64,000 nt of DNA from NCBI GenBank assembly GCA_023701135.1, contig JAMPXP010000015.1, forward strand, positions 62,001 through 126,000, read 5' to 3'. This DNA is from Desulfobacula sp. (lineage in GTDB: Bacteria; Desulfobacterota; Desulfobacteria; Desulfobacterales; Desulfobacteraceae). Below the pieces are notes generated by a model. It was not told where the DNA came from. It made no database searches and worked only from the letters and a program-made list of their open reading frames with translations. Below, piece by piece: positions 1-64,000 of this stretch. Within the stretch, counting starts at the first letter, position 1; every line of letters begins with the position of its first letter. A program made the position numbers and the translations under genes.

Positions 1-542
1 GTTTTCAGACAGAAAAAAAATATAGGAATTCTCAGCCCCATCTCCATCGGTGACATATAATGAGGGCCGAAAAGAAAGGGGTTTGATTCGATAAAATCTA
101 AAACTTTCTGCTTGATTAATATCCGGTTTTTTTCGGACTTTTCCTGCCCTGACGCCGGCCCGTATAAAGCTAACGGAATCTGCTGCAATCTACCTGATTC
201 CCAAACGGTACGTATATCAATTGCCGGGGGATTCAAGGGGACATCAGTAAAGAAGATCTTTGAGTGAATCTGTTCAAAATGCTCGACGCCATTTTTGTTT
301 TTGACATCGAAAGAGCCCTTACCGTTCATTTCACTTTCAAATGATTGCTGCGGGATGGAATCAAATTCCGGGACGGCGATGGAGTTAATTAATGAGGCAT
401 CTGCGTCCGGGTATTTGAACGGCTCTTTTCCTTTGTACAAGAGCCTTTTCGTGTACCAGCCGAGAACCCTGCGTTTGACCCTGTAAATCATCTCCGGCAG
501 AGAGGTCTGTTTAAGCCTGTTGATAAATGTATTTATGTCCAC
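1..542 (-). CDS. Heparinase II/III-like protein, N-terminal part (cut by window edge)
   Basis: An open frame of about 180 codons runs from a GTG at 542 to the window edge without a stop. It was read directly from the minus strand. The protein contains DIRTVWESGRLQQ and, further on, FGPHYMSPMEMGLRI. These match in spirit the D-x-R-x-x-WE-x-x-R-x-Q and SMEMALR segments that precede the catalytic part of heparinase II/III-like proteins (known family features). Such proteins cleave or remodel uronic-acid-containing polysaccharide in the envelope. The GTG overlaps the end of the acyltransferase gene by 10 bp, so the two are probably co-transcribed. No strong Shine-Dalgarno is visible, and an internal ATG near 491 would lose conserved sequence. 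The catalytic domain lies outside the window, so activity cannot be judged. Confidence 0.7.
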   Translation of the reverse strand, partial: MDINTFINRLKQTSLPEMIYRVKRRVLGWYTKRLLYKGKEPFKYPDADASLINSIAVPEFDSIPQQSFESEMNGKGSFDVKNKNGVEHFEQIHSKIFFTDVPLNPPAIDIRTVWESGRLQQIPLALYGPASGQEKSEKNRILIKQKVLDFIESNPFLFGPHYMSPMEMGLRIPIFFFCLK

Positions 543-1672
543 GGCTTTACAGATAAAGGCAATTTAATCCGACGAATGAATGAGATTTTCGATGCTGGTC
601 TTTCTATCAAAGAATAGGTAATCCAGGAGAAAAAAAAGGTGGATATCAGGACCATCCATCCCAGGACAGAACCAGGCATTATTTTTATCAGAGGGGAATG
701 GTGTATGATTTTAATTACGGCCCCATGGAGCAGGTATGCGCTAAAGCTCACAAAGCCAAGATACCGGAGCCCCTTCCATTCAAAGATGAATCTAAGTATT
801 CCGTTTCCATGGATTGAGGCAAAAATGACTACGGCCCAGAGAATTGCAAACAATAAAAACTGCCGGTGCGGAGCTATTCCCCAAGAATCAAGCCCGACAC
901 TTGACAATATTTTGGGAGATAGCATAAATATCAGCATTAGGGAGATGATCCCGGAAATATCAAGTCCCCTGGTCAATCTTTGATGGCTGTCAAGATTATG
1001 TCTGAGCCAATGGTGGTGAAAAACGGCAAGCAGGGATCCCCCTAAAAAGATTGGCAGATGGTAAATCACCGAGCGGATCGAGACCGCTTCAGACAATGGC
1101 CATACAGACCGGATTAAGATGATGGTAGCCATCACAAAAGCCAACGATAAGGTTCTGTTCAAATTCAGAACAAACACAAACACGGCGGCCACAGCAGGCA
1201 GTATAAAATAATAGGCAAATTCTACAGGAATACTCCAGGCGACTTCCTTTCCGCTGTTCATCCGTAAATGATCAATATATTCCGTGAAATCGAGAGAAAA
1301 AGGTAACCCTTTGTCGACCATGAAAAAATTGGCGGAAAGGATATGGGTGGAGACCAAGGCGGCAGTGAGGTATAAAAAATAAAGCGGATATATTCTGAAG
1401 AAGCGCCTTTCAAAGTATATGGCCAGTTTTTTAAAGCTAAAAGCTTCACTGCCTTGATATAGAAAAGGGTAGGTAAGCAAAAAAGCACTCAGCATGAAAA
1501 ACAGGAACACCCCTCCATGACCGGAGCCGCTGAAATTGATAAAGGGGATTATATGAAAATCGATATTGCCGGTATGAGCGAAAATAACGATTATCACAGC
1601 CAAACCCCTCAGGCCGTCCAATGCGTCAATCTGAAAGGCTTTGTTCGATAAGGTTCTTGCGAGAATAGCCAT
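533..1672 (-). CDS. Membrane acyltransferase (acyltransferase 3 / OafA family)
   Basis: This is a 379-residue polytopic membrane protein, the usual length for acyltransferase 3 proteins. The N-terminal motif DALDGLRGLAVIIVIFAHTG holds the family's conserved Arg and His (His33). About ten hydrophobic segments follow, with the basic tail SLIERPASK typical of the family. These enzymes move acetyl or other acyl groups across the inner membrane onto polysaccharide. Its position among glycosyltransferases suggests that it decorates the exopolysaccharide made here. It lies 18 bp downstream of a glycosyltransferase gene on the same strand and overlaps the heparinase-like gene. The exact acyl group cannot be told from sequence. 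Confidence 0.88.
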   Translation of the reverse strand: MAILARTLSNKAFQIDALDGLRGLAVIIVIFAHTGNIDFHIIPFINFSGSGHGGVFLFFMLSAFLLTYPFLYQGSEAFSFKKLAIYFERRFFRIYPLYFLYLTAALVSTHILSANFFMVDKGLPFSLDFTEYIDHLRMNSGKEVAWSIPVEFAYYFILPAVAAVFVFVLNLNRTLSLAFVMATIILIRSVWPLSEAVSIRSVIYHLPIFLGGSLLAVFHHHWLRHNLDSHQRLTRGLDISGIISLMLIFMLSPKILSSVGLDSWGIAPHRQFLLFAILWAVVIFASIHGNGILRFIFEWKGLRYLGFVSFSAYLLHGAVIKIIHHSPLIKIMPGSVLGWMVLISTFFFSWITYSLIERPASKISFIRRIKLPLSVKPWT

Positions 1673-1690
1673 TTATAAGATTTCTTATTG

Positions 1691-2842
1691 TTAAAGAGTT
1701 ATCTGTTGGTAGATGTGATGCAACCGCCGGCTTACTTCTGAGGCTGAAAAATGCTTTTTTGAATAGGCCCTGTTATACGCGCCCATTCTTTTCCGCAGGC
1801 CATCATCAACAATAAGTTTCTCAATCAGACCCGCCAGGACATGGGGGTCGTTGCTGTTGGTGATATATCCCATATTATCGTTTTCGAAAAAATCTTTTAG
1901 CCCGCCAACAGGTCTTGTTACAACGGGCAAGCCATGAGCCATGGCTTCCAGTACGGTCGTCGGCATCCCTTCACCGTAATTGGTCGGGAAAAAATAAATA
2001 TCTGACTCCAGAAATGTATTACCTTTTTCCTTTCCTGTCAGATATCCATAAAAAATGATCTTTGCCGGTTTTTTTTCATCAGCGTATTTTTGCGCCGGCG
2101 CTAATTCCGACCCATCGCCAACAATAAGCAACCGAGTGTTGAAACATTTCTGCTGAAGAAGCATAAAGGCATCGATGGTTTCATAAATTCCCTTGGTCTT
2201 TTCAATTCTTGTAAGAAACAAAATGGTGATGGGATGGTTAGCCGGAGGCTGCTGTTTTTCAATGGGCTCAGAAAAAATATCATCCTTTACCACGGTTGTT
2301 TCAAGAAATATAGGGCATAGTATCTTCCAGCTTTTCAGCTTCATGCTAAATTCGTTTGCCAGGACAATTATGCCGTCGGCTTTATTGAATACAAGGCTGA
2401 ATACTTTCTGGTATCTTTTTTCAATTGCCTGCTCTAAATTTATGTCCCATCCGTGAAAAAAAATCAGGACAGGCTTTTTGAACAATTTGGCTACTAACAG
2501 CAGGACTCCATCCCTGGTAATGGCCTTGATACCTAGGGAAACGTTAATATGAACCAGGCGATGTCGGCAGGAAATCATCTTTTTCAAAAACCGGAAATAA
2601 TCAAAAAGTATTCTCATCAAGCTTTGAAGAGGGCTGTTTTCATTCTCTTTTGCGCCTATTTCAAAAAATTCATTTCCGTTTTCCAGATAGGGTTTCAGCA
2701 CTCTGTAATAGTTCGAAACCCCGCCGGGCATATTGAGACGGGGAGTGATAATCAGCACGCCCTGAATTTCTGTATGGGCCTTTGCAAAAATATGAATACT
2801 TTTTTGAACATTTACGAAGTTTAGATCAGGCATTTTGTTCAT
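1691..2842 (-). CDS. Glycosyltransferase family 4 protein
   Basis: This 383-residue GT-B glycosyltransferase has an N-terminal acceptor half with LNMPGGVSNYYRVL, the GG loop seen in GT4 enzymes. The C-terminal nucleotide-sugar-binding half has LFLTRIEKTKGIYETIDAF and the EGMPTTVLEAMAHG motif near residues 291-304, whose two glutamates form the E-x7-E signature of the family. It would add one sugar to the lipid-linked repeat unit on the cytoplasmic face of the inner membrane. The start overlaps the preceding gene by 17 bp; an alternative ATG lies three codons in. Donor and acceptor sugars are unknown. Confidence 0.9.
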   Translation of the reverse strand: MNKMPDLNFVNVQKSIHIFAKAHTEIQGVLIITPRLNMPGGVSNYYRVLKPYLENGNEFFEIGAKENENSPLQSLMRILFDYFRFLKKMISCRHRLVHINVSLGIKAITRDGVLLLVAKLFKKPVLIFFHGWDINLEQAIEKRYQKVFSLVFNKADGIIVLANEFSMKLKSWKILCPIFLETTVVKDDIFSEPIEKQQPPANHPITILFLTRIEKTKGIYETIDAFMLLQQKCFNTRLLIVGDGSELAPAQKYADEKKPAKIIFYGYLTGKEKGNTFLESDIYFFPTNYGEGMPTTVLEAMAHGLPVVTRPVGGLKDFFENDNMGYITNSNDPHVLAGLIEKLIVDDGLRKRMGAYNRAYSKKHFSASEVSRRLHHIYQQITL

Positions 2843-3908
2843 GGCCCTTCCGGGTGATTTTTAATAAGTATTTTTCAAGGCCATGGACAATATGTTGCCA
2901 ATGATATTTTTGGGCGTTTTTCCGAATCGTCTCGCTGGAAAATTCGTTTATCCTGCCTTGGATGCGATGAAGTCCATTTTTAAAAGACTCTGCCGAATCA
3001 TCAATCAAAACTCCATTGCTGTCATTAATATATAGTTTGTTTTCGGTGGTGGCGGTTCCGATCACAGCCATTCCGGAGAGAAGATAATCAAAGGTTTTAG
3101 TCGGAGGCTGGGCATCAAAATAGGGAGTTATCGGGATAAACGAGACGCCGATATTGGCTTTAGCAAAATAACCATCAAGCTCTGTAAATGGAATATATCC
3201 GGTAACCCTGACCTGGCTTTCAATACCGTATTCTGCCGCCAACGACCGTAAATGGTCTTCCTCTCCTTTATAGCCTGAACCAATGATTGTGTAAGAATAT
3301 TTTTCAGGCTGCGGCACTGTTTTTAAAAAATTGGCAAAACCGGTTACGGTCTTTTCTATATTTCTTTTTGACAGTGTTCCCACATATATCAAGTCAAGAG
3401 AATCAAATTGTTTTACCTGCTCGGTTATGGGTAGGGATCCAAGTGGTAAAATTTTTGCCTTGTTCTCTATACGCAGCTTTCTGGCAAGCGACCGGGAAAT
3501 GACAGTAACATGCCGGAAAAAAATCGATTCCAACCTCATGGTAGTGTCATAGAGCACACGCAACAGTCTGTTGTCGGATACAAATCCGGAGCGAATATCG
3601 AATATGAACCGTATCCGTGGGCAGAATAATTTGATAAGAAAGCAGCCGTTGAAATATTTAATAAAACAGATATCTACAGGGTTGGCCTTTAAGAAACTAA
3701 TTAGGGTGGCTATAAACCGGAGGTTTCTGAATAAAATATTACACTTTCTTTGCAGGTATATGACCCTGACCCCGTAAAGGTCTTGCCTAGTCTGGTTTGT
3801 ATCCCAGCAAAGATATTGGACAGAGTGCTTTTGACTCAGATAACGGCAGTATTGAAATGTATCAATATGGTGGCCAAATTGTTTATGGCAGACAATAAGT
3901 ATTTTCAT
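2826..3908 (-). CDS. Glycosyltransferase, GT4-like
   Basis: This 360-residue protein has the GT-B layout. The N-terminal part is MKILIVCHKQFGHHIDTFQY, the middle has the DLIYVGTLSKRNIEKTV nucleotide-binding turn, and the C-terminal half has QPPTKTFDYLLSGMAVIGT, which replaces the usual E-x7-E with a K-x-F-D-Y-L variant seen in WcaI/CapM-like transferases. The likely role is a sugar transfer in assembly of the polysaccharide repeat unit. It sits 8 bp after the next gene upstream and overlaps the next gene downstream, so translational coupling is likely. Specificity cannot be read from the sequence. Confidence 0.85.
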   Translation of the reverse strand: MKILIVCHKQFGHHIDTFQYCRYLSQKHSVQYLCWDTNQTRQDLYGVRVIYLQRKCNILFRNLRFIATLISFLKANPVDICFIKYFNGCFLIKLFCPRIRFIFDIRSGFVSDNRLLRVLYDTTMRLESIFFRHVTVISRSLARKLRIENKAKILPLGSLPITEQVKQFDSLDLIYVGTLSKRNIEKTVTGFANFLKTVPQPEKYSYTIIGSGYKGEEDHLRSLAAEYGIESQVRVTGYIPFTELDGYFAKANIGVSFIPITPYFDAQPPTKTFDYLLSGMAVIGTATTENKLYINDSNGVLIDDSAESFKNGLHRIQGRINEFSSETIRKNAQKYHWQHIVHGLEKYLLKITRKGHEQNA

Positions 3909-3916
3909 ACGGTTGA

Positions 3917-5008
3917 TTAAATTAAACTTTCCAGTAGATTCAGGATCTTGTCCATATTGGCCAGAGAATGGTTTGCGATAGCATATTCCCAGGCCTTTAT
4001 GCCCATGCTTTCCCGAAGCCCTTCATTTTCCAGAAGCGCTTTAAGATCATGGACAAGCCCCTGGAATTCTCCGGCACATAGGCCAAGCTTTTTATCCCGA
4101 AGGATATTGTCCGGATCAACGCTCAGGCTTACAACCGGCACCCGCCTCATCCAGGCTTGAATGAACGTGTTGCTGAATCCTTCCTGCCTGCTGGTGTTGA
4201 CCAGAATGTGACTCTCGGCCAGAAGGCGGTTGACCTCTTCGTTGGGGACTTCGCCCCGGACATCAATGCCTGCCTCACGCGCTCGTCCAACAAGCCTTTC
4301 GTATCCTTCAGTTCTGCCGAGCATAATAAAACGAACCTCTTTGACTGAACCGAGAGCCTGAACCATCTGAACAAAGAACTCTGGCTGCTTGACGGGCTTC
4401 CAGTTGGCAATCCACAACACGGAGATGGGTTTTGAGGGTTTATGGATGTCTTCAGGAACAGCATGCCCGTTGGGGATGATAACGGCATTGCGCCCGTAAT
4501 TTTTTTTCAGCAGCTCGGCTTGAAACAGGGTCTGTGCAATGATGGTATCTGTGTGTCTGATGCCGTAGTGTAAAAGAATTTGTTCGGGAAGCACCCAGGG
4601 CTTGTGCCATTTGTAAGTAACATTTTCAACGTCGTTGTCGTTTGCAATATGAAAGACACATCTGCATCGGTTTTGCCTTGCGAAGTGAGCCGAGACGCCG
4701 GTTAAAGATAATCCGGCCCGCTGGTAGATTATATCAGGCTTTATTGATGCTAATTCACGGTAAAGTGATTTTGCATAGGGATACTTGATATTGTTGAGTT
4801 TTGTCAGATACCTATTTTTTTCAATGGCATGGAGGATTAGTTTCCGGCTTTTATCCAACGGACCGCCGTTGGACAGAAAGCAATAATGCGGTTGCCAGCC
4901 TTGTTTTATTGCAGCTTCAGCCAGAAGTAAGGCCTGCAGTTCCGCGCCGCCCTGGCTTTGCCCCCAGTAGCTTCCAAGGACAAGGGCCAATTTTTTTTTA
5001 TAGGACAT
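3917..5008 (-). CDS. Glycosyltransferase family 4 protein
   Basis: This 363-residue GT-B glycosyltransferase opens with LALVLGSYWGQSQGGAELQA, whose GGAE loop is typical of GT4 acceptor domains. The C-terminal half contains VLWIANWKPVKQPEFFVQM and SRQEGFSNTFIQAWMRRVPV, where a glutamine-containing variant takes the place of the second glutamate of the E-x7-E signature. It probably adds a sugar in the same pathway as its two neighbours, giving three GT-B enzymes in a row. A 45 bp gap separates it from the sulfotransferase gene upstream. Confidence 0.88.
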   Translation of the reverse strand: MSYKKKLALVLGSYWGQSQGGAELQALLLAEAAIKQGWQPHYCFLSNGGPLDKSRKLILHAIEKNRYLTKLNNIKYPYAKSLYRELASIKPDIIYQRAGLSLTGVSAHFARQNRCRCVFHIANDNDVENVTYKWHKPWVLPEQILLHYGIRHTDTIIAQTLFQAELLKKNYGRNAVIIPNGHAVPEDIHKPSKPISVLWIANWKPVKQPEFFVQMVQALGSVKEVRFIMLGRTEGYERLVGRAREAGIDVRGEVPNEEVNRLLAESHILVNTSRQEGFSNTFIQAWMRRVPVVSLSVDPDNILRDKKLGLCAGEFQGLVHDLKALLENEGLRESMGIKAWEYAIANHSLANMDKILNLLESLI

Positions 5009-5053
5009 CTTTTTCAGGTTAGTTGGATGTGTAAGGGCCAGGAATTTTCCAGG

Positions 5054-5971
5054 TTAGAGCAATCGAAAAAACCGGCCGAGTGTTCTTCCGGCCAACAGTT
5101 CGGAAGAATTTATAAATTTATTTAGATTGAGCTGAAATGGGTTATACACAATAGCATTTCGCTCCTTTGAAGCCTTTTCCCCCGAGAAAAAGGAACGCAT
5201 CTGCTGAAGCTGCCGGTCAGCCGTAATCTCCTGCTTTACATCATCAGGTAATTTCTCAAATATCTTATTGTCGTAATAAATGGACTGGTGCCGACCCTCC
5301 ACCGTATCCTGATGGGGGAGCCTGGAGCTGGCCACATGGTAATTTTTGTTTTTTTCACTATAGAGATGGATCTTTGCGGAATCATTTCCAAAAAGGGTAT
5401 GGTGCTGTTTTTCCCAGAATTTTTCCCGATCCTGATGAAATTCGAGCCCGCAGGACAGGCAGATAGAGCTTATGGTTTCAGCAGGCTTTTGGGCTAAATC
5501 CTTATATGGAACAGGGATGAAATTTTCAATCAGGCTTAAATAAAGCCGGTAATAATTTTTCCATGCCCTTTTCCAGGTTTTCCTTCCCCTTTTTACCATT
5601 GAATGGGCAAAGTCACCCGGCTCTTTGTAAATAAGGAGATGATAAACCATGATCCCTTGTTGTTCCAGTAAGGATGTCTGTCTGTTGATCCACCAGGGGT
5701 TCTTGCTGGAGTCGACAATGAAAGAAATTTCCGGGAATTCGTTAAAGATGGTTTGATAAAGCCTTTTTTCTCCGGAAGCAAGGACCTTTTTCCACAAATC
5801 GCATTCCGGGTTTCCGCATCCGCACACCGGGCTGAAATGATGGGGGCGGTAAGGCCGGAACAGGGCTTGTATCTCCCCGACGGAAAAGCCATCCGGGCTG
5901 TTGGCCAACATCATGTCGAGCATGGTGGATCCGCTGAAGGAGCTACCGCCGATAAACAGAACCTTTTTCAT
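5054..5971 (-). CDS. Sulfotransferase family protein (PAPS-dependent)
   Basis: This 305-residue cytosolic protein begins MKKVLFIGGSSFSGSTMLDM. That is the P-loop-like 5'-phosphosulfate-binding motif of sulfotransferases, with the small residues and Ser/Thr at positions 8-16. Around residue 105 the segment SFIVDSSKNPWW resembles the 3'-phosphate-binding beta strand of the family. A Cys-rich loop (VCGCGNPECDLW) is found in many bacterial sulfotransferases of this type. The reaction would transfer sulfate from PAPS to a sugar. Sat-CysC encoded at 13143-14855 could supply the PAPS. It lies four bases after the beta-helix gene, implying one operon. Confidence 0.85.
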   Translation of the reverse strand: MKKVLFIGGSSFSGSTMLDMMLANSPDGFSVGEIQALFRPYRPHHFSPVCGCGNPECDLWKKVLASGEKRLYQTIFNEFPEISFIVDSSKNPWWINRQTSLLEQQGIMVYHLLIYKEPGDFAHSMVKRGRKTWKRAWKNYYRLYLSLIENFIPVPYKDLAQKPAETISSICLSCGLEFHQDREKFWEKQHHTLFGNDSAKIHLYSEKNKNYHVASSRLPHQDTVEGRHQSIYYDNKIFEKLPDDVKQEITADRQLQQMRSFFSGEKASKERNAIVYNPFQLNLNKFINSSELLAGRTLGRFFRLL

Positions 5972-5975
5972 ATGC

Positions 5976-7373
5976 TCATCTCACCTCTTGAACGCTTTGC
6001 GGGGTACCGGCAAAAGAATCGGTCGGGGCATATCTTTTTTGATACCGCCGGAAGTCTATCTTGCCGTCTGTTTGCGAGAAAAAAAAGGCCCTCCTTTGGG
6101 AGGGAAGCACCCATCTGTTGTTTGTCCAGACAGATCGGGTATTTGAAGGGTCTGCGGAAGGCAAATAGCGGACAAGGATGCCCTGAAAACCGCCAGGCAC
6201 AATAAAGGTATTATTTTTAAACGATAGATCCCTGCAATCCGGCTCAATATCCACCAAGGAGCCCTCTGTCCGTTCCGGCCCATGTTGAATCAGGTTGTGA
6301 GATATCGAAACCTGCTCACACCTGAAAAGGCGGAATGCAGAATTTGAGCCTGGGTTAATAATTTTGCTTTCAGTAATAGCAACATTCCATGAATCGCCGG
6401 CAATAATGCCGTATTTCCGCTCATCAATGGAGCGATGGGATCTTATGGTGATATTCATGGCCCCATGCCCTATCAGAACCCCGCTATCACCATTCCCCGA
6501 GGTGGTGTTCTTTTCAATAAGAATATCCTGGCCCGAGGTGACATCGATCCCCTGCTCCCTGCAGGAGACTAGGAGGTTGTTACGGATGATATGGTTCCGG
6601 CCGACATCAGCACCGGTGGCATTCTTGTGAAGGGTAATACCGTCATTGTGCCTTACATTGCTTATCTGGCAGTCTTGGATGACCGTGTTTGAAAGGCTGC
6701 CCGCGGTTGATCCGATCAGGGCGATGCCGGAATTGGAGATGTGGGAGATTGAGCTGCTGCTGATGGTGTAGTTGCTTCCTCCTGAGATCAGGATGCCGTT
6801 CTGGCCGATATTTTTTAATTCAATATTAGATATATCAATATGGTGGCAATTAGAGAAATCCAGCCCTGTCCCGGTGGTGTCTTGAAAAGACAGGTCCTCA
6901 ATTTTCAGATAGGCCCCGTCATAACAACTGAGAAGGGACTCCCCCCCGTCTCCGGTTAGGGTGGGCCGGTGGGAAGGCGAACTTCCCTTAAAGGTGATGT
7001 ATCGTCCCGGGACTCCTGATGCCTTTATGCGAAAGGTTTCATTGTAGGGCCGAGCAGCCCCGTTTGACAGAATGAAAACCGTATCTCCCGGCTTTACGCT
7101 TTTGCCGGCCTTGGTCAGGGTCGCCCACGGGGCGCTGATATCCCCGCCGTTGGCGTCGCTTCCTTTCATATTATCAACAAAATAGTCTGCGCTATGGATG
7201 CAGGCAGGGTCAACCAAGGTTCCCAACAGGACAAGCATTGAACATAGAAAGGAAAAGCACCCCGGATAGGTTTCTCGTGCTGCTTGAGCATCGACGGGTC
7301 CGGACTCATATATCTTTCGATTATTCATTTTCCTATTTGTGATAATGTTGAGGTTTGTTGCGCCCCGGCTCAT
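5976..7373 (-). CDS. Right-handed parallel beta-helix repeat protein, exported
   Basis: This 465-residue protein has a hydrophobic stretch near residues 40-60 (FSFLCSMLVLLGTLVDPACI) followed by the DYFVDNMKGSDANGGDISAP start typical of secreted beta-helix proteins. From about residue 150 to 400 it has repeated short turns of the NGILISGG, NSGIALIG and DSGVLIGHG type, the coil repeats of a pectate-lyase-like fold. In polysaccharide loci such proteins act as lyases or epimerases in the periplasm, but no catalytic residues can be assigned here. The ATG overlaps the upstream stop by 4 bp (ATGA). An ATG at 7328 would shorten the unusually long stretch before the signal segment. Confidence 0.8.
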   Translation of the reverse strand: MSRGATNLNIITNRKMNNRKIYESGPVDAQAARETYPGCFSFLCSMLVLLGTLVDPACIHSADYFVDNMKGSDANGGDISAPWATLTKAGKSVKPGDTVFILSNGAARPYNETFRIKASGVPGRYITFKGSSPSHRPTLTGDGGESLLSCYDGAYLKIEDLSFQDTTGTGLDFSNCHHIDISNIELKNIGQNGILISGGSNYTISSSSISHISNSGIALIGSTAGSLSNTVIQDCQISNVRHNDGITLHKNATGADVGRNHIIRNNLLVSCREQGIDVTSGQDILIEKNTTSGNGDSGVLIGHGAMNITIRSHRSIDERKYGIIAGDSWNVAITESKIINPGSNSAFRLFRCEQVSISHNLIQHGPERTEGSLVDIEPDCRDLSFKNNTFIVPGGFQGILVRYLPSADPSNTRSVWTNNRWVLPSQRRAFFFSQTDGKIDFRRYQKRYAPTDSFAGTPQSVQEVR

Positions 7374-7882
7374 ATATAAGTTGGATTAACGACATCGGGG
7401 ATACAATTATTTTTAACAATTACTGCCGGATTACCTGAAACCACTGAGTGTGGAGGTATGCTTTCAGTGACAAAAGAACCGCCGGCAATTCTGCTGCCGC
7501 GGCCTATCGTTACAGCCCCTATAATTATTACGTGTGGGCCTATCCATACTTCGTCCTCAATCACTGGGTATCCAGTTAATCGCTCACCATTATGAGAAAT
7601 CCTATCTCGCCGACCTAAAGTAACGCCATGGAATAGTGTGATGTTTTTTCCAATCCTGGCTCCTGGGCTGACTACCAACCCCCATCCGTGTGTAAGGGCT
7701 ATGCCGCCTCCAATTTCGGTGCGCCAAGACAAAGCCATTGCTGCGTGAGAGGTGGTAATACGATACAGTAACTGAAAGAATGGAAGTAGTATTCTGAGGA
7801 ATCGGCGGGACTCTGCAAAAAACTGACATAGTCTCATCATTACAACCACACGGAACGTTCTGTGGGTGAAGACCCCCTTCAC
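7370..7882 (-). CDS. Hexapeptide-repeat acetyltransferase (serine acetyltransferase-like)
   Basis: This 170-residue protein has the left-handed beta-helix hexapeptide pattern: GGGIALTHGWGLVVSPGARIG, then ITLFHGVTLGRRD, EDEVWIGPHVIIIGAVTIG and IAGGSFVTESIPPHSVVSGNPAVIV. This is the CysE/WcaB-like arrangement with a catalytic-type histidine in the LTHGWGL and LFHGVTLG turns. In a polysaccharide locus it most likely O- or N-acetylates a sugar rather than serine. The start is GTG. It lies directly upstream of the beta-helix gene with a 4 bp overlap. Confidence 0.82.
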   Translation of the reverse strand: MKGVFTHRTFRVVVMMRLCQFFAESRRFLRILLPFFQLLYRITTSHAAMALSWRTEIGGGIALTHGWGLVVSPGARIGKNITLFHGVTLGRRDRISHNGERLTGYPVIEDEVWIGPHVIIIGAVTIGRGSRIAGGSFVTESIPPHSVVSGNPAVIVKNNCIPDVVNPTYI

Positions 7883-7950
7883 TAAAGCCCCAAGATTGAA
7901 TTGAGCGTATTGACGGTGTGAGTCAGCTTTTAATTTGGCCTATGAACTCA

Positions 7951-8524
7951 TTAGATTTTATCTTCATAATCTGTTCTGTTAACGTACCCTTTTGAGCCTT
8001 CTTGGGATATGACCTTTCCAGGAATGCCCACTACAACAGAGTTGTTTGGGATATTGCTTGTTACAACACAGTTGGCACCAATTGAAACATTGTTACCGAT
8101 CTTGACGGCCCCGATAACCAATATAAATATTGTCCCCAAGACTCGGATAACCTTTGTTTTTTCCTCTGTTGGCTTGCCCCAAAGTGACGCCTTGAGAAAT
8201 ATTACAATTCTTTCCGATTATGCTATGCTTATTCACAACGATCCCTCCAAAGTGTCCTATATAAAATCCACTCCCAATATTTGTTTCTGGTGGAATGGAT
8301 ATTCCAAACTTATATTTCAGTCGCCCGAGGAAAAGTTTGGCAAATGGATAGATTGAATACTTTAGCATTGAATTGCTTTTAGTGTAGAGGCAAGTGCGCA
8401 TCCAGAAGTTGTATTTAAAGGAACCTCCTTTCAGGACATACCACAAAAGAACCGAAGTTTTAACAACCCCTGTGATTCGGTATAGATCTGAATAAATAAG
8501 AAATTTGTAATGGTTGAAATTCAT
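7951..8524 (-). pseudogene. Serine acetyltransferase-like hexapeptide transferase, frameshifted
   Basis: The first frame runs from 8524 and contains the WcaB/CysE-like turns FYIGHFGGIVVNKHSIIGKN and ISQGVTLGQANRGKNKGYPS, then breaks after GDNIYIG near 8118. The missing end (GAVKIGNNVSIGANCVVTSN, then VVVGIPGKVIS) continues in another frame down to 7951. Joining the two frames gives a protein of about 190 residues of normal family length, so one base appears to be inserted (or two lost) around 8113-8122. The flanking sequence is AT-rich compared with most of the window, which hints at transfer. A second intact acetyltransferase lies next to it. A sequencing or assembly error cannot be excluded. 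Confidence 0.75.
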
Positions 8525-8566
8525 TGGTATGCCCCCATTGAATGCACGGTCTATAGTACACTGTTA

Positions 8567-10093
8567 TTAAACCTTTAGAAATTTTAAAGCCGGGCGCAGA
8601 TAAGCATATTTCGAAAAGGCGGACTGGAGAATGCCCGATTCATTTTTTGTAAAAAGGCCCATCCGGAACTGGAGTAGAAACCCGAAAGAAATGAGCAGTG
8701 ACCCGGTCACAAATTGACCCAGGGAATTAAGCTCAAAAAATCGGTCAAGCCCCCAGATGAAAGCTCCTGTAATCGTCCAGAAAGCAATTAGTGCAGTAAA
8801 AAATCCCGTCATGCCGGAAAAACTCGCTTCTCTTCTGACAAAAAACCAGACAAAAAGGTTTTTCCCCAAGGTGGCCGTACCCGTTGCAAGCACAGCTCCC
8901 CATATGCCGAGAACCGGGATAAGGAGGATATCGGCCGCGATATTATAAAAAGCAAAGATTTTGCTGTAGAGCATAATGTCCGCTCTTTCCTTCAGCATGG
9001 CTGCCAGGCCCAGAGGGGTCTGGAACGCATTGAGAACGGCCACAAAGAAGATAGTGCTCAATACCGGAGAATATTCGATAAATTTGCCGCCAAAAAAAAG
9101 CTCGATCATATCTTGGCCCAAGAGTACCACCCCTATAAAAAGTGGAATGGTGGTAATATAGGTAATTTTAATTAGAAGCTGGAACATTAGGGTTCGCTGC
9201 GCTTGTCCGGCATCCAGGCCCAGCGAAAAAAAGGCCGGCCTGATGACCTCGATCAGATAGGTCACGGGAAACATATGCTGGAGCATTTTTGTGATTCTCT
9301 GGCAGAATGCATAGGCGCCGACAGCTATAGGATTCATATACATTGCAATTATAAAATTATCAAAATCCGGGGCCAAGATGCTCGAGCCTGCATCATTAAA
9401 ATTATAGAAAAATGCGTAACGAACCAGGCGTTTCCTTTCCTGGGCGCTGAAACTGTTCAGCTTTCCGGCATCCACAGGGATCTTGTTCCGGTAAACGATC
9501 TGAAGTCCGGTAAACAATACAGCATAGGCGATCAGTTCAACCACGAGGACCGCCCAGAGAATCTTATCCGTAAAGAGAACAAAGCAATAGCCGATGAGCT
9601 TCAGCAGGGTGAAAAGACTGGCCATGGTCTGTGTATATTGATGCAGAAAATAGGATGACAGACAGGTTTCCATAAGGCCCCACTGGAAATGAAATACAAG
9701 AATGAAGGAGAATAAGATAAAATAATTCTTATAGGCTTCAATTTTTAGCAGGGGGGAGAGGGAATCCCAGAACAACAGGATCATGCAGAGTAGCAGGATA
9801 TTAGACAGAAGCCTGATCATTGAAGCCATCCGGTATAGTCGGTGGGCAATGATAAACTCCCCGTTGGCATAGTATTCCGGAATATAGCGCTGCAATGTAT
9901 TCACAAGGCCAAAGGATGCAAACAGCGCAAACTGGCTTATGATGGAATAAAAAAGGCTGTAGACCCCATAATCATGCTCCGAAATCAGCCTCACAAGAAG
10001 GACGGTTCCGAGAATTGAAAGCATCTGAGATGATGTTTTAAAAATTACCGTATATTTAGCGGCACTTAAAAGCCGTGTTTTTAATTCAGCCAT
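8567..10093 (-). CDS. Polysaccharide flippase (Wzx-like, MOP superfamily)
   Basis: This 508-residue polytopic membrane protein has about 12-14 hydrophobic helices. It begins with TRLLSAAKYTVIFKTSSQML and LVRLISEHDYGVYSLFYSII, the amphipathic start and first helix of polysaccharide-biosynthesis flippases. A late segment, LFFGGKFIEYSPVLSTIFFVAVLNAF, also fits the family. It would flip lipid-linked repeat units across the inner membrane. It lies between the frameshifted acetyltransferase and a Wzy-like gene, forming the expected flippase-polymerase pair of a Wzx/Wzy pathway. A MATE-type drug exporter is less likely given the context. Confidence 0.88.
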   Translation of the reverse strand: MAELKTRLLSAAKYTVIFKTSSQMLSILGTVLLVRLISEHDYGVYSLFYSIISQFALFASFGLVNTLQRYIPEYYANGEFIIAHRLYRMASMIRLLSNILLLCMILLFWDSLSPLLKIEAYKNYFILFSFILVFHFQWGLMETCLSSYFLHQYTQTMASLFTLLKLIGYCFVLFTDKILWAVLVVELIAYAVLFTGLQIVYRNKIPVDAGKLNSFSAQERKRLVRYAFFYNFNDAGSSILAPDFDNFIIAMYMNPIAVGAYAFCQRITKMLQHMFPVTYLIEVIRPAFFSLGLDAGQAQRTLMFQLLIKITYITTIPLFIGVVLLGQDMIELFFGGKFIEYSPVLSTIFFVAVLNAFQTPLGLAAMLKERADIMLYSKIFAFYNIAADILLIPVLGIWGAVLATGTATLGKNLFVWFFVRREASFSGMTGFFTALIAFWTITGAFIWGLDRFFELNSLGQFVTGSLLISFGFLLQFRMGLFTKNESGILQSAFSKYAYLRPALKFLKV

Positions 10094-10128
10094 CCAATTG
10101 TTCGCCGAAAATGCTCAAAGCCATGATT

Positions 10129-11451
10129 TTATTTTTCACCGATTTTTTGCATAGAACGCCCTTGTTTATTAAGCCGGGAATACATCATTGCCATGGCATA
10201 AAAATAAACCGGGAGCATGGTATCGTCATTGACGGGCATCCTGTTGTAGGTGAAAAAAAGAAAGACATAAAGGCCGGCAAATATGACATTGCCTAAAGCA
10301 AGACTCTTCCAGTATGGATCTGTCTCCGTCTTGAACCATTGATAACTTTTCACCATGAAAATTAAATAGACGGGTCCCAACAGAAGCGCTCCAAACAGCC
10401 CGTATTCGACAAGGATATATGTAAGCCCGGTCTTGCCATAGCTGTTGGTATAGGGAAGGAGCCGTTTATCAATCCGGGCGTTTGTTTTAATTATGGAGGA
10501 GACTACGGTGCCGGGTCCAAAACCGAAAAACAAATGGCCGACCCCGTTATTAAGCACCGTATTCATGGCGATCAGGGTGGTGCTGGCTCTCCCGCCCCCG
10601 CTTCCCTTGCGGCCGTAATATTCCGATGTTTCATATTTTTTGGCATAATCCAACACATAACCATAATCAATACGGCCCCCCCCGGTCTTCTGGTCAGGAT
10701 TGAGGGTTCTGATATTCATCATCATCAATATCTGGACGGAAATGGTTATTGTAAGCACTAAAACGGCGGCACCAATAAATTTGGCAGGCGAGACCTTCTT
10801 CCCCTTTATGTATCCGATATAGTAGATTGCCATAAAAGCGACGGGAAATAAAAAGAAAAGCACTCTTTTTTCACCCAGTATTCCGAAAGCAATAAAACCA
10901 AGGCCGATAATGGGGTAGATCAGCTTCTTTTTCCAAAAGATATAAAAGCCGGCCAGGTATCCGATGGCCACGATGGGGATGATGGGTGTGAGCCCTCCGC
11001 CATGGTTGCCGTATGTTCCTATGGTATTTTCAGAGATCCCTAAAGCTAAGAACCTTGTAAAGGATACCGGCAGTTGCAGAATAAATATGGCAAACAAAAG
11101 TATATTTATTTTTTTAGACTGGCGCTCGCTGAGGGGAAGGTTAATCAAGGCCAGATATAATATGTAGAATCGTAGGATGGGCCTAAGGCCAATAATCAGG
11201 CTTATATCCAGCCGGTGATTCAGGATTGCGGAAGCAAGGGCGACAACCGCAAAACCGGCGTAAAGAGAAACAAGATGAAAAGATAAGCGCGATCGACCGC
11301 TAATGGCGTTTTGAAAAAAAGAAAAACAGAATAGCAGATATGTTGAGAATTCGGTTGCAAGCGTGACTTCAGGAGGAATCAGCCCTGTTTCGACCAGGAG
11401 GTTTCCGAAGAAAGCAATGATAAAGATTGCATAGATAATGATCAAGGCCAT
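10129..11451 (-). CDS. O-antigen polymerase/ligase-like membrane protein (Wzy/WaaL type)
   Basis: This 440-residue protein has about ten transmembrane segments and one large periplasmic loop around residues 245-335 (from roughly LNPDQKTGGGRIDY to LPYTNSYGKTGLTYILVEYG). This is the layout of O-antigen ligase and polymerase proteins. The end of the loop has the NSYGKTGLTYILVEYGLFG signature, similar to the H/N-S-x-L-E-GLFG stretch of the family. It probably polymerises the repeat unit in the periplasm. Whether it is polymerase or ligase cannot be settled from sequence alone; the flippase neighbour favours polymerase. Confidence 0.8.
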   Translation of the reverse strand: MALIIIYAIFIIAFFGNLLVETGLIPPEVTLATEFSTYLLFCFSFFQNAISGRSRLSFHLVSLYAGFAVVALASAILNHRLDISLIIGLRPILRFYILYLALINLPLSERQSKKINILLFAIFILQLPVSFTRFLALGISENTIGTYGNHGGGLTPIIPIVAIGYLAGFYIFWKKKLIYPIIGLGFIAFGILGEKRVLFFLFPVAFMAIYYIGYIKGKKVSPAKFIGAAVLVLTITISVQILMMMNIRTLNPDQKTGGGRIDYGYVLDYAKKYETSEYYGRKGSGGGRASTTLIAMNTVLNNGVGHLFFGFGPGTVVSSIIKTNARIDKRLLPYTNSYGKTGLTYILVEYGLFGALLLGPVYLIFMVKSYQWFKTETDPYWKSLALGNVIFAGLYVFLFFTYNRMPVNDDTMLPVYFYAMAMMYSRLNKQGRSMQKIGEK

Positions 11452-11510
11452 AAAGGCATCGCTCCCTTACAGGAATATGGAATGGGCTTTTGAGCAGTTT
11501 GCATGGGATG

Positions 11511-12476
11511 TTAGCCTTGAGATTTTGAAAAACCCCAGATCAGACGGATCTGATTTTTGTTGAGCAGTGGTATTCTGCATAAAATAGTATCCAGGGACCT
11601 TATGGCGTTGGAAAGGCTCCGGCTATAGAAAACGGTACTCAGCTTAACAGGCATTAGCTTTCGGACTCCCCTGTAATAAAGATAAGTGAGGAGCGATGTG
11701 CGGCAAAACCAGGGCCGTCCGCCGGCGGACCGGATCTTGTCCGCCAGATCATTTTCCTTGAATCCGCCGGACATTGAGAAACGATAGTCTTCAGGAGAAA
11801 TGCCTGTTTTCTTGTGGCTCATATGCATGAAAGATTTAAGCCAGGTTTGCTTTGAATGATGCCAAAGCGGTGCATAGGCATCATCCATAAAAATGGTAAA
11901 ACCTCCCGGTTTGAGAGCTTTAATGACGGAAGCAAAAAAAAGATCCAGGTCAGGAAGGTGATGAACCATTGCAAAACCATAAATCACGTCAAACGACTCG
12001 TCTGGAAAAGGTATGGTATGAGCATCGATTGCAGCAAAACTTAAATTCTGGTGGTACTGATCAAGATCAAATCGCTCTCGGATATTTTCCAAAGCATGCG
12101 TCGAGAGATCTGAATAAATGAGGTGCTCAGGACTCATTTTAACAAAAAATAATTCTTTCACCGACTCACCATTACCAAGCAATAAAACAGTCTTTCCTTT
12201 TAAATTACCTAGTCGGTTAAACACGATTTTATTTTCAGGGGCATCGGGCGATTCCCACAGGGGCCAGACGCTATCGACGGTTTGTTTGGTGGTCACATCT
12301 TTTTTTGAGGCTGTATATGCCTTGTCATAAAAACTTCTTTCATCCGACCGGTCAGAAGAATCAACAAAATCAAATATTCCGCGAGCATTCTTAAACCTTC
12401 TTCCACAATTGCTGCACATCTCCAAATCCGGGGTGAAGACAGTATAATTCCCGCAACCCGGGCATATGATCTGCAT
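11511..12476 (-). CDS. Class I SAM-dependent methyltransferase with N-terminal zinc ribbon
   Basis: This 321-residue cytosolic protein starts with a zinc-ribbon-like unit, CPGCGNYTVF followed by MCSNCGRRFKNARGIFDFVD, holding four cysteines in two CxxC pairs. A Rossmann methyltransferase domain follows: TVLLLGNGESVKELF as motif I, DAHTIPFPDESFDVIYGFAM as motifs II-III, and VIKALKPGGFTIFMDD as the post-IV strand. The zinc ribbon before the methyltransferase is common in YcgJ/RlmA-like and sugar methyltransferases. In this setting it may methylate a sugar or the polysaccharide end. It is 60 bp upstream of the Wzy-like gene. Confidence 0.82.
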   Translation of the reverse strand: MQIICPGCGNYTVFTPDLEMCSNCGRRFKNARGIFDFVDSSDRSDERSFYDKAYTASKKDVTTKQTVDSVWPLWESPDAPENKIVFNRLGNLKGKTVLLLGNGESVKELFFVKMSPEHLIYSDLSTHALENIRERFDLDQYHQNLSFAAIDAHTIPFPDESFDVIYGFAMVHHLPDLDLFFASVIKALKPGGFTIFMDDAYAPLWHHSKQTWLKSFMHMSHKKTGISPEDYRFSMSGGFKENDLADKIRSAGGRPWFCRTSLLTYLYYRGVRKLMPVKLSTVFYSRSLSNAIRSLDTILCRIPLLNKNQIRLIWGFSKSQG

Positions 12477-12543
12477 TCTTAAGAATCCTTATTTTTTGAA
12501 TTATAAAACGCCTGAAAGCCGTTTCTTTTTCGGATAGGCCCTT

Positions 12544-13137
12544 TTATAGGGCTTGGTAAGCAAGAAACAAGGCTATCTTGAGGTATTCTTCGCAAGCCTG
12601 TTGTATTTTTGGCCAGATGAAGAGTTGGGAAAAGCCTTTGGTCCGGACATAGCGACTGCCCCGGAAGGTCAGTTGGTATTTTTCGTCCGGGAAAACCGTT
12701 TTTGAAATCAGGCTGATCCGCCTCATGTGAAAGGGCGAGCTGACCAGGAGGGCAGAGGTGTGGCCTGAGGCATCCATCATTTTTTTGGCTTCCAGGAGTT
12801 CCACGTGGGTGTTTTCATAGTAGTCCGGGTACCGGCTCCAGCCCGGTTGGACCGGGAGGTAAAATTCCGTGTCCTGTGTTCCGGGGTCGGCGTTGGTGAG
12901 AATGATGTTCCGGGCCGGGATGAGAATCCGGGCCGCATAGCCTTCTTCCAGGAGCTTAAAGGCTTCTTTTTTCCGCTCGGTGTAATCCGGGCCCACGAAT
13001 AGGACAACGATATCGGAGGGTGCCGGCGGTTCAGTATAATTCAGCCAGGCTGCGGCTGCCGTGAAGGCGACCACAAGACCAGCAAAGGCGACCGTTATAG
13101 TCAGGGCGGATTGAATGGTTTTGCCGGGATCTGCCAC
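12544..13137 (-). CDS. YdcF/SanA-type DUF218 membrane-anchored protein
   Basis: This 197-residue protein has one N-terminal membrane segment (ALTITVAFAGLVVAFTAAAA) and a DUF218 domain. The domain shows DIVVLFVGPDYTERKKEAFK, a central ILIPARN strand, the THVELLEAKKMMDASG segment and SALLVSSPFHMRRISLI, which carries the conserved S-x-x-x-H-x-x-R of the family. Family members such as ElyC and SanA affect envelope polysaccharides and peptidoglycan, but their chemistry is not settled. The start is GTG, 5 bp after the Sat-CysC stop codon, so the two are co-transcribed. Confidence 0.78.
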   Translation of the reverse strand: MADPGKTIQSALTITVAFAGLVVAFTAAAAWLNYTEPPAPSDIVVLFVGPDYTERKKEAFKLLEEGYAARILIPARNIILTNADPGTQDTEFYLPVQPGWSRYPDYYENTHVELLEAKKMMDASGHTSALLVSSPFHMRRISLISKTVFPDEKYQLTFRGSRYVRTKGFSQLFIWPKIQQACEEYLKIALFLAYQAL

Positions 13138-13142
13138 CTTTT

Positions 13143-14855
13143 TTATATGTAGCCTTTTCGGCTGAGCAGGACCAGGACTTCCTGGGCTGCTTCGTCTGGG
13201 GTCAGGGCTGTGGTGTCGATTCTCAGTTCCGGGTTTGAGGGGGCTTCATAGGGGTCATCCACGCCGGTGAAGCCTTTCAGGAGGCCAGCCCGGGCCTTTG
13301 CATACATGCCTTTTCTGTCCCGTTTTTCACATTCGGCAAGGGGGGTGGAGACATGGATTTCGAAAAAGCCGCCGTGGGCCTCAATGGATCTGCGGATGGC
13401 GGCTCTTGTTTTTTCATAGGGGGCAATGGGGGCGCAGATGGCGATGCCCCGGTTTTTTGTGATTTCCGAGGCCACAAATCCGATGCGCTTGACATTGATG
13501 TCCCGGTGCTCCTTGGAAAAATTCAGTTCGGAAGACAGGTTCCGCCTGACGATATCTCCGTCCAGGAGGGATACGGGCCTTGTGCCCAGCTCCAGAAATT
13601 TGGCGTACAGGATTTTGGCAATGGTGGATTTGCCGGCTCCTGACAGTCCGGTGCAGAAAACGGTAAATCCCTGTTTTGGGGGCGGAGGGCAGGATTTCCG
13701 GAGTTCTTCCACCACTTCCGGAAAGGTGGCCCAGTCCGGCACTTTCTTTCCGGCCCTGATCCTTTTCTGGATATCACTGCCGTTAAAGGAGATGGTGGTG
13801 GTGCCTTCGGGCGTTTCGCCGGCGATTCTGTATTCGTCTTCAAAGGGGAGGTAAACCATTTCCTCAAAGGTGATGACGCCGATTCCCAGTTCTTCGGCAG
13901 CGGTCTGGGCCAAGCGGGTGGCCTCGTCATAGGGATAGAAGGGTTTTTTTTTGCTGTCGCTTCCGGGGGAGGCATGGTCATGGCCGATGACAAAATGGGT
14001 GCAGCCGAAATTTTTCCCGATGATCATGTGGAGGACCGCCTCCCTGGGGCCAGCCATCCTCATGGCCAGGGGCAGGAGGTTGAGGACATGGGAATCCGGC
14101 GGGTAATGGGCCGCAACTTTCTGGTAACATCTCATGCGGGTGAAATGGTCAAAGTCTCCGGGTTTGGTGACCCCGGCCACGGGGAGCAGGAGCAGGTTGG
14201 CCTTTGCCTGCTGCATGGCCAAGAGGGTCATTTCAAACTGGGGCCGGTGGATGGGCTGGCGGGTCTGGAATCCGACAACGCGCTTCCAGCCGAGTTTCTC
14301 AAAGGTTTTCCGGATTTCGGCCGGGGTGTTTCGGATCTGTTTGAAATCAGAATGGATGGGAAGGCTTAGGGCCTGGATGTCTCCGCCGATATAGAACCGG
14401 CCGGAGGTGTTGTATAGATAGTCCACGCCCGGATGCAGCGGGTCCAGGGTGTTATAGGCGGCCCGGGCTTCCTTTTCCCTGTCCAGGGGCCAGATGTCTT
14501 CGATGGCCATAATGCCCAGCAGAAAGCCTTCCGGGTCCCTCAGGGTGACCGACTGGCCCGTTTCAAGGGTTGAGGCCAGGTTTTCCGGGATATCGAGGCA
14601 GACGGGAAGGGGCCAGAGTTCACCGGATTCAAGGCGCATGCGGTCCAGGACCGATTCATAATCCATCTGCTTCATGAATCCTTTTAACGGTGAAAACACC
14701 CCCGTTGCCAGGAGTTCGAAATCACAGAGCTGTCGGTCGTTCAGAATGATATCCGGCATGGCCGGGGCCAGGCTTTTGAGCAGGGCCTGCCGTTCTTCGG
14801 ATACCAGGAGATTTATTAGGGGGGTCGAATTCATAGGTGATGTGGTTTCGGGCAA
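13143..14855 (-). CDS. Bifunctional sulfate adenylyltransferase / adenylylsulfate kinase
   Basis: This 570-residue enzyme joins ATP sulfurylase (about residues 1-380) to APS kinase (about 395-570), so it can turn sulfate and ATP into PAPS. The sulfurylase part has GFQTRQPIHRPQFEMTLLAM, a variant of the QTRNPxHRAH nucleotide-binding motif, and FVIGHDHASPG. The kinase part has FCTGLSGAGKSTIAKIL as P-loop, LLDGDIVRRNLSSEL and ICAPIAPYEKTR. A single polypeptide of this order is used for assimilation or sulfation rather than dissimilatory sulfate reduction. The sulfotransferase 7 kb downstream is an obvious consumer. The start is TTG at 14855 with GGAG nine bases upstream; an ATG at 14834 is the alternative. 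Confidence 0.92.
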   Translation of the reverse strand: MPETTSPMNSTPLINLLVSEERQALLKSLAPAMPDIILNDRQLCDFELLATGVFSPLKGFMKQMDYESVLDRMRLESGELWPLPVCLDIPENLASTLETGQSVTLRDPEGFLLGIMAIEDIWPLDREKEARAAYNTLDPLHPGVDYLYNTSGRFYIGGDIQALSLPIHSDFKQIRNTPAEIRKTFEKLGWKRVVGFQTRQPIHRPQFEMTLLAMQQAKANLLLLPVAGVTKPGDFDHFTRMRCYQKVAAHYPPDSHVLNLLPLAMRMAGPREAVLHMIIGKNFGCTHFVIGHDHASPGSDSKKKPFYPYDEATRLAQTAAEELGIGVITFEEMVYLPFEDEYRIAGETPEGTTTISFNGSDIQKRIRAGKKVPDWATFPEVVEELRKSCPPPPKQGFTVFCTGLSGAGKSTIAKILYAKFLELGTRPVSLLDGDIVRRNLSSELNFSKEHRDINVKRIGFVASEITKNRGIAICAPIAPYEKTRAAIRRSIEAHGGFFEIHVSTPLAECEKRDRKGMYAKARAGLLKGFTGVDDPYEAPSNPELRIDTTALTPDEAAQEVLVLLSRKGYI

Positions 14856-14941
14856 TAAATATAGCTCCGCCCTGTCGGTTACATGGGTTACCGTGGGGAG
14901 CGCAACGGAGTTTCTTAGCCGCTCTGCTTGACAAAAGAAAA

Positions 14942-14965
14942 GGGGCTGATATAAAAATCAGCCCC
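14942..14965 (-). terminator. Rho-independent terminator
   Basis: A 9 bp perfect GC-rich stem (GGGGCTGAT/ATCAGCCCC) with a 6-base loop is followed on the minus strand by TTTTCTTTT. It lies 30-50 bases after the stop of the double PEP-CTERM gene and before the Sat-CysC start, so it should end the former transcript. Confidence 0.85.
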
Positions 14966-14994
14966 CAAATTATTACTTTAATATGTTGAAATGA

Positions 14995-16098
14995 TTAACC
15001 GGATATGAGGATTCGATTAGGACGGCCCAGCCTTTTTTTCAGGGCAATAAGGCCCACCAGGCCGGAAAAGACGAGGACCAGCGCCGACGGCAGGGGGACA
15101 GGGTTTTCCGGGATGGGGGTTACATCGTAAATCTGGGATATCAAATACCCCTGATTCAGGCTGTCGGTGAATCCGAAAAACATGCCCGAGCTGAGGTCCT
15201 GGGTCAGCAGGCCGCCGGTATAGGTTAAGCCGGCGCTGATCTCATAGTAGGTTAAAGAATCCAAGGTGTATTCCGTGATGGAAAGATCGGTGAAGGAGGC
15301 GGAAAGAAGGTTCCCTGCGGAAAGGGTCCCGGAATAATACGCATCGCCGGCATTTTTTGTGGCCGTCAAAAAGAAATCGGTCGGATCGATTGCGCTATAT
15401 GGGTTTCCAAGGGCAATGGCCGTGGCGTCTATGTTCAGCAATGTTCCGGAAAGCATCAGCCCTGCATCCGCAAACAGGTTCTGGACATCAAGATAGGAAT
15501 AGGACATGGACGCCGAGGCCTTTAGGGGCAACAGGAGCATGAGCCCCATCACCAGAAAAATCCCTAGGGTTTTTGATTTTCCGGATTGTCGTCTTCGTCC
15601 CGCCGTCAGAACAAGGCCGGACCCCAGGAGCAGCCATGCCGATGGAACCGGAACCGGTAGCGAGGATGAATCCGCTATCATCCGGCCGTTGATCCGTGCC
15701 GAAAAATCCTCTAACATGAGGGATTCCGTAAAAAAAGCACCATTAGTCAGCAGGGCAAGTCCCAGAATGTCGGCCGATGAGGAAAGATCCGGGCCCAAAA
15801 GCCAGGAAAGATCGCTGAGATTGCCGGAAAGCATGATTCGGGATGAGTTCTGGACGCCGGAGATGTCAAGCGAATCGTCACTTCCAGAAAATTGTATGCC
15901 TTGGCCTGGGGTCAATCCGGTGATGCCCTCAAGCCCGGTGATGGTTGCGTTGACGGAAAAGACCTGGTCATCGGCGTCATAGTCCAGGTATCCGTTGAAA
16001 TAGAGGGTTGGTGATGTTGTATAGGCTTCTGCCGCAGATACTGCCGTGAGACAGAAGATGGAAGCCATAAGGGTTTTAATCATTTTTTTTGCAAACAT
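14995..16098 (-). CDS. Exported protein with two PEP-CTERM-like sorting tails (tandem fusion)
   Basis: The chosen ATG at 16098 has AAGGCGG upstream and gives a clean signal peptide (MFAKKMIKTLMASIFCLTAV, ending SAAEA). The longer reading up to 16209 adds an unlikely leader. The first domain ends in PVPVPSAWLLLGSGLVLTAG plus RRR, a complete PEP-CTERM-like tail of motif, hydrophobic helix and basic cluster. Right after it comes a second signal-peptide-like stretch (TLGIFLVMGLMLLLPLKASA), a second extracellular domain, and another tail, NPVPLPSALVLVFSGLVGLI plus KKRLGR. Such tails are recognised by exosortase-type enzymes; none is visible in this window. It looks like two secreted proteins joined in frame. 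No enzymatic motif was recognised. Confidence 0.72.
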   Translation of the reverse strand: MFAKKMIKTLMASIFCLTAVSAAEAYTTSPTLYFNGYLDYDADDQVFSVNATITGLEGITGLTPGQGIQFSGSDDSLDISGVQNSSRIMLSGNLSDLSWLLGPDLSSSADILGLALLTNGAFFTESLMLEDFSARINGRMIADSSSLPVPVPSAWLLLGSGLVLTAGRRRQSGKSKTLGIFLVMGLMLLLPLKASASMSYSYLDVQNLFADAGLMLSGTLLNIDATAIALGNPYSAIDPTDFFLTATKNAGDAYYSGTLSAGNLLSASFTDLSITEYTLDSLTYYEISAGLTYTGGLLTQDLSSGMFFGFTDSLNQGYLISQIYDVTPIPENPVPLPSALVLVFSGLVGLIALKKRLGRPNRILISG

Positions 16099-16211
16099 CG
16101 GGTACCGCCTTCTTAAATTAAGGTAACTGTTAAAATGCGCATAAATCACGCGCTTAATCATAAATTGCCCCAAATAGCCTGTCAATAATGGCCCCGTCCT
16201 TCTTATCAAAG

Positions 16212-16257
16212 TTTAACCGTATCCTAACCGGACCCGGCTCGGGGAGGATGCTATAAT
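16212..16257 (+). promoter_or_regulatory. gspF promoter with two 11-bp-spaced CTAACC-type repeats
   Basis: TTAACC at 16213 and CTAACC at 16224 lie 11 bp apart and match the repeats found before gspG, the TPS operon and the response regulator gene. A perfect TATAAT stands at 16252-16257, 54 bp before the gspF start. The repeat-to-minus-10 distance is larger here (28 bp instead of 15), so this site is less certain than the others. Confidence 0.5.
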
Positions 16258-16310
16258 AGCCATTTTTCAGAGAGGACCCTGTTGTAAACAAAGAAAAGGA
16301 TCATCATATA

Positions 16311-17558
16311 ATGGCTGTTTTTGAATATACGGCCCTGAATGCCAGGGGCAGGAAAATTACCGGCATGATAGATGCCGAGAGCCTTGCTGCAGGGCAGCAA
16401 AAGCTCAAGGCCCAGGATATTTTTCCCATTTCATTGAACCGGCTTGAGGCCTCGGTTTCCAGCGGGGTTAAGGACCCGGCCCGGGCCTTCTGGAAAAAAG
16501 GGCCCGACCTTGATTTTTTTTCATCGGTCAAATCATCGGAAGTCACCATGATCACCCGGCAGATGTCCACCCTTCTGTCTGCCGGATTCCCTCTGGTCAA
16601 GGCCATTGCCACCCTTGTTCCCCAGACCGGTTCCAAGGCCTTTCAACGGATTCTGTCGCGGGTGAAGGATGCCCTTGAAGAAGGCAGCGGTTTTGCAGAT
16701 GCGCTTTCCGCACATCCCCAGGCCTTTTCCCCGGTGTATGTCAATATGGTCCGGGCCGGAGAATCTTCGGGCACCCTTGAAATCGTGCTGGAGCGGCTGG
16801 CCGATTTTTCGGAAAAACGGGAGGACACCAAGAAACAGATTCAGGCAGCTCTGGCCTATCCCGTGCTCATGGCAGTGATCGGCTTTCTGGTGCTTTTGTT
16901 CCTGCTGACCTATATTGTGCCGGGCATCACGAAGATCTTTACGGACATGAACCATGCCCTGCCCGCACCCACCCAGGTTCTCCTGTCGGTGAGCGCCTTT
17001 TTGAAATCCTTCTGGTGGCTGGTGATGCTCCTGCCGGTGCTTGCCTTTTTCTGTTTTCATTTCATCCGGAAAACAGACCGGGGCGGGGCCGTTATTGATC
17101 AAATCATCATTTCCATTCCCATTGCCGGGAACCTGACCAAAAAGCTGATCGCCGCGAGGTTTTCCAGAACCCTTGGATCATTGATTGAAAACGGGGTGCC
17201 CATGCTCACGGCCCTTGGGATCACCCGGAGCATTTCCGGAAACCGGGTCGTTTCCGACCTCATCCAAAAGGCCGCGGACGCTGTTGAACAGGGCGGCACC
17301 CTGGGCGGGGTCCTTGAAAAGAGCACGGCCTTTCCAAACCTTGCCACCCAGATGATCAAGGTCGGTGAAAAAAGCGGCGAGATGAAAAAAATGCTTGAAA
17401 AATCGGCGGAACTCTTTGAGCGGGAGGTTCAAAACGCCGTGGCCGCCGCCACCTCAATTGTGGAACCGGTCATCATCCTGATCATGGGGGTGGTCATCGG
17501 CTTCATCATCCTGGCCGTCTGCCTGCCCATATTCGAGATCAACGAGCTGATCCGCTAG
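16311..17558 (+). CDS. gspF: Type II secretion inner-membrane platform protein GspF
   Basis: This 415-residue protein is typical for GspF/PilC, with two similar T2SSF domains (about residues 75-195 and 275-400). It starts MAVFEYTALNARGRKITGMI, the classic GspF beginning. The signature GESSGTLEIVLERLADF occurs in the first half and KVGEKSGEMKKMLEKSAELF in the second. Three membrane helices surround about residues 175-210, 225-245 and 380-405. GspF is the polytopic core of the T2SS inner-membrane platform and contacts GspE and GspL. All other gsp genes are on the opposite strand, ending near 18.5 kb, with two genes between, so gspF is transcribed separately from its own promoter. Confidence 0.95.
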   Translation: MAVFEYTALNARGRKITGMIDAESLAAGQQKLKAQDIFPISLNRLEASVSSGVKDPARAFWKKGPDLDFFSSVKSSEVTMITRQMSTLLSAGFPLVKAIATLVPQTGSKAFQRILSRVKDALEEGSGFADALSAHPQAFSPVYVNMVRAGESSGTLEIVLERLADFSEKREDTKKQIQAALAYPVLMAVIGFLVLLFLLTYIVPGITKIFTDMNHALPAPTQVLLSVSAFLKSFWWLVMLLPVLAFFCFHFIRKTDRGGAVIDQIIISIPIAGNLTKKLIAARFSRTLGSLIENGVPMLTALGITRSISGNRVVSDLIQKAADAVEQGGTLGGVLEKSTAFPNLATQMIKVGEKSGEMKKMLEKSAELFEREVQNAVAAATSIVEPVIILIMGVVIGFIILAVCLPIFEINELIR

Positions 17559-17683
17559 GCCTCATCGTTTCTTAATCAAATCATCAGAAAACCGTAATCT
17601 GAAGCAAACAAAAAAGGTGTACCCATGGAAAGCAGGATTGAGAAATCCGTTGGGTCGAAACGATTAAAAAAAGGAGGTGTGGT

Positions 17684-18361
17684 TTGAAAAACAATTTATT
17701 GGCTATGGCTCTGGCCGCTGTGATTCAGGTGGCGGTCTTATCGGGGAACGCGTCCGCTGTAGCGGTTTCTTTTCCGGACTGGGATAATCCTGCCGGGCTT
17801 TCCAAGGTGTCCGTGACCGATCCCCAGGATTGGGGAAATGGAAGAGATATCTTAGGCGCCCGGCACGCCACGGACGGGGAATTCCATTATTTCCGGATGG
17901 ACCTGGCCCAGGCCCCGGGAACCGCGAATTATGCCGGGATCTATGGAATTTACATTGACGCCTTTAGCGGGGGCAGCCCGTCTACCTATTCCTATCTGCC
18001 GAACGAGCCGGGGATTGATTATGCCCTGGACAGCCATTACAATCCCAATATGGCGCAGAATGATCAGGGTTTTTTCCACCATGATTTTCATCAGTGGAAC
18101 AACGGGTTGATGGAAAATCTCTATACCCCGGCTAATCAGCAGACAGGCGCTACGCTGGAATGGATAATCAGCGTCGAGGAAATCGGCAATGATTTTTTCT
18201 GGTTTGCGGCCACCCATGATTTTATTGAAGGCGTTACGCAACTGACTTGGGACAGGACCGATTTCACCGCTTCGGCCCCGGCCCCGGTTCCGGCCCCCTC
18301 GGCCGGACTTCTGTTTGCTTCAGCCCTGCTGGGGCTTTCCCTGGCACGGAGAAAATCCTAA
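17684..18361 (+). CDS. Secreted protein with PEP-CTERM-like sorting tail
   Basis: This 225-residue protein starts at a TTG preceded by a strong AAAGGAGGTG ribosome-binding site. It has a signal peptide ending near GNASA (residue 25) and a C-terminal tail APVPAPSAGLLFASALLGLS followed by LARRKS, that is, motif, hydrophobic helix and basic end. The middle part (from about residue 30 to 195) has aromatic and acidic residues (DWGNGRDILGARHATDGEFH) that recall secreted beta-sandwich domains, but no known domain was identified. It follows gspF by 125 bp on the same strand and may share its transcript. Likely a surface protein handled by exosortase. Confidence 0.78.
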   Translation: MKNNLLAMALAAVIQVAVLSGNASAVAVSFPDWDNPAGLSKVSVTDPQDWGNGRDILGARHATDGEFHYFRMDLAQAPGTANYAGIYGIYIDAFSGGSPSTYSYLPNEPGIDYALDSHYNPNMAQNDQGFFHHDFHQWNNGLMENLYTPANQQTGATLEWIISVEEIGNDFFWFAATHDFIEGVTQLTWDRTDFTASAPAPVPAPSAGLLFASALLGLSLARRKS

Positions 18362-18395
18362 CAACAGATAACCGCTTTACGTAAACTCCCCCCTC

Positions 18396-18445
18396 CCTCA
18401 ATGCCAATGTTGCGAATTCCTCCGGCATTGAGGGGCCTCTCTTTT
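18396..18445. terminator. Bidirectional terminator between convergent genes
   Basis: A 10 bp perfect inverted repeat, CCTCAATGCC at 18396 and GGCATTGAGG at 18424, with an 18-base loop, is followed on the plus strand by a CTCTCTTTTT tract. It lies between the convergent PEP-CTERM-like gene and the TPR gene. Confidence 0.7.
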
Positions 18446-18462
18446 TCCCGGAACAGACCCTT

Positions 18463-19064
18463 TTAAAAATCGTATTTCAGGCCGATCACCCCTCCCAGGG
18501 TGTCGGCCCGGTCCGCCGCCAGATACTGCGTTGATCCCTCCGGGGAGATTTTCGAAAGATTTTCCCGGGCATTCTCAAGGTCCTTTATGTCGATGCCCCG
18601 GGAGGACTGCACCCCCAGGTCCGCCAGCATGGAATGGGCCCGGTCCCTTGCGGCCCCGTCTTCGGTCAATTTCAGATAATTCTGCAAAACGATCCGGGCG
18701 TAGCTGAGGTTGCCCATGCCCATAAAGGCTTTGCTCTGCATGAAATAGCGCTCTTCCTTAAAAACCGGGTCCCCTTCCGTCAGGATGATCTCATTGAAGG
18801 CCCCGGCGGCCTCGCGGAACCGTTTCAACTGATACAGGCCCATGGCGCCCATGAATCCGGCCTCCCCGGCCCGTCTGTCCCCGGGAAAAAATGGTCAAAG
18901 CGCTTGAATTCTACGACAGCGGTTTCATAGTCTTTTTTTTGATAGCACTGGAGGGCATAGTCGAACTGCATGTCCGGAAAGGCATTGGGGCCGGCGGTCA
19001 GCACCAACAGCGCAAGGATCAGGATCAGGATCAGGATCAGACAGAGGCTTTTTATTTGGGTCAC
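18463..19064 (-). CDS. TPR-type exported protein, readable only through a -1 frameshift
   Basis: The first frame begins at GTG 19064, four bases after the yidD stop. It encodes a hydrophobic leader with four LI repeats, then FPDMQFDYALQCYQKKDYET and VVEFKRFDHFFPG, a TPR unit. It runs out of frame and stops at 18825. The frame one base back continues sensibly as GDRRAGEAGFMGAMGLYQLK, another TPR repeat, and ends at 18463 with GLKYDF. The switch lies at 18885-18891, where the message reads T-TTT-TTC in the zero frame, a canonical -1 slippery heptamer. The gene is the last of the gsp operon. It is either a programmed frameshift, a broken gene or a one-base sequence error. Tetratricopeptide repeats suggest a periplasmic adaptor. 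Confidence 0.65.
18885..18891 (-). other. Putative -1 slippery heptamer
   Basis: The minus strand reads T TTT TTC in phase with the upstream frame (…CAT TTT TTC CCG…). After a one-base slip the downstream frame reads CCC GGG GAC and gives in-family TPR sequence. GC-rich sequence that can fold (GGCC…GGCC) follows about 14 bases downstream. Confidence 0.4.
19017..19040. repeat. Hexanucleotide tandem repeat (GATCAG)x4
   Basis: Four perfect copies of GATCAG, read as CTG ATC on the minus strand, encode four Leu-Ile pairs in the membrane leader of the TPR protein. Copy-number change would lengthen or shorten the hydrophobic core in steps of two residues without frameshift. Confidence 0.9.
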
Positions 19065-19068
19065 ACGC

Positions 19069-19434
19069 TTATTCCTGATTTGTTTCCGGTTTTTCAAACC
19101 ACCAGAAATCATTGGCCTCCACCGGGTCGTGATATAGATTTTCCCCATGAACCGCCACCACGGGAGCCATTTTTTTGATATCCCGGCCGCACCGTACAAT
19201 GCGGTCGCAGGCCATGATCCACCCGATGACCGGGCCGTGCTTTTTCACCGCCTCGGCCGCATAGGCGGAGCAGGACGGATACATGGGGCATCGGTCCCCA
19301 TCAACGGCCGAAATATGATCCTGGTAAAATTGAATCAGGGGATGGGCCGTTTCCTCTGCCGGTCCTGTGCCGGGAAAAGCCGTCCCCAGGAGGACCAGGA
19401 CCGGGAAGAGCCATTTTCTATTCCTGGGTGACAC
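19069..19434 (-). CDS. YidD-like protein with a signal peptide
   Basis: This 121-residue protein has the YidD (haemolytic-domain) core: PLIQFYQDHISAVDGDRCPM, then YPSCSAYAAEAVKKHG and a CDRIVRCG end with the conserved paired cysteines. Ordinary YidD is about 85 residues, lacks a cleavable signal and helps membrane protein insertion from the cytosol. Here residues 7-26 form a clear signal peptide (KWLFPVLVLLGTAFPGTG), so the core should be periplasmic. The start is a GTG that overlaps the gspE end by 17 bp. It is therefore part of the T2SS operon and may have a secretion-related role instead of the classical one. Confidence 0.8.
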   Translation of the reverse strand: MSPRNRKWLFPVLVLLGTAFPGTGPAEETAHPLIQFYQDHISAVDGDRCPMYPSCSAYAAEAVKKHGPVIGWIMACDRIVRCGRDIKKMAPVVAVHGENLYHDPVEANDFWWFEKPETNQE

Positions 19435-21112
19435 GCAGGACCTCCCGGATGGAGGTGATCCCGTCCATGACCTTTTTCATGCCGTCCCGCCGGAGGGTGA
19501 CCATGCCCTTTTCTATGGCGGCCTCCCTGATCCGGTTGGCGTCCGAGGTCTGGAGGACCAGGGTTTTCAATTCATCATCCAGGGCCAGGATCTCCACGAT
19601 GGCCTGCCGCCCCGAGTACCCGGTGTTAAAGCACCTGGTGCACCCCCCGGGCTTGAACACCCGCCGGCCCAGCATCTCCTCACCCATGCCATTCAGGCTT
19701 TTGATATCCGGTTCGCTCAGGAGATATTCCTCTTTGCAGTGGGGGCAGAGAACCCGGACCAGCCTCTGGGCAATGATGTGGTTGACCGACGAGGAAATCA
19801 GGTAGGGCTCCACCCCCAGATCCACCAGCCGGGTGACCGAACCCGGGGCATCGTTGGTGTGCAGGGTGGAAAACACCAGATGCCCGGTCAGGGCTGACTG
19901 GATGGCGATTTCTGCCGTCTCCACATCCCGGATCTCACCGATGAGGATAACGTCCGGGTCCTGGCGGACAATGGACCGCAATCCCTTGGCAAAGGTCACC
20001 CCGGTTTTCTGGTTCACCTGGATCTGGCCGATGCCCTGTAAATTGTATTCCACCGGGTCTTCAATGGTGATAATGGTTTTGTCCGGGGTATTGATCTCCG
20101 AAAGCCCGGCGTAGAGGGTGGTGGTTTTGCCGCTTCCCGTGGGGCCGGTGACCAGGACGATCCCGTGGTTCTGCCGGATGATCCGGCGGAACAGGGCCTC
20201 GTTTTCCTGTGAAAACCCGAATTCGGAAATGCTCATAAAGGACCCGGATTTGTTTAAGAGCCTCATGACCAGGCGCTCGCCGTAGGTGGTCGGCACCGTT
20301 GAAATCCGGAGGTCGATTTCCTGGTTCCCGAGGCGGACCTGGGCCCGGCCGTCCTGGGGCACCCTTTTTTCAGCAATATTCATCTTGGCCATGACCTTGA
20401 TGCGGGAGACCAGGGCCGACTGAAACAGCTTGGGAGGGGTCATCATTTCGTAGACAATGCCGTCGATGCGGTACCGGACCTTGAGCACCTCCTGGAAGGG
20501 CTCGATATGGATATCGCTGGCTCCGGCCTTGGCCGCCTTGGAAATCATCTGGTTGACCAGGCGGATGACCGGGGCGTCGTCCCCGGAGTCATCCAGGAGA
20601 TCCGCCGTCTCCTCCATATCCTCGATGACCAGGGAATCGTTTTCTTCCATATCATCCACCAGTTGCTGGACATTGCCGTCGGTATGGTCGTAGAGCATAT
20701 TGATCGCCAGGAGGATCTGATTTTTCGGGGCCAGCACCAGGGAATGGGCCTTGATGCCCGCCAGCCTTGCCGTCTCATCCACCACACTCAGATCCGACGG
20801 GTCATTCACGGCGATGATGCCTTTCCGGCCGTCCCGGATCAGGGGCGCCACGGAATAGGTTTTTAGGAATTTCCTGGAAATGATCCGGGTAAAATCATGA
20901 TTCAGATGGTCCAGGGGCAGTTCTTCCATGAAGGGAAGGCCGTAGAGAAGGCCCAGGGCCCTGAGGGCCTGGGATTCGGACACCAGCCGGGTGTCGCAGA
21001 CCGGTTCCAGGAATTTTTTCCTGTCCTTGGCGCAGACGGCCCTGATCCGGTCTTTATTCTCGCCGGTCAGCGGCACCTCTTTTGAAAGCAGATCCAGGAA
21101 ACGCTCAATCAT
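19418..21112 (-). CDS. gspE: Type II secretion ATPase GspE
   Basis: This 564-residue cytosolic ATPase powers pseudopilus assembly. It carries an N-terminal T2SSE_N domain (about 1-150). The core has GPTGSGKTTTLYAGL as Walker A (residues 323-330), an aspartate box near DPVEYNLQGIGQIQ, GEIRDVETAEIA as Walker B (about 392) and the His box STLHTNDAPGSVTRL. The tetracysteine zinc-binding unit is formed by Cys456/459 and Cys491/494. All catalytic motifs are intact. The ATG overlaps the gspD stop by 4 bp, so translation is likely coupled. It should dock on GspL, encoded in the same operon, and on GspF, encoded separately. Confidence 0.96.
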   Translation of the reverse strand: MIERFLDLLSKEVPLTGENKDRIRAVCAKDRKKFLEPVCDTRLVSESQALRALGLLYGLPFMEELPLDHLNHDFTRIISRKFLKTYSVAPLIRDGRKGIIAVNDPSDLSVVDETARLAGIKAHSLVLAPKNQILLAINMLYDHTDGNVQQLVDDMEENDSLVIEDMEETADLLDDSGDDAPVIRLVNQMISKAAKAGASDIHIEPFQEVLKVRYRIDGIVYEMMTPPKLFQSALVSRIKVMAKMNIAEKRVPQDGRAQVRLGNQEIDLRISTVPTTYGERLVMRLLNKSGSFMSISEFGFSQENEALFRRIIRQNHGIVLVTGPTGSGKTTTLYAGLSEINTPDKTIITIEDPVEYNLQGIGQIQVNQKTGVTFAKGLRSIVRQDPDVILIGEIRDVETAEIAIQSALTGHLVFSTLHTNDAPGSVTRLVDLGVEPYLISSSVNHIIAQRLVRVLCPHCKEEYLLSEPDIKSLNGMGEEMLGRRVFKPGGCTRCFNTGYSGRQAIVEILALDDELKTLVLQTSDANRIREAAIEKGMVTLRRDGMKKVMDGITSIREVLRVTQE

Positions 21113-23112
21113 GGGCGGGCCTCTCCCGTTTCCGGCGGCAGGCCCTGGGCCGGCGCTTTGTCCTGATATAATTTGATTTCTTCTTTTTTGAGCTGCCGGA
21201 TATCCTCATTTTTTTCCTCATAAATGGCTTTGGCATCCAGGGGGCTTTTCACCACGGTGGGGGTCAAAAACACATAGAGATTGGTCTTTTCACTGCCTCG
21301 GGACTGATCCTTAAATGCATACCCCAGGAGGGGGATATCCCCCAGGCAGGGCATCTTGCCCACGGACTGGGTCAGGCTTTCGTCGATGAGCCCGCCGATG
21401 ACCACGGTGTTGGCGTCTTCAACAATGATATTGGTTTCAATGAGGCGTTTCAGGGTGGTGGGGCGGTCCGCGCTGGTCTGGTTTGCCGAATCCAGTTTGG
21501 TGACCTCCTGGAACACGGCCAGCCGGACCAGCTTTTCCTTGCTGATGGACGGGGTGATTTTCAGGGTGATGCCCACATCCTTGTATTCAAAGGAATTATA
21601 GGTGGCAGTCCCTGATTCGGCCGCCGACCGGGTCTGGAAGGGCACATTCTTGCCCACGGTAATGGTGGCCACCTGGTTTTCCGTGGTCAGGATCTGGGGG
21701 GTGGACAGGATCTGTACGGTTTTATCGCTCTGGTAGGCCTTGATCACGGCCTGGAGGGAGGGGAAGGTGACCCCGCCGATGCTCAGGTTTTTGCCCAGGA
21801 CCCCCACGGAAAAGCCCTTGGGCAAATTTCCCTTGGCAGCGGTAGAGGAATTGGTGAAGCCGGAGTCCCCGGTGGCCCCGAACCCGCCCAGGATCACGCC
21901 GGTATTTCCGTTATAGCCTTCCGAGGCCCGCCATTCCGTTCCGAAACTGAGGCCCTTGTCGGCATTCACCTCCATGATGAGGCATTCGATATAGACCATG
22001 GCCCTGGGGGTATCCAGCTTTTTGATGACCTCTTCAAGGATGGGGTAATCCTCCTTGTCCGCAATGATGAGCAGGCTGTTGGTGGCCTTGTCGGCCGTGA
22101 TTTTAATCTCATCGGAAAAGAGGGGGGCCTTTTTCTCGCCCTCGGCTTTTTTCTCGCCCTTGGTCGGCATCTCCTGGAGAACCTTGGCAAGGTCTTCGGC
22201 CGTGGCATGCTCCAGGGGATAGACCCGGACCCGCTCCTCTCCCGCAGGCACCTTCTTGTCCAGGATATCCACCAGTTGGCTGATCCGCCGGGTTTCCAGT
22301 TCCCCGGCCAGGAGAATCACGGAATTGGTTCTTTCGTCGGCCACAAATCTGACCATGAATTCAGTCGCCTTCTTGTTTTTGGCGTCTTTTTCCCGGGCAT
22401 TGTAAATGTCGGAAAGATTTTTAACGAGCTTGACCGCATCGGCATGTTTTAAGGGCAATACGGCGATTTTCCGGCCAACGCTTTCGATATCGATGGTTTC
22501 GATGATTTTCAGCAGGCGGTCGATGCTGGACAGGGTGGCCGTAGCAATCAGCATATTGGTATCCCCATAGGACAACAGGATATGGCCCTTGGGCACCAGC
22601 GGGGTCAAAAGGGCTTTCAGTTCGTCGGAATTGGCGTATTGCAGGGGGATAATCCGGGTCACTAGTTTGTCCGCCGAGGTTTCCAGGCTTTCTGAAAGCC
22701 GGGTATCCAGATTATCCGACATGGCGTTGGCGGCCGGGACAATCTTGATGACGCTGCCCGATTCCACGGCGGCGAACCCATGGATATCCAGCACGGACTG
22801 AAACACCTTATAGGCATCCGGGATGGAAATTTTGGTCGGGGAAATAATGGTGACGTTTCCCTTGACCCTGCTGTCCACGACAAAATTTTTCTGGGTCAGC
22901 TTGCTGACGAATTTAATAAAGAGGTTGATATCCACATTGTTGAAATCAAAGGAGACGTATTCGGGCTTGTTTCCGGTGGATTCCAAAACCGGATCGGCAA
23001 GACAGACCGATGCAAACAGCACGAGGGCCGTCCCCAGGCTCAAACAGGCCTGTATCCATTTCATCCATGTCCGGTTCCCCGGCTTCATCCATGATCTTTT
23101 GTGCTTATTCAT
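21109..23112 (-). CDS. gspD: Type II secretion outer-membrane secretin GspD
   Basis: The secretin forms the outer-membrane channel of the T2SS. The ATG at 23112 overlaps the gspC stop by 8 bp and gives a protein of about 667 residues. Extending to 23235 would add a basic, unlikely leader inside gspC. A signal peptide (about 16-40) ends at VCLADP. The N0 domain begins at VSFDFNNVDINLFIKFVSKL, followed by three N1-N3 repeats, as in IPLQYANSDELKALLTPLVP and YPLEHATAEDLAKVLQEMPT. The beta-barrel region has the secretin signature MPCLGDIPLLGYAFKDQ followed by LYVFLTPTVV. The S-domain-type tail is short and no pilotin is visible nearby. Confidence 0.95.
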   Translation of the reverse strand: MNKHKRSWMKPGNRTWMKWIQACLSLGTALVLFASVCLADPVLESTGNKPEYVSFDFNNVDINLFIKFVSKLTQKNFVVDSRVKGNVTIISPTKISIPDAYKVFQSVLDIHGFAAVESGSVIKIVPAANAMSDNLDTRLSESLETSADKLVTRIIPLQYANSDELKALLTPLVPKGHILLSYGDTNMLIATATLSSIDRLLKIIETIDIESVGRKIAVLPLKHADAVKLVKNLSDIYNAREKDAKNKKATEFMVRFVADERTNSVILLAGELETRRISQLVDILDKKVPAGEERVRVYPLEHATAEDLAKVLQEMPTKGEKKAEGEKKAPLFSDEIKITADKATNSLLIIADKEDYPILEEVIKKLDTPRAMVYIECLIMEVNADKGLSFGTEWRASEGYNGNTGVILGGFGATGDSGFTNSSTAAKGNLPKGFSVGVLGKNLSIGGVTFPSLQAVIKAYQSDKTVQILSTPQILTTENQVATITVGKNVPFQTRSAAESGTATYNSFEYKDVGITLKITPSISKEKLVRLAVFQEVTKLDSANQTSADRPTTLKRLIETNIIVEDANTVVIGGLIDESLTQSVGKMPCLGDIPLLGYAFKDQSRGSEKTNLYVFLTPTVVKSPLDAKAIYEEKNEDIRQLKKEEIKLYQDKAPAQGLPPETGEARP

Positions 23113-23833
23113 CTTTGCCCTTATCTTTACCAGGTCCTGCCTGTCCGGTGAGTTCAGAGGCCTCTGCTTTTGAGGCCTTTTTTGCCGGGGCCGCTTCTGC
23201 CGGGGCCTCCGGTGCTTCCTCTTCCAATGCGTCATCCCCCGGCGTTTCCTCCTCCGTCGGAGCGGCCTCCTGGGGTTCAGGCTCCGGGGCCCGGGGCTGA
23301 ACCGCCGGCCTTGCCAAGGCCCTGCCTGCCGGAAGGGCGGTTTCGACCGTCATATCCAGGCGCTGCTCCTCTCCATTGTATTCCAGGATGACATGGTCCT
23401 TGGACACAGCCTTGAGCAGGGCGCCCTGGACGGTATCGCCAACGGTGTAGAATTCCTGTTTTTTGGTTTTTTTATCCTCAATCACGGCATGGACCTGGGG
23501 AAGGCCCGTCACCGTACCCCTCAGCGTGAGTTGAAGCGATGTGGGCTTAACCGCTTCCGGTGTTTTGGCCGGGTTTTTTACGGAAGGCCCTTTTGCTGCC
23601 GTATCGTCCGTCAATACCTGAAACAGGTTCCTGGACCCGATAACGGTATACTGTTGTTTAAAAGAATTGGCGGCCCCCTTTTTTTTGCCTGTTTCAAGAG
23701 CCGGGGGGGCTCCGGCCGCCTCCTGCGACGGCGGGGCGCCCTCCATACCGATCCGCTGATAAACGGTCTCCACCACCAGGGCCGCGGCCAGGGTCAGGAG
23801 GATGAGATGAAGGAGGGTGAACAGATATTTCAT
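23105..23833 (-). CDS. gspC: Type II secretion protein GspC
   Basis: This 242-residue bitopic inner-membrane protein has a single N-terminal helix (LFTLLHLILLTLAAALVV). Its HR domain (about residues 60-165) has QYTVIGSRNLFQVL, LTLRGTVTGLPQVHAVIEDK and VHAVIEDKKTKKQEFYTVGD, the homology region that contacts the N0 domain of GspD. The C-terminal third is Pro/Glu/Ala-rich and unstructured, with no PDZ or coiled-coil domain recognised. This is shorter than in many Proteobacteria. It sits between gspN and gspD, which fits its role as the link from the platform to the secretin. Confidence 0.9.
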   Translation of the reverse strand: MKYLFTLLHLILLTLAAALVVETVYQRIGMEGAPPSQEAAGAPPALETGKKKGAANSFKQQYTVIGSRNLFQVLTDDTAAKGPSVKNPAKTPEAVKPTSLQLTLRGTVTGLPQVHAVIEDKKTKKQEFYTVGDTVQGALLKAVSKDHVILEYNGEEQRLDMTVETALPAGRALARPAVQPRAPEPEPQEAAPTEEETPGDDALEEEAPEAPAEAAPAKKASKAEASELTGQAGPGKDKGKDE

Positions 23834-23836
23834 GGC

Positions 23837-24694
23837 TTATCTGAATCCTATCTCGGGATGGCGGAGTGTGCCGGATATGCTGATGGGAATCCCCTTGCCC
23901 GGCGTATCCCGGAAAAGATCCCTCACCGAGGCCAGGGTGCTGAGTTTTGAAACAAAGGAAGGGCCGGGATTCAATTGGCCTTTCAACCGGATATCCAAGG
24001 GTTCCGCCGTGGATACCTCGCCTTCCATGTCCAGGCTCATGAGGGGCCCCCGGGCCGAGCATTTGGTAAGGATTATTCGTTTATTTTCCATGGTAAATTC
24101 CAGCTCCACCCGGCTAAATTCCAATTTGGACAGGCCCAGTTTTTCAGCCTCGGGATTCCCCGGCAAATCGGCTGTAAAATTCAGCAATATCAGGCTGGCC
24201 CTGGATGAATTCTGGGGCTTAAGGTATTCGTACCGGCCTCCGGCATCAAAGGAGAGCGTCATATTATATTGATCCGTTTGATAGGGAAAATTTCTGACCT
24301 GAATATTGGACAAGTCCATGTCCAGGGAGGCAAACTCTTTCCCGGAAAAGGAAACCTGCCGGAGATTTCCCCTGACCTGTCCCTGGTTGATCTTCGCCTT
24401 GAAGGTCAGGTCTTTCAAGGGGTTGAAAAGCGAGGGCAGGGAAAGGTTAAGCCTCATGGTTTCAGGCTTGACCGGGGGGAAATGAAAGAGGGTCCATCTG
24501 CTGCCGGACAGGTCAAGACCGGCGGGAAAGGCCGTCCCGGCCGTGTCGGTTTCCAGTCGAACCCCGCCCAGGGCCTGGTTCACAAAATTTGTTATCCCTT
24601 TTGCCGCTTCTTTTTCCGGAAAAAGGACAAGGGCGAAAAACACCAGGGCCGATAGAAAATAGAGGCCGTAAAGGAGAACCGGTTTGGGCCTCAT
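23837..24694 (-). CDS. gspN: Type II secretion system protein GspN
   Basis: This 285-residue protein has one N-terminal membrane helix (GLYFLSALVFFALVLFP) and a periplasmic beta-rich domain. Segments such as FPAGLDLSGSRWTLFHF and FKAKINQGQVRGNLRQVSFS are typical of the GspN/AsmA-like fold. The C-terminal end has LFRDTPGKGIPISISGTL. GspN is found in many deltaproteobacterial T2SS clusters but its exact role is unknown. It may assist the GspC-GspM-GspL assembly. It lies 2 bp after gspM and 3 bp before gspC, so it is embedded in the operon. Confidence 0.82.
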   Translation of the reverse strand: MRPKPVLLYGLYFLSALVFFALVLFPEKEAAKGITNFVNQALGGVRLETDTAGTAFPAGLDLSGSRWTLFHFPPVKPETMRLNLSLPSLFNPLKDLTFKAKINQGQVRGNLRQVSFSGKEFASLDMDLSNIQVRNFPYQTDQYNMTLSFDAGGRYEYLKPQNSSRASLILLNFTADLPGNPEAEKLGLSKLEFSRVELEFTMENKRIILTKCSARGPLMSLDMEGEVSTAEPLDIRLKGQLNPGPSFVSKLSTLASVRDLFRDTPGKGIPISISGTLRHPEIGFR

Positions 24695-24696
24695 TT

Positions 24697-25239
24697 TCAG
24701 GATGCTCCCTTTAAGATAAGGGTCTCGGCCTCAAATACCGCGTCCAGCCGGTCCCCTTTTTTTCCGGTTTTGGACAGGGACAGGGAGGTGATCAACACCC
24801 CGTCCGGGGAGGCTTCAATCCGGTAAAGAAAATCCATCAGGCCTTTCAGGTGGACTTCCTCTATCTTGACCTTGACCCTGGAAATGGTATAGCCGGTTTT
24901 TTCCATATCCTGGGTGGAGGGTTTCATATAGGCCACATTTTTTTTAACGCCGCTTTTTTCCGCCTGGGTGTCCAGGAAAGAAAACAGGGTAAACCCCGCG
25001 GGTCTTTTTTCCAGGCTGCTTTTTTGCTGATCCAGGGCCAGGGAAAGGTCCTGGAAGGTTTTTTGAAGGGTTTTCATCTGACCCACGGCCTCGTCCTGGA
25101 CCGCCACGGTTTTTTTCAGGGCCGCCTGCTTGTCCATGGCCGGAAGATAGATAAATTGAACGGCGCAGAAAATCACCAGGAAGACGGCTCCGGCCGCCAG
25201 CATGGTCTTGTCCCGTCCGGATAACTCAGGCATTTTCAT
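24697..25239 (-). CDS. gspM: Type II secretion platform protein GspM
   Basis: This 180-residue bitopic protein has an N-terminal helix (MLAAGAVFLVIFCAVQFIYL) and a periplasmic part. A coiled coil (about residues 40-75, AALKKTVAVQDEAVGQMKTL) precedes a ferredoxin-like domain that includes LKGLMDFLYRIEASPDGVLI. This is the PilO/GspM arrangement. GspM pairs with GspL in the inner-membrane platform. The gene overlaps gspL by 4 bp and is 2 bp from gspN. Confidence 0.88.
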   Translation of the reverse strand: MKMPELSGRDKTMLAAGAVFLVIFCAVQFIYLPAMDKQAALKKTVAVQDEAVGQMKTLQKTFQDLSLALDQQKSSLEKRPAGFTLFSFLDTQAEKSGVKKNVAYMKPSTQDMEKTGYTISRVKVKIEEVHLKGLMDFLYRIEASPDGVLITSLSLSKTGKKGDRLDAVFEAETLILKGAS

Positions 25240-26588
25240 AATTCCACCATGAATTTAAAGTCCACCCGGCCCATGTTCTTGCCGGCTGCGGCGCTGCTGA
25301 TCTCCACCTTTTTAAACAGGGGGGATTTTTCAATGAACCCCTTTAATTGATCCACGGTATTAAAATTTTCCGTGGTCCCGGTTAAGACCATCCGGTTATT
25401 CTCCAGCATCAGGGTGGACAGCTCCGCATCAACGGATTTGGGAATCTGTCGTGAAAGCTCAAAGATGATTTTGACCGCATCTATCCCCTTATGGTTCACC
25501 AGGGGATCATCGGAATTTCCCTTGCTTTGCGCCGACTGTTTGACAAGGGATTGCATGAGCAGGAAAGGGTCCGTGTTTCCGGCTTTTTTATCCGGAAAGG
25601 TCTGGGCAAAAATCGAGGCAATGACCTGCTTTCTCTGGTCCCTTGCTTTTTCAAGCCCATGGATCCGGCCGTAGATATTGGTCATGAGAAGAATAAAGAC
25701 CAGGCCGGCCAGGATGCCGGCAGACAGGATCTGGGGGGCGTGGCGCTTGAAAAAAGACTCGGAGCCGTACCGTCCCCTGCAAAAATTGAACAGGCCCGGC
25801 ATTTCCCGGTTGGGGGAAAGGGCGGACTGAAATAGGGCTTCCCGGGAGAATTCCCCTTCACCGGCGCCGGAGACAAAGATATCAAAAGGGTTGTCCAGGC
25901 CGGTTCTCTGCTGAAACCCCAGGATCATCCGGCGGGCTTCGTCCCGAAGGTCCTCCGGGGTCATTCCGTCGGGGGAAAAGGTCCGGGCCAGGACCGGCAT
26001 CCGGTTGAAGACCAGGGTGGCGGTGATGTCATCATCGGTTCTGTCCAGGAAGACAAAATGGTCCGCATCCTTTTGCGTCTTCAAAAAACAGGCGGCGGCC
26101 GTTGTTCCGGCGGGTGCGAGGATGGCGGGTTTGAGGTTCAGCCGAATCAGGCCGTCATAATAGGCTTTGATGTCCGATTCCTTGGCCGAGGCTGAAAAAA
26201 CCGGGGTCAGTCCCTGGGTAAAGGCCGCGTCCGGGATAAAGAAATCCGTGAGGCAGGCTTCGTTTTCCATGGGAAAGGTGGGGCGCAGTTCCAGGGGAAG
26301 CACCTGCCGGACCTTGGCCTTTGTTTTAAACGGCAGCTCGGACCGGCGGAAAAAAAACAGGCGGGAGGGAAGCAGCAGGGCTACGTTAGAAACGGTTTTA
26401 AAATCCACCTCCCCGGCCAGGAGATTCAGGGCCGAATCGAAAAAGCCCTTATCTTCCACCGGCTCCGGCAGATCTTTGCGCAAAACGCAAAAGGCCTGCG
26501 CCGGCACCCCTTTTTTCACGGCGTCGTCAACGGCAAAGGCCTGAATACGGCTGTCACCCACCTCGATGATTAAGAATCGTCCTGTCAT
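25236..26588 (-). CDS. gspL: Type II secretion platform protein GspL
   Basis: With the ATG at 26588, which overlaps the gspK stop by 4 bp (ATGA), the protein has about 450 residues. The N-terminal cytoplasmic actin-like domain opens with RFLIIEVGDSRIQAFAVDD and has VALLLPSRLFFFRRSELPF, as in PilM/GspL. A single membrane helix (ILSAGILAGLVFILLMTNIY, near residue 295) follows. The periplasmic ferredoxin-like domain at the end has STLMLENNRMVLTGTTENFN. GspL recruits GspE to the membrane. A start at 26621 would extend the protein by 11 residues and overlap gspK more. Confidence 0.9.
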   Translation of the reverse strand: MTGRFLIIEVGDSRIQAFAVDDAVKKGVPAQAFCVLRKDLPEPVEDKGFFDSALNLLAGEVDFKTVSNVALLLPSRLFFFRRSELPFKTKAKVRQVLPLELRPTFPMENEACLTDFFIPDAAFTQGLTPVFSASAKESDIKAYYDGLIRLNLKPAILAPAGTTAAACFLKTQKDADHFVFLDRTDDDITATLVFNRMPVLARTFSPDGMTPEDLRDEARRMILGFQQRTGLDNPFDIFVSGAGEGEFSREALFQSALSPNREMPGLFNFCRGRYGSESFFKRHAPQILSAGILAGLVFILLMTNIYGRIHGLEKARDQRKQVIASIFAQTFPDKKAGNTDPFLLMQSLVKQSAQSKGNSDDPLVNHKGIDAVKIIFELSRQIPKSVDAELSTLMLENNRMVLTGTTENFNTVDQLKGFIEKSPLFKKVEISSAAAGKNMGRVDFKFMVEL

Positions 26589-27670
26589 GGCCTTTCCAGT
26601 TGGATCATCCGGCTGATCCATTTTCCGGTTTCTTTTTCTTTTTCCCGTTGGATCACCCCCGAGAGGCGGACCCGGGAATGGTTGACAACGGCCTGGCAGT
26701 CGGCCCTGAAAATATGGCTGGAATAGGTGATCTTCCGGTCAAAGGCCGCCTTTTCCGCTTCAGTGAACACCAGGGCCTTTTCCCACCAGCCCGGCTCCAG
26801 GATATGGGTATAGGGAGCCTGCCGGCCCGGCCTCTCCTCCCGGTATGCGGCCAGGTTTTCGGCCTGGAGTTCTTTGCCTTCGGGCAGCAGGGCGGCGATG
26901 ACGGGAAGGGGGGCGGTATTGATATTGATTTTTCCCGGGAAGGTATACCGGCCTTCGTTTTTCAGGTCGCTCATGCCGTAAACGGTAAAGACCTCCCCAA
27001 GCTCAAGGGGCCTGTCTTCCGGGTCCGTCAGCCTGTCTTTGGCCATGCCTTTGACGTTGAGGAGGTCTTCCACCCGGCCAAAGGGGCCATTGGCGCATGG
27101 CCGGGGCGGATCAAGGCTCTGGTAATAATCGGATTCCGCACCGGAGAGCCCGGTGACGGCGTCATCATCCTTGGAGTCCAGCCAGTCTTTAACGGCATTG
27201 ACGATTTCAACCGGGCCCCCGCTGCCGTCCTTCCGGGTGGAGGGCAGGGACAGGAGCAAAAATCGTTCCAGCAGCGCCTGCTGATCCGGATTGATCTCAT
27301 GGCCGGGAAAATTTTTTAACAGGGCGTTTAACTGGATCTTGCCCAGCTCGTCGGAAATGGTCAGGTCCAGGCTGCCGGTGTCGATCCCCAGGTCTTTAAC
27401 GGCCTGTTGAATCGTATCCGGGTCGGCCCAGGCCTCCTGGAGAGAATCCGTATCATTGTCCGCCGCATCCCGGGCAAGGATGAGCATGGCCAGGTGAATG
27501 CCCGACAGGGCCAGTTCCCCGGCGGCCAGCCGGTCGTTTTTGGCCGAGGTGTGAAGGGCGGCATCGCCGGTCAATTGGGCCAGCCGAAGGCCCAGGGTCA
27601 GCAGGATGGCCACAACCCCCAGGGTCACCATCAGGGCGGCGCCCTGTTCATTTTGCAGATGTTTATTCAA
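26585..27670 (-). CDS. gspK: Type II secretion minor pseudopilin GspK
   Basis: A TTG at 27670, overlapping the gspJ stop by 8 bp, is preferred because it gives a 9-10 residue leader ending EQG before the cleaved helix AALMVTLGVVAILLTLGLRL. The +5 glutamate is absent, as usual for GspK. The remaining large domain (about residues 60-360) includes a SAM-like inserted region with VKDWLDSKDDDAVTGLSGAE and LLNVKGMAKDRLTD. GspK caps the pseudopilus tip together with GspI and GspJ. A longer start at 27709 would add 13 residues inside gspJ. Confidence 0.9.
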   Translation of the reverse strand: MNKHLQNEQGAALMVTLGVVAILLTLGLRLAQLTGDAALHTSAKNDRLAAGELALSGIHLAMLILARDAADNDTDSLQEAWADPDTIQQAVKDLGIDTGSLDLTISDELGKIQLNALLKNFPGHEINPDQQALLERFLLLSLPSTRKDGSGGPVEIVNAVKDWLDSKDDDAVTGLSGAESDYYQSLDPPRPCANGPFGRVEDLLNVKGMAKDRLTDPEDRPLELGEVFTVYGMSDLKNEGRYTFPGKININTAPLPVIAALLPEGKELQAENLAAYREERPGRQAPYTHILEPGWWEKALVFTEAEKAAFDRKITYSSHIFRADCQAVVNHSRVRLSGVIQREKEKETGKWISRMIQLERP

Positions 27671-28343
27671 GGGGCCCCCGGGCAACGGGCAGGAACACCG
27701 CCGTTTCAAAGACCCCGGTCGGGTCTCCGGTCTTCAGCGTCATGCGGAGGCTGACCGGCAGGGCATGTCCGGTATCGTCGGAATCCGAATCCCAGTCTGT
27801 CCCGGTTTCTTCCCGGCTATCCGTATATTCGATATCAAAGGCCTGAATCTCTTCCATGAGGACGGGATCACGGCAGGGGTCCTCCTCTCCGGGTGTTCCC
27901 GGCTCCCGGTCCGACCGGCACAGGTCAAAGCCCTTGTCCGGGTTCTGCCGGACATAATAGGTAATCTTTGAAATGCCCCGGGCCTCTTCAGGGCCGGCGA
28001 TCACACGGCTGAAGGTGGTAAATTCAAGCCTGGAAAACACCGCGCCGCCCACCCGGGTCCGGGACCCTGCCATGCGGAAGGGATCAGGCGGGGCGTCAAA
28101 GGCTGAAACCCCATATCTCGGCGGCTGAATCACATGGACCTGTTCCAGGTCTTCACCCATCCTTTCCAGGGCCGTCCTTGCCCTTTCCGCCTCATGGATG
28201 CCCCTGGTGATGGCGTCCCCGGAGGAGACAAAGGCCTGGAAGGAGGAGAACAGGGTCAGCATGACAATTGAAAACACGACAAGGGTGACCATCACTTCCA
28301 TCAGGGTAAATCCTTTTTTGTCCATATCAGTTTCCGGGCGCAT
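27663..28343 (-). CDS. gspJ: Type II secretion minor pseudopilin GspJ
   Basis: This 226-residue pseudopilin has a short leader and prepilin site KKG|FTLMEVMVTLVVFSIVML with +5 glutamate. The periplasmic domain includes GEDLEQVHVIQPPRYGVSAF and a C-terminal LPVSLRMTLKTGDPTG beta region typical of GspJ. It belongs to the tip complex with GspI and GspK. The gene overlaps gspI by 17 bp. A true start at an ATG a few codons in (MDKKGFTLMEV, 28325) is also possible and would be more usual. Confidence 0.88.
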   Translation of the reverse strand: MRPETDMDKKGFTLMEVMVTLVVFSIVMLTLFSSFQAFVSSGDAITRGIHEAERARTALERMGEDLEQVHVIQPPRYGVSAFDAPPDPFRMAGSRTRVGGAVFSRLEFTTFSRVIAGPEEARGISKITYYVRQNPDKGFDLCRSDREPGTPGEEDPCRDPVLMEEIQAFDIEYTDSREETGTDWDSDSDDTGHALPVSLRMTLKTGDPTGVFETAVFLPVARGPLE

Positions 28344-28725
28344 ACCGGAAGGTGGTCAGCCGGAAGGACCGGCGGCCTCCCCGGGATTCGGCCATCACCA
28401 GCTCGATTTTTCTGAGCCGGCCCTGATCCTTGTCCGGCATGATTTCCGGGAAATCCACATCCGTTATCCGGCAGGACCCTTGATACCCGTCTCCGGAAAT
28501 CTCTACATCCTCTGTTTTACCGGTGAGTTCACCCAGCCGGGCTTCGATTTCGGCCAGTTTCAGTTTGGCCGCCAGGGGCGCCTGGTTCTGAAATTGATCG
28601 GCCCCGGCCAGGTCAACGGCCCCGGACTGCAACCGGAACAGGGAAACCAGGACCAGGGCGATGACGGCCATGGAAACCATGACCTCCATGAGGGTAAACC
28701 CGCCGGTCTCAGATACAGTCGTCAT
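28327..28725 (-). CDS. gspI: Type II secretion minor pseudopilin GspI
   Basis: The ATG at 28725 gives a leader MTTVSETGG followed by the cleaved helix FTLMEVMVSMAVIALVLVSL, with the +5 glutamate. The mature part is about 120 residues and ends with RSFRLTTFRYAPGN. This length and the AKLKLAEIEARLGELTGKTE helix fit GspI, the tip protein that binds GspJ and GspK. The 28743 alternative adds six residues. It overlaps gspH by 17 bp and gspJ by the same amount. Confidence 0.88.
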   Translation of the reverse strand: MTTVSETGGFTLMEVMVSMAVIALVLVSLFRLQSGAVDLAGADQFQNQAPLAAKLKLAEIEARLGELTGKTEDVEISGDGYQGSCRITDVDFPEIMPDKDQGRLRKIELVMAESRGGRRSFRLTTFRYAPGN

Positions 28726-29221
28726 AGGATACATACCGGTCAAACCGTTCCACCCGGGTCAAAAAAGTCCGGACTTCCAGGGTGATATCCTCGTCTTTCT
28801 CCCTCAGGTGAATGAGGGCCCTGTCCGAATACCCCTGGCGCCTGAAACAGAGGGTATGGCGGTTCCGGTCCCGTCCCCGTCCCCCCGGAAATTCCAGGTT
28901 GATGATCCTGAGCCCGTCCCCATAGGTGATCCCTTCCTGCCCGGCTTTTTCCAGGGCACTGGTATCCATGGTGCTGTCCGTGACCCAGACCTGGCCCGAA
29001 TGGAGATCCAGATGCAGAAAAAAGTCCCGGTCCAGTTCAACGGCCCGGGTCTTCAAAGACCGGATGAGAAGGGCAAGGCCCGAGGCATTTTCAGACTTGC
29101 CGGAAAAAAAACGGGCATCCCGGAACAGGGGGATGGAAAAGGACACCAGGACGGCAATCAGGGTGATGACCACCACCAGTTCAACAAAGGAGAACCCGGA
29201 TTCACGGCCTGCCCTAGTCAT
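28709..29221 (-). CDS. gspH: Type II secretion minor pseudopilin GspH
   Basis: The ATG at 29221 overlaps the gspG stop by 8 bp and gives a leader MTRAGRESG followed by FSFVELVVVITLIAVLVSFS with +5 glutamate. A much longer reading exists but lies entirely over gspG. The mature domain of about 160 residues has LALLIRSLKTRAVELDRDFF and TLCFRRQGYSDRALIHLREK, fitting GspH/FimT. GspH joins the tip complex to the main pseudopilus. Confidence 0.88.
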   Translation of the reverse strand: MTRAGRESGFSFVELVVVITLIAVLVSFSIPLFRDARFFSGKSENASGLALLIRSLKTRAVELDRDFFLHLDLHSGQVWVTDSTMDTSALEKAGQEGITYGDGLRIINLEFPGGRGRDRNRHTLCFRRQGYSDRALIHLREKDEDITLEVRTFLTRVERFDRYVSYDDCI

Positions 29222-29684
29222 TTTCCCAACTGGTGATGTCCTTATTGATGCCCTCTCCCCCGGCGGCTCCGTCGGCCCCGTAGGAGACGATATCATAGTC
29301 ATTGTGGATGCCCGGGGATAAATACATATATTCATTGCCCCAGGGGTCCTTGGGCAGGCTTCCCTTTTCAAAATATCCCTTATCGCTCCAGTTCCGGGGA
29401 ACGGGATCTGTGGAGGGCTTTTCAACCAGGGCCAGAAGGCCCTGCTCCGAGGTCGGATATATGCCGTTGTCCAGTTTGTACATTTTCAGGCTGGTTTCAA
29501 TGGCGCTGATATCCACTTTGGCCTTTACGGCCTTGGCCTTGTCGGTTTTATCCATGTATCTCGGGATAACGGCGCCGGCGAGAATCCCCAGGATAATCAC
29601 CACCACCATGAGTTCGATGAAGGAAAAGCCCTCCCGGCCCCTGAGCCCTTTAAATCCCTTTGTTTTACCCCTGGCTTGATCCAT
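29214..29684 (-). CDS. gspG: Type II secretion major pseudopilin GspG
   Basis: This 156-residue major pseudopilin has a leader MDQARGKTKGFKGLRGREG cleaved before FSFIELMVVVIILGILAGAV, carrying the +5 glutamate. The signature region YPTSEQGLLALVEKP and KDPWGNEYMYLSPG is diagnostic for GspG, as is the calcium-site end YDIVSYGADGAAGGEG. It polymerises into the piston-like pseudopilus. It is the first gene of the gsp operon. A GGGA ribosome-binding site stands about seven bases upstream, and the 11-bp repeat promoter lies about 45 bp further upstream. Confidence 0.96.
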   Translation of the reverse strand: MDQARGKTKGFKGLRGREGFSFIELMVVVIILGILAGAVIPRYMDKTDKAKAVKAKVDISAIETSLKMYKLDNGIYPTSEQGLLALVEKPSTDPVPRNWSDKGYFEKGSLPKDPWGNEYMYLSPGIHNDYDIVSYGADGAAGGEGINKDITSWEND

Positions 29685-29731
29685 AGCGCATCCCTATTAT
29701 TCATGTTTACATCCGTCCCAAAACAGGTGCA

Positions 29732-29786
29732 TATTAACCGGGTTCCTGTTAGAGCTTAATTAAGTCCGTGTTAGCGGCTCATTAAA
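29732..29786 (-). promoter_or_regulatory. gspG operon promoter with four 11-bp direct repeats
   Basis: TTA(G/A) cores occur at 29749, 29760, 29771 and 29782, each exactly 11 bp apart (read as CTAAC or TTAAT on the minus strand). A TTAATA element at 29737-29732 lies 15 bp from the last repeat and may be the -10. The layout is that of binding sites for PhoB/SphR-type winged-helix regulators, which bind 11-bp direct repeats. Confidence 0.7.
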
Positions 29787-29796
29787 CCAGGGAAGA

Positions 29797-29859
29797 TCCT
29801 AACCGTTTCCTATCTTGACCTTTTGGAACCCATTGACTAAAACCTCGGGTATGTATAAA
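29797..29859 (+). promoter_or_regulatory. Possible promoter region of the plus-strand lipoprotein operon
   Basis: TCCTAACC at 29797 and TCCTATC at 29808 are 11 bp apart and resemble the repeats on the divergent side. Further down TTGACT (29833) and TATAAA (29854) could be a -35/-10 pair with a short 15-base spacer. The pairing is weaker than that of the divergent gspG promoter. Confidence 0.4.
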
Positions 29860-29885
29860 CCGCTATTGCCCACAGGAGGGGGATC

Positions 29886-30461
29886 ATGGTTTCCGGTCTG
29901 AAAAAGAGCCTGTCGTTTATCTGCCTCACGTGTTTTCTGGTGTTTATCCTGGCCGGGTGCCGGGGAGACAAGGCCGGGGAGCCGCACGGGCTCATCGCCA
30001 CCATCAACGGCTATGAGCTGACCCGGGAGGAATATGAGTCCAAGCTGGCCCGGGAACTGGACTATACCCAAGAATATAAAACAACGCCGGAGGCCAGGAC
30101 GGAGTTTCTGGACACCCTGATCCAGAAAGAGATCCTGATCCAGGAAGCCATGCGCCTCGGCCTGGAAAAAAAGTCTGAATTTGTCCGGGCCATTGAAAAA
30201 TACTGGGAAGCCACCCTCATCAAAAATCTCATGGAAGAAAAAAATAAGGACATCAGTCAACGCACCACGGTGATGGATAAGGACATCAAGGCCTATTACG
30301 ACGGGCTGAAATACGAAGATGACACCCTCCCGCCCCTGGAGCGGATTGAGCCGGACATTGCCCGGCAACTGAAAGCGGAAAAACAGACCCAGGCCTTGAA
30401 TGAATGGATCAGCGAGGTGAAAAAAAAGGCCCGGGTGACCATCCATCAACCCAATCCATAA
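29886..30461 (+). CDS. Lipoprotein with SurA/PpiC-type N-terminal chaperone domain
   Basis: This 191-residue protein starts after a clear AGGAGGGGG ribosome-binding site. The lipobox FLVFILAGC places lipidation at Cys near residue 26. The remainder, from IATINGYELTREEYESKLAR through FLDTLIQKEILIQEAMRLGL to ATLIKNLMEEKNKDI and the ERIEPDIARQLKAEKQTQAL helix, is the helical SurA_N-type chaperone fold. The central parvulin domain is missing, so no isomerase activity is expected. A role as a periplasmic holdase for secreted or outer-membrane proteins is likely. It diverges from gspG and heads a three-gene operon. Confidence 0.8.
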   Translation: MVSGLKKSLSFICLTCFLVFILAGCRGDKAGEPHGLIATINGYELTREEYESKLARELDYTQEYKTTPEARTEFLDTLIQKEILIQEAMRLGLEKKSEFVRAIEKYWEATLIKNLMEEKNKDISQRTTVMDKDIKAYYDGLKYEDDTLPPLERIEPDIARQLKAEKQTQALNEWISEVKKKARVTIHQPNP

Positions 30462-30507
30462 GCCGAAAATAAGGCGAAAATATGACGAAAATATGAAAGG
30501 ATATCCC

Positions 30508-31068
30508 ATGACGGAAGAAGACAAAGCCCATAAGCGAAGCCGGTTATTTATTAAAAAGGAATTTCAGACCGGGTTTATTTTGAAATTCTGTTTGATTTTT
30601 CTGGCGGGTATCATCCTGTCCACGGCCTTGCTCTTTGTTTTGTCCCAGGACACCCTGACCTCCTCCTATGCCGAGTCGGGGCTTGAGATCCGGAATACCG
30701 GAAACGCCATTCTGCCGGCGGTGATCCTGACCAACCTCATCACCCTGGGGCTCATCACCCTGGCCGCCGTGGCAGTGCTGCTGTATATTTCCCACAGGAT
30801 TGCCGGGCCCATGTTCCGTTTTGAAAAGGACATCGCAAGGGTGGCCGGCGGGGATCTGACCGTATCCGTCAATCTCCGTAAAAAAGACCAGTTTCACGGC
30901 ATGGCCCTGGCCCTGAACCGGATGATCCAATCCATGTCCTCCAGGGTGGCCTTTGTCGATGCCCGGCTGCTGAAAATCCAGTCCCTGAGCGACGAGGGAA
31001 AATCCGTGGACGATGAAATTTCGAAATTAAGGACCCTGATCCGGGAAAGCTTTATCCTAAACCCATAG
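30508..31068 (+). CDS. Two-helix membrane protein with HAMP domain, no output domain
   Basis: An ATG at 30508 is chosen because AAAGGA lies seven bases upstream; a start at 30493 adds five residues. The protein has about 186 residues with two helices (about 24-46 and 66-90), a short periplasmic loop between, and a HAMP-like segment, SHRIAGPMFRFEKDIARVAG, followed by GDLTVSVNLRKKDQFHGMAL. This is the HAMP start of chemoreceptors and histidine kinases, yet no kinase, cyclase or receptor tail follows. It may act as a membrane signal relay or scaffold. The following gene starts 13 bp downstream. Confidence 0.72.
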   Translation: MTEEDKAHKRSRLFIKKEFQTGFILKFCLIFLAGIILSTALLFVLSQDTLTSSYAESGLEIRNTGNAILPAVILTNLITLGLITLAAVAVLLYISHRIAGPMFRFEKDIARVAGGDLTVSVNLRKKDQFHGMALALNRMIQSMSSRVAFVDARLLKIQSLSDEGKSVDDEISKLRTLIRESFILNP

Positions 31069-31081
31069 GGGTCCGGCCAAG

Positions 31082-31687
31082 ATGTGGAAAAATTTCCGGA
31101 AACCCGTCAGGATGCTTATCCTGACTTTATTTTATATCCTGAGCAGTCCGCCGGTTTTCGGCCAGGACCTTGTCCTGCTGAAACCCTGGCAGATGATCCG
31201 GACCCGGTATACGCTGATCAAATATAAATCCGGGGAAGACCTGGATCTCTTTGACCGGTCCGTCCGGTTCGGCCCATCCGGGAAGATGGGCGGGATAACG
31301 GCGGAGCCGGACCCGGTCCAGGGTCCGGATGAGGTCTTTGCCCGCCGCCTGGGAAAAAAGGTGGATGCTGTGTTTGAAAGGGTCCGGGAGATTCTGGACA
31401 TGAACAAAGACTTTGACCCGGTGAATGTCCATCTCTATTCGGATACAGCGGCCCTAAAAGCCGCCTATGAGGGCATTTATCCGGGGGAGTGCCGCCTTCG
31501 GGCCTGGTACCGCTTCGCCAACAATACGGTGTACCTGAATGTCCGGGACGTCCATGAAGGCATGCTGGCCCATGAACTGGCCCATGCCGTCATCGACCAT
31601 TTTCTGACGGTGAGGCCGCCCCCGCAGACGGCCGAAATCCTGGCCCGGTATGTGGATACCCATCTGGAAAGGGGTTTCGTGGACTAG
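31082..31687 (+). CDS. Exported protein with HELAH metallopeptidase-like motif
   Basis: This 201-residue protein has an N-terminal signal peptide (about 8-28, VRMLILTLFYILSSPPVFGQ) and the motif LAHELAHAVIDHF near residue 162, which matches the HExxH zinc-binding signature of the gluzincin type. An acidic AEILARYVDTHLE helix lies about 20 residues later and could provide the third ligand, as in peptidase MA-like proteins. The substrate is unknown. The gene closes the plus-strand operon with the SurA-N-like and HAMP proteins. It could process secreted proteins, but this is inference. Confidence 0.7.
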   Translation: MWKNFRKPVRMLILTLFYILSSPPVFGQDLVLLKPWQMIRTRYTLIKYKSGEDLDLFDRSVRFGPSGKMGGITAEPDPVQGPDEVFARRLGKKVDAVFERVREILDMNKDFDPVNVHLYSDTAALKAAYEGIYPGECRLRAWYRFANNTVYLNVRDVHEGMLAHELAHAVIDHFLTVRPPPQTAEILARYVDTHLERGFVD

Positions 31688-31712
31688 CGGGGCGGTTTTA
31701 TTTTTGCAGGCT

Positions 31713-32237
31713 TTATCCCTTATTCAGTTCCGCCAGCACCTCATTGGTGATGTCCACGGCCGGATCTAAAAAGCCGACGGCATTGGGGTCCTTCAGGATC
31801 ATGGTATACCCGTTCTTTTTGGCCACCTTCTGCAAGGCCCCGTCGGCCTTTTTCAAGATGGCGGCCACCAGTTCCTGGTCTTCCCTGGCGATTTCTTCCT
31901 TGGCATCGTCCACCAGGCGCTTGTAGTCCTTGATCAGTTCGTTCAGAGTTTCGATTTTATTTTTTTTGGCCTCTTCCTTTTTCGGGTCAACGTTCTTTTC
32001 CAGGTCCAGCTTGAGGTCATTGATGGTTTTCATCTTTTCCGAGATCAGATCCTGCTTCTCCTGTCTCAGCTTTTCAATCTCGGCCATGGCCGCCTTTCCC
32101 ATCTTGGATTCCTGCACCAGGCGCTGAAGATTGATATAGCCTACTTTGGAATCGGCTGCATGCAGGGGCAGGGCCAGGCTGAAAATAAAGAGGGTCATGG
32201 CGATTATGTTGATCCGGTGAGATTTTTTTTGAAACAT
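31713..32237 (-). CDS. OmpH/Skp family periplasmic chaperone
   Basis: This 174-residue protein has a signal peptide ending at LHAADS (about residue 29). The Skp-type core begins DSKVGYINLQRLVQESKMGK, followed by a long coiled coil (AEIEKLRQEKQDLISEKMKT to IKDYKRLVDDAKEEIAREDQ, about 50-125). The C-terminal beta strand YTMILKDPNAVGFLDPAVDI closes the body as in Skp. It should hold unfolded outer-membrane proteins in the periplasm. It lies last in the minus-strand TPS/Ton gene train, where TpsB, the porin and TpsA are likely clients. Confidence 0.88.
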   Translation of the reverse strand: MFQKKSHRINIIAMTLFIFSLALPLHAADSKVGYINLQRLVQESKMGKAAMAEIEKLRQEKQDLISEKMKTINDLKLDLEKNVDPKKEEAKKNKIETLNELIKDYKRLVDDAKEEIAREDQELVAAILKKADGALQKVAKKNGYTMILKDPNAVGFLDPAVDITNEVLAELNKG

Positions 32238-32269
32238 GGGTAATCCTTTCTTTTTGTTTTAATTTGTTC

Positions 32270-33214
32270 CTAATTTGAGTTCAGCTTTTCCAGTTCTTTC
32301 TGATACCGGGCCAGTTCATCCCTATGGTTATAAATATACCGGGGATCTTTTTTCGTTGCCCAGGAATTATAAAATTGATCGGCCTGGCCGCTTTCAATTT
32401 CCTGTTCTAATTTTTGTATTTTGTATTCAAGAGAGGATTTGGTATCAAGGCCGTTCTGTTGTGACGCGGCAGTTTCCTGAACAGGGGCGAGCTGGCCGGC
32501 GTCTTCATCAGAACCGGCTTCTCCGTCAGGGTCCGTATTCCCGGCCTCGGCCCTGGAGGCCGGGCTTGAACCGGCTGAAGGGCTGCCGGCCCCTGCTGAA
32601 GAAAAGGTCCCGGTTGAAGCAGACAGGGTCTGGGAATCTGCTGAAGCCCCGGGTTCAGGGATGCTCCCGGTCCGGCCGGTTTCTTCGGCGTCTGTGGCCG
32701 GATATGGGTCCGGACCCCGGTCAGGGCTTGCTAAAGAGGGGTTGTCCGGCCCCGGGCCATGGCTGACCCGGGCATAACCGGGCCGGGAAGCCGGGGAGGC
32801 TTTGGCAGGGACGGCCGCAGTCTGGAAAGACAAGGCTTCCGCCGGATGAAGAAAGCCGCCGCCGCTGGAAAAAAAGACCCGGCCTCCCTGATTCGGCCCA
32901 TATACCACGGCAAAGCTGTACCCCTTCAAAAGGGTTCCCAGGGCCTCGTAAACCGGCAGCTTTGTAAACCCGGTCCTGCGGGGGCCGTCTGAAAAGGCTT
33001 CCGTAATATAGATATCCAGCCCGGCCTCATGGGCCAGGTGTTCTAAAATCGCCAGAAGGGAAGACTGGGCCGGCCTGAGAGTGACAAGCCCGTGGTCGTA
33101 TTCAAGCTCAACCGGTTTGACCGAGGCTTGGGCCATGCCGGTGAACAGCAACAGAGCGGTCCATAGGGCAAGTCCCCGGAGGACTATCGGAATATATCGA
33201 AAATTCAATTTCAT
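32270..33214 (-). CDS. Exported STN-like protein with Ser/Pro-rich region
   Basis: This 314-residue protein has a signal peptide (about 12-30, GLALWTALLLFTGMAQASVK). A secretin/TonB short N-terminal (STN)-like domain follows at about 31-115: LRPAQSSLLAILEHLAHEAG, DIYITEAFSDGPR and LPVYEALGTLLKGYSFAVVY. The region 130-245 is low complexity, rich in Ser, Pro, Ala and Gly. A charged helix at the end (YKIQKLEQEIESGQADQFYN) follows. STN domains normally sit at the N terminus of secretins or TonB-dependent transducers. Here it is free. It overlaps the coiled-coil gene by 4 bp and may link to TonB, but this is not shown by sequence. Confidence 0.65.
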   Translation of the reverse strand: MKLNFRYIPIVLRGLALWTALLLFTGMAQASVKPVELEYDHGLVTLRPAQSSLLAILEHLAHEAGLDIYITEAFSDGPRRTGFTKLPVYEALGTLLKGYSFAVVYGPNQGGRVFFSSGGGFLHPAEALSFQTAAVPAKASPASRPGYARVSHGPGPDNPSLASPDRGPDPYPATDAEETGRTGSIPEPGASADSQTLSASTGTFSSAGAGSPSAGSSPASRAEAGNTDPDGEAGSDEDAGQLAPVQETAASQQNGLDTKSSLEYKIQKLEQEIESGQADQFYNSWATKKDPRYIYNHRDELARYQKELEKLNSN

Positions 33215-33906
33215 TTCTGGATGATGGTTTCCTTGTCAATCTGTTTCACATATTCCTGGATCAGGTGTTCCAGTTCGACCATGCCCAGCTTTGTGAAGGG
33301 CTCCGAGCCGGACCCCGCCTTTTTTTTGTATTTTTCCGTCAGTTCTTCGGCAATTTCCCCCAGCCGCTTGTTGTGTTTCAGGCTTCGGTCCAGGCTCTGC
33401 TCGGTCTGGCGGAGCCTGGATTCAAGATCTCTTTTGTCCGATTCCAGCCCGCTGATGCGTCCGGATTTTTCCCGGTCCGCGGTCTGGAGGGCCTTGAATT
33501 TTTCCGCCAGATCCTGGAGGCTCTTCTCTGTTTTGGCCGCCCGGGTTTCCGAGTCCTTGATCTTTTCCTCAAGTCCGGCAAGGGTGGCCTGGTATTTTTT
33601 TTCAAGGGTTTCCGCCTGGGCGTCAAACTCTTCTTTTTCAGACAGGAGAAGGGCGATCTCTTCCTGGAGGTCTCTTTTCCGGGCCTCATCGGCCTGCCTG
33701 GCCCGGGTGCAGGCATTGAGCCCGGCTTTTTCCTCGGCATTTTTTTTCTGCAGGGCCTGGTACCGTTTGTTTCCGGTCTCAATGTCTTCGGTCAGTTCGA
33801 GAATCCGGCGGTCGGCCTTGATTTTCAGATATCCGAGATACCCCATGCCTGCAATGGCCGCCACCGTCAGCAGAACAGCGATCACCCGGTTTGTCTTTTT
33901 TTTCAT
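33211..33906 (-). CDS. Membrane-anchored coiled-coil protein
   Basis: This 231-residue protein has one N-terminal helix (VIAVLLTVAAIAGMGYLGYL, about 8-28) and then an almost continuous coiled coil from about residue 35 to 185, for example ILELTEDIETGNKRYQALQK and LRQTEQSLDRSLKHNKRLGE. The end is short and polar. The protein resembles the coiled-coil proteins found in TolQ/ExbB gene clusters, but no family was recognised. It overlaps the STN-like gene by 4 bp. A structural or periplasm-spanning role is likely. Confidence 0.65.
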   Translation of the reverse strand: MKKKTNRVIAVLLTVAAIAGMGYLGYLKIKADRRILELTEDIETGNKRYQALQKKNAEEKAGLNACTRARQADEARKRDLQEEIALLLSEKEEFDAQAETLEKKYQATLAGLEEKIKDSETRAAKTEKSLQDLAEKFKALQTADREKSGRISGLESDKRDLESRLRQTEQSLDRSLKHNKRLGEIAEELTEKYKKKAGSGSEPFTKLGMVELEHLIQEYVKQIDKETIIQK

Positions 33907-33923
33907 GGGAGGGTCCTTATCCT

Positions 33924-35660
33924 TTAAAATTCCGCATTGATATCGATCTGGATCGTATCCACGGCCAGGTCATTTTCCTGAGTATTATCGATACTCTGCA
34001 TATCTGTGATCTCATTGGCGCTCATCCACCGGGCCCCCAGCCAGACATTGTCATAGAGCCCCAGCTCCCCGCCAAAAATAAAGCCCTTGGCATTGGTGCC
34101 GCCCAGGTGGAAATCCGAATCCGTAAAGGCGTCCAGTACGGCATCGCTTTCCAGGTACCGGTATTCGGCAAAAAGATTCCAGTCCCAGCGGTGCCGGGGT
34201 TTGGGATATCCCACCTTGAGGCCCACCAGATAGCCTGTATCCCCGGAAATGCTCTGGATCTCGGCATTGGAATAATCGCCTAGTGTTTTTTCCGACATTT
34301 TTTCCGGGTCATAGCCCAGGTTTTTTACCCAGTCCCCGTAGAGGACAATATGGACCGGGGCGAACATGGTATTCTCAATGCGGCCGGTGAGGTTCAAAAG
34401 CTGAAATTCCGACAGGAGCCCGTAGATTTCATCCCTATCATTAGGGAAGGATGTTGCTTGCCTGTCCATATTAAAGATGGTATTGCCTTTCTGCATGAAT
34501 TTTGGGGCCATGGCGGAAAGGGCATGTTCATCGGCAGTGCTTAGAGAGCCATCGTCATTATCGATGGGGTTGCCCGTGACCTTGGTGTATTCATAGAGGG
34601 CGGCCCCTATCCGGTATTCCCACCCATAGGTCGGGTGGTGGTTGATGCCGACCTGGCCCCCCACCAGGTATTTGTCCTGCTGGGACCATTCCGATTCTTC
34701 CAGGGGAAAATAGCCCAGGGTGAGAAAGCCGTTGGAAAATCCGTTGGTATCCGTCACCAGGTTAACGGCCGCCCCTTCAAAGGCCAGGTCGCTGTCAAAA
34801 ACGAGACTGGAAGAATAAAAGGGATTTTCCATGATGCCGCCGGTGACCGAAATCCGGGGTTTTTTCCCCAGGATGCCCTCGGTGGGGGTATAGCTCCATT
34901 TCAGATAGGCCTGGTCCAGGACGATATCGGCCCTGTCATTGGACGCATGGCCCAGGGTGTGGTTGGTGGAAACCGGGTTACCCACACTGCCCGTGGCCAC
35001 CCGGACCCCGGCCTCGGTTTTGCCCACATTGATATCACCGGGTTCGATGAGGTCGGCCTTCATCCCTACCCTCAGCCGGATTCTCTGGCGGTGCTCGTCG
35101 TTGGTGGTATTCATGAGGGTATTGGGGCTGCTGGGGTCTTCGATATCCCGGGCATTGCCCTTGTCAAACAGAACCGATTCCTGGCGCAGCCGGATATCCC
35201 CGCCAAACCTGATCCGCTGGGCCCAGGAGGATTTTTCCAGCTTTTTGCCGTGGTCTTTTTTCACCACCGCCTCCAGTTGGTCCAGCTTTTCCTTGAGCTG
35301 CCGGTTGGTTTTGGCCAGGTCATCGGCCCGCCGGTCCACCCCCTGCTTCATGTCGTTCAGGTCCCGGGTCACCTTGTCCGTCACATCCTTGGAGATTTCC
35401 TGCAAATACTCCTCCTGACCCTGGGCCGGGGTAATGGTCACCACCTGGGGGGTTGCCTGGGCCTGCTGCTGGTAGCGCTCCAGGAAATTGCCTGCCTCGC
35501 TCTCGCTGATGATGCCCTTTTCCCGTAAAAGCCGGATCAGTTCCGCCGTGGTGTCAAAATTTTCCGGAGGCTTTTCTTCAGCAAATACCGGGGACCAGAG
35601 ACAGAACACCCCTAAAAAAACAGAGATGCATAATAATAATTTCATTCCAAAAGCCTGCAT
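33924..35660 (-). CDS. Putative outer-membrane porin (Porin_5-like)
   Basis: This 578-residue protein has a signal peptide ending near FAEEKP (residue 30). An N-terminal helical segment, DTTAELIRLLREKGIISESE, and a coiled coil (RADDLAKTNRQLKEKLDQLE, about 105-130) come before the barrel. The barrel part is beta-rich and runs to the C-terminal NDLAVDTIQIDINAEF ending in Phe, as expected for an outer-membrane beta-barrel. The layout matches putative porins of the Porin_5 type. It lies between TonB and the coiled-coil gene. It might be the channel through which this system acts, but the substrate is unknown. Confidence 0.8.
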   Translation of the reverse strand: MQAFGMKLLLCISVFLGVFCLWSPVFAEEKPPENFDTTAELIRLLREKGIISESEAGNFLERYQQQAQATPQVVTITPAQGQEEYLQEISKDVTDKVTRDLNDMKQGVDRRADDLAKTNRQLKEKLDQLEAVVKKDHGKKLEKSSWAQRIRFGGDIRLRQESVLFDKGNARDIEDPSSPNTLMNTTNDEHRQRIRLRVGMKADLIEPGDINVGKTEAGVRVATGSVGNPVSTNHTLGHASNDRADIVLDQAYLKWSYTPTEGILGKKPRISVTGGIMENPFYSSSLVFDSDLAFEGAAVNLVTDTNGFSNGFLTLGYFPLEESEWSQQDKYLVGGQVGINHHPTYGWEYRIGAALYEYTKVTGNPIDNDDGSLSTADEHALSAMAPKFMQKGNTIFNMDRQATSFPNDRDEIYGLLSEFQLLNLTGRIENTMFAPVHIVLYGDWVKNLGYDPEKMSEKTLGDYSNAEIQSISGDTGYLVGLKVGYPKPRHRWDWNLFAEYRYLESDAVLDAFTDSDFHLGGTNAKGFIFGGELGLYDNVWLGARWMSANEITDMQSIDNTQENDLAVDTIQIDINAEF

Positions 35661-35681
35661 TGTTTCACCCTCATCCTTATT

Positions 35682-36377
35682 TCAACTCTTAAACGTCACT
35701 TTTAATTTCACTGTTTTCGGCATGTCTTCCGGTGGGGCCTCACTGACCTTGAACCCGGCCAGGGCCTGTTTGACCGCATCATCCACCTGGGGATTCCCCG
35801 ATGACCCGTCAATGGCATAGGCCGTCATCCTGCCGCCGGAGTCCAGTTCCACCCGGAGCATGATCCGGTGTTTTCCGTCCGGGAGATCTTTCTTGTCTTC
35901 CAGAAACCGGTTCACCCTGTCCCGGATCTCATCCTGAAGAATCCGGGTATACCAGGCATACCGGGTCAGGAGGGACTGCGAGTCCCCGCCTCCGCCGATG
36001 AGAGACCGGCCCCCTTTTTTGGCGGCAAGGCCGAAGCCGTCGGACCCGCCGGTGCCGTCGGAATCCAGCCCCAGGTCATCTCCCGGAGGGGCTTCATCCT
36101 TGGCCGAATCCTCGGTTTCCTCGGGCACGTCCTTGGGTTCGGGCTCGACGATCTTTTCTTCCTTTTTAATCTCCGGTTCCGGCGGTTTTTCCTTGATTTT
36201 TTCCGGCGGCGGCGGTTTTACCAGGGTGATCCGCTGGACCTGTCTTTTTTTCCTGCCCTGGTCCCCCTCCAGCAGCATTTTAAACAGAAAAAAGCCCGAT
36301 ACCAGAAGGCATACAAAGACCAGACAGGCGATCCCCATGATCAGGGTTCTTTTATTATCCCGGGCCGGCTTATTCAT
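35682..36377 (-). CDS. TonB family energy transducer
   Basis: This 231-residue protein has an N-terminal helix (LIMGIACLVFVCLLVSGFFL, about 13-32), a Pro/Glu/Lys-rich periplasmic spacer (LVKPPPPEKIKEKPPEPEIK and following) and a C-terminal TonB-like domain at about 150-231 with VELDSGGRMTAYAIDGSSGN and DDAVKQALAGFKVSEAPP. It transfers proton-motive energy from ExbB/ExbD to an outer-membrane partner. The three genes are adjacent (ExbB-like, ExbD, TonB), so they form one motor. No TonB-dependent receptor is encoded in the window. Confidence 0.88.
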   Translation of the reverse strand: MNKPARDNKRTLIMGIACLVFVCLLVSGFFLFKMLLEGDQGRKKRQVQRITLVKPPPPEKIKEKPPEPEIKKEEKIVEPEPKDVPEETEDSAKDEAPPGDDLGLDSDGTGGSDGFGLAAKKGGRSLIGGGGDSQSLLTRYAWYTRILQDEIRDRVNRFLEDKKDLPDGKHRIMLRVELDSGGRMTAYAIDGSSGNPQVDDAVKQALAGFKVSEAPPEDMPKTVKLKVTFKS

Positions 36378-36380
36378 GGC

Positions 36381-36788
36381 TCATTTCACGAGTCTCTGGG
36401 TGACCAGGCCCAATTGGGTGATTTCCAGCCGCTGCATGAGATCCAGGATATCCATGACGCTCTGGTAATAGATCTTGGCATCGCCCTTGACCACCACCGG
36501 GAAATTGGGGTCCGCCGCCTTATGGACCCTCAGGTTCTGCTCCAGCTCGGCCATGGTCACCGGATAGGCGTCCAGATAGATCTGGCCCTTGTCGTCAATG
36601 GTCACGGCCTTGGTTTTGGGCTTGGTCAGGCTGGGGGCCGCACTGGCCTTGGGCAGATCGATCTTGATGCCCTGGACCGAGGCGGTCACGGCAATGATAA
36701 AGACCACCAGAAGGGTCCAGGCCAGGTCCAGGAGCGGGGTCACGTTGATTTCATTAAAGGATTCATAGGTAAAAAAATTACGTCTCAT
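36381..36788 (-). CDS. ExbD/TolR family biopolymer transport protein
   Basis: This 135-residue protein has the family length. A short cytosolic start with INVTPLLDLAWTLLVVFIIA carries the conserved aspartate in the membrane helix, which is essential for proton flow. The periplasmic part has VTIDDKGQIYLDAYPVTMAE and VVVKGDAKIYYQSVMDILDL, the TolR/ExbD fold. The ATG overlaps the ExbB-like stop by 4 bp, and the TonB gene starts 3 bp after its stop. It should form the stator with the fused ExbB-like protein. Confidence 0.92.
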   Translation of the reverse strand: MRRNFFTYESFNEINVTPLLDLAWTLLVVFIIAVTASVQGIKIDLPKASAAPSLTKPKTKAVTIDDKGQIYLDAYPVTMAELEQNLRVHKAADPNFPVVVKGDAKIYYQSVMDILDLMQRLEITQLGLVTQRLVK

Positions 36789-38602
36789 GATGATTCTCCG
36801 TAAACCGAGTCCACATTCAGGGCAAAGAGGTCCACAAAAAGGCCTGTGTCCGTGGTCACCTCCCGGATTTTTCCGGCCAGGTAGTTATAGCCGAAAAGGG
36901 CGGGGATGGCGACGATGAGCCCGAAAACCGTGGTGGCCAGGGCCGAGGCCACACCGGGCGCAATGGCCATGATATTGGCCTCCCCGGCTTCGGCCATGGC
37001 GGCAAAAGTGTTCATAACCCCCCATACCGTGCCCAGCAAGCCCAGGAAGGGCCCCCCGGAGATGGACAGGGTCAGGGCCATGAGCCAGGCATTCATCCGC
37101 CTTGCTTCCTCCACCAGCCCGGTTTCAAGGACGGCTTTCAGATTGTCCAGGTGCTTGGCGGTAAAGGCTTTGGGTCCGCATTCCAGGTCATGTCTCAAAA
37201 AGTCCAGGTTCCTGAGGCCGGCCTCATAGATCCGGTAAATCCCGGAGTCCTTAAACAGGCCGGGATCAGCATCCAGGGAAAGGGGATCAGTCAGCCTGCG
37301 GTACTGTTCCAGGAAATTTTTGTTCCCCCGGGCCGTATTAAACAGGGAGATGCTTTTGCTGACCATGACCAGCCATGAAACCCCCATAAAACCGACGAGG
37401 ATGCCGATGATGATCAGGCCGTCAAAGGAGATGTTCTTGATGATGATGGCCAGGTAGACCAGGGCCTGGGCGGCCGCTCCGCCGCCTTCGTTGATTTCCT
37501 CGGGGGCAAAGGCCAGGAAACCGGCGTCGGGTCCCTGGGACACGAAATTGGCCCGGACCCAGGCCCCGGACCGTTTGGTCCCCGCTATCCTGAGTTCATC
37601 CAGCTCTCCGGTAAAGGCCCTGCTGCCGTCGGCCTCCCCGCCCACCAGGAGACTGCCCTTGAGGACGGAAAGATCGAATTTGGTGTCCACCCATTTGGAT
37701 TCAACCCCGTCCAGGTAAAGGGTGACCCGGCCCACCTGGGCCATGGTGACGGCCAGGTGGTGCCAGCCCTCCAGGGGCAGGTCCAGGCCTTGGGGGCTTT
37801 CAAAGGGCTGTTTCCCGTCGTTTCCGGACACAAAGACCCTGGTTCCCCGGATGGTGATGAAAAGACCCATGCCGTCCACGGCCCTTGAAAAAAGGACGGC
37901 ATTGTTCTGGGGCTCGGAAATTTTGACCCAGGCGGAAAAGGTAAGGCCCGATGTAAAATTAAAGGACGGGTGTTCGGGGATCTCCAGGATGCTCCCGGCC
38001 CCGTAAAATCCGGCGCCGTTGCCCATGATCCCGGCCAGGCCCAGGCCGCCGCTGAATTTGGCCCCATGGGCCCCATAGGCCGTTGAATCCTGGGGCAGCC
38101 CTTCGATTTCACTGAAATGAAAGACCCCCTGGTCAAAGGCGTCAAACCCGGTTTTGGCATCCCCGGCAGTGGCAGCCTTGGCATTGCCGTAATAGAGCCA
38201 GATCCCCTCCTGGTTTGAAGCGGCCTTTACCACCGGCAGGTTCACCCAGACCAGGGCGATTTCATCCACGCCGTCAAAGACCTCGATATGGTATTTTAAA
38301 AGGGTGAGGTCATCCCCGGCCACAAACCTTATATCCTCTCCGTTTTCCCCGGCCCGGGTAAAATCGAAATTCCCGGAATGGAGCCGGACCAGCACCGGGA
38401 ACTGGACCAGGTTTTCCGGGATGTCGGCCCCGGCCGGCGTGGTATCCAGGGTGATTTTTTTCCGGTATTGCCAGTCTTCATTCCACCAGGCCTGGGCCCC
38501 CGGCAATACAACCGTCCACGACATTCCCACCAGCAGCAAAAGACCGAGTAAAATCCTGCGCACCTTCTTATGAATCACTTTTTTCCTCCAGATATCCATC
38601 AT
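36785..38602 (-). CDS. ExbB/TolQ proton channel with N-terminal DUF2341 and LamG-like extension
   Basis: This 605-residue protein is far longer than ordinary ExbB (about 240). It has a signal/anchor segment (about 16-36) and a DUF2341-like domain (about 40-130, WWNEDWQYRKKITLDTTPAG). Next comes a LamG/concanavalin-type domain at about 195-345: FNFTSGLTFSAWVKISEPQN and EGWHHLAVTMAQVGRVTLYL. The MotA/TolQ/ExbB membrane part (about 380-600) includes GPFLGLLGTVWGVMNTFAAM and APGVASALATTVFGLIVAIP. The extension would lie in the periplasm and may bind a glycan or protein. It partners ExbD and TonB. The gene begins 5 bp after the TpsA stop codon. Confidence 0.88.
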   Translation of the reverse strand: MMDIWRKKVIHKKVRRILLGLLLLVGMSWTVVLPGAQAWWNEDWQYRKKITLDTTPAGADIPENLVQFPVLVRLHSGNFDFTRAGENGEDIRFVAGDDLTLLKYHIEVFDGVDEIALVWVNLPVVKAASNQEGIWLYYGNAKAATAGDAKTGFDAFDQGVFHFSEIEGLPQDSTAYGAHGAKFSGGLGLAGIMGNGAGFYGAGSILEIPEHPSFNFTSGLTFSAWVKISEPQNNAVLFSRAVDGMGLFITIRGTRVFVSGNDGKQPFESPQGLDLPLEGWHHLAVTMAQVGRVTLYLDGVESKWVDTKFDLSVLKGSLLVGGEADGSRAFTGELDELRIAGTKRSGAWVRANFVSQGPDAGFLAFAPEEINEGGGAAAQALVYLAIIIKNISFDGLIIIGILVGFMGVSWLVMVSKSISLFNTARGNKNFLEQYRRLTDPLSLDADPGLFKDSGIYRIYEAGLRNLDFLRHDLECGPKAFTAKHLDNLKAVLETGLVEEARRMNAWLMALTLSISGGPFLGLLGTVWGVMNTFAAMAEAGEANIMAIAPGVASALATTVFGLIVAIPALFGYNYLAGKIREVTTDTGLFVDLFALNVDSVYGESS

Positions 38603-38607
38603 CCTGA

Positions 38608-41600
38608 TTATGTTTTCTGACCTTCTTCATCTTCGTTGTTTTCATCTTCTTCCTCTTCCTCATCCTCTTCATCAAACCCGATGACCTGGACATCCACCCA
38701 TTTGGGTTCATAGCTGTACCCTTCCGGGGTTTCTTCGCTCATGCGGTCCCGGGCCGAGGCCAGGGCCGAAGACTCTTCGGACATGAGGCCCGCATCGGCC
38801 AGCCCCCCGCCCCCGGAAAGCCCGGTAATGCCGCCGGAGGATTCCGCCGGTTTGGCAAACCCGATGGAAATGCCCGTGGCCTGGATATTCTGGGCATTGA
38901 GAACCCGTTTGGCGGCCAGGGACACATTCCGGCCCGCAATCCCTGCCTCCCCGGCGTCGATATCGCCTTCCGGCGCCGTCACATAGATATCTCCCGCATC
39001 TTCTTCCATGGGAGCCGTGGCCCGGATGCCGCTGCCCACAGCCGGAGGTTCATATATTATCTTATAGGTTCCGTCCGCTTGCTTTTCGAGATAGGCATCC
39101 GAAGACGCCACTGCCGCCTTGGACCCAATTCCGGCATTGATATCTCCATGATCCGACCAGGCAATGATATCTCCGCCGGCAAAGGTCATCACCCTGGATT
39201 GATTAACGTTGATATCATCCTTTGCAAATATTTTAACAGCACCGCCCGCCGTGGTGTATAGCCCGGAACTTTTTTTCTCGGAGGCCGGTTTTCTCGTGAT
39301 GGGCGGAGGATCGATGGTAGAAAGGCCCACATTGATTTTACCGCGGGCCAGGGTGAAAATATCGCCGGATCCCCCGCTGGTAAATATCCTTGAGTTCACC
39401 AGATTGATATTGCCCTCGCTATTTCCTGAGCCCTCGAACAAAGGATTGATCAGTATCCGTCTGGCATCCGCCAGTATCCGGTCAGCCAGGGCCGTGTTGC
39501 CTTCCGCCCGGGCCCGCTCAAATTTCAGTCCGGCCTGACGCAAACCATCAATCCCTTCAATGAATCCTGATTCGGCTAAATAATCTTCCACTTCTTTTTT
39601 TAAATCCTCGTCCCCATTGAAGACTTCAGGGTTAAAATCACTAAGCTCATAAGCTCTCACCAGATTTAAAAACGCTGTATCACCGAAAAAAAAGTTTAAC
39701 TCATCCACTGAAAAAGAGTTTTGTATGCCGGCGATCACCATCAGATCATTATCTCCTTTCGGCAGATATGGATTGGTGGCGCTGCCCGTGGACTGAATGC
39801 CTTGCGAAGTCCCCAGGTCGATGGTATTTCCGGCCTGAACCAGGGTCAGGCCGGGACCGCCCATGAGGATTCCGATTGGATTCTGCTGGGCTTTATTGCT
39901 CTGAAAATAAATATCCCTTCCGGCATAAATCGTGGTCTGGTCCGTCTCTCTCAGGTTCTGTCCGGTATAGTTGACATTTGCAATATCCCGTCCCGCCCAT
40001 AGGGTTGCAGCCTTGGGAATGGCCAATTGGATATTCCGGATGTCGTTTTTCGCCTCCACTTTGGCCGTTACGCTGTCGTTTTTATGAAGGAGGTAGTCTG
40101 CGTGCAGCCCCGGGTTTTTTAAGTCTCCTAAAAGGTCAGATCCTTCTCCGGAATGCATCTTGTAAACATCATCCGGGTCCATGTCGGACATAAACAATTG
40201 ATAATCGCCGCTGGCGGAATCAGACGTATTCTTCGCAGAGATGTCGTTGCCCGCATAGAGATTCAGGTTTCCTTCTCCGGCTGGCGCAAGGTAAAAATTC
40301 TTTTTCAGGACAATGTCTTTGCCGGCGGTCATATACAGGCTGGGAGGCAGAATGGCAGCCATGTCCGCTTTGATTGAATTTGTTTTTTTGTCCCTCTCCC
40401 CATTGATTGAGGAATGTGGAGCACCCGTCAGGGTAATGCTGCCGATCCGGGCCGTCAGGGCAAGGGAGGCAGTCTCGGTGTATAGAAGATTCCAAAATGG
40501 ATCACCTAAAACTTGTTGACCGTCAATACCTATAATATAATTACCGTCAGCATCCTTAGGATCGGGGTATTTAGCACCCGCGTAATCCATGCCGGCAAGG
40601 GTGGGGTTCAGAACCGAAGCCAGGGTGATATTTCCCTGGGCTGTCAGGCGGATTTGCGAATCAAAGGCTTCCACTACCTGGTCGTCACTCGCATTTCCGA
40701 AATTGGCCAGGCTGTTGAGAGAGACCTTTCCCTGCTTGTTCAGAAACCGTCCATCCAGGTTTCCCCGGGTTGAAACGGACAGGTCCCCTTTGCCGAAGGT
40801 GCCGGTCTGGGCAAAAAAATCGCCGCCGGCATCAATGGTCACATTGCCCCCGCCCATGGCGGCAATGCCCTGGGTGGCGGATAAACCGTAGCCATAATTG
40901 GCGGCCCAGCCGTATTCAGATATCTTTTCATTGTATCCGGTAGAATCATAAGCGATATCGGAAACTCTAGTATACCAGGCATTTTGATTCAGATCCGTCA
41001 TCTTCACCGATCCCCCGGTCTGAATCTGAATGTCCCCGCCGCTGTTGTATGCAAACGTAAAATAGGTATGATTCCAAACCGGGGCTTGCCCGGTTTCCGC
41101 CACGGACAGGGGCTGACCCGTGGTCCGGATGGTGCCGACCTGGTCTTTCCCGGATATGGTTTGTTTTTTGAGGATCAGATCCCCTTTGACATCCAGGGAG
41201 ATGTCCCCCGTGGCCGTCTGTATCACCCCGCCGTCCAGCGTCAGGTCGCCCAGGGTCAGGCCCCGGATATGGCCGGTATAGGAACCCAGGTTGTAATTCA
41301 TCTTCATATAGGTCATATAGTCGCTGTTTCCCGAGCTGTCATTTTTGACCTTTCCAATGACGGTATTGTTTCCCGAGGCAAAATTGATGTCGCCGCCTTC
41401 CGTATAAATCATTTTTTGCTGGGCCAGGGCCAGGTTGCCCTGCCCCGGATTCACTGCAAAGATATCTCCGCTTGACAGCTTTGCCCCGGCGGCCAGGTTG
41501 ATCCGGGTGGAGTCCTTTGCAGTGCCCATGAGGAGGAGATCCATGTTGAGCTTGCCATCCTTCATCGTGGAGAGCGGGTGGTCCAGGATGTTCTGGTTAA

Positions 41601-44600
41601 TGAAAAGGTTGCCCGCCGCCTTTAGGGTCAGGACCGGGGCGACTTTATTATCTTCATCAGAACCGATCTGCCAGCGCCAGTCTGTGAGATCCAGGGCTGT
41701 ATTGAGACTTAAGTCCCCGGTGCTCTGGACTTCAATGCCCGGCCGGAAGAAGAAATCGTTGTCCGTGACCTTGGTCCCGTCTTGCGTCACCAGGCCGGCT
41801 TCCTTCATCAGTCTGTTGCTGATGTTATTTGCTCTGTTCATCAAGGTTGTGGCATGGGTTTTCCAGGTTGTGGCATCCGAGGAGGTAATCGCCGTATCCT
41901 GATAGAGCCTTACCCCTTCCACCGTTACCTTTGAAACACCGGTCAGGGTAGCGTTCATGGTCAAATTCACATCGGTATAGGTATTATTGAGCGGCGCCCT
42001 CAGATAGACCTCACCATCATCCCCGTCAACGGCGGAGGTATCCAGGGCGGCCCCGCCGAGATTCATGAAGCCGTTATTTCCGGCGCCGATGCCGAGGATG
42101 ATCTCGCCCCCGTCTGCTCCGGAGCCTGTGGCCCCGGCCCATATCCCGGTGGCTGAAGAAAGGGTCAGATTATTGCCGGCGTAGAGTTCCACGCGGCCTC
42201 CGCCGGTTTCCGACGATGCCTTGATCAAAGTCTTCAACGTCTCTCCTTGATCGTTCTCACGATGGAGGAGGCCTACATTAAGGTTGCCCTCATCCGCGGA
42301 AAGTCTGAATTCCCGGGCGGTCACACTGGAGTCCAGGGAGACGTCTCCCTTTCTGACCCTCATGTCGATTTTCTGTTTGAACCCTCCGCCGGAAAGCATG
42401 GAAACAAGGGATGAAACATTGGCAAAGGACTGTGCATCCATGAGAAAGGACCCCCCTTGTCCGGAATCCGACTTGCCCGCCAGGCCCCCCTGAATATCCA
42501 GAGTTCCTTCCGGAGCGCTCACGGCAATGGTTCCGGCATTGCCTGATGTTTTTTTTCCGGTCAACACATCAGTGAAGGTGAAGGCCGACACATCGGTGAG
42601 GGACCCGGCCTTAAGATCAATAGTGCCTTTCTGGGTTTCATACACCACCATGCCGCCGTCATAGTCCACATTCCCGGACCGGGTTCCCTTTGCCGAAACC
42701 ACTGCGCCGTCCAGCATGGACACTGCGCCGGCTTCAAACACGCCCTCAGCATTTAATCTGCCCGTGGCATTAAAATGGATAACACCGGAGGTCAAACCGA
42801 TATATCCGCTGTTTTCAATACTGGAGGCGGAAAAAGAGAGTTTGCCGCCGATATTGTCATTGGCTTCTTCAGTGCCGTTGATTTTTTTCAGCATGGAAAT
42901 TTTGCCGGTCCCGGCGTCTACGGTAAAATCAAGGGCCTCATAGGTGTATTCACCCTCTTCATCTTCTGCCCAGCGGTAGGTGCCGGTTACCTTTGCTGCA
43001 GTTGTCGTTAGATCGGCATTCCCGGTATTTAAAGACCCTTTCCCGACAAAGGTCAGATTGCCGGAGCTGTTGAGACTGATCTCATTAAAACCTGAAAATC
43101 CCACATCCCCCTGACCGATAAAGATCCGGTCTGCATTAATGGAAAACTCGTCGGTATTATAGGCATAGGATTTATCAGTCTTTTCCCGGGAATTCAAAAG
43201 AGAGACGGTCTTCGCCGTAAAGGTTGGGGTGATGTCGGTATTTTTCAGAGCGTTTGCCAGCAAGGGAGTATCGGCCACAATGAGGGTTTTTGCCGCAAGA
43301 GCCACATTGCCGGCAAAACCGATTTCTTCCCGGCCGGAGAGCCATATCTCTTCAAGGCCGGCAAAGCTTTTCCACAGGGCTTCTTCCACAATGAACCCGC
43401 TTTGAATGTCCTTTTCATGGGTCGAGTCGGTCAGATACAGATGATCCGAAGACAGTTGAATCACCTTGCCGGCTTTAATCTCCCCCCGCATTATTTTGCC
43501 CTGGGCATCGACCCCTTTTTTTCTATCCATCCCCTGGGCGTCGATTCCGATGAGATAAGAGGAGCGGATAAAGGAATCTGCTTCCATCACCAGTTTTCCG
43601 GCGCTGGACAGCAGGGTCACCGACCCCTTTTCCCCTGTGCCGGTGATGCCGGCATTATGACCGAGAGTGATGTCGTTTTCAGCCGTCAGGGAGATCCGAG
43701 TCCCTGTGAGGTTGTTGTCGTCTTCGAATTTGATGGTTTCCGTGATCTCTTCACTCCCGATATTTAGCTCCCATAGGCCGAGTTCGGAAAGTCTTTGCGG
43801 ATCCAGATAGAGGGTGTCTTCATAGTCCTTCAAGTCGGGACGTTCGTTCAAAGCGGTATCAAAATTAAAATTATTGCCGAGATTGATGCGGGTGCTGCTG
43901 AAAATCACATCCTTTCCGCTCAGGGTCATGATCCCCGGCCGGTAGTCGCTGTTCAATGCGCCTGCCCTGATCCGGCTGTTGAGAATATTGGTGGGCGCAC
44001 TGATTTCCAGGCTGCCGGCATTTCCCGCCACGATGCCCAAGCTTTCATAAAGGCCTTCCTGTCTGACATCCGAAGCCGGCCGGATGGTATAAAGGCTTGC
44101 CTGGGAGGAAATGAGGCCGCTTCCCTGATCCGCTGTATATCCCACGGCCAGGGTGTAGCCTTCACGGGTTTTATTCGCTACCGTTGCCGCACTCAGAGTC
44201 CCTTGGGCTTCAACGATAATGGCCCCCTCCATGAAGGCATAGGCTTCGGGCAGAAGGGTATATACGCCCTGGGGAAGGATATCGTTTCCTTCCAGGAAAA
44301 CCGCCTCCCCGGGCAGGTTGCCCATGCTGTTGGGAAGGATCACATACCGGCCGGATGTGGAAAGCGGGTCCAGTGATCCGGCGGTGCCGGCGATAAAGGT
44401 ATAACCGAAGGCCGTTCCTCCGCCTTCAATATTGATGAGGGCCTCATCCCTTCCAATGACTTCATGGGCATGGATCTCAACGGACTTTTCAGGCAGAGTT
44501 TCGATAAGGGTATCAGCGCCGGAGATCTTGCCGGTCTTATCATATCCATACCAGTTTAAGCCGGTGCCATCGACCTCTCCATAGTTGACGGCGATTTCCC

Positions 44601-47600
44601 CGGCCACGGTCAGGACGCTGTTATCCGCCAGGTACACCCTTCCTTTTTCGGGATCGGCATTCAGGATGATCCGGCCCAGGGGGGCGGCGATATACCCGTT
44701 GTGCTCGATATTCTCCGCTTCAAGGGTGAGTTTCCCAAGGGCGGAATAAATGGGATCCGTGCGGGTGACGCCGGAACTGAAGGTGGAAATTTTCCCTCCG
44801 GCCTTCAGGGTGAATTCCGATGCCGTGGTGGGGTAAATCCTGGCGGCGGTCAGGGAGAGATCCCCAGTCACGGCAAGCCCGCCGTCCCAACCCGTGTATG
44901 TGTAGTTTTTGTTTTGGTAATACCGGTCCGACAGCCGGATATCCTGCGTTGCCTTCAGGGATACCTTGGAAAACCCGCTGAATTTCATATCCCCGTCCGC
45001 ATCCATAAAATCCCCATTGGCAACAAAGACGGCATTGTTGTTTGCGCCGGGGGACGATAGAGGTTTATAGGTGTTGCGCAGTTGAATCCATGGTGCATTC
45101 AGGGTAATAATATTATCCTGAGCCCCGGTCACAACCGGTGCATCCAGGGTAATTCCCCTGGCCATGGAAAGGGTTTGTGAGCCGTTGAAATCAAGGCTTG
45201 AATAGCTGGTCAGAGTCAAGTGATCAAATCCGTTTTGGCTAAACCGGGCTAGGATTTTCGGTGTCAGGCTCCATCCGGAATCAATATTGGTATGGGTCAG
45301 GCTGAAAGACGCCCCGGTCAGAAAATCCTGTTGCTTGTTCCCGACAAAGGTTCCGTTCAGTTGAGATACCCCTTCCGTGTCAGTGCTTTTGTTGAAGGAA
45401 AGGCTGATACTGCCTGGCGCCGAGGCCGACCGGTAAGCCGTCAGCCGGTTCCTCTGCCCGGTCCGGTAAAGGGTCACCGGCGCCGAGCCGGACACATCCG
45501 CCAGAGACCCCTCCTCCATGATCAGGGCGCCTCCCGAGGAAAAGCTAATCTCTCCCCCGTTTTCCGGGGTCAGGAGCAACTCGTCGTTCACATATTCACC
45601 CGAGTCCCGGTTAAAACCCAGGGCATAAAACCGGGCGTCTTTCCGGATGAGCAGAGGGAGGGTATCAAGGACTGATGTGGTGGTTACGGAAATGGTTCCG
45701 GCCGGGGCGTTGAAGGTTCCCGAGATATCCGCCCCCGGCCCCTCCACACTGATGGTTCCGCCCGGCGCCACGGTTACGGCGACCCCGGTTCCGGTTTTGA
45801 CGACGGCATCCGTCTTTCCAAGATGAAAGTCGTTCAATTTGACTCCTGCAAAAAGACTGATGGAGGAGTCCCCGATATATTCCAGGGGCAGAGAGGTTTT
45901 AATGATTCCTTTTTTGCTGGCCAGGGTCAGCTTGACGGCTGACGGGGCCAGGGATGCGGTTTCATTTACAAGCAGGTCCCCAACGGAAGAAAGGGAAATT
46001 TTGCTGAACCCGGTTGAATCAAACCGGTTATCGTCCAGCACGAGCCGGTCTTTCAGATATTCCGGCAGGGAGGCTTCGGTTGAATATCCCTCGGGAAGTT
46101 CCGGGGCGCCCCCGGTCACCACTTCCACGGAAGCGGCATGCAGGGAAATCCTACCGCCGTTTTGGCCCGTCATGGAATGCCCTTTAACGGCGCCGTCAAG
46201 AACAATGGCCGCTCCCTGGATATCGATGGACCCGGCATCACCGGCATCGGTAATCTTCCGGTCCGTCCCGATGATATAGCCGCCGCTGACATCCAGTTCC
46301 GCCCCCTTTCTCACCACAACCCCTTCACCATCCAAGGTTTCATCCTTGAGGGTGATGCTTCCGCCCGCCATCTGCCCGGAGGACTTAACTTCAGCCTTTC
46401 CCGTTAAATTTTTGATTTGTTCACCAGCCGTGCTGATGCGGCTTCCCGCTGCCAGTTCGATGCGTTCAGGACCCAGAATGTCTTTGCCGACATAATTCGG
46501 ATTTTCTACCTTTTTGGCTGTGTCAAGGAATTCATTCGTGGTTTTATTGCTGATGGTTCTCAGGACAACCCCTCCCCCCGGAGTCAGAATCTCCCCCTGG
46601 TGCAATATCCGCCTGCCAACGGCGGTCAAACTGCCTCCCGGGGTGAGGGAAATCCGGGTTCCGGCCCCGGTGGTAATGCCGGTCAAGGCTTTCAGCTCGA
46701 TCTTTCCCAGGCCGGAATTGCTCAAAAGGTCATCGGATAAATAGGTGACGCCTTTCCGGTCTTCCGGGAACAGGCCGGATTCCGGGTCAAACCCCGAGGC
46801 CAGGGAAGGTGTCTGGTGCTGGACCACAATGGCATACACAACGGGATCAATGTCCGTATAGGCTGTTCCTGAAACACTGCCTCCGATGTCAAGGGTTCCG
46901 GCAACCGGGATCTTTGTTCCCACGGATTTTTTATATCCCAGCGCATCCACCGGTTCGGCGGCATTGACCTGGTAACGCCCCTGGACGGCAGAACCGTTCA
47001 GAGTTCCTTCATAGGCGATTTTCTGGGCCACCAGCGTGAGCTTTCCGGCATCGGCGCCCTCTGTATGTTTGGGTATATAGGTTTTCTGTTTTTTTGAAAA
47101 GTTGTCGTCATAGTTGATGATTCGATCATAGGTCAGCCAGTCCGGGGCATCGGCGATATCATAGATCCTGCCCTCGGATACCAGTTTTGTGGTCTGGACA
47201 TATCCGGCTGCATAATCCATCCCGCCGCCGGAGATATCAATGGAAGCCCCCTGGTCCACAATAATATCCCCTGTGCCGGCTGCCAGAGAGACGGTACCCC
47301 CCGATGAGCTGTGCTCCAGAGCGGACAGGGTCCGGCTGTCCAGGTGGCTGCTGATATTGCCGATGGATATCCCTTCATTCAGCAGAAAATAAATGGTCTT
47401 GCCCTGGAGAATCCCGTTTTTCTGGAGGAATTCATCCCTCAGTTCAAGGCTGTTCATCTGGGCGGAAAGGACCATGTCGGCGGCTGTTTTTTCCGCCCAG
47501 GAGCCGCTGACATCGATGCTGGAGCCAGGCGCCAGATAGATCCGGCCCCCATTTCCTGCCTTAATGGAGAGGTCGCCGGAGGGAAAATCGATTTTACCGG

Positions 47601-48633
47601 AAAGGGCTACTAAGATTGGGTCCCATGTTTTGTCAGGGGTATCAACAGGCTTACCGATCTTTAATTCCCTGTCTTTAAATGGATTTGCGACCACCAGGTC
47701 CTCACCCAGCTCTTTTACGCCTGAATCAATCCGGCTGTTTTTTCCCGTGGCCACCTTTTCTGAGGCCACCAGGGCAATGGAGCTTCCCTGGCGGATTGTG
47801 GACAGGGACCGGATCACCCCATCCTGACGGACTATTTTGCCGTAAACCCCCACCTGGCCCACATCGGCCAGGATCGTGCCCCCCGATGCGTTCGCAGCTT
47901 CACCGGTATAATCTGCCGTCAGGGTTTCCCTCAGGTTGGAGCCCGTCCCTATTTCTTCTTTCAGTTCAACCTGCGACCCGGCCGCAAGGATGACCCGGCC
48001 TTCCTCGGCCGAAATGGTCCCGCTGTTTTCCACATTGGCGCCTAATAAAAAAATCCGGCCTCCGGAATCGGATTCCAGGGTCCCCCGGTTTTCCACATCT
48101 TTCGGCCCTTCATAATCGGGGGCATTCATATAGTTCTCAGCATTGTATTTCCACAGCCCGTTTTGAAAATCTGCATCCTTTATATTTAGGGAAGCGGCCA
48201 CCAGGGAGTTCAGATTCACCCGGGAATTTTCTCCGAACAGAATGCCGTTCTGATTCACCAGGTAGATGCTGCCCGTGGCCGTGAGCTTGCCGAAAATCCG
48301 GCTGGGGTCACTGCTGTAGATCCGGTTCAGGGCGATCCCGTCCTGGACCTGTTCAAAATGGGTATGGGCCTCGGAACCGATATCAAAGGACTGCCACTGG
48401 ATCACCACCTTGGGGTCGGTTTGCCGGACCTCCAGATAATGGGCCGCCTTATCGGTGGTGGTGCTCCACCCCGCTCCGGAACCAGATACCGGAATGGGAA
48501 GGGAATCGGCCGGAGGAGGAGCCTTTACTGCATGAATGGGCTTTGCCGTGGCCCAGGCCGGGAAAAAGGATAAATAGGTGCATAAAAAAAGAATGAGGGT
48601 CTTGAAATAAATTCTTATGAATAAGCCTTTCAT
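38608..48633 (-). CDS. Giant filamentous-haemagglutinin-like TpsA exoprotein
   Basis: This 3341-residue protein of the two-partner secretion type is the largest gene of the window. It has a signal peptide (about 8-30, FKTLILFLCTYLSFFPAWAT). The TPS secretion domain is at about 40-190, with VIQWQSFDIGSEAHTHFEQV and IYLVNQNGILFGENSRVNLN, the NQNGI variant of the NPNGI motif. Thousands of residues of beta-helix-like repeats then follow (GTISVTT, GGRIFLLGANVENSGTISAE and similar). The last 25 residues are strongly acidic. It should be exported by the adjacent TpsB and act as a surface adhesin or secreted fibre. It lies directly after tpsB (27 bp gap) and before the ExbB-like gene. Confidence 0.93.
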   Translation of the reverse strand: MKGLFIRIYFKTLILFLCTYLSFFPAWATAKPIHAVKAPPPADSLPIPVSGSGAGWSTTTDKAAHYLEVRQTDPKVVIQWQSFDIGSEAHTHFEQVQDGIALNRIYSSDPSRIFGKLTATGSIYLVNQNGILFGENSRVNLNSLVAASLNIKDADFQNGLWKYNAENYMNAPDYEGPKDVENRGTLESDSGGRIFLLGANVENSGTISAEEGRVILAAGSQVELKEEIGTGSNLRETLTADYTGEAANASGGTILADVGQVGVYGKIVRQDGVIRSLSTIRQGSSIALVASEKVATGKNSRIDSGVKELGEDLVVANPFKDRELKIGKPVDTPDKTWDPILVALSGKIDFPSGDLSIKAGNGGRIYLAPGSSIDVSGSWAEKTAADMVLSAQMNSLELRDEFLQKNGILQGKTIYFLLNEGISIGNISSHLDSRTLSALEHSSSGGTVSLAAGTGDIIVDQGASIDISGGGMDYAAGYVQTTKLVSEGRIYDIADAPDWLTYDRIINYDDNFSKKQKTYIPKHTEGADAGKLTLVAQKIAYEGTLNGSAVQGRYQVNAAEPVDALGYKKSVGTKIPVAGTLDIGGSVSGTAYTDIDPVVYAIVVQHQTPSLASGFDPESGLFPEDRKGVTYLSDDLLSNSGLGKIELKALTGITTGAGTRISLTPGGSLTAVGRRILHQGEILTPGGGVVLRTISNKTTNEFLDTAKKVENPNYVGKDILGPERIELAAGSRISTAGEQIKNLTGKAEVKSSGQMAGGSITLKDETLDGEGVVVRKGAELDVSGGYIIGTDRKITDAGDAGSIDIQGAAIVLDGAVKGHSMTGQNGGRISLHAASVEVVTGGAPELPEGYSTEASLPEYLKDRLVLDDNRFDSTGFSKISLSSVGDLLVNETASLAPSAVKLTLASKKGIIKTSLPLEYIGDSSISLFAGVKLNDFHLGKTDAVVKTGTGVAVTVAPGGTISVEGPGADISGTFNAPAGTISVTTTSVLDTLPLLIRKDARFYALGFNRDSGEYVNDELLLTPENGGEISFSSGGALIMEEGSLADVSGSAPVTLYRTGQRNRLTAYRSASAPGSISLSFNKSTDTEGVSQLNGTFVGNKQQDFLTGASFSLTHTNIDSGWSLTPKILARFSQNGFDHLTLTSYSSLDFNGSQTLSMARGITLDAPVVTGAQDNIITLNAPWIQLRNTYKPLSSPGANNNAVFVANGDFMDADGDMKFSGFSKVSLKATQDIRLSDRYYQNKNYTYTGWDGGLAVTGDLSLTAARIYPTTASEFTLKAGGKISTFSSGVTRTDPIYSALGKLTLEAENIEHNGYIAAPLGRIILNADPEKGRVYLADNSVLTVAGEIAVNYGEVDGTGLNWYGYDKTGKISGADTLIETLPEKSVEIHAHEVIGRDEALINIEGGGTAFGYTFIAGTAGSLDPLSTSGRYVILPNSMGNLPGEAVFLEGNDILPQGVYTLLPEAYAFMEGAIIVEAQGTLSAATVANKTREGYTLAVGYTADQGSGLISSQASLYTIRPASDVRQEGLYESLGIVAGNAGSLEISAPTNILNSRIRAGALNSDYRPGIMTLSGKDVIFSSTRINLGNNFNFDTALNERPDLKDYEDTLYLDPQRLSELGLWELNIGSEEITETIKFEDDNNLTGTRISLTAENDITLGHNAGITGTGEKGSVTLLSSAGKLVMEADSFIRSSYLIGIDAQGMDRKKGVDAQGKIMRGEIKAGKVIQLSSDHLYLTDSTHEKDIQSGFIVEEALWKSFAGLEEIWLSGREEIGFAGNVALAAKTLIVADTPLLANALKNTDITPTFTAKTVSLLNSREKTDKSYAYNTDEFSINADRIFIGQGDVGFSGFNEISLNSSGNLTFVGKGSLNTGNADLTTTAAKVTGTYRWAEDEEGEYTYEALDFTVDAGTGKISMLKKINGTEEANDNIGGKLSFSASSIENSGYIGLTSGVIHFNATGRLNAEGVFEAGAVSMLDGAVVSAKGTRSGNVDYDGGMVVYETQKGTIDLKAGSLTDVSAFTFTDVLTGKKTSGNAGTIAVSAPEGTLDIQGGLAGKSDSGQGGSFLMDAQSFANVSSLVSMLSGGGFKQKIDMRVRKGDVSLDSSVTAREFRLSADEGNLNVGLLHRENDQGETLKTLIKASSETGGGRVELYAGNNLTLSSATGIWAGATGSGADGGEIILGIGAGNNGFMNLGGAALDTSAVDGDDGEVYLRAPLNNTYTDVNLTMNATLTGVSKVTVEGVRLYQDTAITSSDATTWKTHATTLMNRANNISNRLMKEAGLVTQDGTKVTDNDFFFRPGIEVQSTGDLSLNTALDLTDWRWQIGSDEDNKVAPVLTLKAAGNLFINQNILDHPLSTMKDGKLNMDLLLMGTAKDSTRINLAAGAKLSSGDIFAVNPGQGNLALAQQKMIYTEGGDINFASGNNTVIGKVKNDSSGNSDYMTYMKMNYNLGSYTGHIRGLTLGDLTLDGGVIQTATGDISLDVKGDLILKKQTISGKDQVGTIRTTGQPLSVAETGQAPVWNHTYFTFAYNSGGDIQIQTGGSVKMTDLNQNAWYTRVSDIAYDSTGYNEKISEYGWAANYGYGLSATQGIAAMGGGNVTIDAGGDFFAQTGTFGKGDLSVSTRGNLDGRFLNKQGKVSLNSLANFGNASDDQVVEAFDSQIRLTAQGNITLASVLNPTLAGMDYAGAKYPDPKDADGNYIIGIDGQQVLGDPFWNLLYTETASLALTARIGSITLTGAPHSSINGERDKKTNSIKADMAAILPPSLYMTAGKDIVLKKNFYLAPAGEGNLNLYAGNDISAKNTSDSASGDYQLFMSDMDPDDVYKMHSGEGSDLLGDLKNPGLHADYLLHKNDSVTAKVEAKNDIRNIQLAIPKAATLWAGRDIANVNYTGQNLRETDQTTIYAGRDIYFQSNKAQQNPIGILMGGPGLTLVQAGNTIDLGTSQGIQSTGSATNPYLPKGDNDLMVIAGIQNSFSVDELNFFFGDTAFLNLVRAYELSDFNPEVFNGDEDLKKEVEDYLAESGFIEGIDGLRQAGLKFERARAEGNTALADRILADARRILINPLFEGSGNSEGNINLVNSRIFTSGGSGDIFTLARGKINVGLSTIDPPPITRKPASEKKSSGLYTTAGGAVKIFAKDDINVNQSRVMTFAGGDIIAWSDHGDINAGIGSKAAVASSDAYLEKQADGTYKIIYEPPAVGSGIRATAPMEEDAGDIYVTAPEGDIDAGEAGIAGRNVSLAAKRVLNAQNIQATGISIGFAKPAESSGGITGLSGGGGLADAGLMSEESSALASARDRMSEETPEGYSYEPKWVDVQVIGFDEEDEEEEEDENNEDEEGQKT

Positions 48634-48660
48634 TTTTCCTGTCCTTTGTTTGTAACCCGT

Positions 48661-50253
48661 TTAAAACCGGTAATTCAGTTTAAAATACCATTCCTGGTCA
48701 TGGACCTCTGTATCGTCCGTGTCTTCCAGGGCCAGGCCCCAGTCCAGCTTGAAATCAATTTTGTCCTTCCAGGTTCCCTGGACCCCCAGGCCCAGGCCGT
48801 GGATGAAAACCGAATCCCATTCCCCGGGCAGGGTGTCCCGAACCGAGAGCCAGGCCCAGTCATAAAACACATAGGGCACGAGGGGGAGCTGCTTCACAAG
48901 GCTGGGGCTGAAGACCTCCAGGGTGCCGTGCAGGGCGTTGTCGGCGAGCAGTTCGGATTCTTTATACCCCCGGACACTGGTCACGCCTCCGGCCGAATAC
49001 TGTTCGTTGTTGACCAGGGGCTGGTCTGCAATCTGGCCGTCCACCTTGGCAAACAGAGAAAACCCCCTGGGCAGCTCCTGGCGTCTTTCCACGCCTGCGG
49101 TTAGGTAAATATAATTCCCTGTGGCCCCGTACCGTTTGTTCTGAAACTCATCCATATCATTCATCAGAACATTCCTGAAAAGCAGGTTGAGATCCGCACT
49201 GAACTGGGTCACCCCGGTTTCTCCGGCAAGGGTTGAGGCATAGCCGAACATGAGGGGCATATATTCAATGGGGGTGACGGACCCCTGGGAATCCTCTTCA
49301 AAATCCTTCCAGTCCAGTCCCAGGGTCAGGTTATGGTCATACCGGCCCTGGGGGGGCAGGGGGATCATATACCGGAGCCCGGCCATGGTTCCTTTTCCGA
49401 TGACGTTAAATCCTTCGCCACTGGCGGTTTCACTGTCTGAAGCCACAACATAGCCGATCAACAGATGATTCCGGTCCCAGGGGGCCGGCAGGGAATAGGA
49501 GCCGGAAAACACCAGGACTTCACTGGTTTTCTCCGGCGAGGTCTGGAACTGGGCGCTGATGGAATGCCCCTTCTGCCAGAGGTTGTCGTACCGGAGCGAG
49601 GCATTGAGCCGGGTGTCCGTGGTGGTATGGGTGGACCGGTTGTTGAGTTCCAGGCTGCCGTGCAGGGGCAGTTTGTCATCGACCTTCAGTTCCACGTCAA
49701 TGGTCCCCAGCTCCCGTCCCGGAATCAGGACCGGAGACACCTTGAGATCCGGGTTCCGGTTGATCTGGGAGAGTTCCGTCCGGATCTGGGGCAGAAACAG
49801 GATTTCCCCCGGTTTCAGGGCCGGCAGATTGGCTCTGATATGTTCCATGGTAAAATATTTGTTTCCCGCCACCCTCACCCGTTTGATCCGGCTTTCAATC
49901 ACCTGGAGTTTGACAATGCCGGTGTCCACGGTCTGTTCCGGGATATTGACCAGGACCGTGGGATACCCGCTTTCATGAAAGAGGCGTTCCAGGGCATCCC
50001 TGGCCCCTTCCACATCTTCGGCGGTTTTTTTCTCGCCGGTAAAGGCCTGGACCGCCTCCATCAGGCTTTCCTTCTGAAGGACGGTATTGCCTTCAATGGA
50101 AAAGGACCGGATGGCAAAGCTGGGGTTTTCGTTTTCACCTGCCGGGAGAAGGGAGGCTACTGCCAGCACCAGCACCAGCATAAGGGTGGCCATACCAAAG
50201 GGTTTTTTCACGGTAAATTGCTTTTCAGCCTGGGATTTATGGGGGTTCATCAC
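48661..50253 (-). CDS. TpsB outer-membrane transporter (ShlB/FhaC family)
   Basis: This 530-residue protein of the Omp85 superfamily secretes the adjacent TpsA. A signal peptide (about 20-38) is followed by two POTRA domains: FAIRSFSIEGNTVLQKESLM and ESRIKRVRVAGNKYFTMEHI. A 16-strand barrel then starts near LHGSLELNNRSTHTTTDTRL. The loop-6 motif SAGGVTSVRGYKESELLADN with VRGY is intact, and the protein ends in KLNYRF with a terminal Phe. The ATG overlaps the SlyD-thioredoxin stop by 4 bp. It is the only exporter for TpsA in the window. Confidence 0.93.
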   Translation of the reverse strand: MMNPHKSQAEKQFTVKKPFGMATLMLVLVLAVASLLPAGENENPSFAIRSFSIEGNTVLQKESLMEAVQAFTGEKKTAEDVEGARDALERLFHESGYPTVLVNIPEQTVDTGIVKLQVIESRIKRVRVAGNKYFTMEHIRANLPALKPGEILFLPQIRTELSQINRNPDLKVSPVLIPGRELGTIDVELKVDDKLPLHGSLELNNRSTHTTTDTRLNASLRYDNLWQKGHSISAQFQTSPEKTSEVLVFSGSYSLPAPWDRNHLLIGYVVASDSETASGEGFNVIGKGTMAGLRYMIPLPPQGRYDHNLTLGLDWKDFEEDSQGSVTPIEYMPLMFGYASTLAGETGVTQFSADLNLLFRNVLMNDMDEFQNKRYGATGNYIYLTAGVERRQELPRGFSLFAKVDGQIADQPLVNNEQYSAGGVTSVRGYKESELLADNALHGTLEVFSPSLVKQLPLVPYVFYDWAWLSVRDTLPGEWDSVFIHGLGLGVQGTWKDKIDFKLDWGLALEDTDDTEVHDQEWYFKLNYRF

Positions 50254-51533
50254 CGACCTGCTTCCGCCCTTTCAAGATCCTTTATCTGTTCCATTTCCGC
50301 CAGAAAACCGTCGGCATCCTTGAACCCTTCCAGTTTTTTAACCATATTTCCTTTTGCATCCATGAAGACCATCATGGGAAAGCCTTCCTGCCGGTAAAAG
50401 GATTTCAGGCCCTGGTCCAGGTCTGAATTGGCCTTGACAAAGACGAGTCGGTCTTTTAAAAGTTTGATTCTCGGGTCCTTAAAGGTCTGGCTGAACAATT
50501 TTTCGCACCACTGGCACCAGTCGGCATACAGGATCAGTACAGCCGGCTTTTTTTGGAGCCTAGCCGTTTCCAGCCCCTTGTCATGGTCGTCGATCCATGG
50601 AATCTCAAGGTTTTTGAAGGCCGAGGCCTTGGTCAGGGAAATGATTTCCAGGTCGTATTCAAGGGCTTTGCCGGCAAAGGGATGGTTAAAGTCCACCACA
50701 AATCCGGCGCCGTCGGCGGAAATGATTCTTCCTTCCCTGTTTTCCACCGGAAAAGAGGCCCCGATCTCGGGCACAAGCCTCATGGTGATGACATCCCCCT
50801 CCACGGTCAGGGTGGTTTTTCCAAAGGGGGCCTGTTCGCTGAAACCGTGTCGCGCCAGGTTTAGGATCAGGATCTTCTCCCCGGTCACCTCCGTGACTTC
50901 CGATTCAAAATAGGGATTCAGCCTGACCCGGTCTCCTTTTTGCGGCAGGGCCTTGAATTTTTTAAGATAGGCCTGGGCATTGATTTCCAGCCTCAGGGGC
51001 ATGGTTCTCACCGTGGGAAAGGTCTGGGCGGCCTCATCCTTATGAAGGCCAAAGGCCTTTTCCGGAGAAAGGATCACGGTCTTTTTCCCGTTACGACTCA
51101 AACCAAGGACGGCCGATCCAAGCCCCGGGGATTGGGTCCGGCTTCCGGCCACAAGGGTCTGAAACGACAGCCCGGCCGAGCCTTTCACCGCCGAAGGCCC
51201 GGTTCCGGAGATCAGGGTCCCGTCTTCAAGAACCGCCCGGTACCGGACCGAAACCAGGTCCCCGGTCTGGACAATGCCGGGGTCCTCGTCCAGGTAGATG
51301 TCCACGCTGGTTTTACCGGTTCTTTTGGCTTCTTCTACGGCTTCGGCAATCCTTTTCTGAATTTTTTCCTTTTCGGCCTGTCCGGCTTCCCGGTCCGAAG
51401 CCGAAGATCCGGAGGCGCTGCCCTTATTTTCCGCCGGAAGGCCGGTTTGCTTTCCCGGGGTCATGCAGGAGGACAGCAGACCCGAAAAAAGGACGAAGGC
51501 AATAGCCTTGAAAGGCCAGGATTTGAGTTTCAT
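50250..51533 (-). CDS. Lipoprotein with FKBP/SlyD-like and thioredoxin-like domains
   Basis: This 427-residue protein has a lipobox (VLFSGLLSSCM, Cys near 23) and a low-complexity linker. A first FKBP-like part (about 85-180) contains GDLVSVRYRAVLEDGTLISG and VLGLSRNGKKTVILSPEKAF. A SlyD-type part (about 190-305) has FVVDFNHPFAGKALEYDLEI, the SlyD signature. The C-terminal thioredoxin fold (from about 325) has a C-x-x-C site, DWCQWC (Cys340 and Cys343), and ends with GFPMMVFMDAKGN, whose cis-Pro is in place. It could isomerise prolines and reduce or form disulfides in the periplasm. It overlaps the next SlyD-like gene and tpsB by 4 bp each, so it serves the TPS operon. Confidence 0.85.
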   Translation of the reverse strand: MKLKSWPFKAIAFVLFSGLLSSCMTPGKQTGLPAENKGSASGSSASDREAGQAEKEKIQKRIAEAVEEAKRTGKTSVDIYLDEDPGIVQTGDLVSVRYRAVLEDGTLISGTGPSAVKGSAGLSFQTLVAGSRTQSPGLGSAVLGLSRNGKKTVILSPEKAFGLHKDEAAQTFPTVRTMPLRLEINAQAYLKKFKALPQKGDRVRLNPYFESEVTEVTGEKILILNLARHGFSEQAPFGKTTLTVEGDVITMRLVPEIGASFPVENREGRIISADGAGFVVDFNHPFAGKALEYDLEIISLTKASAFKNLEIPWIDDHDKGLETARLQKKPAVLILYADWCQWCEKLFSQTFKDPRIKLLKDRLVFVKANSDLDQGLKSFYRQEGFPMMVFMDAKGNMVKKLEGFKDADGFLAEMEQIKDLERAEAGR

Positions 51534-52348
51534 TTGTTTACCTTTTCCCCATTGTCCAGGATTTCCACGGTGCAGTTCAGGGTCTGGCCGCCAAAGCTAA
51601 GGCCGTAATCCACCACGATATTTTTTTCATTGACCTCGGAAATTCTGCCGATGAGGCCCCCGGTCCGGATCAGGGCCCCGACCTCGGCTTCAATGGTGAC
51701 CCTGACCTCTTTTTCATCCCCGTCGGTCCGGGCCTTGCCCCAGGGAGTATCCACGGTGACAAGGGGATCCGTGATCAGTTTGATGGTTATTTTGTCGGAA
51801 TCCAGGGCAATCACTTCGGCATGGGCTTGCCCGTTTTCCTTAAATAGTTCTCCTATTTCCGGGAGCCGGCCGTGGGCCTCTTGATAAATCGGGCAGGGAA
51901 TGGTCTGGACCCGGGGGACGGTCCTGACCCGTTGAATTTTTCTGTACCGGTGGCTGTCCTCAATCTTATCCGGGACCCTGGATTCAAGGACCACCACCAG
52001 GGATTTCCCTTTTTCCTTGCCCACAAGGGCATGGGCCAGGCCCATACGGATATCGGTGTCCAGAAACTGAACATCCCTGGGTTTCAGGTCCGGCGGGTTT
52101 TCACCCGCCGTAAGGTCCACGGGTTTAAGATTCTGCCGTGGGGCAAACACCCGGGCCTTGGCAACTGATTCATCCGTTGCCAAGGCAGGGGAGGTGGTGT
52201 CCATGACCTCATTGCCTGGGGTCCGGCAGGTATAGTCCACCCGGACCTTTTCTCCTTTTTCAATCCTTGGAATGGGCTCCAGGCCCGCGCATCCTGAAAA
52301 TAGAATCAGGGCCATGGAGAAAAGAACGGTTTTTTGTAGGGTCCTCAT
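51530..52348 (-). CDS. Lipoprotein with SlyD/FKBP-like domain
   Basis: This 272-residue protein is the first gene of the TPS/Ton train. It has a lipobox (MALILFSGCAG, Cys near 20) and an FKBP/SlyD-like fold in two parts: GEKVRVDYTCRTPGNEVMDT near the N terminus, and IRTGGLIGRISEVNEKNIVV plus DYGLSFGGQTLNCTVEILDN near the C terminus, the SlyD-type closing segment. Between them a stretch of about 150 residues resembles no family I can name. The expected proline isomerase active-site aromatics cannot be confirmed, so it may be mainly a chaperone. It shares the operon with the SlyD-thioredoxin protein. Confidence 0.75.
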   Translation of the reverse strand: MRTLQKTVLFSMALILFSGCAGLEPIPRIEKGEKVRVDYTCRTPGNEVMDTTSPALATDESVAKARVFAPRQNLKPVDLTAGENPPDLKPRDVQFLDTDIRMGLAHALVGKEKGKSLVVVLESRVPDKIEDSHRYRKIQRVRTVPRVQTIPCPIYQEAHGRLPEIGELFKENGQAHAEVIALDSDKITIKLITDPLVTVDTPWGKARTDGDEKEVRVTIEAEVGALIRTGGLIGRISEVNEKNIVVDYGLSFGGQTLNCTVEILDNGEKVNK

Positions 52349-52405
52349 TATTCATCCTTATGTTTATACAACGATTCTGTTTTTAACGCTTTTTAGGCAC
52401 ACTGA

Positions 52406-52460
52406 CTTTAACCACAGACAGGTTAGGCCATCATTAAGGCCGGGTTAGGAGGCGGTTAGA
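52406..52460 (-). promoter_or_regulatory. TPS/Ton operon promoter with four 11-bp direct repeats
   Basis: TTA(G/A) cores at 52423, 52434, 52445 and 52456 are exactly 11 bp apart (read CCTAACC or CTTAAT on the minus strand). TTAAAG at 52411-52406 lies 15 bp from the last repeat and is the likely -10. The predicted transcript begins about 50 bp before the SlyD-like start at 52348. Confidence 0.7.
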
Positions 52461-52482
52461 CAACGATGAGCAGCATAAAAAA

Positions 52483-52509
52483 GGCGGGCCTGTCAGAAAC
52501 AGGCCCGCC
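52483..52509 (-). terminator. Rho-independent terminator of the PstS-like operon
   Basis: A perfect 11 bp GC-rich stem (GGCGGGCCTGT/ACAGGCCCGCC) with a 5-base loop is followed on the minus strand by TTTTTTATG. It lies 34 bp after the PstS-like stop and just before the TPS operon repeats, so it insulates the two transcripts. Confidence 0.9.
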
Positions 52510-52542
52510 GGAAAACCTTTTGTTACGATTAGAGGTTAGGCA

Positions 52543-53811
52543 TTATTTCTGAGAGGGGTACACAAAATCACTTGCTTTTCCCCATTTCATGGCATCCTGG
52601 GATGCCCAGTAACCAGCCTTGGATACAGGCATGTTGGCGTCATCCGAAGCATAGGCGACCAGGTTGTCGATCATATCATCGGTGGCGCCTGCAGGTTCGT
52701 TGCTGTACAGCCATTGGGCGGACCAGAAATCATACTGGCCGTTTTTAATGGCGTTGCTGGAAGCGGCTACGCCCTGATAGGTCATGGTTTTGACGGTGGC
52801 GAGGCAGCCGCCGGTCGCGCATTTATCCGCATCGGCATAGCCTACGGCGCCGGGGAGCTGGCCCACACATTTCACTTCATCGGAAGACCCGTTGTTGAAA
52901 TAGGTCACCGGAACAATCCCTAAATTGACCGGGAAGGATCCCGGCAGTGCTTCAACTTGCAGCAGACTGGCATCTCCGCGCATGACGGCGGCATCCAGGG
53001 TGGCGGCGGTGCCGGAACCGGCATGTCTCAGGCAGACCACCATGGGAAGGGAGGCAAGGCTGGGATCAAATTCGTTCCAGTTTGTCACCTGGCCGGAAAA
53101 GATAGAGGTTGCCATGAGGCGGCTCATATTGTTGAAGGGAACCGAAGTGTGGGCAAAAAAACCAAAGGGCACGACAATGGGACGGTCCACCTGGTAGTCA
53201 TTTGCTTCCGGGTCCTGGAGATCGTCCGGGAAATAAACGCTCTGGGTGATATAGCCGCCGCCATTGTTACCCAGCTTCTGGCCTTCACTATACTGTCCAA
53301 AAGTGGTGGCAGCCACGTCGGATGCTCCGATATGAACATCCTGGCAGGTCAGGGTGGTGATGGAGCTACCGACAGCGGGATAAGCCGGGAAAGTGGCGGT
53401 TGCGGCATCGGCCTGCTTCCGCAGGGCGCCGTCACCGCATTCGGTGGTATAATTGGGATCGGCCATTACGGCGCGGACACCGTCATAGGAAGCTTCGGAA
53501 GTATACCGGATCGCAACGGTATCCCCATTGATGCCGCCCCCTGTTCTTCCCTGGATGGGGTCACCACCAAAGCAGACGGCAATACCGGCGTCACGCTTGT
53601 GGGTGGCCTTTTGTGCTGTGTTTTTAGCAGAAGCAACATCCGCGCTGTCGCAGCCCTGGCTGATCAGGAATTCAGGGGCTGCAGCGGTCCAGAACTCGTA
53701 CTGGGCGGAAGCCCCGTAAAGATTGACATTGATCGTTCCTGCCTGGGCGGAAGCTGCTATGGTCAGAGCAGCACCGCCGATTACCATTCCTTTTAAAAGT
53801 TTTTTAAACAT
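52543..53811 (-). CDS. Secreted PstS-like substrate-binding protein
   Basis: This 422-residue protein has a clean signal peptide (MFKKLLKGMVIGGAALTIAA, cleaved after AQA). The mature part shows the type II periplasmic-binding fold. It has NLYGASAQYEFWTAAAPEFL at the start and VVCLRHAGSGTAATLDAAVM in the middle, where R-x-x-GSGT is the phosphate-binding loop motif of PstS-like proteins. It contains about nine cysteines, which is unusual and suggests disulfides in an extracellular protein. It is cut off from any pst transporter genes. It sits after the PEP-CTERM-like gene and under the same repeat-type promoter. It may be a secreted T2SS substrate, but this is inference. Confidence 0.75.
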   Translation of the reverse strand: MFKKLLKGMVIGGAALTIAASAQAGTINVNLYGASAQYEFWTAAAPEFLISQGCDSADVASAKNTAQKATHKRDAGIAVCFGGDPIQGRTGGGINGDTVAIRYTSEASYDGVRAVMADPNYTTECGDGALRKQADAATATFPAYPAVGSSITTLTCQDVHIGASDVAATTFGQYSEGQKLGNNGGGYITQSVYFPDDLQDPEANDYQVDRPIVVPFGFFAHTSVPFNNMSRLMATSIFSGQVTNWNEFDPSLASLPMVVCLRHAGSGTAATLDAAVMRGDASLLQVEALPGSFPVNLGIVPVTYFNNGSSDEVKCVGQLPGAVGYADADKCATGGCLATVKTMTYQGVAASSNAIKNGQYDFWSAQWLYSNEPAGATDDMIDNLVAYASDDANMPVSKAGYWASQDAMKWGKASDFVYPSQK

Positions 53812-53850
53812 TTTGTTTTTCCTCTAGTATTAATAGTTGTTAACTTAAAC

Positions 53851-54567
53851 TTATGCTTTTCTGCGGATTCCCACCAGGCCCAGAAGACCGGAGAACAGCA
53901 GGATAAAGGCGCCGGGCACAGGCACCGGGCTGGAGCCGGCATTCATAACAATGGAACCGTCCGTAAAAATTCTGAAAGAAGCAAGATAGGAGCCTACGCC
54001 AGGATCTGTAGCCGTCTGGTATTTATAAAGATACATGTCCACAAAGCCCTCTTCCGGCAGAACAGCTTCTCCGTTGGCAACGTCCCTACTTAAAAGGCCG
54101 TAAAGGCCAGGGGTAGAGTTGTTATTCATTTTTTTCCAATAGGAGTTGGTCGCGGTGGCAGCCTTTACAGTCTTGGTAGCAGCAGCACCGTAGTTGTTCA
54201 TTACTGAGTTTGAGGCAGTCAGAAAATTACCCAAATTTCCTGTTGCGCCGGGGGCTGTTTGTGAGGTTGTTGCAAAATAGCCATAGTAACCCACACCATC
54301 TCTGGCAAACAGACCCACACTGAGATCATCAAAAGAATTAACGACTGATGAGCCAAAATCGCTAAGGCTGAATGATCCGGCTGCTGCCAGGGTGACATTC
54401 TGTGCGGTAAAATCAAGGTTAAACACACTGCCTAAATCCAGGGCCACTTCCTTGTCGGTTTTGTTGTAAATAACAGCCGTGAGGCTGCCGTTGCTGAAGG
54501 CGGCGGCTGAGCCGGCAATTGCAAACACCATGAAAGCCGCCATTACGCTTACCAAAAACTTTTTCAT
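53851..54567 (-). CDS. Secreted protein with PEP-CTERM-like sorting tail
   Basis: This 238-residue protein has a signal peptide (MKKFLVSVMAAFMVFAIAGS, cleaved near AAA). The tail SPVPVPGAFILLFSGLLGLV followed by GIRRKA is a PEP-CTERM-type tail of Pro motif, hydrophobic helix and basic end. The middle (about 25-205) has VALDLGSVFNLDFTAQNVTL and GVGYYGYFATTSQTAPG, seen in similar secreted proteins of unknown function. It starts 39 bp before the PstS-like gene on the same strand, so the two are co-transcribed from the promoter near 54838. Surface attachment by an exosortase is likely; none is in the window. Confidence 0.78.
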   Translation of the reverse strand: MKKFLVSVMAAFMVFAIAGSAAAFSNGSLTAVIYNKTDKEVALDLGSVFNLDFTAQNVTLAAAGSFSLSDFGSSVVNSFDDLSVGLFARDGVGYYGYFATTSQTAPGATGNLGNFLTASNSVMNNYGAAATKTVKAATATNSYWKKMNNNSTPGLYGLLSRDVANGEAVLPEEGFVDMYLYKYQTATDPGVGSYLASFRIFTDGSIVMNAGSSPVPVPGAFILLFSGLLGLVGIRRKA

Positions 54568-55124
54568 TTCTTTTTTCCTCCTTACGTTAATTTGTTTTCA
54601 ACATCCTATGTTTGGTTCTGGCGGTCCGGCTGTCTTGCAGTGGTTTGGATTCTTTTTGGTTTTTGTTTTTATCCTGGATGGTGGCGTGCGTTTTAAAAAT
54701 TTCCCGTCTTAAGCCGGTTTTTTTTTGCTGCATTCCGTCTCATCCCTTTTTATTCTGCAAGATCCGTTGACTTTCCGGCCCCCGGTCACCCGGGGTGTGG
54801 CTTTTTCTATTGCACGATTGAGTTATACGGGGTCTGTATTAGGTGAGAATTAGACGCAAATTAGACTTTCGCAATAGAATTGTTTTGATGCAAAATATAT
54901 TTTTTATTCTATTATTTCAGAGCGTTAAAAAATTAAAAAAATTTTGGAAAAAATTTGACAGGGCAGGGAATGGCCCGGGTGGGAAAAAAATGCCACAAAA
55001 CCGCCTCAATACTAGCAGCATGTTAGGTTTTGGCGGATATCATGAGGGCCGGATGAGGGAAGCCGAGAAAAAACCAGGTTCGATTGTTAGGGTTTGGTTT
55101 GGACGATCCGGGAGAAAAGATTTT
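54568..55124. other. 557-bp non-coding interval
   Basis: Lies between the PEP-CTERM-like gene and the stop codon of the TPR-SH3 gene. It holds the 11-bp repeat promoter at 54822-54864, a roughly 250-bp predicted leader with a ribosome-binding site (GGAGG) for the PEP-CTERM-like gene, and an AT-rich stretch at 54866-54960. No RNA gene was recognised. A 48-codon lysine-rich minus-strand frame at about 54590-54735 has no convincing ribosome-binding site. Confidence 0.6.
54822..54864 (-). promoter_or_regulatory. PEP-CTERM/PstS-like operon promoter with three 11-bp direct repeats
   Basis: TTAG cores at 54839, 54850 and 54861 are exactly 11 bp apart (read CTAAT on the minus strand). TATAAC at 54827-54822 lies 15 bp from the last repeat and is a near-consensus -10, with the same geometry as at gspG and the TPS operon. 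Confidence 0.7.
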
Positions 55125-56732
55125 TCAGGGCAGAAAAAGGATTTTATGGCCCCAGCCGGTCTTGTCTTTGCCAAGGGAAACCCGGTACCAGTCCGGGTTT
55201 TCTTCCAGGACCCCCAGGCGGTCGCCCTTGATGACCTTGTAAAGGACCGGGGCATTGACTTCCGGCAAAGACCTGATCCGGGCGACCTCCACCCTGACCT
55301 CCACGGTTTGTTCTTCATCTGCCGCAGTTGATGCCTTGGCCGGCGCCAGGGTTTCCGGGACGGGCGGTTCTTCCGGGGCGGCGGCAGCGGTGTCAACGGG
55401 TGCGGGCGGCGGGGCGGTATGACCCGGTCCTGAGCCCGGTGATGCAAAAATACTTTCATGGCCCCAGCCCAGTCGGCTTTCCTCTATCTCCACCAGGAAC
55501 CAGTCCTGGTCTTTGCCCAGGAGGGTCAGGGCCTGGCCCTGTCTGACCCGGTCAATGACCAGGGCATCCGTGGAGGGGGCGGACCGGATATTGCCGGGGT
55601 TGGCCCGGACAGACTGCTGGGCCGGATAGGCCCCGTTGTGTTGCAAAGGATGGAGGGTGGCGGCCCGCCAGGGTTTCCCGGTCCTGTAAAATTCCAGTTT
55701 GGCTGCGTATTCTTCGGGGATGTCGCCCCCGGTTTCCCTGAGCTGGGTGATGAGGGTTTCCTGGAATTCTGCGGCCTTTGAACAATCGCCGGATTCCGCC
55801 GAGGCCGCAGCCAGGGTATCCAGAATATTCAGGTCCGAAGATAGATTTTTGGCCTTCTGGGCCATCTCCAGGGCCTTGGCACCGTTCCGGTATCTGGAAT
55901 CCGGGCAGACCGAGAGCATCCAGGCCAGTTGGTTGAGGGCCCCGGGATTTTCAGGCTCCAGGGTGACGGCGTCCACAAAATCATTGACGGCCTTGCCGTA
56001 GTCACCGGTCTGGTAAAAGGCCAGGCCCCTGGACACATAGAGTTCCGCCGAGGTGGAATCCATTTCCAGGGCCAGAGAATAATCCGCAATGGCCCGGTCA
56101 TAGAATTCTTTTTGGAACCAGGCAATGCCCCGGTTTCTGAGGGCGTTGGCGGATTTCGGGTTCAGGCCCAGGGCCAGGGAATAATCCATGATGGCCCGTT
56201 CCGGCCGTTCTTTTCGGAACCAGGCTGCTCCCCGGTTGTTATAATATTCAGGCACATCGGGATTCAGTTCAATGGCCCGGGTGTGGTCGGCCACGGCCCG
56301 GTCATAGTCCCCGGTGAAATACCGGGCCATGCCCCGGTTGTTGAAGGCGTCGGCCGATGCAGGGTCCAGTTGGAGGGCCCGGTCGTAGTCGGCCAGGGTT
56401 TTGTCATAGTCCCCGGTTTTGAACCGGGCCGCGGCCCGGTTGATATAAAAGGGGGCCGAGTCCGGGCTGAGGTCCAGGGCCCGGGTATAGTCTTTAACGG
56501 CATCGTCGTACCGGCCCTGGATATACCGGACCGCTCCCCGGTTGTTATAGGCCTTGGCATTGCCCGGGTCCGCCTCAATGGCCTTTGAAAAGGCTTCGAC
56601 GGCCTTGTCGTACTGGCCGGTCCGGTTGAAAAACAGTCCCTTTTCATACCAGTCTTCCTGGGAGATTCCCGGCCGGGAAAAGAGCAGGGCCGTCAGCACA
56701 AAGACAAGGATCTGAAAGGCGATTTTCCGCAT
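55125..56732 (-). CDS. Exported TPR protein with two SH3-like domains
   Basis: This 535-residue protein has a signal peptide (about 5-22, FQILVFVLTALLFSRPGIS). About eight tandem TPRs follow (about 28-300), such as YEKGLFFNRTGQYDKAVEAF and NNRGMARYFTGDYDRAVADH. Two SH3b-type domains close the protein: SVRANPGNIRSAPSTDALVI to WGHESIFA (about 380-435) and VARIRSLPEVNAPVLYKVIK to WGHKILFLP (about 480-535). The linker is Pro/Ala/Glu-rich. TPRs bind proteins and SH3b domains bind peptidoglycan or cell wall, so it is a periplasmic scaffold. It starts 6 bp after the response regulator stop and shares its promoter. Confidence 0.82.
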   Translation of the reverse strand: MRKIAFQILVFVLTALLFSRPGISQEDWYEKGLFFNRTGQYDKAVEAFSKAIEADPGNAKAYNNRGAVRYIQGRYDDAVKDYTRALDLSPDSAPFYINRAAARFKTGDYDKTLADYDRALQLDPASADAFNNRGMARYFTGDYDRAVADHTRAIELNPDVPEYYNNRGAAWFRKERPERAIMDYSLALGLNPKSANALRNRGIAWFQKEFYDRAIADYSLALEMDSTSAELYVSRGLAFYQTGDYGKAVNDFVDAVTLEPENPGALNQLAWMLSVCPDSRYRNGAKALEMAQKAKNLSSDLNILDTLAAASAESGDCSKAAEFQETLITQLRETGGDIPEEYAAKLEFYRTGKPWRAATLHPLQHNGAYPAQQSVRANPGNIRSAPSTDALVIDRVRQGQALTLLGKDQDWFLVEIEESRLGWGHESIFASPGSGPGHTAPPPAPVDTAAAAPEEPPVPETLAPAKASTAADEEQTVEVRVEVARIRSLPEVNAPVLYKVIKGDRLGVLEENPDWYRVSLGKDKTGWGHKILFLP

Positions 56733-56737
56733 AGATA

Positions 56738-57460
56738 TTATTCCCTGAACCGGTAGCCCACGCCCCGGACGGTTTCTATGACCGGGGCCGACTGTTTGAG
56801 TTTTTTCCGGAGCCCGGCCACCATGACGTCTATGCTTCTTTCCGCCACAGCAGTCCCTTTTCCGTGGAGGGCCTCCACGATCTGTTTCCGGGTAAAGACC
56901 CAGCCCCTTTTGTCCCCCAGGAGGGTCAACAGGTGAAATTCGCTCAGGGTCAGGCCGATGTCTTCTCCGTTGATATTCACGCTGTGCTTGGCCCGGTCGA
57001 TGACCAGCTCTTCTGCCTGGTGGAACCGGTTGGGAATGTAGGGGCTTCTTTTCTTCCGGCCCCTCAGGACCGTCCTGACCCGGGCCAGGAATTCCCCGAT
57101 GCCGAAGGGGGTGGACATGACGTCATTGGCCCCGGTTTCCAGGCTGGTGATGATGTCTCTGTCGTTGGCCCTGGGCGCCAGCATGATGATGGGAAGGTCC
57201 CTGGTCAGGCGGTCCTCCCGTAACCGGCGGGTCACGGCAAGGCCGTCCATGCCGGCCAGGCGGAGGTCCAGGACGATCAGATCGGGCAGGGCCCGTTTGG
57301 CAAGCCCCAGGGCCTGATCTCCTGAAACGGCCGTCAATACAGAATAACCCTGGCCGGTCAGGCTTTTTTCCAGTTGCTGAACGGCGGCGGCGTTATCCTC
57401 GGCCAAAAGGATGGTAATACCGTCCGTTGTCTTTAATCCTGCGGGGTTCATATAATCCAT
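56738..57460 (-). CDS. OmpR/PhoB-type response regulator with degenerate receiver, orphan
   Basis: This 240-residue protein has a receiver domain (about 15-130) and a winged-helix DNA-binding domain (about 145-238, with YIPNRFHQAEELVIDRAKHS to VAGLRKKLKQSAPVIETVRG). Acidic residues (E21, D22) and the phosphoacceptor D65 (LIVLDLR) are present. The conserved Ser/Thr is Ala95 (PIIMLAPRAND) and the conserved Lys of the K-P motif is Thr117 (VMSTPF). No histidine kinase gene is nearby. The promoter carries four 11-bp repeats like those of the gsp, TPS and PEP-CTERM operons, so it is the prime candidate to bind them and autoregulate. Start at 57460; an ATG at 57451 is possible. Confidence 0.9.
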   Translation of the reverse strand: MDYMNPAGLKTTDGITILLAEDNAAAVQQLEKSLTGQGYSVLTAVSGDQALGLAKRALPDLIVLDLRLAGMDGLAVTRRLREDRLTRDLPIIMLAPRANDRDIITSLETGANDVMSTPFGIGEFLARVRTVLRGRKKRSPYIPNRFHQAEELVIDRAKHSVNINGEDIGLTLSEFHLLTLLGDKRGWVFTRKQIVEALHGKGTAVAERSIDVMVAGLRKKLKQSAPVIETVRGVGYRFRE

Positions 57461-57470
57461 AGGACATCAG

Positions 57471-57523
57471 ATCTAACCGGGTTGTGTTAGAATTTCAATA
57501 GAATCGTGTTACAAACAGGTTAA
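57471..57523 (-). promoter_or_regulatory. Response regulator promoter with four 11-bp direct repeats
   Basis: Cores at 57487 (TTAG), 57498 (ATAG), 57509 (TTAC) and 57520 (TTAA) are exactly 11 bp apart, reading TAAC-type on the minus strand. TTAGAT at 57476-57471 may be the -10; the start codon is only 11 bp further, so the transcript would have almost no leader. Confidence 0.65.
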
Positions 57524-57536
57524 AATAGGAAGGCAT

Positions 57537-57573
57537 CATTGAAAATTCGGATTGACGCTCCGGATTTTCAATG
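57537..57573. terminator. Inverted repeat, possible terminator of the aminotransferase transcript
   Basis: A 14-bp stem with one mismatch (CATTGAAAATTCGG/CCGGATTTTCAATG) and a 9-base loop lies after the aminotransferase stop codon. No U-run follows on the minus strand, so termination would be weak or factor-dependent; it could also be a regulatory site upstream of the response regulator promoter. Confidence 0.4.
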
Positions 57574-57594
57574 AAGTTTATTAGGATTCAAGGA

Positions 57595-58794
57595 TCAGAC
57601 GCTCAAGCTCTCCATAGCCTTTTTCATCTGGCGGACGGCCTGTCTCAGGCGTTCCTCCTTTTCCACCAGGGCCAGCCTGAGATAGCCTTCTCCTTCTTCG
57701 CTGAAGCCTGTACCCGGGGAAACGGCCACATTGGCCCGGTTCATCATTTCCACGGCAAACTGCATGGAGCCGATTTTGTCGTAGGGTTCCGGGATTCTGA
57801 CCCAGACAAACATGCCGGCCTTGGGCTTCTGAACATCCCATCCGGCCCTCTGGAGGCTGCTGCAAAGGACGTCCCGCCGGGCTTCATAGACCCTGGACTG
57901 TTCCGGCAGGGTGTCGTCGCAATCCCGGAGGGCGATGATGCCGGCCACCTGGATGGCGGAAAAGATGCCGTAGTCAAAATAGCCCTTGATTTTGCCCAGG
58001 GCCTGTACCATCTGCGAATTCCCCACGCAATACCCGATGCGCCACCCGGCCATGTTATAGGATTTGGAAAAGGACCCGAATTCCACGCCCACGTCCTTGG
58101 CGCCGTCCGCTTCCAGAAAGCTGGGGGCCCGGTATCCGTCAAAGGTGATCTTGGAATAGGCAAAATCGCTGATGACCATGAATCTGAATCGTTTGGCCAG
58201 CTTGACGATTTCTTCAAAAAAGGCTTTGTCCGTCACCACGCCCGTGGGGTTGTGGGGATAATTGAGCATGAGCACCTTGGGCCTGGGATAGCAGGACTCG
58301 CAGATATTGATGATCCGGTTTAAAAAGCTTTCTTCCGGCGCTATGGGGATTTTCATGACATTGGCGCCGGCAATGACGGCGGCGTAGATATGGACGGGAA
58401 AGGCCGGGGCCGGCACCAGGACCGAATCTCCCGGACCCATGAGGGCCAGGCACAGATGGGAGATGCCTTCCTTGGACCCGATGGTGAAATAGGTCTCTTT
58501 TTCAGAGTCCAGGTCAATCCCGTAATGCCGTTTATAATATTTTGCAATTTCGATCTTGAGATGGGGCATGCCCGAACTTTCCGGATACCGGTGGGATTTG
58601 GGGTCCTTGGCCACTTCCACCAGTTTTTCGATCACGGCATCGGGGGTGGGGTCCATGGGGTTTCCCATGCCCAGGTCAATGACATCGTCCCCGTTGCGTC
58701 TTTTTTCCATCTTCATCTTGTTGATCATTCCGAACAGATACGGCGGAAGCTGATCCATACGGCTTGCAAACCGGATAATACCCTTGTCTTCCAA
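57595..58794 (-). CDS. alaC: PLP-dependent aminotransferase, AlaC-like
   Basis: This fold-type I aminotransferase has about 399 residues. The TTG start at 58794 is preferred because AAGGAG lies eight bases upstream; the longer reading from 58824 would place it inside this signal. The N-terminal part has DDVIDLGMGNPMDPTPDAVI and RYPESSGMPHLKIEIAKYYK. The PLP lysine lies in GSFSKSYNMAGWRIGYCVGN, and VLMLNYPHNPTGVV is the conserved N-x-P-x-N-P-T-G stretch. These motifs place it near glutamate-pyruvate aminotransferases AlaC/AlaA. It likely interconverts alanine and pyruvate with 2-oxoglutarate/glutamate. It stands alone in this strand context. Confidence 0.85.
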   Translation of the reverse strand: MEDKGIIRFASRMDQLPPYLFGMINKMKMEKRRNGDDVIDLGMGNPMDPTPDAVIEKLVEVAKDPKSHRYPESSGMPHLKIEIAKYYKRHYGIDLDSEKETYFTIGSKEGISHLCLALMGPGDSVLVPAPAFPVHIYAAVIAGANVMKIPIAPEESFLNRIINICESCYPRPKVLMLNYPHNPTGVVTDKAFFEEIVKLAKRFRFMVISDFAYSKITFDGYRAPSFLEADGAKDVGVEFGSFSKSYNMAGWRIGYCVGNSQMVQALGKIKGYFDYGIFSAIQVAGIIALRDCDDTLPEQSRVYEARRDVLCSSLQRAGWDVQKPKAGMFVWVRIPEPYDKIGSMQFAVEMMNRANVAVSPGTGFSEEGEGYLRLALVEKEERLRQAVRQMKKAMESLSV

Positions 58795-58905
58795 AGTCAG
58801 AACTCCTTCATAATGGTGATACAAAATTTGAAAATAAAATTTAAAATAAGAACCATATCAGATTTTTAGAAGGGAGGGAAAGAAAATTATGGAAAATTTT
58901 TAGCC

Positions 58906-58936
58906 TTGACAAAGATATGCCGGCACAGGATATTAG
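58906..58936 (+). promoter_or_regulatory. Likely promoter of the ynjBCD-type operon
   Basis: TTGACA at 58906 is a consensus -35. TATTAG at 58931 (19-base spacer) or GATATT two bases earlier (17-base spacer) would be the -10. It lies 38 bp before the binding-protein start codon. Confidence 0.55.
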
Positions 58937-58973
58937 CCCTGTCAATTGTCTCATGCCCTGAAACGAGGTGATA

Positions 58974-60164
58974 ATGAAACAGATGCTTTTGGGAGTATAT
59001 TTCGTCATCCTGTCCTGTTCCCCGGCCCTTGGTGCGGAATGGGAGGATATTGTGGCGGCGGCTTCAGGCCAAACCGTCTATTTCAATGCCTGGGGCGGGT
59101 CCCAGCCCGTCAATGCCTATATCGAATGGGCGGCCCGGGAGGTGAATGAAAAATACAAGGTCCGGGTGGTCCACGTCAAGGTCACGGATATCGGCGATGT
59201 GGTGTCCCGCATCCTGGTTGAAAAATCCGCCGGCAAAAACACGGGCGGCAGCGTGGATCTCATGTGGCTCAATGGTGAAAATTTCAAGACCATGAAGGAA
59301 AACAACCTGTTATACGGACCCTTTTCCCGGAAACTGCCCCATTATGCCCTGGCCGATATAAAAAATAAAAAAAACCTGCTCTATGATTTTACCGTGCCCG
59401 TGGACAACCTGGAATCGCCCTGGGGAACGGCCCAACTGGTGTTTTTATACGACAGCCGGCGGGTGCCAGAGCACCCGAAAAGCATGGGAGACCTCCTGGC
59501 CTTTGCGGAAAAGAACCAGGGAAAATTCACCTACCCGGCCATCCCTGAATTCCACGGCACCACCTTTATCAAGCAGGCCCTTATGGAATTGATGGAAGAT
59601 CCTGAAGTTTTGAATCACCCGGTGATCGCCTCGGATTTTGATGCCCATACCAAGCCCCTGTGGGATTTTTTAGACCGGCTCCATCCGCGGCTGTGGAGAA
59701 GCGGAAAGATTTTTCCCGGCAGCGCCTCCCAGATGTTCAGCCTTTTAAATGACGGCGAAATCCATATCTCCCTGAGCTTTAATCCCAATGCCGCCGCCAA
59801 TGCCGTTGAAAACGGCGAGCTGCCCCCTGCGGTCCGGACCTATGTCCATGCTTCGGGCACCATCGGCAATGCCCATTTTGTGGCCATTCCCTTTAATTCC
59901 TCGGCCCGGGAAGGGGCCATGGTCTTTGCCGATTTCCTGCTGTCCCCCCGGGCCCAGGCCGAAAAGGCAGATCCCAGGATCTGGGGAGACCCCACCGTTC
60001 TGGACATACAGCGCCTTTCTACCGAGGACAGGGCCCTGTTTGAGGCCATTCCCAAACCCCCGGCCACCCTGGCTCCGGAAGACCTGGGCCGGGTTCTGCC
60101 CGAACCCCATGCCTCATGGGTTCAGGCCCTGGAAAAGGCCTGGCTTAAAAAATTTAACCAGTAA
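58974..60164 (+). CDS. ynjB: ABC transporter substrate-binding protein, YnjB family
   Basis: This protein of about 396 residues has a signal peptide (MKQMLLGVYFVILSCSPALG, cleaved near GAE). The YnjB-like core includes ASGQTVYFNAWGGSQPVNAY, SVDLMWLNGENFKTMKENNL and NLESPWGTAQLVFLYDSRRV, all typical for this binding protein. The ATG at 58974 follows GAGGTG; a GTG two codons upstream is possible. It would deliver an unknown substrate to the YnjC/YnjD importer encoded next. The substrate of the E. coli Ynj system is unknown as well. Confidence 0.88.
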   Translation: MKQMLLGVYFVILSCSPALGAEWEDIVAAASGQTVYFNAWGGSQPVNAYIEWAAREVNEKYKVRVVHVKVTDIGDVVSRILVEKSAGKNTGGSVDLMWLNGENFKTMKENNLLYGPFSRKLPHYALADIKNKKNLLYDFTVPVDNLESPWGTAQLVFLYDSRRVPEHPKSMGDLLAFAEKNQGKFTYPAIPEFHGTTFIKQALMELMEDPEVLNHPVIASDFDAHTKPLWDFLDRLHPRLWRSGKIFPGSASQMFSLLNDGEIHISLSFNPNAAANAVENGELPPAVRTYVHASGTIGNAHFVAIPFNSSAREGAMVFADFLLSPRAQAEKADPRIWGDPTVLDIQRLSTEDRALFEAIPKPPATLAPEDLGRVLPEPHASWVQALEKAWLKKFNQ

Positions 60165-60173
60165 AAAATACCG

Positions 60174-61886
60174 ATGTTACCCTTGACCAGCCTGGGAAAA
60201 AGCGGGTTTTTTCCCGTTTTCATCATGGCCTCCCTGGGCCTTACTTTTCTGGCCGGACTTTTAGGCACAGTCCTGCCTTCTTTGGATTATCTGCCCGTCA
60301 TCGGCCATACCCGGTTTTCATGGTCTCCCTGGCAGGCGTTTTTGTCTTATCCGGGAATTTGGGCTTCCATCCGGGTGACCCTGATTTCCGGGATCACGGC
60401 TTGTGTTTCTGCGGTGGGCCTTTCGGTTTTATGGACCTGTTGCGCCCACGGCAGCCGGACCTGGGCCCTGTTTGAAAAAGCCCTGTCTCCATTGCTGTCC
60501 ATTCCCCATGCCGCCTTTGCCATTGGTTTTGGTTTTTTGATCGCCCCTTCCGGGTGGCTCGTCCGGCTGGTATCTCCGGGGCTGACGGGTTTTTCTTCTC
60601 CGCCGGACTGGATCATTCTGAATGACCCTTACGGCCTCAGCCTTGCGGCGGCCCTGGCCATCAAGGAAATCCCCTTCCTGGTCATGGTGATGATCAGCGC
60701 CATGGGTCAACTGGACATGGAAAACACCCTTCCGGCCGGAAGGGCCCTGGGCTATACAAAGGAGCAGATCTGGCTGAAAATTTTGATCCCCAGGCTCTAT
60801 CCCCATATCCGGCTGTCCGTGTTCGCCGTGATAGCCTATTCTTTTTCCGTTGTGGACATGGCCCTTATCCTCGGGCCGGGTTCGCCCCCGACCCTGGCCG
60901 TGCAGATCCTGAAATGGTTTAACGACCCGGATCTGAGTCTCAAACTGGTGGCGGCCTGCGGTTCCCTGTTTCTTTTTGCCCTGGTGGGGGCAGGCATTGC
61001 CGCGGCCTTTCTCGTGGAAAAATCCCTGGGGTTCTTTTTAAGATCCTGGATGACCAACGGCCGGCGCCGTTCCATCCTCACCCGGCTGAAACCCTTGTTT
61101 TTCCTGCCCGGCTTGGGGATTATGGGCATTACCGGGGCAGCCACCCTCCTTCTTGTGATCTGGTCCCTTGCCCGGCAATGGCAGTTCCCGGAGGTTCTGC
61201 CGGCCTCATGGTCCTTAAACTTCTGGACCACGGGCCTGGTTTCGTCTTTTCACCCTTTCGTGACCACCCTTTGGACCGGCATGGCCGCTGCATTCGCAGG
61301 CCTGGTGCTGACCATCGGATGCCTGGAACACGGGGCCGGTTCAAAACGAAAGGGGACCCGGAACCTGAACACCCCGGTGTTTTATTTTTTATACCTGCCC
61401 CTGCTGGTACCCCAGATCAGTTTCATGGCCGGGATCCAGCTTTCGCTGGTGGTGTTGAACCTGGACGGTTCCTGGATCACCCTGCTCTGGTCCCACCTTG
61501 TTTTTGTGCTGCCCTATCTGTTTATAGTGCTTCAGGCCACCTATCTGTCCTATGACCAGCGGTTCTGGGACCAGGCCCTGCTGCTGAAACGATCCTATTT
61601 TCTTGCCCTTTTCAGGATAAAGCTGCCCATGCTGGTGAGACCGGTTCTGTTTTCGTTTGCCATCGGGTTTTCCGTGAGCGTGGCCCAGTATATCCCCACC
61701 ATGGTCGTGGGAGCAGGCCGGTTTTCAACCCTTACCACGGAAGCGGTGGCCCTGGCCTCGGGCTCGGACCGGCGGGCACTGGCCGTGTATGCCCTGCTTC
61801 AGCAGGCCCTGCCGATGAGCATCTATGCCCTGGCCCTCATGGTCCCGAAAATTTTGTATTACAATCGGAAAGGAATGCAGGTATAA
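60174..61886 (+). CDS. ynjC: ABC transporter permease, YnjC family
   Basis: This 570-residue protein carries two fused permease domains, each with about six membrane helices. The first contains the ABC permease loop LPAGRALGYTKEQIWLKILI and the second DQALLLKRSYFLALFRIKLP, both near the EAA-like region that contacts the ATPase. This is the two-domain YnjC layout. It starts 10 bp after the binding-protein gene stop codon and 6 bp before the ATPase gene. It forms the membrane channel of the importer. Confidence 0.88.
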   Translation: MLPLTSLGKSGFFPVFIMASLGLTFLAGLLGTVLPSLDYLPVIGHTRFSWSPWQAFLSYPGIWASIRVTLISGITACVSAVGLSVLWTCCAHGSRTWALFEKALSPLLSIPHAAFAIGFGFLIAPSGWLVRLVSPGLTGFSSPPDWIILNDPYGLSLAAALAIKEIPFLVMVMISAMGQLDMENTLPAGRALGYTKEQIWLKILIPRLYPHIRLSVFAVIAYSFSVVDMALILGPGSPPTLAVQILKWFNDPDLSLKLVAACGSLFLFALVGAGIAAAFLVEKSLGFFLRSWMTNGRRRSILTRLKPLFFLPGLGIMGITGAATLLLVIWSLARQWQFPEVLPASWSLNFWTTGLVSSFHPFVTTLWTGMAAAFAGLVLTIGCLEHGAGSKRKGTRNLNTPVFYFLYLPLLVPQISFMAGIQLSLVVLNLDGSWITLLWSHLVFVLPYLFIVLQATYLSYDQRFWDQALLLKRSYFLALFRIKLPMLVRPVLFSFAIGFSVSVAQYIPTMVVGAGRFSTLTTEAVALASGSDRRALAVYALLQQALPMSIYALALMVPKILYYNRKGMQV

Positions 61887-61892
61887 ACAAGC

Positions 61893-62525
61893 ATGTGTCT
61901 TGAACTGGAAAACCTCCATATCCGGAAACAGGGGACCAGCCTGTTTGATCCCGTGACCCTGGTGATCGCCCCCGGAGAGATCGCTACCCTCATGGGACCC
62001 AGCGGCTGCGGAAAATCCACGCTGTTGTCGGCCGTGTCCGGAAGCCTTGACCGGGTGTTTACCTTAACGGGAACCGCCCGCCTCAACGGCAGGGAGATCC
62101 TTTCCCTGCCCATGGAAGACCGGAATATCGGGCTCTTGTTTCAGGACGACCTGCTGTTTCCCCATATGGATGTCGGCAGCAATCTGGCCTTTGCCCTCAG
62201 GGAAAACATTCCCGGCCCCCAGAGGCGGGTCCTGGTGGGCCGGGCCCTTGCGTCGGCAGGACTTGAAGGCTTTGAAAAAAGGGACCCCTCAAGCCTGTCC
62301 GGGGGACAGAAGGCCAGGGTCAGCCTGCTGCGAAGCCTTCTGGCCCGGCCCGGGGCCCTGCTCATGGACGAACCTTTTTCCAGGCTGGATCAGACCCTGA
62401 AGGCCGTGATCAGGACCTTTGTGTTCTCCCGGATCAGGGAGATGAATATCCCGGCCCTGCTGGTGACCCATGACCCCGCCGACTGCCCCGCCGGCGGCAG
62501 AATATTAAACCTGGGAAAAGGATAA
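61893..62525 (+). CDS. ynjD: ABC transporter ATP-binding protein, YnjD family
   Basis: This 210-residue ATPase has LMGPSGCGKSTLLSAVSG as Walker A, a Q-loop segment NIGLLFQDDLLFPHM, the signature LSGGQKARVSLLRSLLARPG, the Walker B LLMDEPFSRLD and the H-loop VTHDPAD. All catalytic elements are present. Together with the YnjC-like permease and YnjB-like binding protein it forms an importer. It starts 6 bp after the permease gene. Confidence 0.92.
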   Translation: MCLELENLHIRKQGTSLFDPVTLVIAPGEIATLMGPSGCGKSTLLSAVSGSLDRVFTLTGTARLNGREILSLPMEDRNIGLLFQDDLLFPHMDVGSNLAFALRENIPGPQRRVLVGRALASAGLEGFEKRDPSSLSGGQKARVSLLRSLLARPGALLMDEPFSRLDQTLKAVIRTFVFSRIREMNIPALLVTHDPADCPAGGRILNLGKG

Positions 62526-62529
62526 GACG

Positions 62530-63150
62530 ATGCTGGATGCCTGGATCATAAAACGGGTGGATCTTCCCTTGACCGCCGTTGCCCGGATGTTGAAGACAAA
62601 CGGGATCCAGCCGGACCAACTGACCCTGGCCGGGTTCGGCCTGGGGATAACCGCTTTTCTATCCATATGGATGAATTATTATATCCCTGGTCTGGTGTTT
62701 ATCCTGTTGAACCGGATCATGGACGGGCTGGACGGGGCCCTGGCCCGGCTGACAGGGCCAACGGATGCCGGGGGCTTTTTGGACATCTGCCTGGATTTTA
62801 TCTTTTATTCGGCCGTGGCCGCAGGCTTTGCCCTGGCCTCCCCCGAAGCCAACGCCCTTGCCGCCGCCCTTCTCATCTTCGGGTTTGTGGGCACGGGGAC
62901 CAGCTTTCTGGCCTTTGCCGCCCTGGCCCGGAAACATCATTTGACCTCCCCGGCCTATCCCCACAAGTCCATCTATTATATGGGGGGACTCACCGAAGGA
63001 ACGGAAACCCTGGTGTTTTTCATTCTCATCTGCCTTTTCCCGGACTGGTTTCCGTTTTTTGCCGCAGTTTTTTTTATCCTTTGCCTCATCACCACAGCCA
63101 CACGGATTTTCACCGGATACAGAACTTTGAAAGCGGTTGCCAAGCATTAG
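62530..63150 (+). CDS. CDP-alcohol phosphatidyltransferase, YnjF-like
   Basis: This 206-residue membrane protein has the CDP-alcohol phosphatidyltransferase signature D-G-x-x-A-R-x(8)-G-x3-D-x3-D: it reads RIMDGLDGALARLTGP followed by DAGGFLDICLDF, with all key Asp and Gly in place. About six hydrophobic segments follow. It follows the ynjD-like gene by 4 bp; in E. coli ynjF also lies in the ynj cluster. It may make a phospholipid from CDP-diacylglycerol and an alcohol, but neither the alcohol nor its link to transport can be told from sequence. Confidence 0.88.
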   Translation: MLDAWIIKRVDLPLTAVARMLKTNGIQPDQLTLAGFGLGITAFLSIWMNYYIPGLVFILLNRIMDGLDGALARLTGPTDAGGFLDICLDFIFYSAVAAGFALASPEANALAAALLIFGFVGTGTSFLAFAALARKHHLTSPAYPHKSIYYMGGLTEGTETLVFFILICLFPDWFPFFAAVFFILCLITTATRIFTGYRTLKAVAKH

Positions 63151-63211
63151 AAAAAGGTGGTATTCAGTTAAGCATGGGAACAACTAACCATTATATAAAG
63201 GGTAAATCCTC

Positions 63212-63829
63212 ATGAAACCCCAGGAAATAGAAGACCTGAGCTTTAAGATCATCGATGCCGAAGCCGGACCCCATTCCTTTGGCCCAACTGAATGGCCCGT
63301 GGTCAGAAGAATGATCCATACCTCGGCGGATTTTGACTATATGAAAACCATCAGATTTCATCCCCAAGCCGTCCAGGCCGGAATCGCCGCCATCCAAAGC
63401 GGGTGCCGGATCTTTACCGATACCCGCATGGCAAGCGTGGGCATCCGCAAAAAGGAAATCCAGGCCTTCGGCGGGGAGGTGATCTGCCTCATGACCGACG
63501 AGGCCGTGGCCAGTGCAGCCCTGGCCCGGGGCACCACCCGGGCCGTGGCCGCTGTGGACATGGCGGCGGACCGGATCACCGGCAGCATTTATGTGGTGGG
63601 CAATGCGCCCACAGCCCTGCTCCGGCTCATGGACCTGGTCCGGGAGAAAAAGGCGGTACCCGCCCTGATCATCGGCCTGCCCGTGGGCTTTGTCAATGCC
63701 GCCGAATCCAAGGCAGACCTGTTAACCCTGGACCTTCCCTTTATCACCAACACGGGAAGAAAGGGCGGGTCCAATCTGGCGGCCGCCGTTGTCAACGCCC
63801 TGGCCATAATGGCCAATGAAAACGGATAG
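63212..63829 (+). CDS. cbiC: Precorrin-8X / cobalt-precorrin-8 methylmutase
   Basis: This 205-residue protein moves the methyl group from C11 to C12 in corrin synthesis. It has [20 protein letters not shown] with the conserved histidine of the active site, [20 protein letters not shown] near residue 70 and [19 protein letters not shown] near 160, all typical of CobH/CbiC. The next gene is cbiA, whose frame opens 21 bp after the cbiC stop. The family's length is normal (about 205-210). Confidence 0.93.
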
Positions 63830-63849
63830 AGAAAAGAGCGGAGGCTGAA

Positions 63850-64000
63850 ATCAAAGGATTTGTCATTGCCGCCACTGGCAGCGGCGCCGGGAAAACCACC
63901 CTCACCCTGGCCATCTTGTCCTACCTGGCGGAAAAGGGCTATAAGGTGGCGCCTTTCAAGGTCGGGCCGGATTTTATCGATCCCGGCCACCACACTAAAA
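63850..64000 (+). CDS. cbiA: Cobyrinate a,c-diamide synthase CbiA, 5' part (cut by window edge)
   Basis: The frame from 63850 reads [20 protein letters not shown], the CbiA/CobB P-loop start, then [20 protein letters not shown] at the window edge. It aligns with family proteins that begin MKGFVIAGT…, which puts the first codon at ATC (63850-63852). No ATG, GTG or TTG exists in frame between the cbiC stop and the P-loop. GGAGG lies five bases upstream of the ATC, where a start would be expected. Either AUC is used, or the start base differs by error. The enzyme amidates cobyrinate side chains a and c. Confidence 0.85.

What the first reader, a model, noticed from the sequence alone, without database searches (positions are those of the whole stretch)
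16212..57523. One regulon marked by 11-bp-spaced TTAG/CTAA repeat arrays across T2SS, TPS/Ton and secreted-protein operons
Four promoters carry three or four short direct repeats at exactly 11 bp spacing: gspG (29749, 29760, 29771, 29782), TPS/Ton train (52423, 52434, 52445, 52456), PEP-CTERM/PstS-like operon (54839, 54850, 54861) and the response regulator (57487, 57498, 57509, 57520). In each, a -10-like hexamer lies 14-15 bp from the last repeat. A two-copy version precedes gspF (16213, 16224). Known fact: PhoB- and SphR-type OmpR-family regulators bind 11-bp direct repeats, and the cyanobacterial Pho box has TTAACC-like cores. Inference: the local OmpR/PhoB-type regulator binds all of them and couples the T2SS, giant exoprotein, Ton motor and secreted proteins into one programme.
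Basis: partly seen in the sequence, partly recalled or inferred. Interest (0 to 1): 0.92.

Follow-up and report, generated by a model that had tools for sequence, protein, structure and literature searches.

The report
Phosphate-starvation switches for secretion genes
The repeated DNA marks in front of this bacterium's protein-secretion genes are most likely the docking sites of its phosphate-starvation regulator PhoB, so the cell probably makes this secretion machinery when phosphate runs short, much as an unrelated bacterium, Pseudomonas aeruginosa, is known to do.

Summary
The arrays are real. Read along the transcribed strand they are CTAA(C/T) units every 11 bp, with a -10-like hexamer 14-15 bp from the start of the last unit, before gspG, the TPS/Ton train, the PEP-CTERM-like/PstS-like pair and the response regulator (RR). 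The gspF pair is not better than chance. In the whole 4.8-Mb genome exactly four perfect 4-unit YTAA arrays exist (control 0): pstC, phoU-phoB-phoR, gspG and the TPS/Ton lead gene. Seven of eight pstC promoters examined carry four units, the eighth three. A model trained only on pstC and phoU promoters ranks RR, TPS and gspG 1-3 in the window. They are Pho boxes of this lineage (inferred; binding not tested). The most likely binder is the genome's PhoB, on another contig, because the same arrays occur in genomes where no copy of the local RR was found. The local RR is itself a Pho target: a PhoB paralogue with a nearly unchanged recognition region but a receiver lacking the conserved Thr and Lys. 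A second gspG of the genome and 28 gspG loci of relatives lack arrays. By annotation the locus resembles the PhoB-controlled P. aeruginosa hxc/pdt locus. Known kind, new variant.

The parts
29742..29785 (-). 4-unit 11-bp Pho-box array (TTAAT/CTAAC/TTAAT/CTAAC) before gspG
   Evidence: score 21.4 with the pst/phoU-trained model; identical in G013
29732..29737 (-). -10-like hexamer TTAATA, 15 bp from the start of the last unit
   Evidence: Sequence
29214..29684 (-). gspG, first gene of the cluster-linked T2SS operon
   Evidence: Pfam T2SSG 140.5 bits
19418..29684 (-). T2SS genes (GspG, pseudopilin-like proteins, K, PilN/L-like, M, D, E)
   Evidence: Pfam/NCBIfam
52416..52459 (-). 4-unit Pho-box array (CTAAC/CTAAC/TTAAT/CTAAC) before the TPS/Ton train
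   Evidence: score 26.5; arrays at the same spot in G013:C227 (5 units, lead protein 40% identical) and G047 (4 units, 27% identical)
52406..52411 (-). -10-like TTAAAG, 15 bp from the start of the last unit
   Evidence: Sequence
33924..52348 (-). lead protein with a lipobox-like start (by eye, no Pfam hit), FKBP/thioredoxin-like, TpsB, TpsA (3341 aa), ExbB with LamG and DUF2341, ExbD, TonB, Porin_5
   Evidence: Pfam/NCBIfam, translation
54832..54864 (-). 3-unit array CTAAT x3 before the PEP-CTERM-like / PstS-like pair
   Evidence: the three CTAAT cores are kept in G013
54822..54827 (-). -10-like TATAAC, 15 bp from the start of the last unit
   Evidence: Sequence
53851..54567 (-). protein whose VPVPG...RRKA end resembles PEP-CTERM by eye; no Pfam or NCBIfam hit
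52543..53811 (-). PstS/DING-like phosphate-binding-type protein
   Evidence: Pfam PBP_like_2 37.4 bits over cut-off 27; NCBIfam PstS subfamily 60.7 bits under cut-off 206.6
57480..57523 (-). degenerate 4-unit array (TTAAC/GTAAC/CTATT/CTAAC) before the response regulator
   Evidence: top score in the window, 28.7; in G013 three of the four cores and the -10 are the same, the second unit reads ATAAC
57471..57476 (-). -10-like TTAGAT, 14 bp from the start of the last unit, only about 10 bp before the start codon
   Evidence: Sequence
56738..57460 (-). PhoB paralogue with pseudo-receiver (Thr to Ala, Lys to Thr; phospho-Asp kept)
55125..56732 (-). TPR-SH3 protein directly downstream of the regulator, in the place where a kinase gene often lies
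16213..16234 (+). two-unit match before gspF; not supported as a Pho box

Best explanation
The arrays are Pho boxes. When phosphate is short, PhoR phosphorylates PhoB (phoU-phoB-phoR, contig C17). PhoB~P binds head-to-tail to three or four 11-bp CTAA(C/T) repeats that stand in for a -35 element and recruits RNA polymerase to a -10 starting 14-15 bp after the start of the last repeat. This turns on pstCASB, phoU-phoB-phoR and probably the phn operon elsewhere, and in the window a second T2SS, the TPS/Ton train, a PstS-like protein and a PhoB-like pseudo-receiver regulator. That local regulator, with a nearly unchanged recognition region, probably binds the same arrays and tunes the programme. 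Shown by sequence: arrays, spacing, positions, presence at pst/pho promoters across genomes, absence at the other gspG genes examined, degenerate receiver. Inferred: binding, phosphate control, activation, role of the local regulator.
For: Exactly four perfect 4-unit arrays in 4.8 Mb, control 0; two are pstC and phoU-phoB-phoR. A close pstC was found in 8 of 43 genomes; all 8 promoters score 17 of 18, seven with four YTAA units, G042 with three; phoU-led operons of G000, G013 and G016 score 16.5. Of 38 array hits in 43 genomes, 18 lie at pst, phoU or phoB promoters and 6 rows at gspG or TPS promoters of this cluster. A model trained only on pstC/phoU sites ranks RR, TPS and gspG first in the window. 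At the TPS lead gene the array is kept where the lead protein is only 40% (G013) or 27% (G047) identical. The genome's second gspG (C16:40441) and 28 gspG loci of relatives score 9 to 14; only the G000 and G013 cluster copies score 17 (31 of the 36 matches examined). 11-nt direct repeats are the accepted Pho-box unit (PMC4415409, passages).
Against: No binding, expression or phosphate data. G051 has the TPS/Ton cluster with PstS-like and PEP-CTERM-like genes and a 3-unit CTAA array at pst, but no array by the strict definition before the cluster genes. In 404 kb around 21 named ExbB loci only one 3-unit array was found (L113, which is G047), though most of these stretches end before the train's lead promoter. 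14 of the 38 array hits are not tied to Pho or cluster genes, and the reversed control gives 17 over the same genomes, so outside this genome the bare pattern is not specific. The 3-unit, 1-mismatch search is at background (24 forward and reverse hits against 23 control). PhoB and the local RR both score below the curated PhoB cut-off (244 and 179 against 296 bits), so PhoB is named by its phoU-phoR neighbours. The core CTAAC differs from the E. coli CTGTCAT core.
Confidence: 0.88

Rival explanations
1. A private regulon: the local RR, not PhoB, is the main regulator of the window's arrays, which diverged from the PhoB sites.
For: The RR has its own array, its DNA-binding domain is 98.9% identical to the G013 copy and under purifying selection (dN/dS 0.07), and a copy was found only in G000 and G013, the two genomes with the array-bearing T2SS.
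Against: The same sequence and spacing occur at pst/pho promoters of the same genome and at the TPS promoter of G047, where no copy of the RR was found. The recognition region hardly differs from PhoB, so separate specificity is unlikely.
Confidence: 0.08
2. Chance or composition: AT-rich intergenic repeats without regulatory meaning.
For: Over 43 genomes the reversed control pattern also gives hits (17 against 38).
Against: 4 against 0 in this genome; 0 of 200 simulations reach three arrays; positions, orientation and -10 spacing agree; the trained model transfers.
Confidence: 0.02
3. Another OmpR-family regulator of the genome binds the arrays.
For: The genome has five other matches to nearly the full length of the PhoB model besides PhoB and the RR.
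Against: Their DNA-binding domains are 24-34% identical to the RR and 25-37% to PhoB, with different recognition regions, against 62% between RR and PhoB; arrays lie on pst and phoU-phoB-phoR.
Confidence: 0.02

Closest known systems
Pseudomonas aeruginosa hxc-lapA-pdtA-phdA-pdtB-exbB2-exbD2-tonB4-PA0696..PA0701 locus (PMC7035377, passages; PMC4971064, passages)
   Same: A second T2SS, a giant TPS exoprotein with its transporter, ExbB-ExbD-TonB and a putative porin in one locus; these genes form the sigma-VreI (PUMA3) regulon, expressed under phosphate starvation, and the pdtA promoter has a Pho box bound by PhoB.
   Different: In Pseudomonas PhoB acts with the ECF sigma factor VreI at separate -35/-10 elements, and the Pho box lies upstream of the -35. 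Here the box stands where the -35 would be, no sigma-factor domain was seen among the 40 window ORFs scanned with Pfam, and a PhoB-like pseudo-receiver regulator lies in the locus. Protein-level homology to the Pseudomonas genes was not computed.
Pseudomonas fluorescens SBW25 psp (DING protein) beside hxc and a 4083-aa haemagglutinin-domain gene (PMC2225411, passages)
   Same: PstS-like phosphate-binding exoprotein next to a T2SS and a giant haemagglutinin-like gene; psp induced by phosphate limitation and its product secreted mainly by Hxc.
   Different: hxcR was reported not to be phosphate-induced there; here gspG itself has an array.
PhoB box of Desulfovibrio vulgaris (PMC3333781, passages)
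   Same: PhoB of a sulfate reducer recognising direct repeats; targets include pst genes.
   Different: Consensus (c/t)GT(n)AC with a 4-bp spacer there; CTAA(C/T) every 11 bp, usually 3-4 units, here.
Atypical response regulators with pseudo-receivers (PMC12632262, passages; ChxR and HP1043, search listing with abstract starts)
   Same: OmpR/PhoB-type regulator lacking conserved receiver active-site residues.
   Different: This one keeps the phospho-Asp and sits beside an intact PhoB with nearly the same recognition region.

Membership tests
Pho regulon (PhoB box) | Tandem 11-nt direct repeats with a conserved core | tested here: met
   definition from PMC4415409 passages
Pho regulon (PhoB box) | Same repeats at pst and pho promoters | tested here: met
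Pho regulon (PhoB box) | Box close to a -10 in place of the -35 | tested here: met
   14-15 bp from the start of the last unit in the 4 window promoters, not in gspF; transcription starts not mapped
Pho regulon (PhoB box) | PhoB binding and phosphate control | not testable with these tools
   Needs binding and expression experiments
Pho regulon (PhoB box) | E. coli-type core CTGTCAT (not required across species) | tested here: not met
   Core is CTAA(C/T); PMC4415409 notes that the consensus varies between species
PhoB equivalog (TIGR02154) for the local RR | Score over the curated cut-off 296.2 | tested here: not met
   178.7 bits; the genome's own PhoB also misses it with 244.3
hxc/pdt-type locus | T2SS distinct from another T2SS of the genome | tested here: met
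   Second gspG at C16:40441, 69% identical, without array; the rest of that second T2SS was not examined
hxc/pdt-type locus | TpsA/TpsB with ExbB-ExbD-TonB and porin in one train | tested here: met
   order also in named loci
hxc/pdt-type locus | Secreted PstS/DING/LapA-type protein | tested here: inconclusive
   PBP_like_2 over cut-off, PstS subfamily under cut-off; secretion not tested
hxc/pdt-type locus | VreA-VreI-VreR sigma-factor cassette | tested here: inconclusive
   No sigma-factor domain among the 40 window ORFs scanned with Pfam; other window ORFs and the rest of the genome were not searched for it
Atypical response regulator (pseudo-receiver) | Lacks at least one of the five conserved receiver residues | tested here: met
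   Thr to Ala and Lys to Thr in the RR and its G013 copy; T/S and K kept in the other 33 of 36 aligned rows
Atypical response regulator (pseudo-receiver) | Works without phosphorylation | not testable with these tools
   Needs biochemistry; the phospho-Asp is kept

The most novel reading that the evidence does not exclude
The local regulator is a locus-embedded, phosphorylation-insensitive copy of PhoB: PhoB~P switches it on through its own array, and it then occupies the same arrays whatever the phosphate state, latching (or capping) the secretion programme. It would play the part that the sigma factor VreI plays in Pseudomonas, a different solution for giving a phosphate-controlled secretion locus its own second key.
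Probability: 0.3. Interest if true: 0.65.

Novelty: new variant of a known kind. Interest (0 to 1): 0.5.

Why it matters
It gives a concrete, testable Pho box for this order of bacteria, in which one motif predicts pst, pho and probably phn operons and a whole secretion locus. It also suggests that a T2SS + TPS + TonB + phosphate-binding-protein locus under PhoB, known from Pseudomonas, recurs in a distant lineage. That supports the idea that the poorly understood TPS/Ton module serves phosphate scavenging. The pseudo-receiver PhoB paralogue is a natural case for asking how such regulators work beside their intact parent.

Tried and rejected
A position matrix over the full 61-bp pstC/phoU site was over-fitted to the linker bases: it put RR first and TPS fourth but gspG at the background; replaced by an 11-bp unit model. 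The choice of the second model was made after seeing the first. The 3-unit, 1-mismatch genome search is not specific (24 hits against 23 in the control). phoU promoters as a general test: only the three phoU-led operons have arrays; in G047, G049 and G051, which I opened, phoU follows the pst genes and the array lies before the pst genes. In one search nine further pstC rows (about 30-34% identical) were dropped because fewer than 40 bases lay upstream, and two rows are the same G042 place. In one search, 5 of the 36 gspG matches had no locus and were not examined, and two loci had only 171 and 61 bases upstream. gspF as a target was rejected. The hit at 15020 (-) scores 21.1, just above the simulated maximum, but straddles the end of one ORF and lies before a hairpin; not counted. 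The organism's name was not found: the one genome-contig scan went to the ExbB alignment and the tool may leave out the window's own records. No paper on a PhoB paralogue with a degenerate receiver was listed for the terms (0 papers). Pho boxes of this group were looked for (8 of 8 papers listed; 10 of 80 listed; 2 of 2 listed); among the papers listed the only ones on sulfate reducers were on Desulfovibrio. Odds: on re-checking, two rival confidences were lowered (0.10 to 0.08, 0.03 to 0.02) so that the set does not exceed 1; no fact changed them.
Full report
Observation. The four arrays serve genes on the - strand; read that way the units are CTAA(C/T) or TTAA(C/T), and a -10-like hexamer starts 15, 15, 15 and 14 bp after the start of the last unit (gspG TTAATA, TPS/Ton TTAAAG, PEP-CTERM-like operon TATAAC, response regulator TTAGAT). 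In the window, arrays of three or more YTAA units occur three times at 11-bp spacing and once over the other 55 spacings between 5 and 60; none of 200 simulated windows had three. The regulator's array is degenerate (TTAA, GTAA, CTAT, CTAA). The pair before gspF is not separable from chance.

What the arrays are. A genome-wide search for four YTAA units at 11-bp spacing finds exactly four places in 4,805,548 bases, with none for the reversed control: pstC on C16, phoU on C17, gspG and the TPS/Ton lead gene in the window. The C16 place leads pstC-pstA-pstS-pstB (PstC 283.5, PstA 222.5, PstB 396.6 bits, all over their curated cut-offs; the PstS-type protein, 107.4 bits, is under its cut-off) and the C17 place leads phoU-phoB-phoR (PhoU 195.2 bits over cut-off; PhoB 244.3 and PhoR 312.6 under cut-off, named by context). 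A further site, scoring 36.0, lies before phnG on C16.

Independent support from other genomes. Eight of 43 genomes have a close pstC (E <= 1e-60). All eight promoters score 17 of 18; seven have four YTAA units and G042 three plus CGAA. phoU-led operons in G000, G013 and G016 score 16.5; the other phoU rows have no array within about 400 bp (best score 12.5), and in G047, G049 and G051, which I opened, phoU is the last of the pst genes and an array (three units in G051) precedes them. The 4-unit pattern gives 38 hits over 43 genomes against 17 for the control. I placed 24 of the 38: 7 pstC-led, 7 at other pst operons, 3 phoU-led, 1 at phoB, 2 at gspG of this cluster, 4 rows (3 places) at the TPS lead gene. 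Fourteen are unplaced, one of them (G047:C88) not looked at.

Transfer test. A model of the 11-bp unit and the -10, trained only on 11 pstC and phoU promoters (8 and 3, the window genome's own two among them), was run on the window. The top three of all positions are the regulator (28.7), the TPS/Ton lead (26.5) and gspG (21.4); the maximum over 30 simulated windows was 20.8. A fourth hit, 15020 (-), scores 21.1; I take it for chance, which shows how thin the margin is for gspG by score alone. The PEP-CTERM site scores 13.4, within the null, because it has three units. An earlier full-length matrix put gspG at background.

Conservation at the cluster. G013 has the T2SS genes from gspG to gspM and the TPS/Ton genes on the contigs seen. 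Its gspG array is identical; the PEP-CTERM array keeps its three CTAAT cores and the regulator's array three of four, with ATAAC for GTAAC in the second; these stretches are closely similar anyway (86-94% identity), so this is weak evidence. Stronger: its TPS lead gene, only 40% identical in protein, has five units at the same spot. G047, of another family in the same order, has four units before its lead gene (27% identical). G051 has the cluster genes but no strict array there, which counts against universality.

Negative control. The genome has a second gspG (C16:40441, 69% identical). It and 28 gspG loci of relatives have best scores of 9 to 14; the 14 is a CTACTTGGGAA tandem repeat. Only the two cluster-linked gspG score 17 (31 of 36 matches examined). 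So the array marks this T2SS, not T2SS genes in general.

Which regulator. In a tree it falls with its G013 copy inside the PhoB proteins of its own family on a long branch (2.02; family clade support 100/99; its place within the family is unresolved), so it looks like a duplicate that arose within the family. Among 58 genomes a second such regulator was found only in G000 and G013 (E <= 1e-50, at most 48 candidates scored per genome). The conserved Thr is Ala and the conserved Lys is Thr in both; the other 33 of 36 aligned rows keep T/S and K (four of the 36 rows are duplicates). The phospho-Asp is kept. Between G000 and G013 dN/dS is 0.37 for the receiver and 0.07 for the DNA-binding domain, against 0.015 and 0.02 for PhoB: the binding domain is kept, the receiver is relaxed. 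By the definition in PMC12632262 (passages) this is a pseudo-receiver and an atypical response regulator; that paper also notes that changes at T or K need not abolish phosphorylation.

Mechanism. Most likely PhoB~P binds the arrays head to tail next to the -10 (tandem 11-nt units and head-to-tail binding: PMC4415409, passages; box substituting the -35 in E. coli: PMC4971064, passages). The local regulator, itself behind an array, would be made under phosphate limitation and could bind the same sites. Whether it boosts, prolongs or damps the response is open. Its -10 lies only about 10 bp before the first possible start codon, so its message would be nearly leaderless or that promoter or start is misplaced.

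Comparison with the known. In P. aeruginosa the hxc T2SS, lapA, pdtA, pdtB, exbB2-exbD2-tonB4 and PA0696 (putative porin) form one locus under the sigma factor VreI, whose regulon is expressed under phosphate starvation and needs PhoB (PMC7035377, passages); PhoB binds the pdtA promoter and its Pho box is required (PMC4971064, passages). In P. fluorescens SBW25 a PstS-like DING protein gene lies beside hxc and a giant haemagglutinin-domain gene, and the protein leaves mainly by Hxc (PMC2225411, passages). The window has the same kinds of genes; the comparison rests on annotation, not on a computed alignment with Pseudomonas proteins. Differences: another core sequence, box at the -35 position, no sigma-factor domain among the 40 window ORFs scanned, and a pseudo-receiver PhoB paralogue. 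The D. vulgaris PhoB box (PMC3333781, passages) has yet another core.

Verdict. It is most likely the Pho regulon, its main regulator is most likely the ordinary PhoB, and the local regulator is an unusual member of it. New variant of a known kind.

Noticed in passing
L027 (G000:C16) 324-410: Three-unit and two-unit CTAA arrays before a small ORF, an HMA_2-domain ORF and a calcium-type P-ATPase: a possible further Pho target.
   Followed up: partly
L027 (G000:C16) 5527-5665: Divergent array-like sites (scores 36.0 and 32.0): one before phnG (C-P lyase), one facing an oppositely oriented small gene.
   Followed up: partly
window 14977-15020 (-): Array-like site scoring 21.1 at the end of ORF 14995-16209, ahead of a hairpin and a fused ATP sulfurylase/APS kinase gene; probably chance.
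   Followed up: partly
L113-L133 (21 loci of genome contigs): TpsA-like match in 21 of 21 loci with the full-length ExbB-LamG-DUF2341 protein (L113 is G047); ExbD and TonB in 20 of 21 (L126 ends early), Porin_5 in 19 of 21; records titled as various Deltaproteobacteria, Geobacter, Nitrospirae and one Verrucomicrobia.
   Followed up: partly
L125 15521-16240 (+): A PhoB-type regulator with intact receiver residues lies directly behind the TPS/Ton module in a MAG titled Deltaproteobacteria, followed by a gene that looks AraC-like by eye.
   Followed up: partly
window cluster against G013 (L039, L193, L194, L246): Very uneven divergence: gspG 100%, TpsB 94%, but TpsA pieces 48-56%, lead protein 40%, PstS-like 62% identical; dS of the RR 0.17 against 0.47 for PhoB. 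Suggests recombination or exchange of cassettes.
   Followed up: no
L193 2736-2808: Partial duplicate of the RR promoter region upstream of the RR in G013.
   Followed up: no
window 55125-56732: A TPR-SH3 protein follows the regulator where a histidine kinase gene often lies; 92% identical in G013.
   Followed up: no
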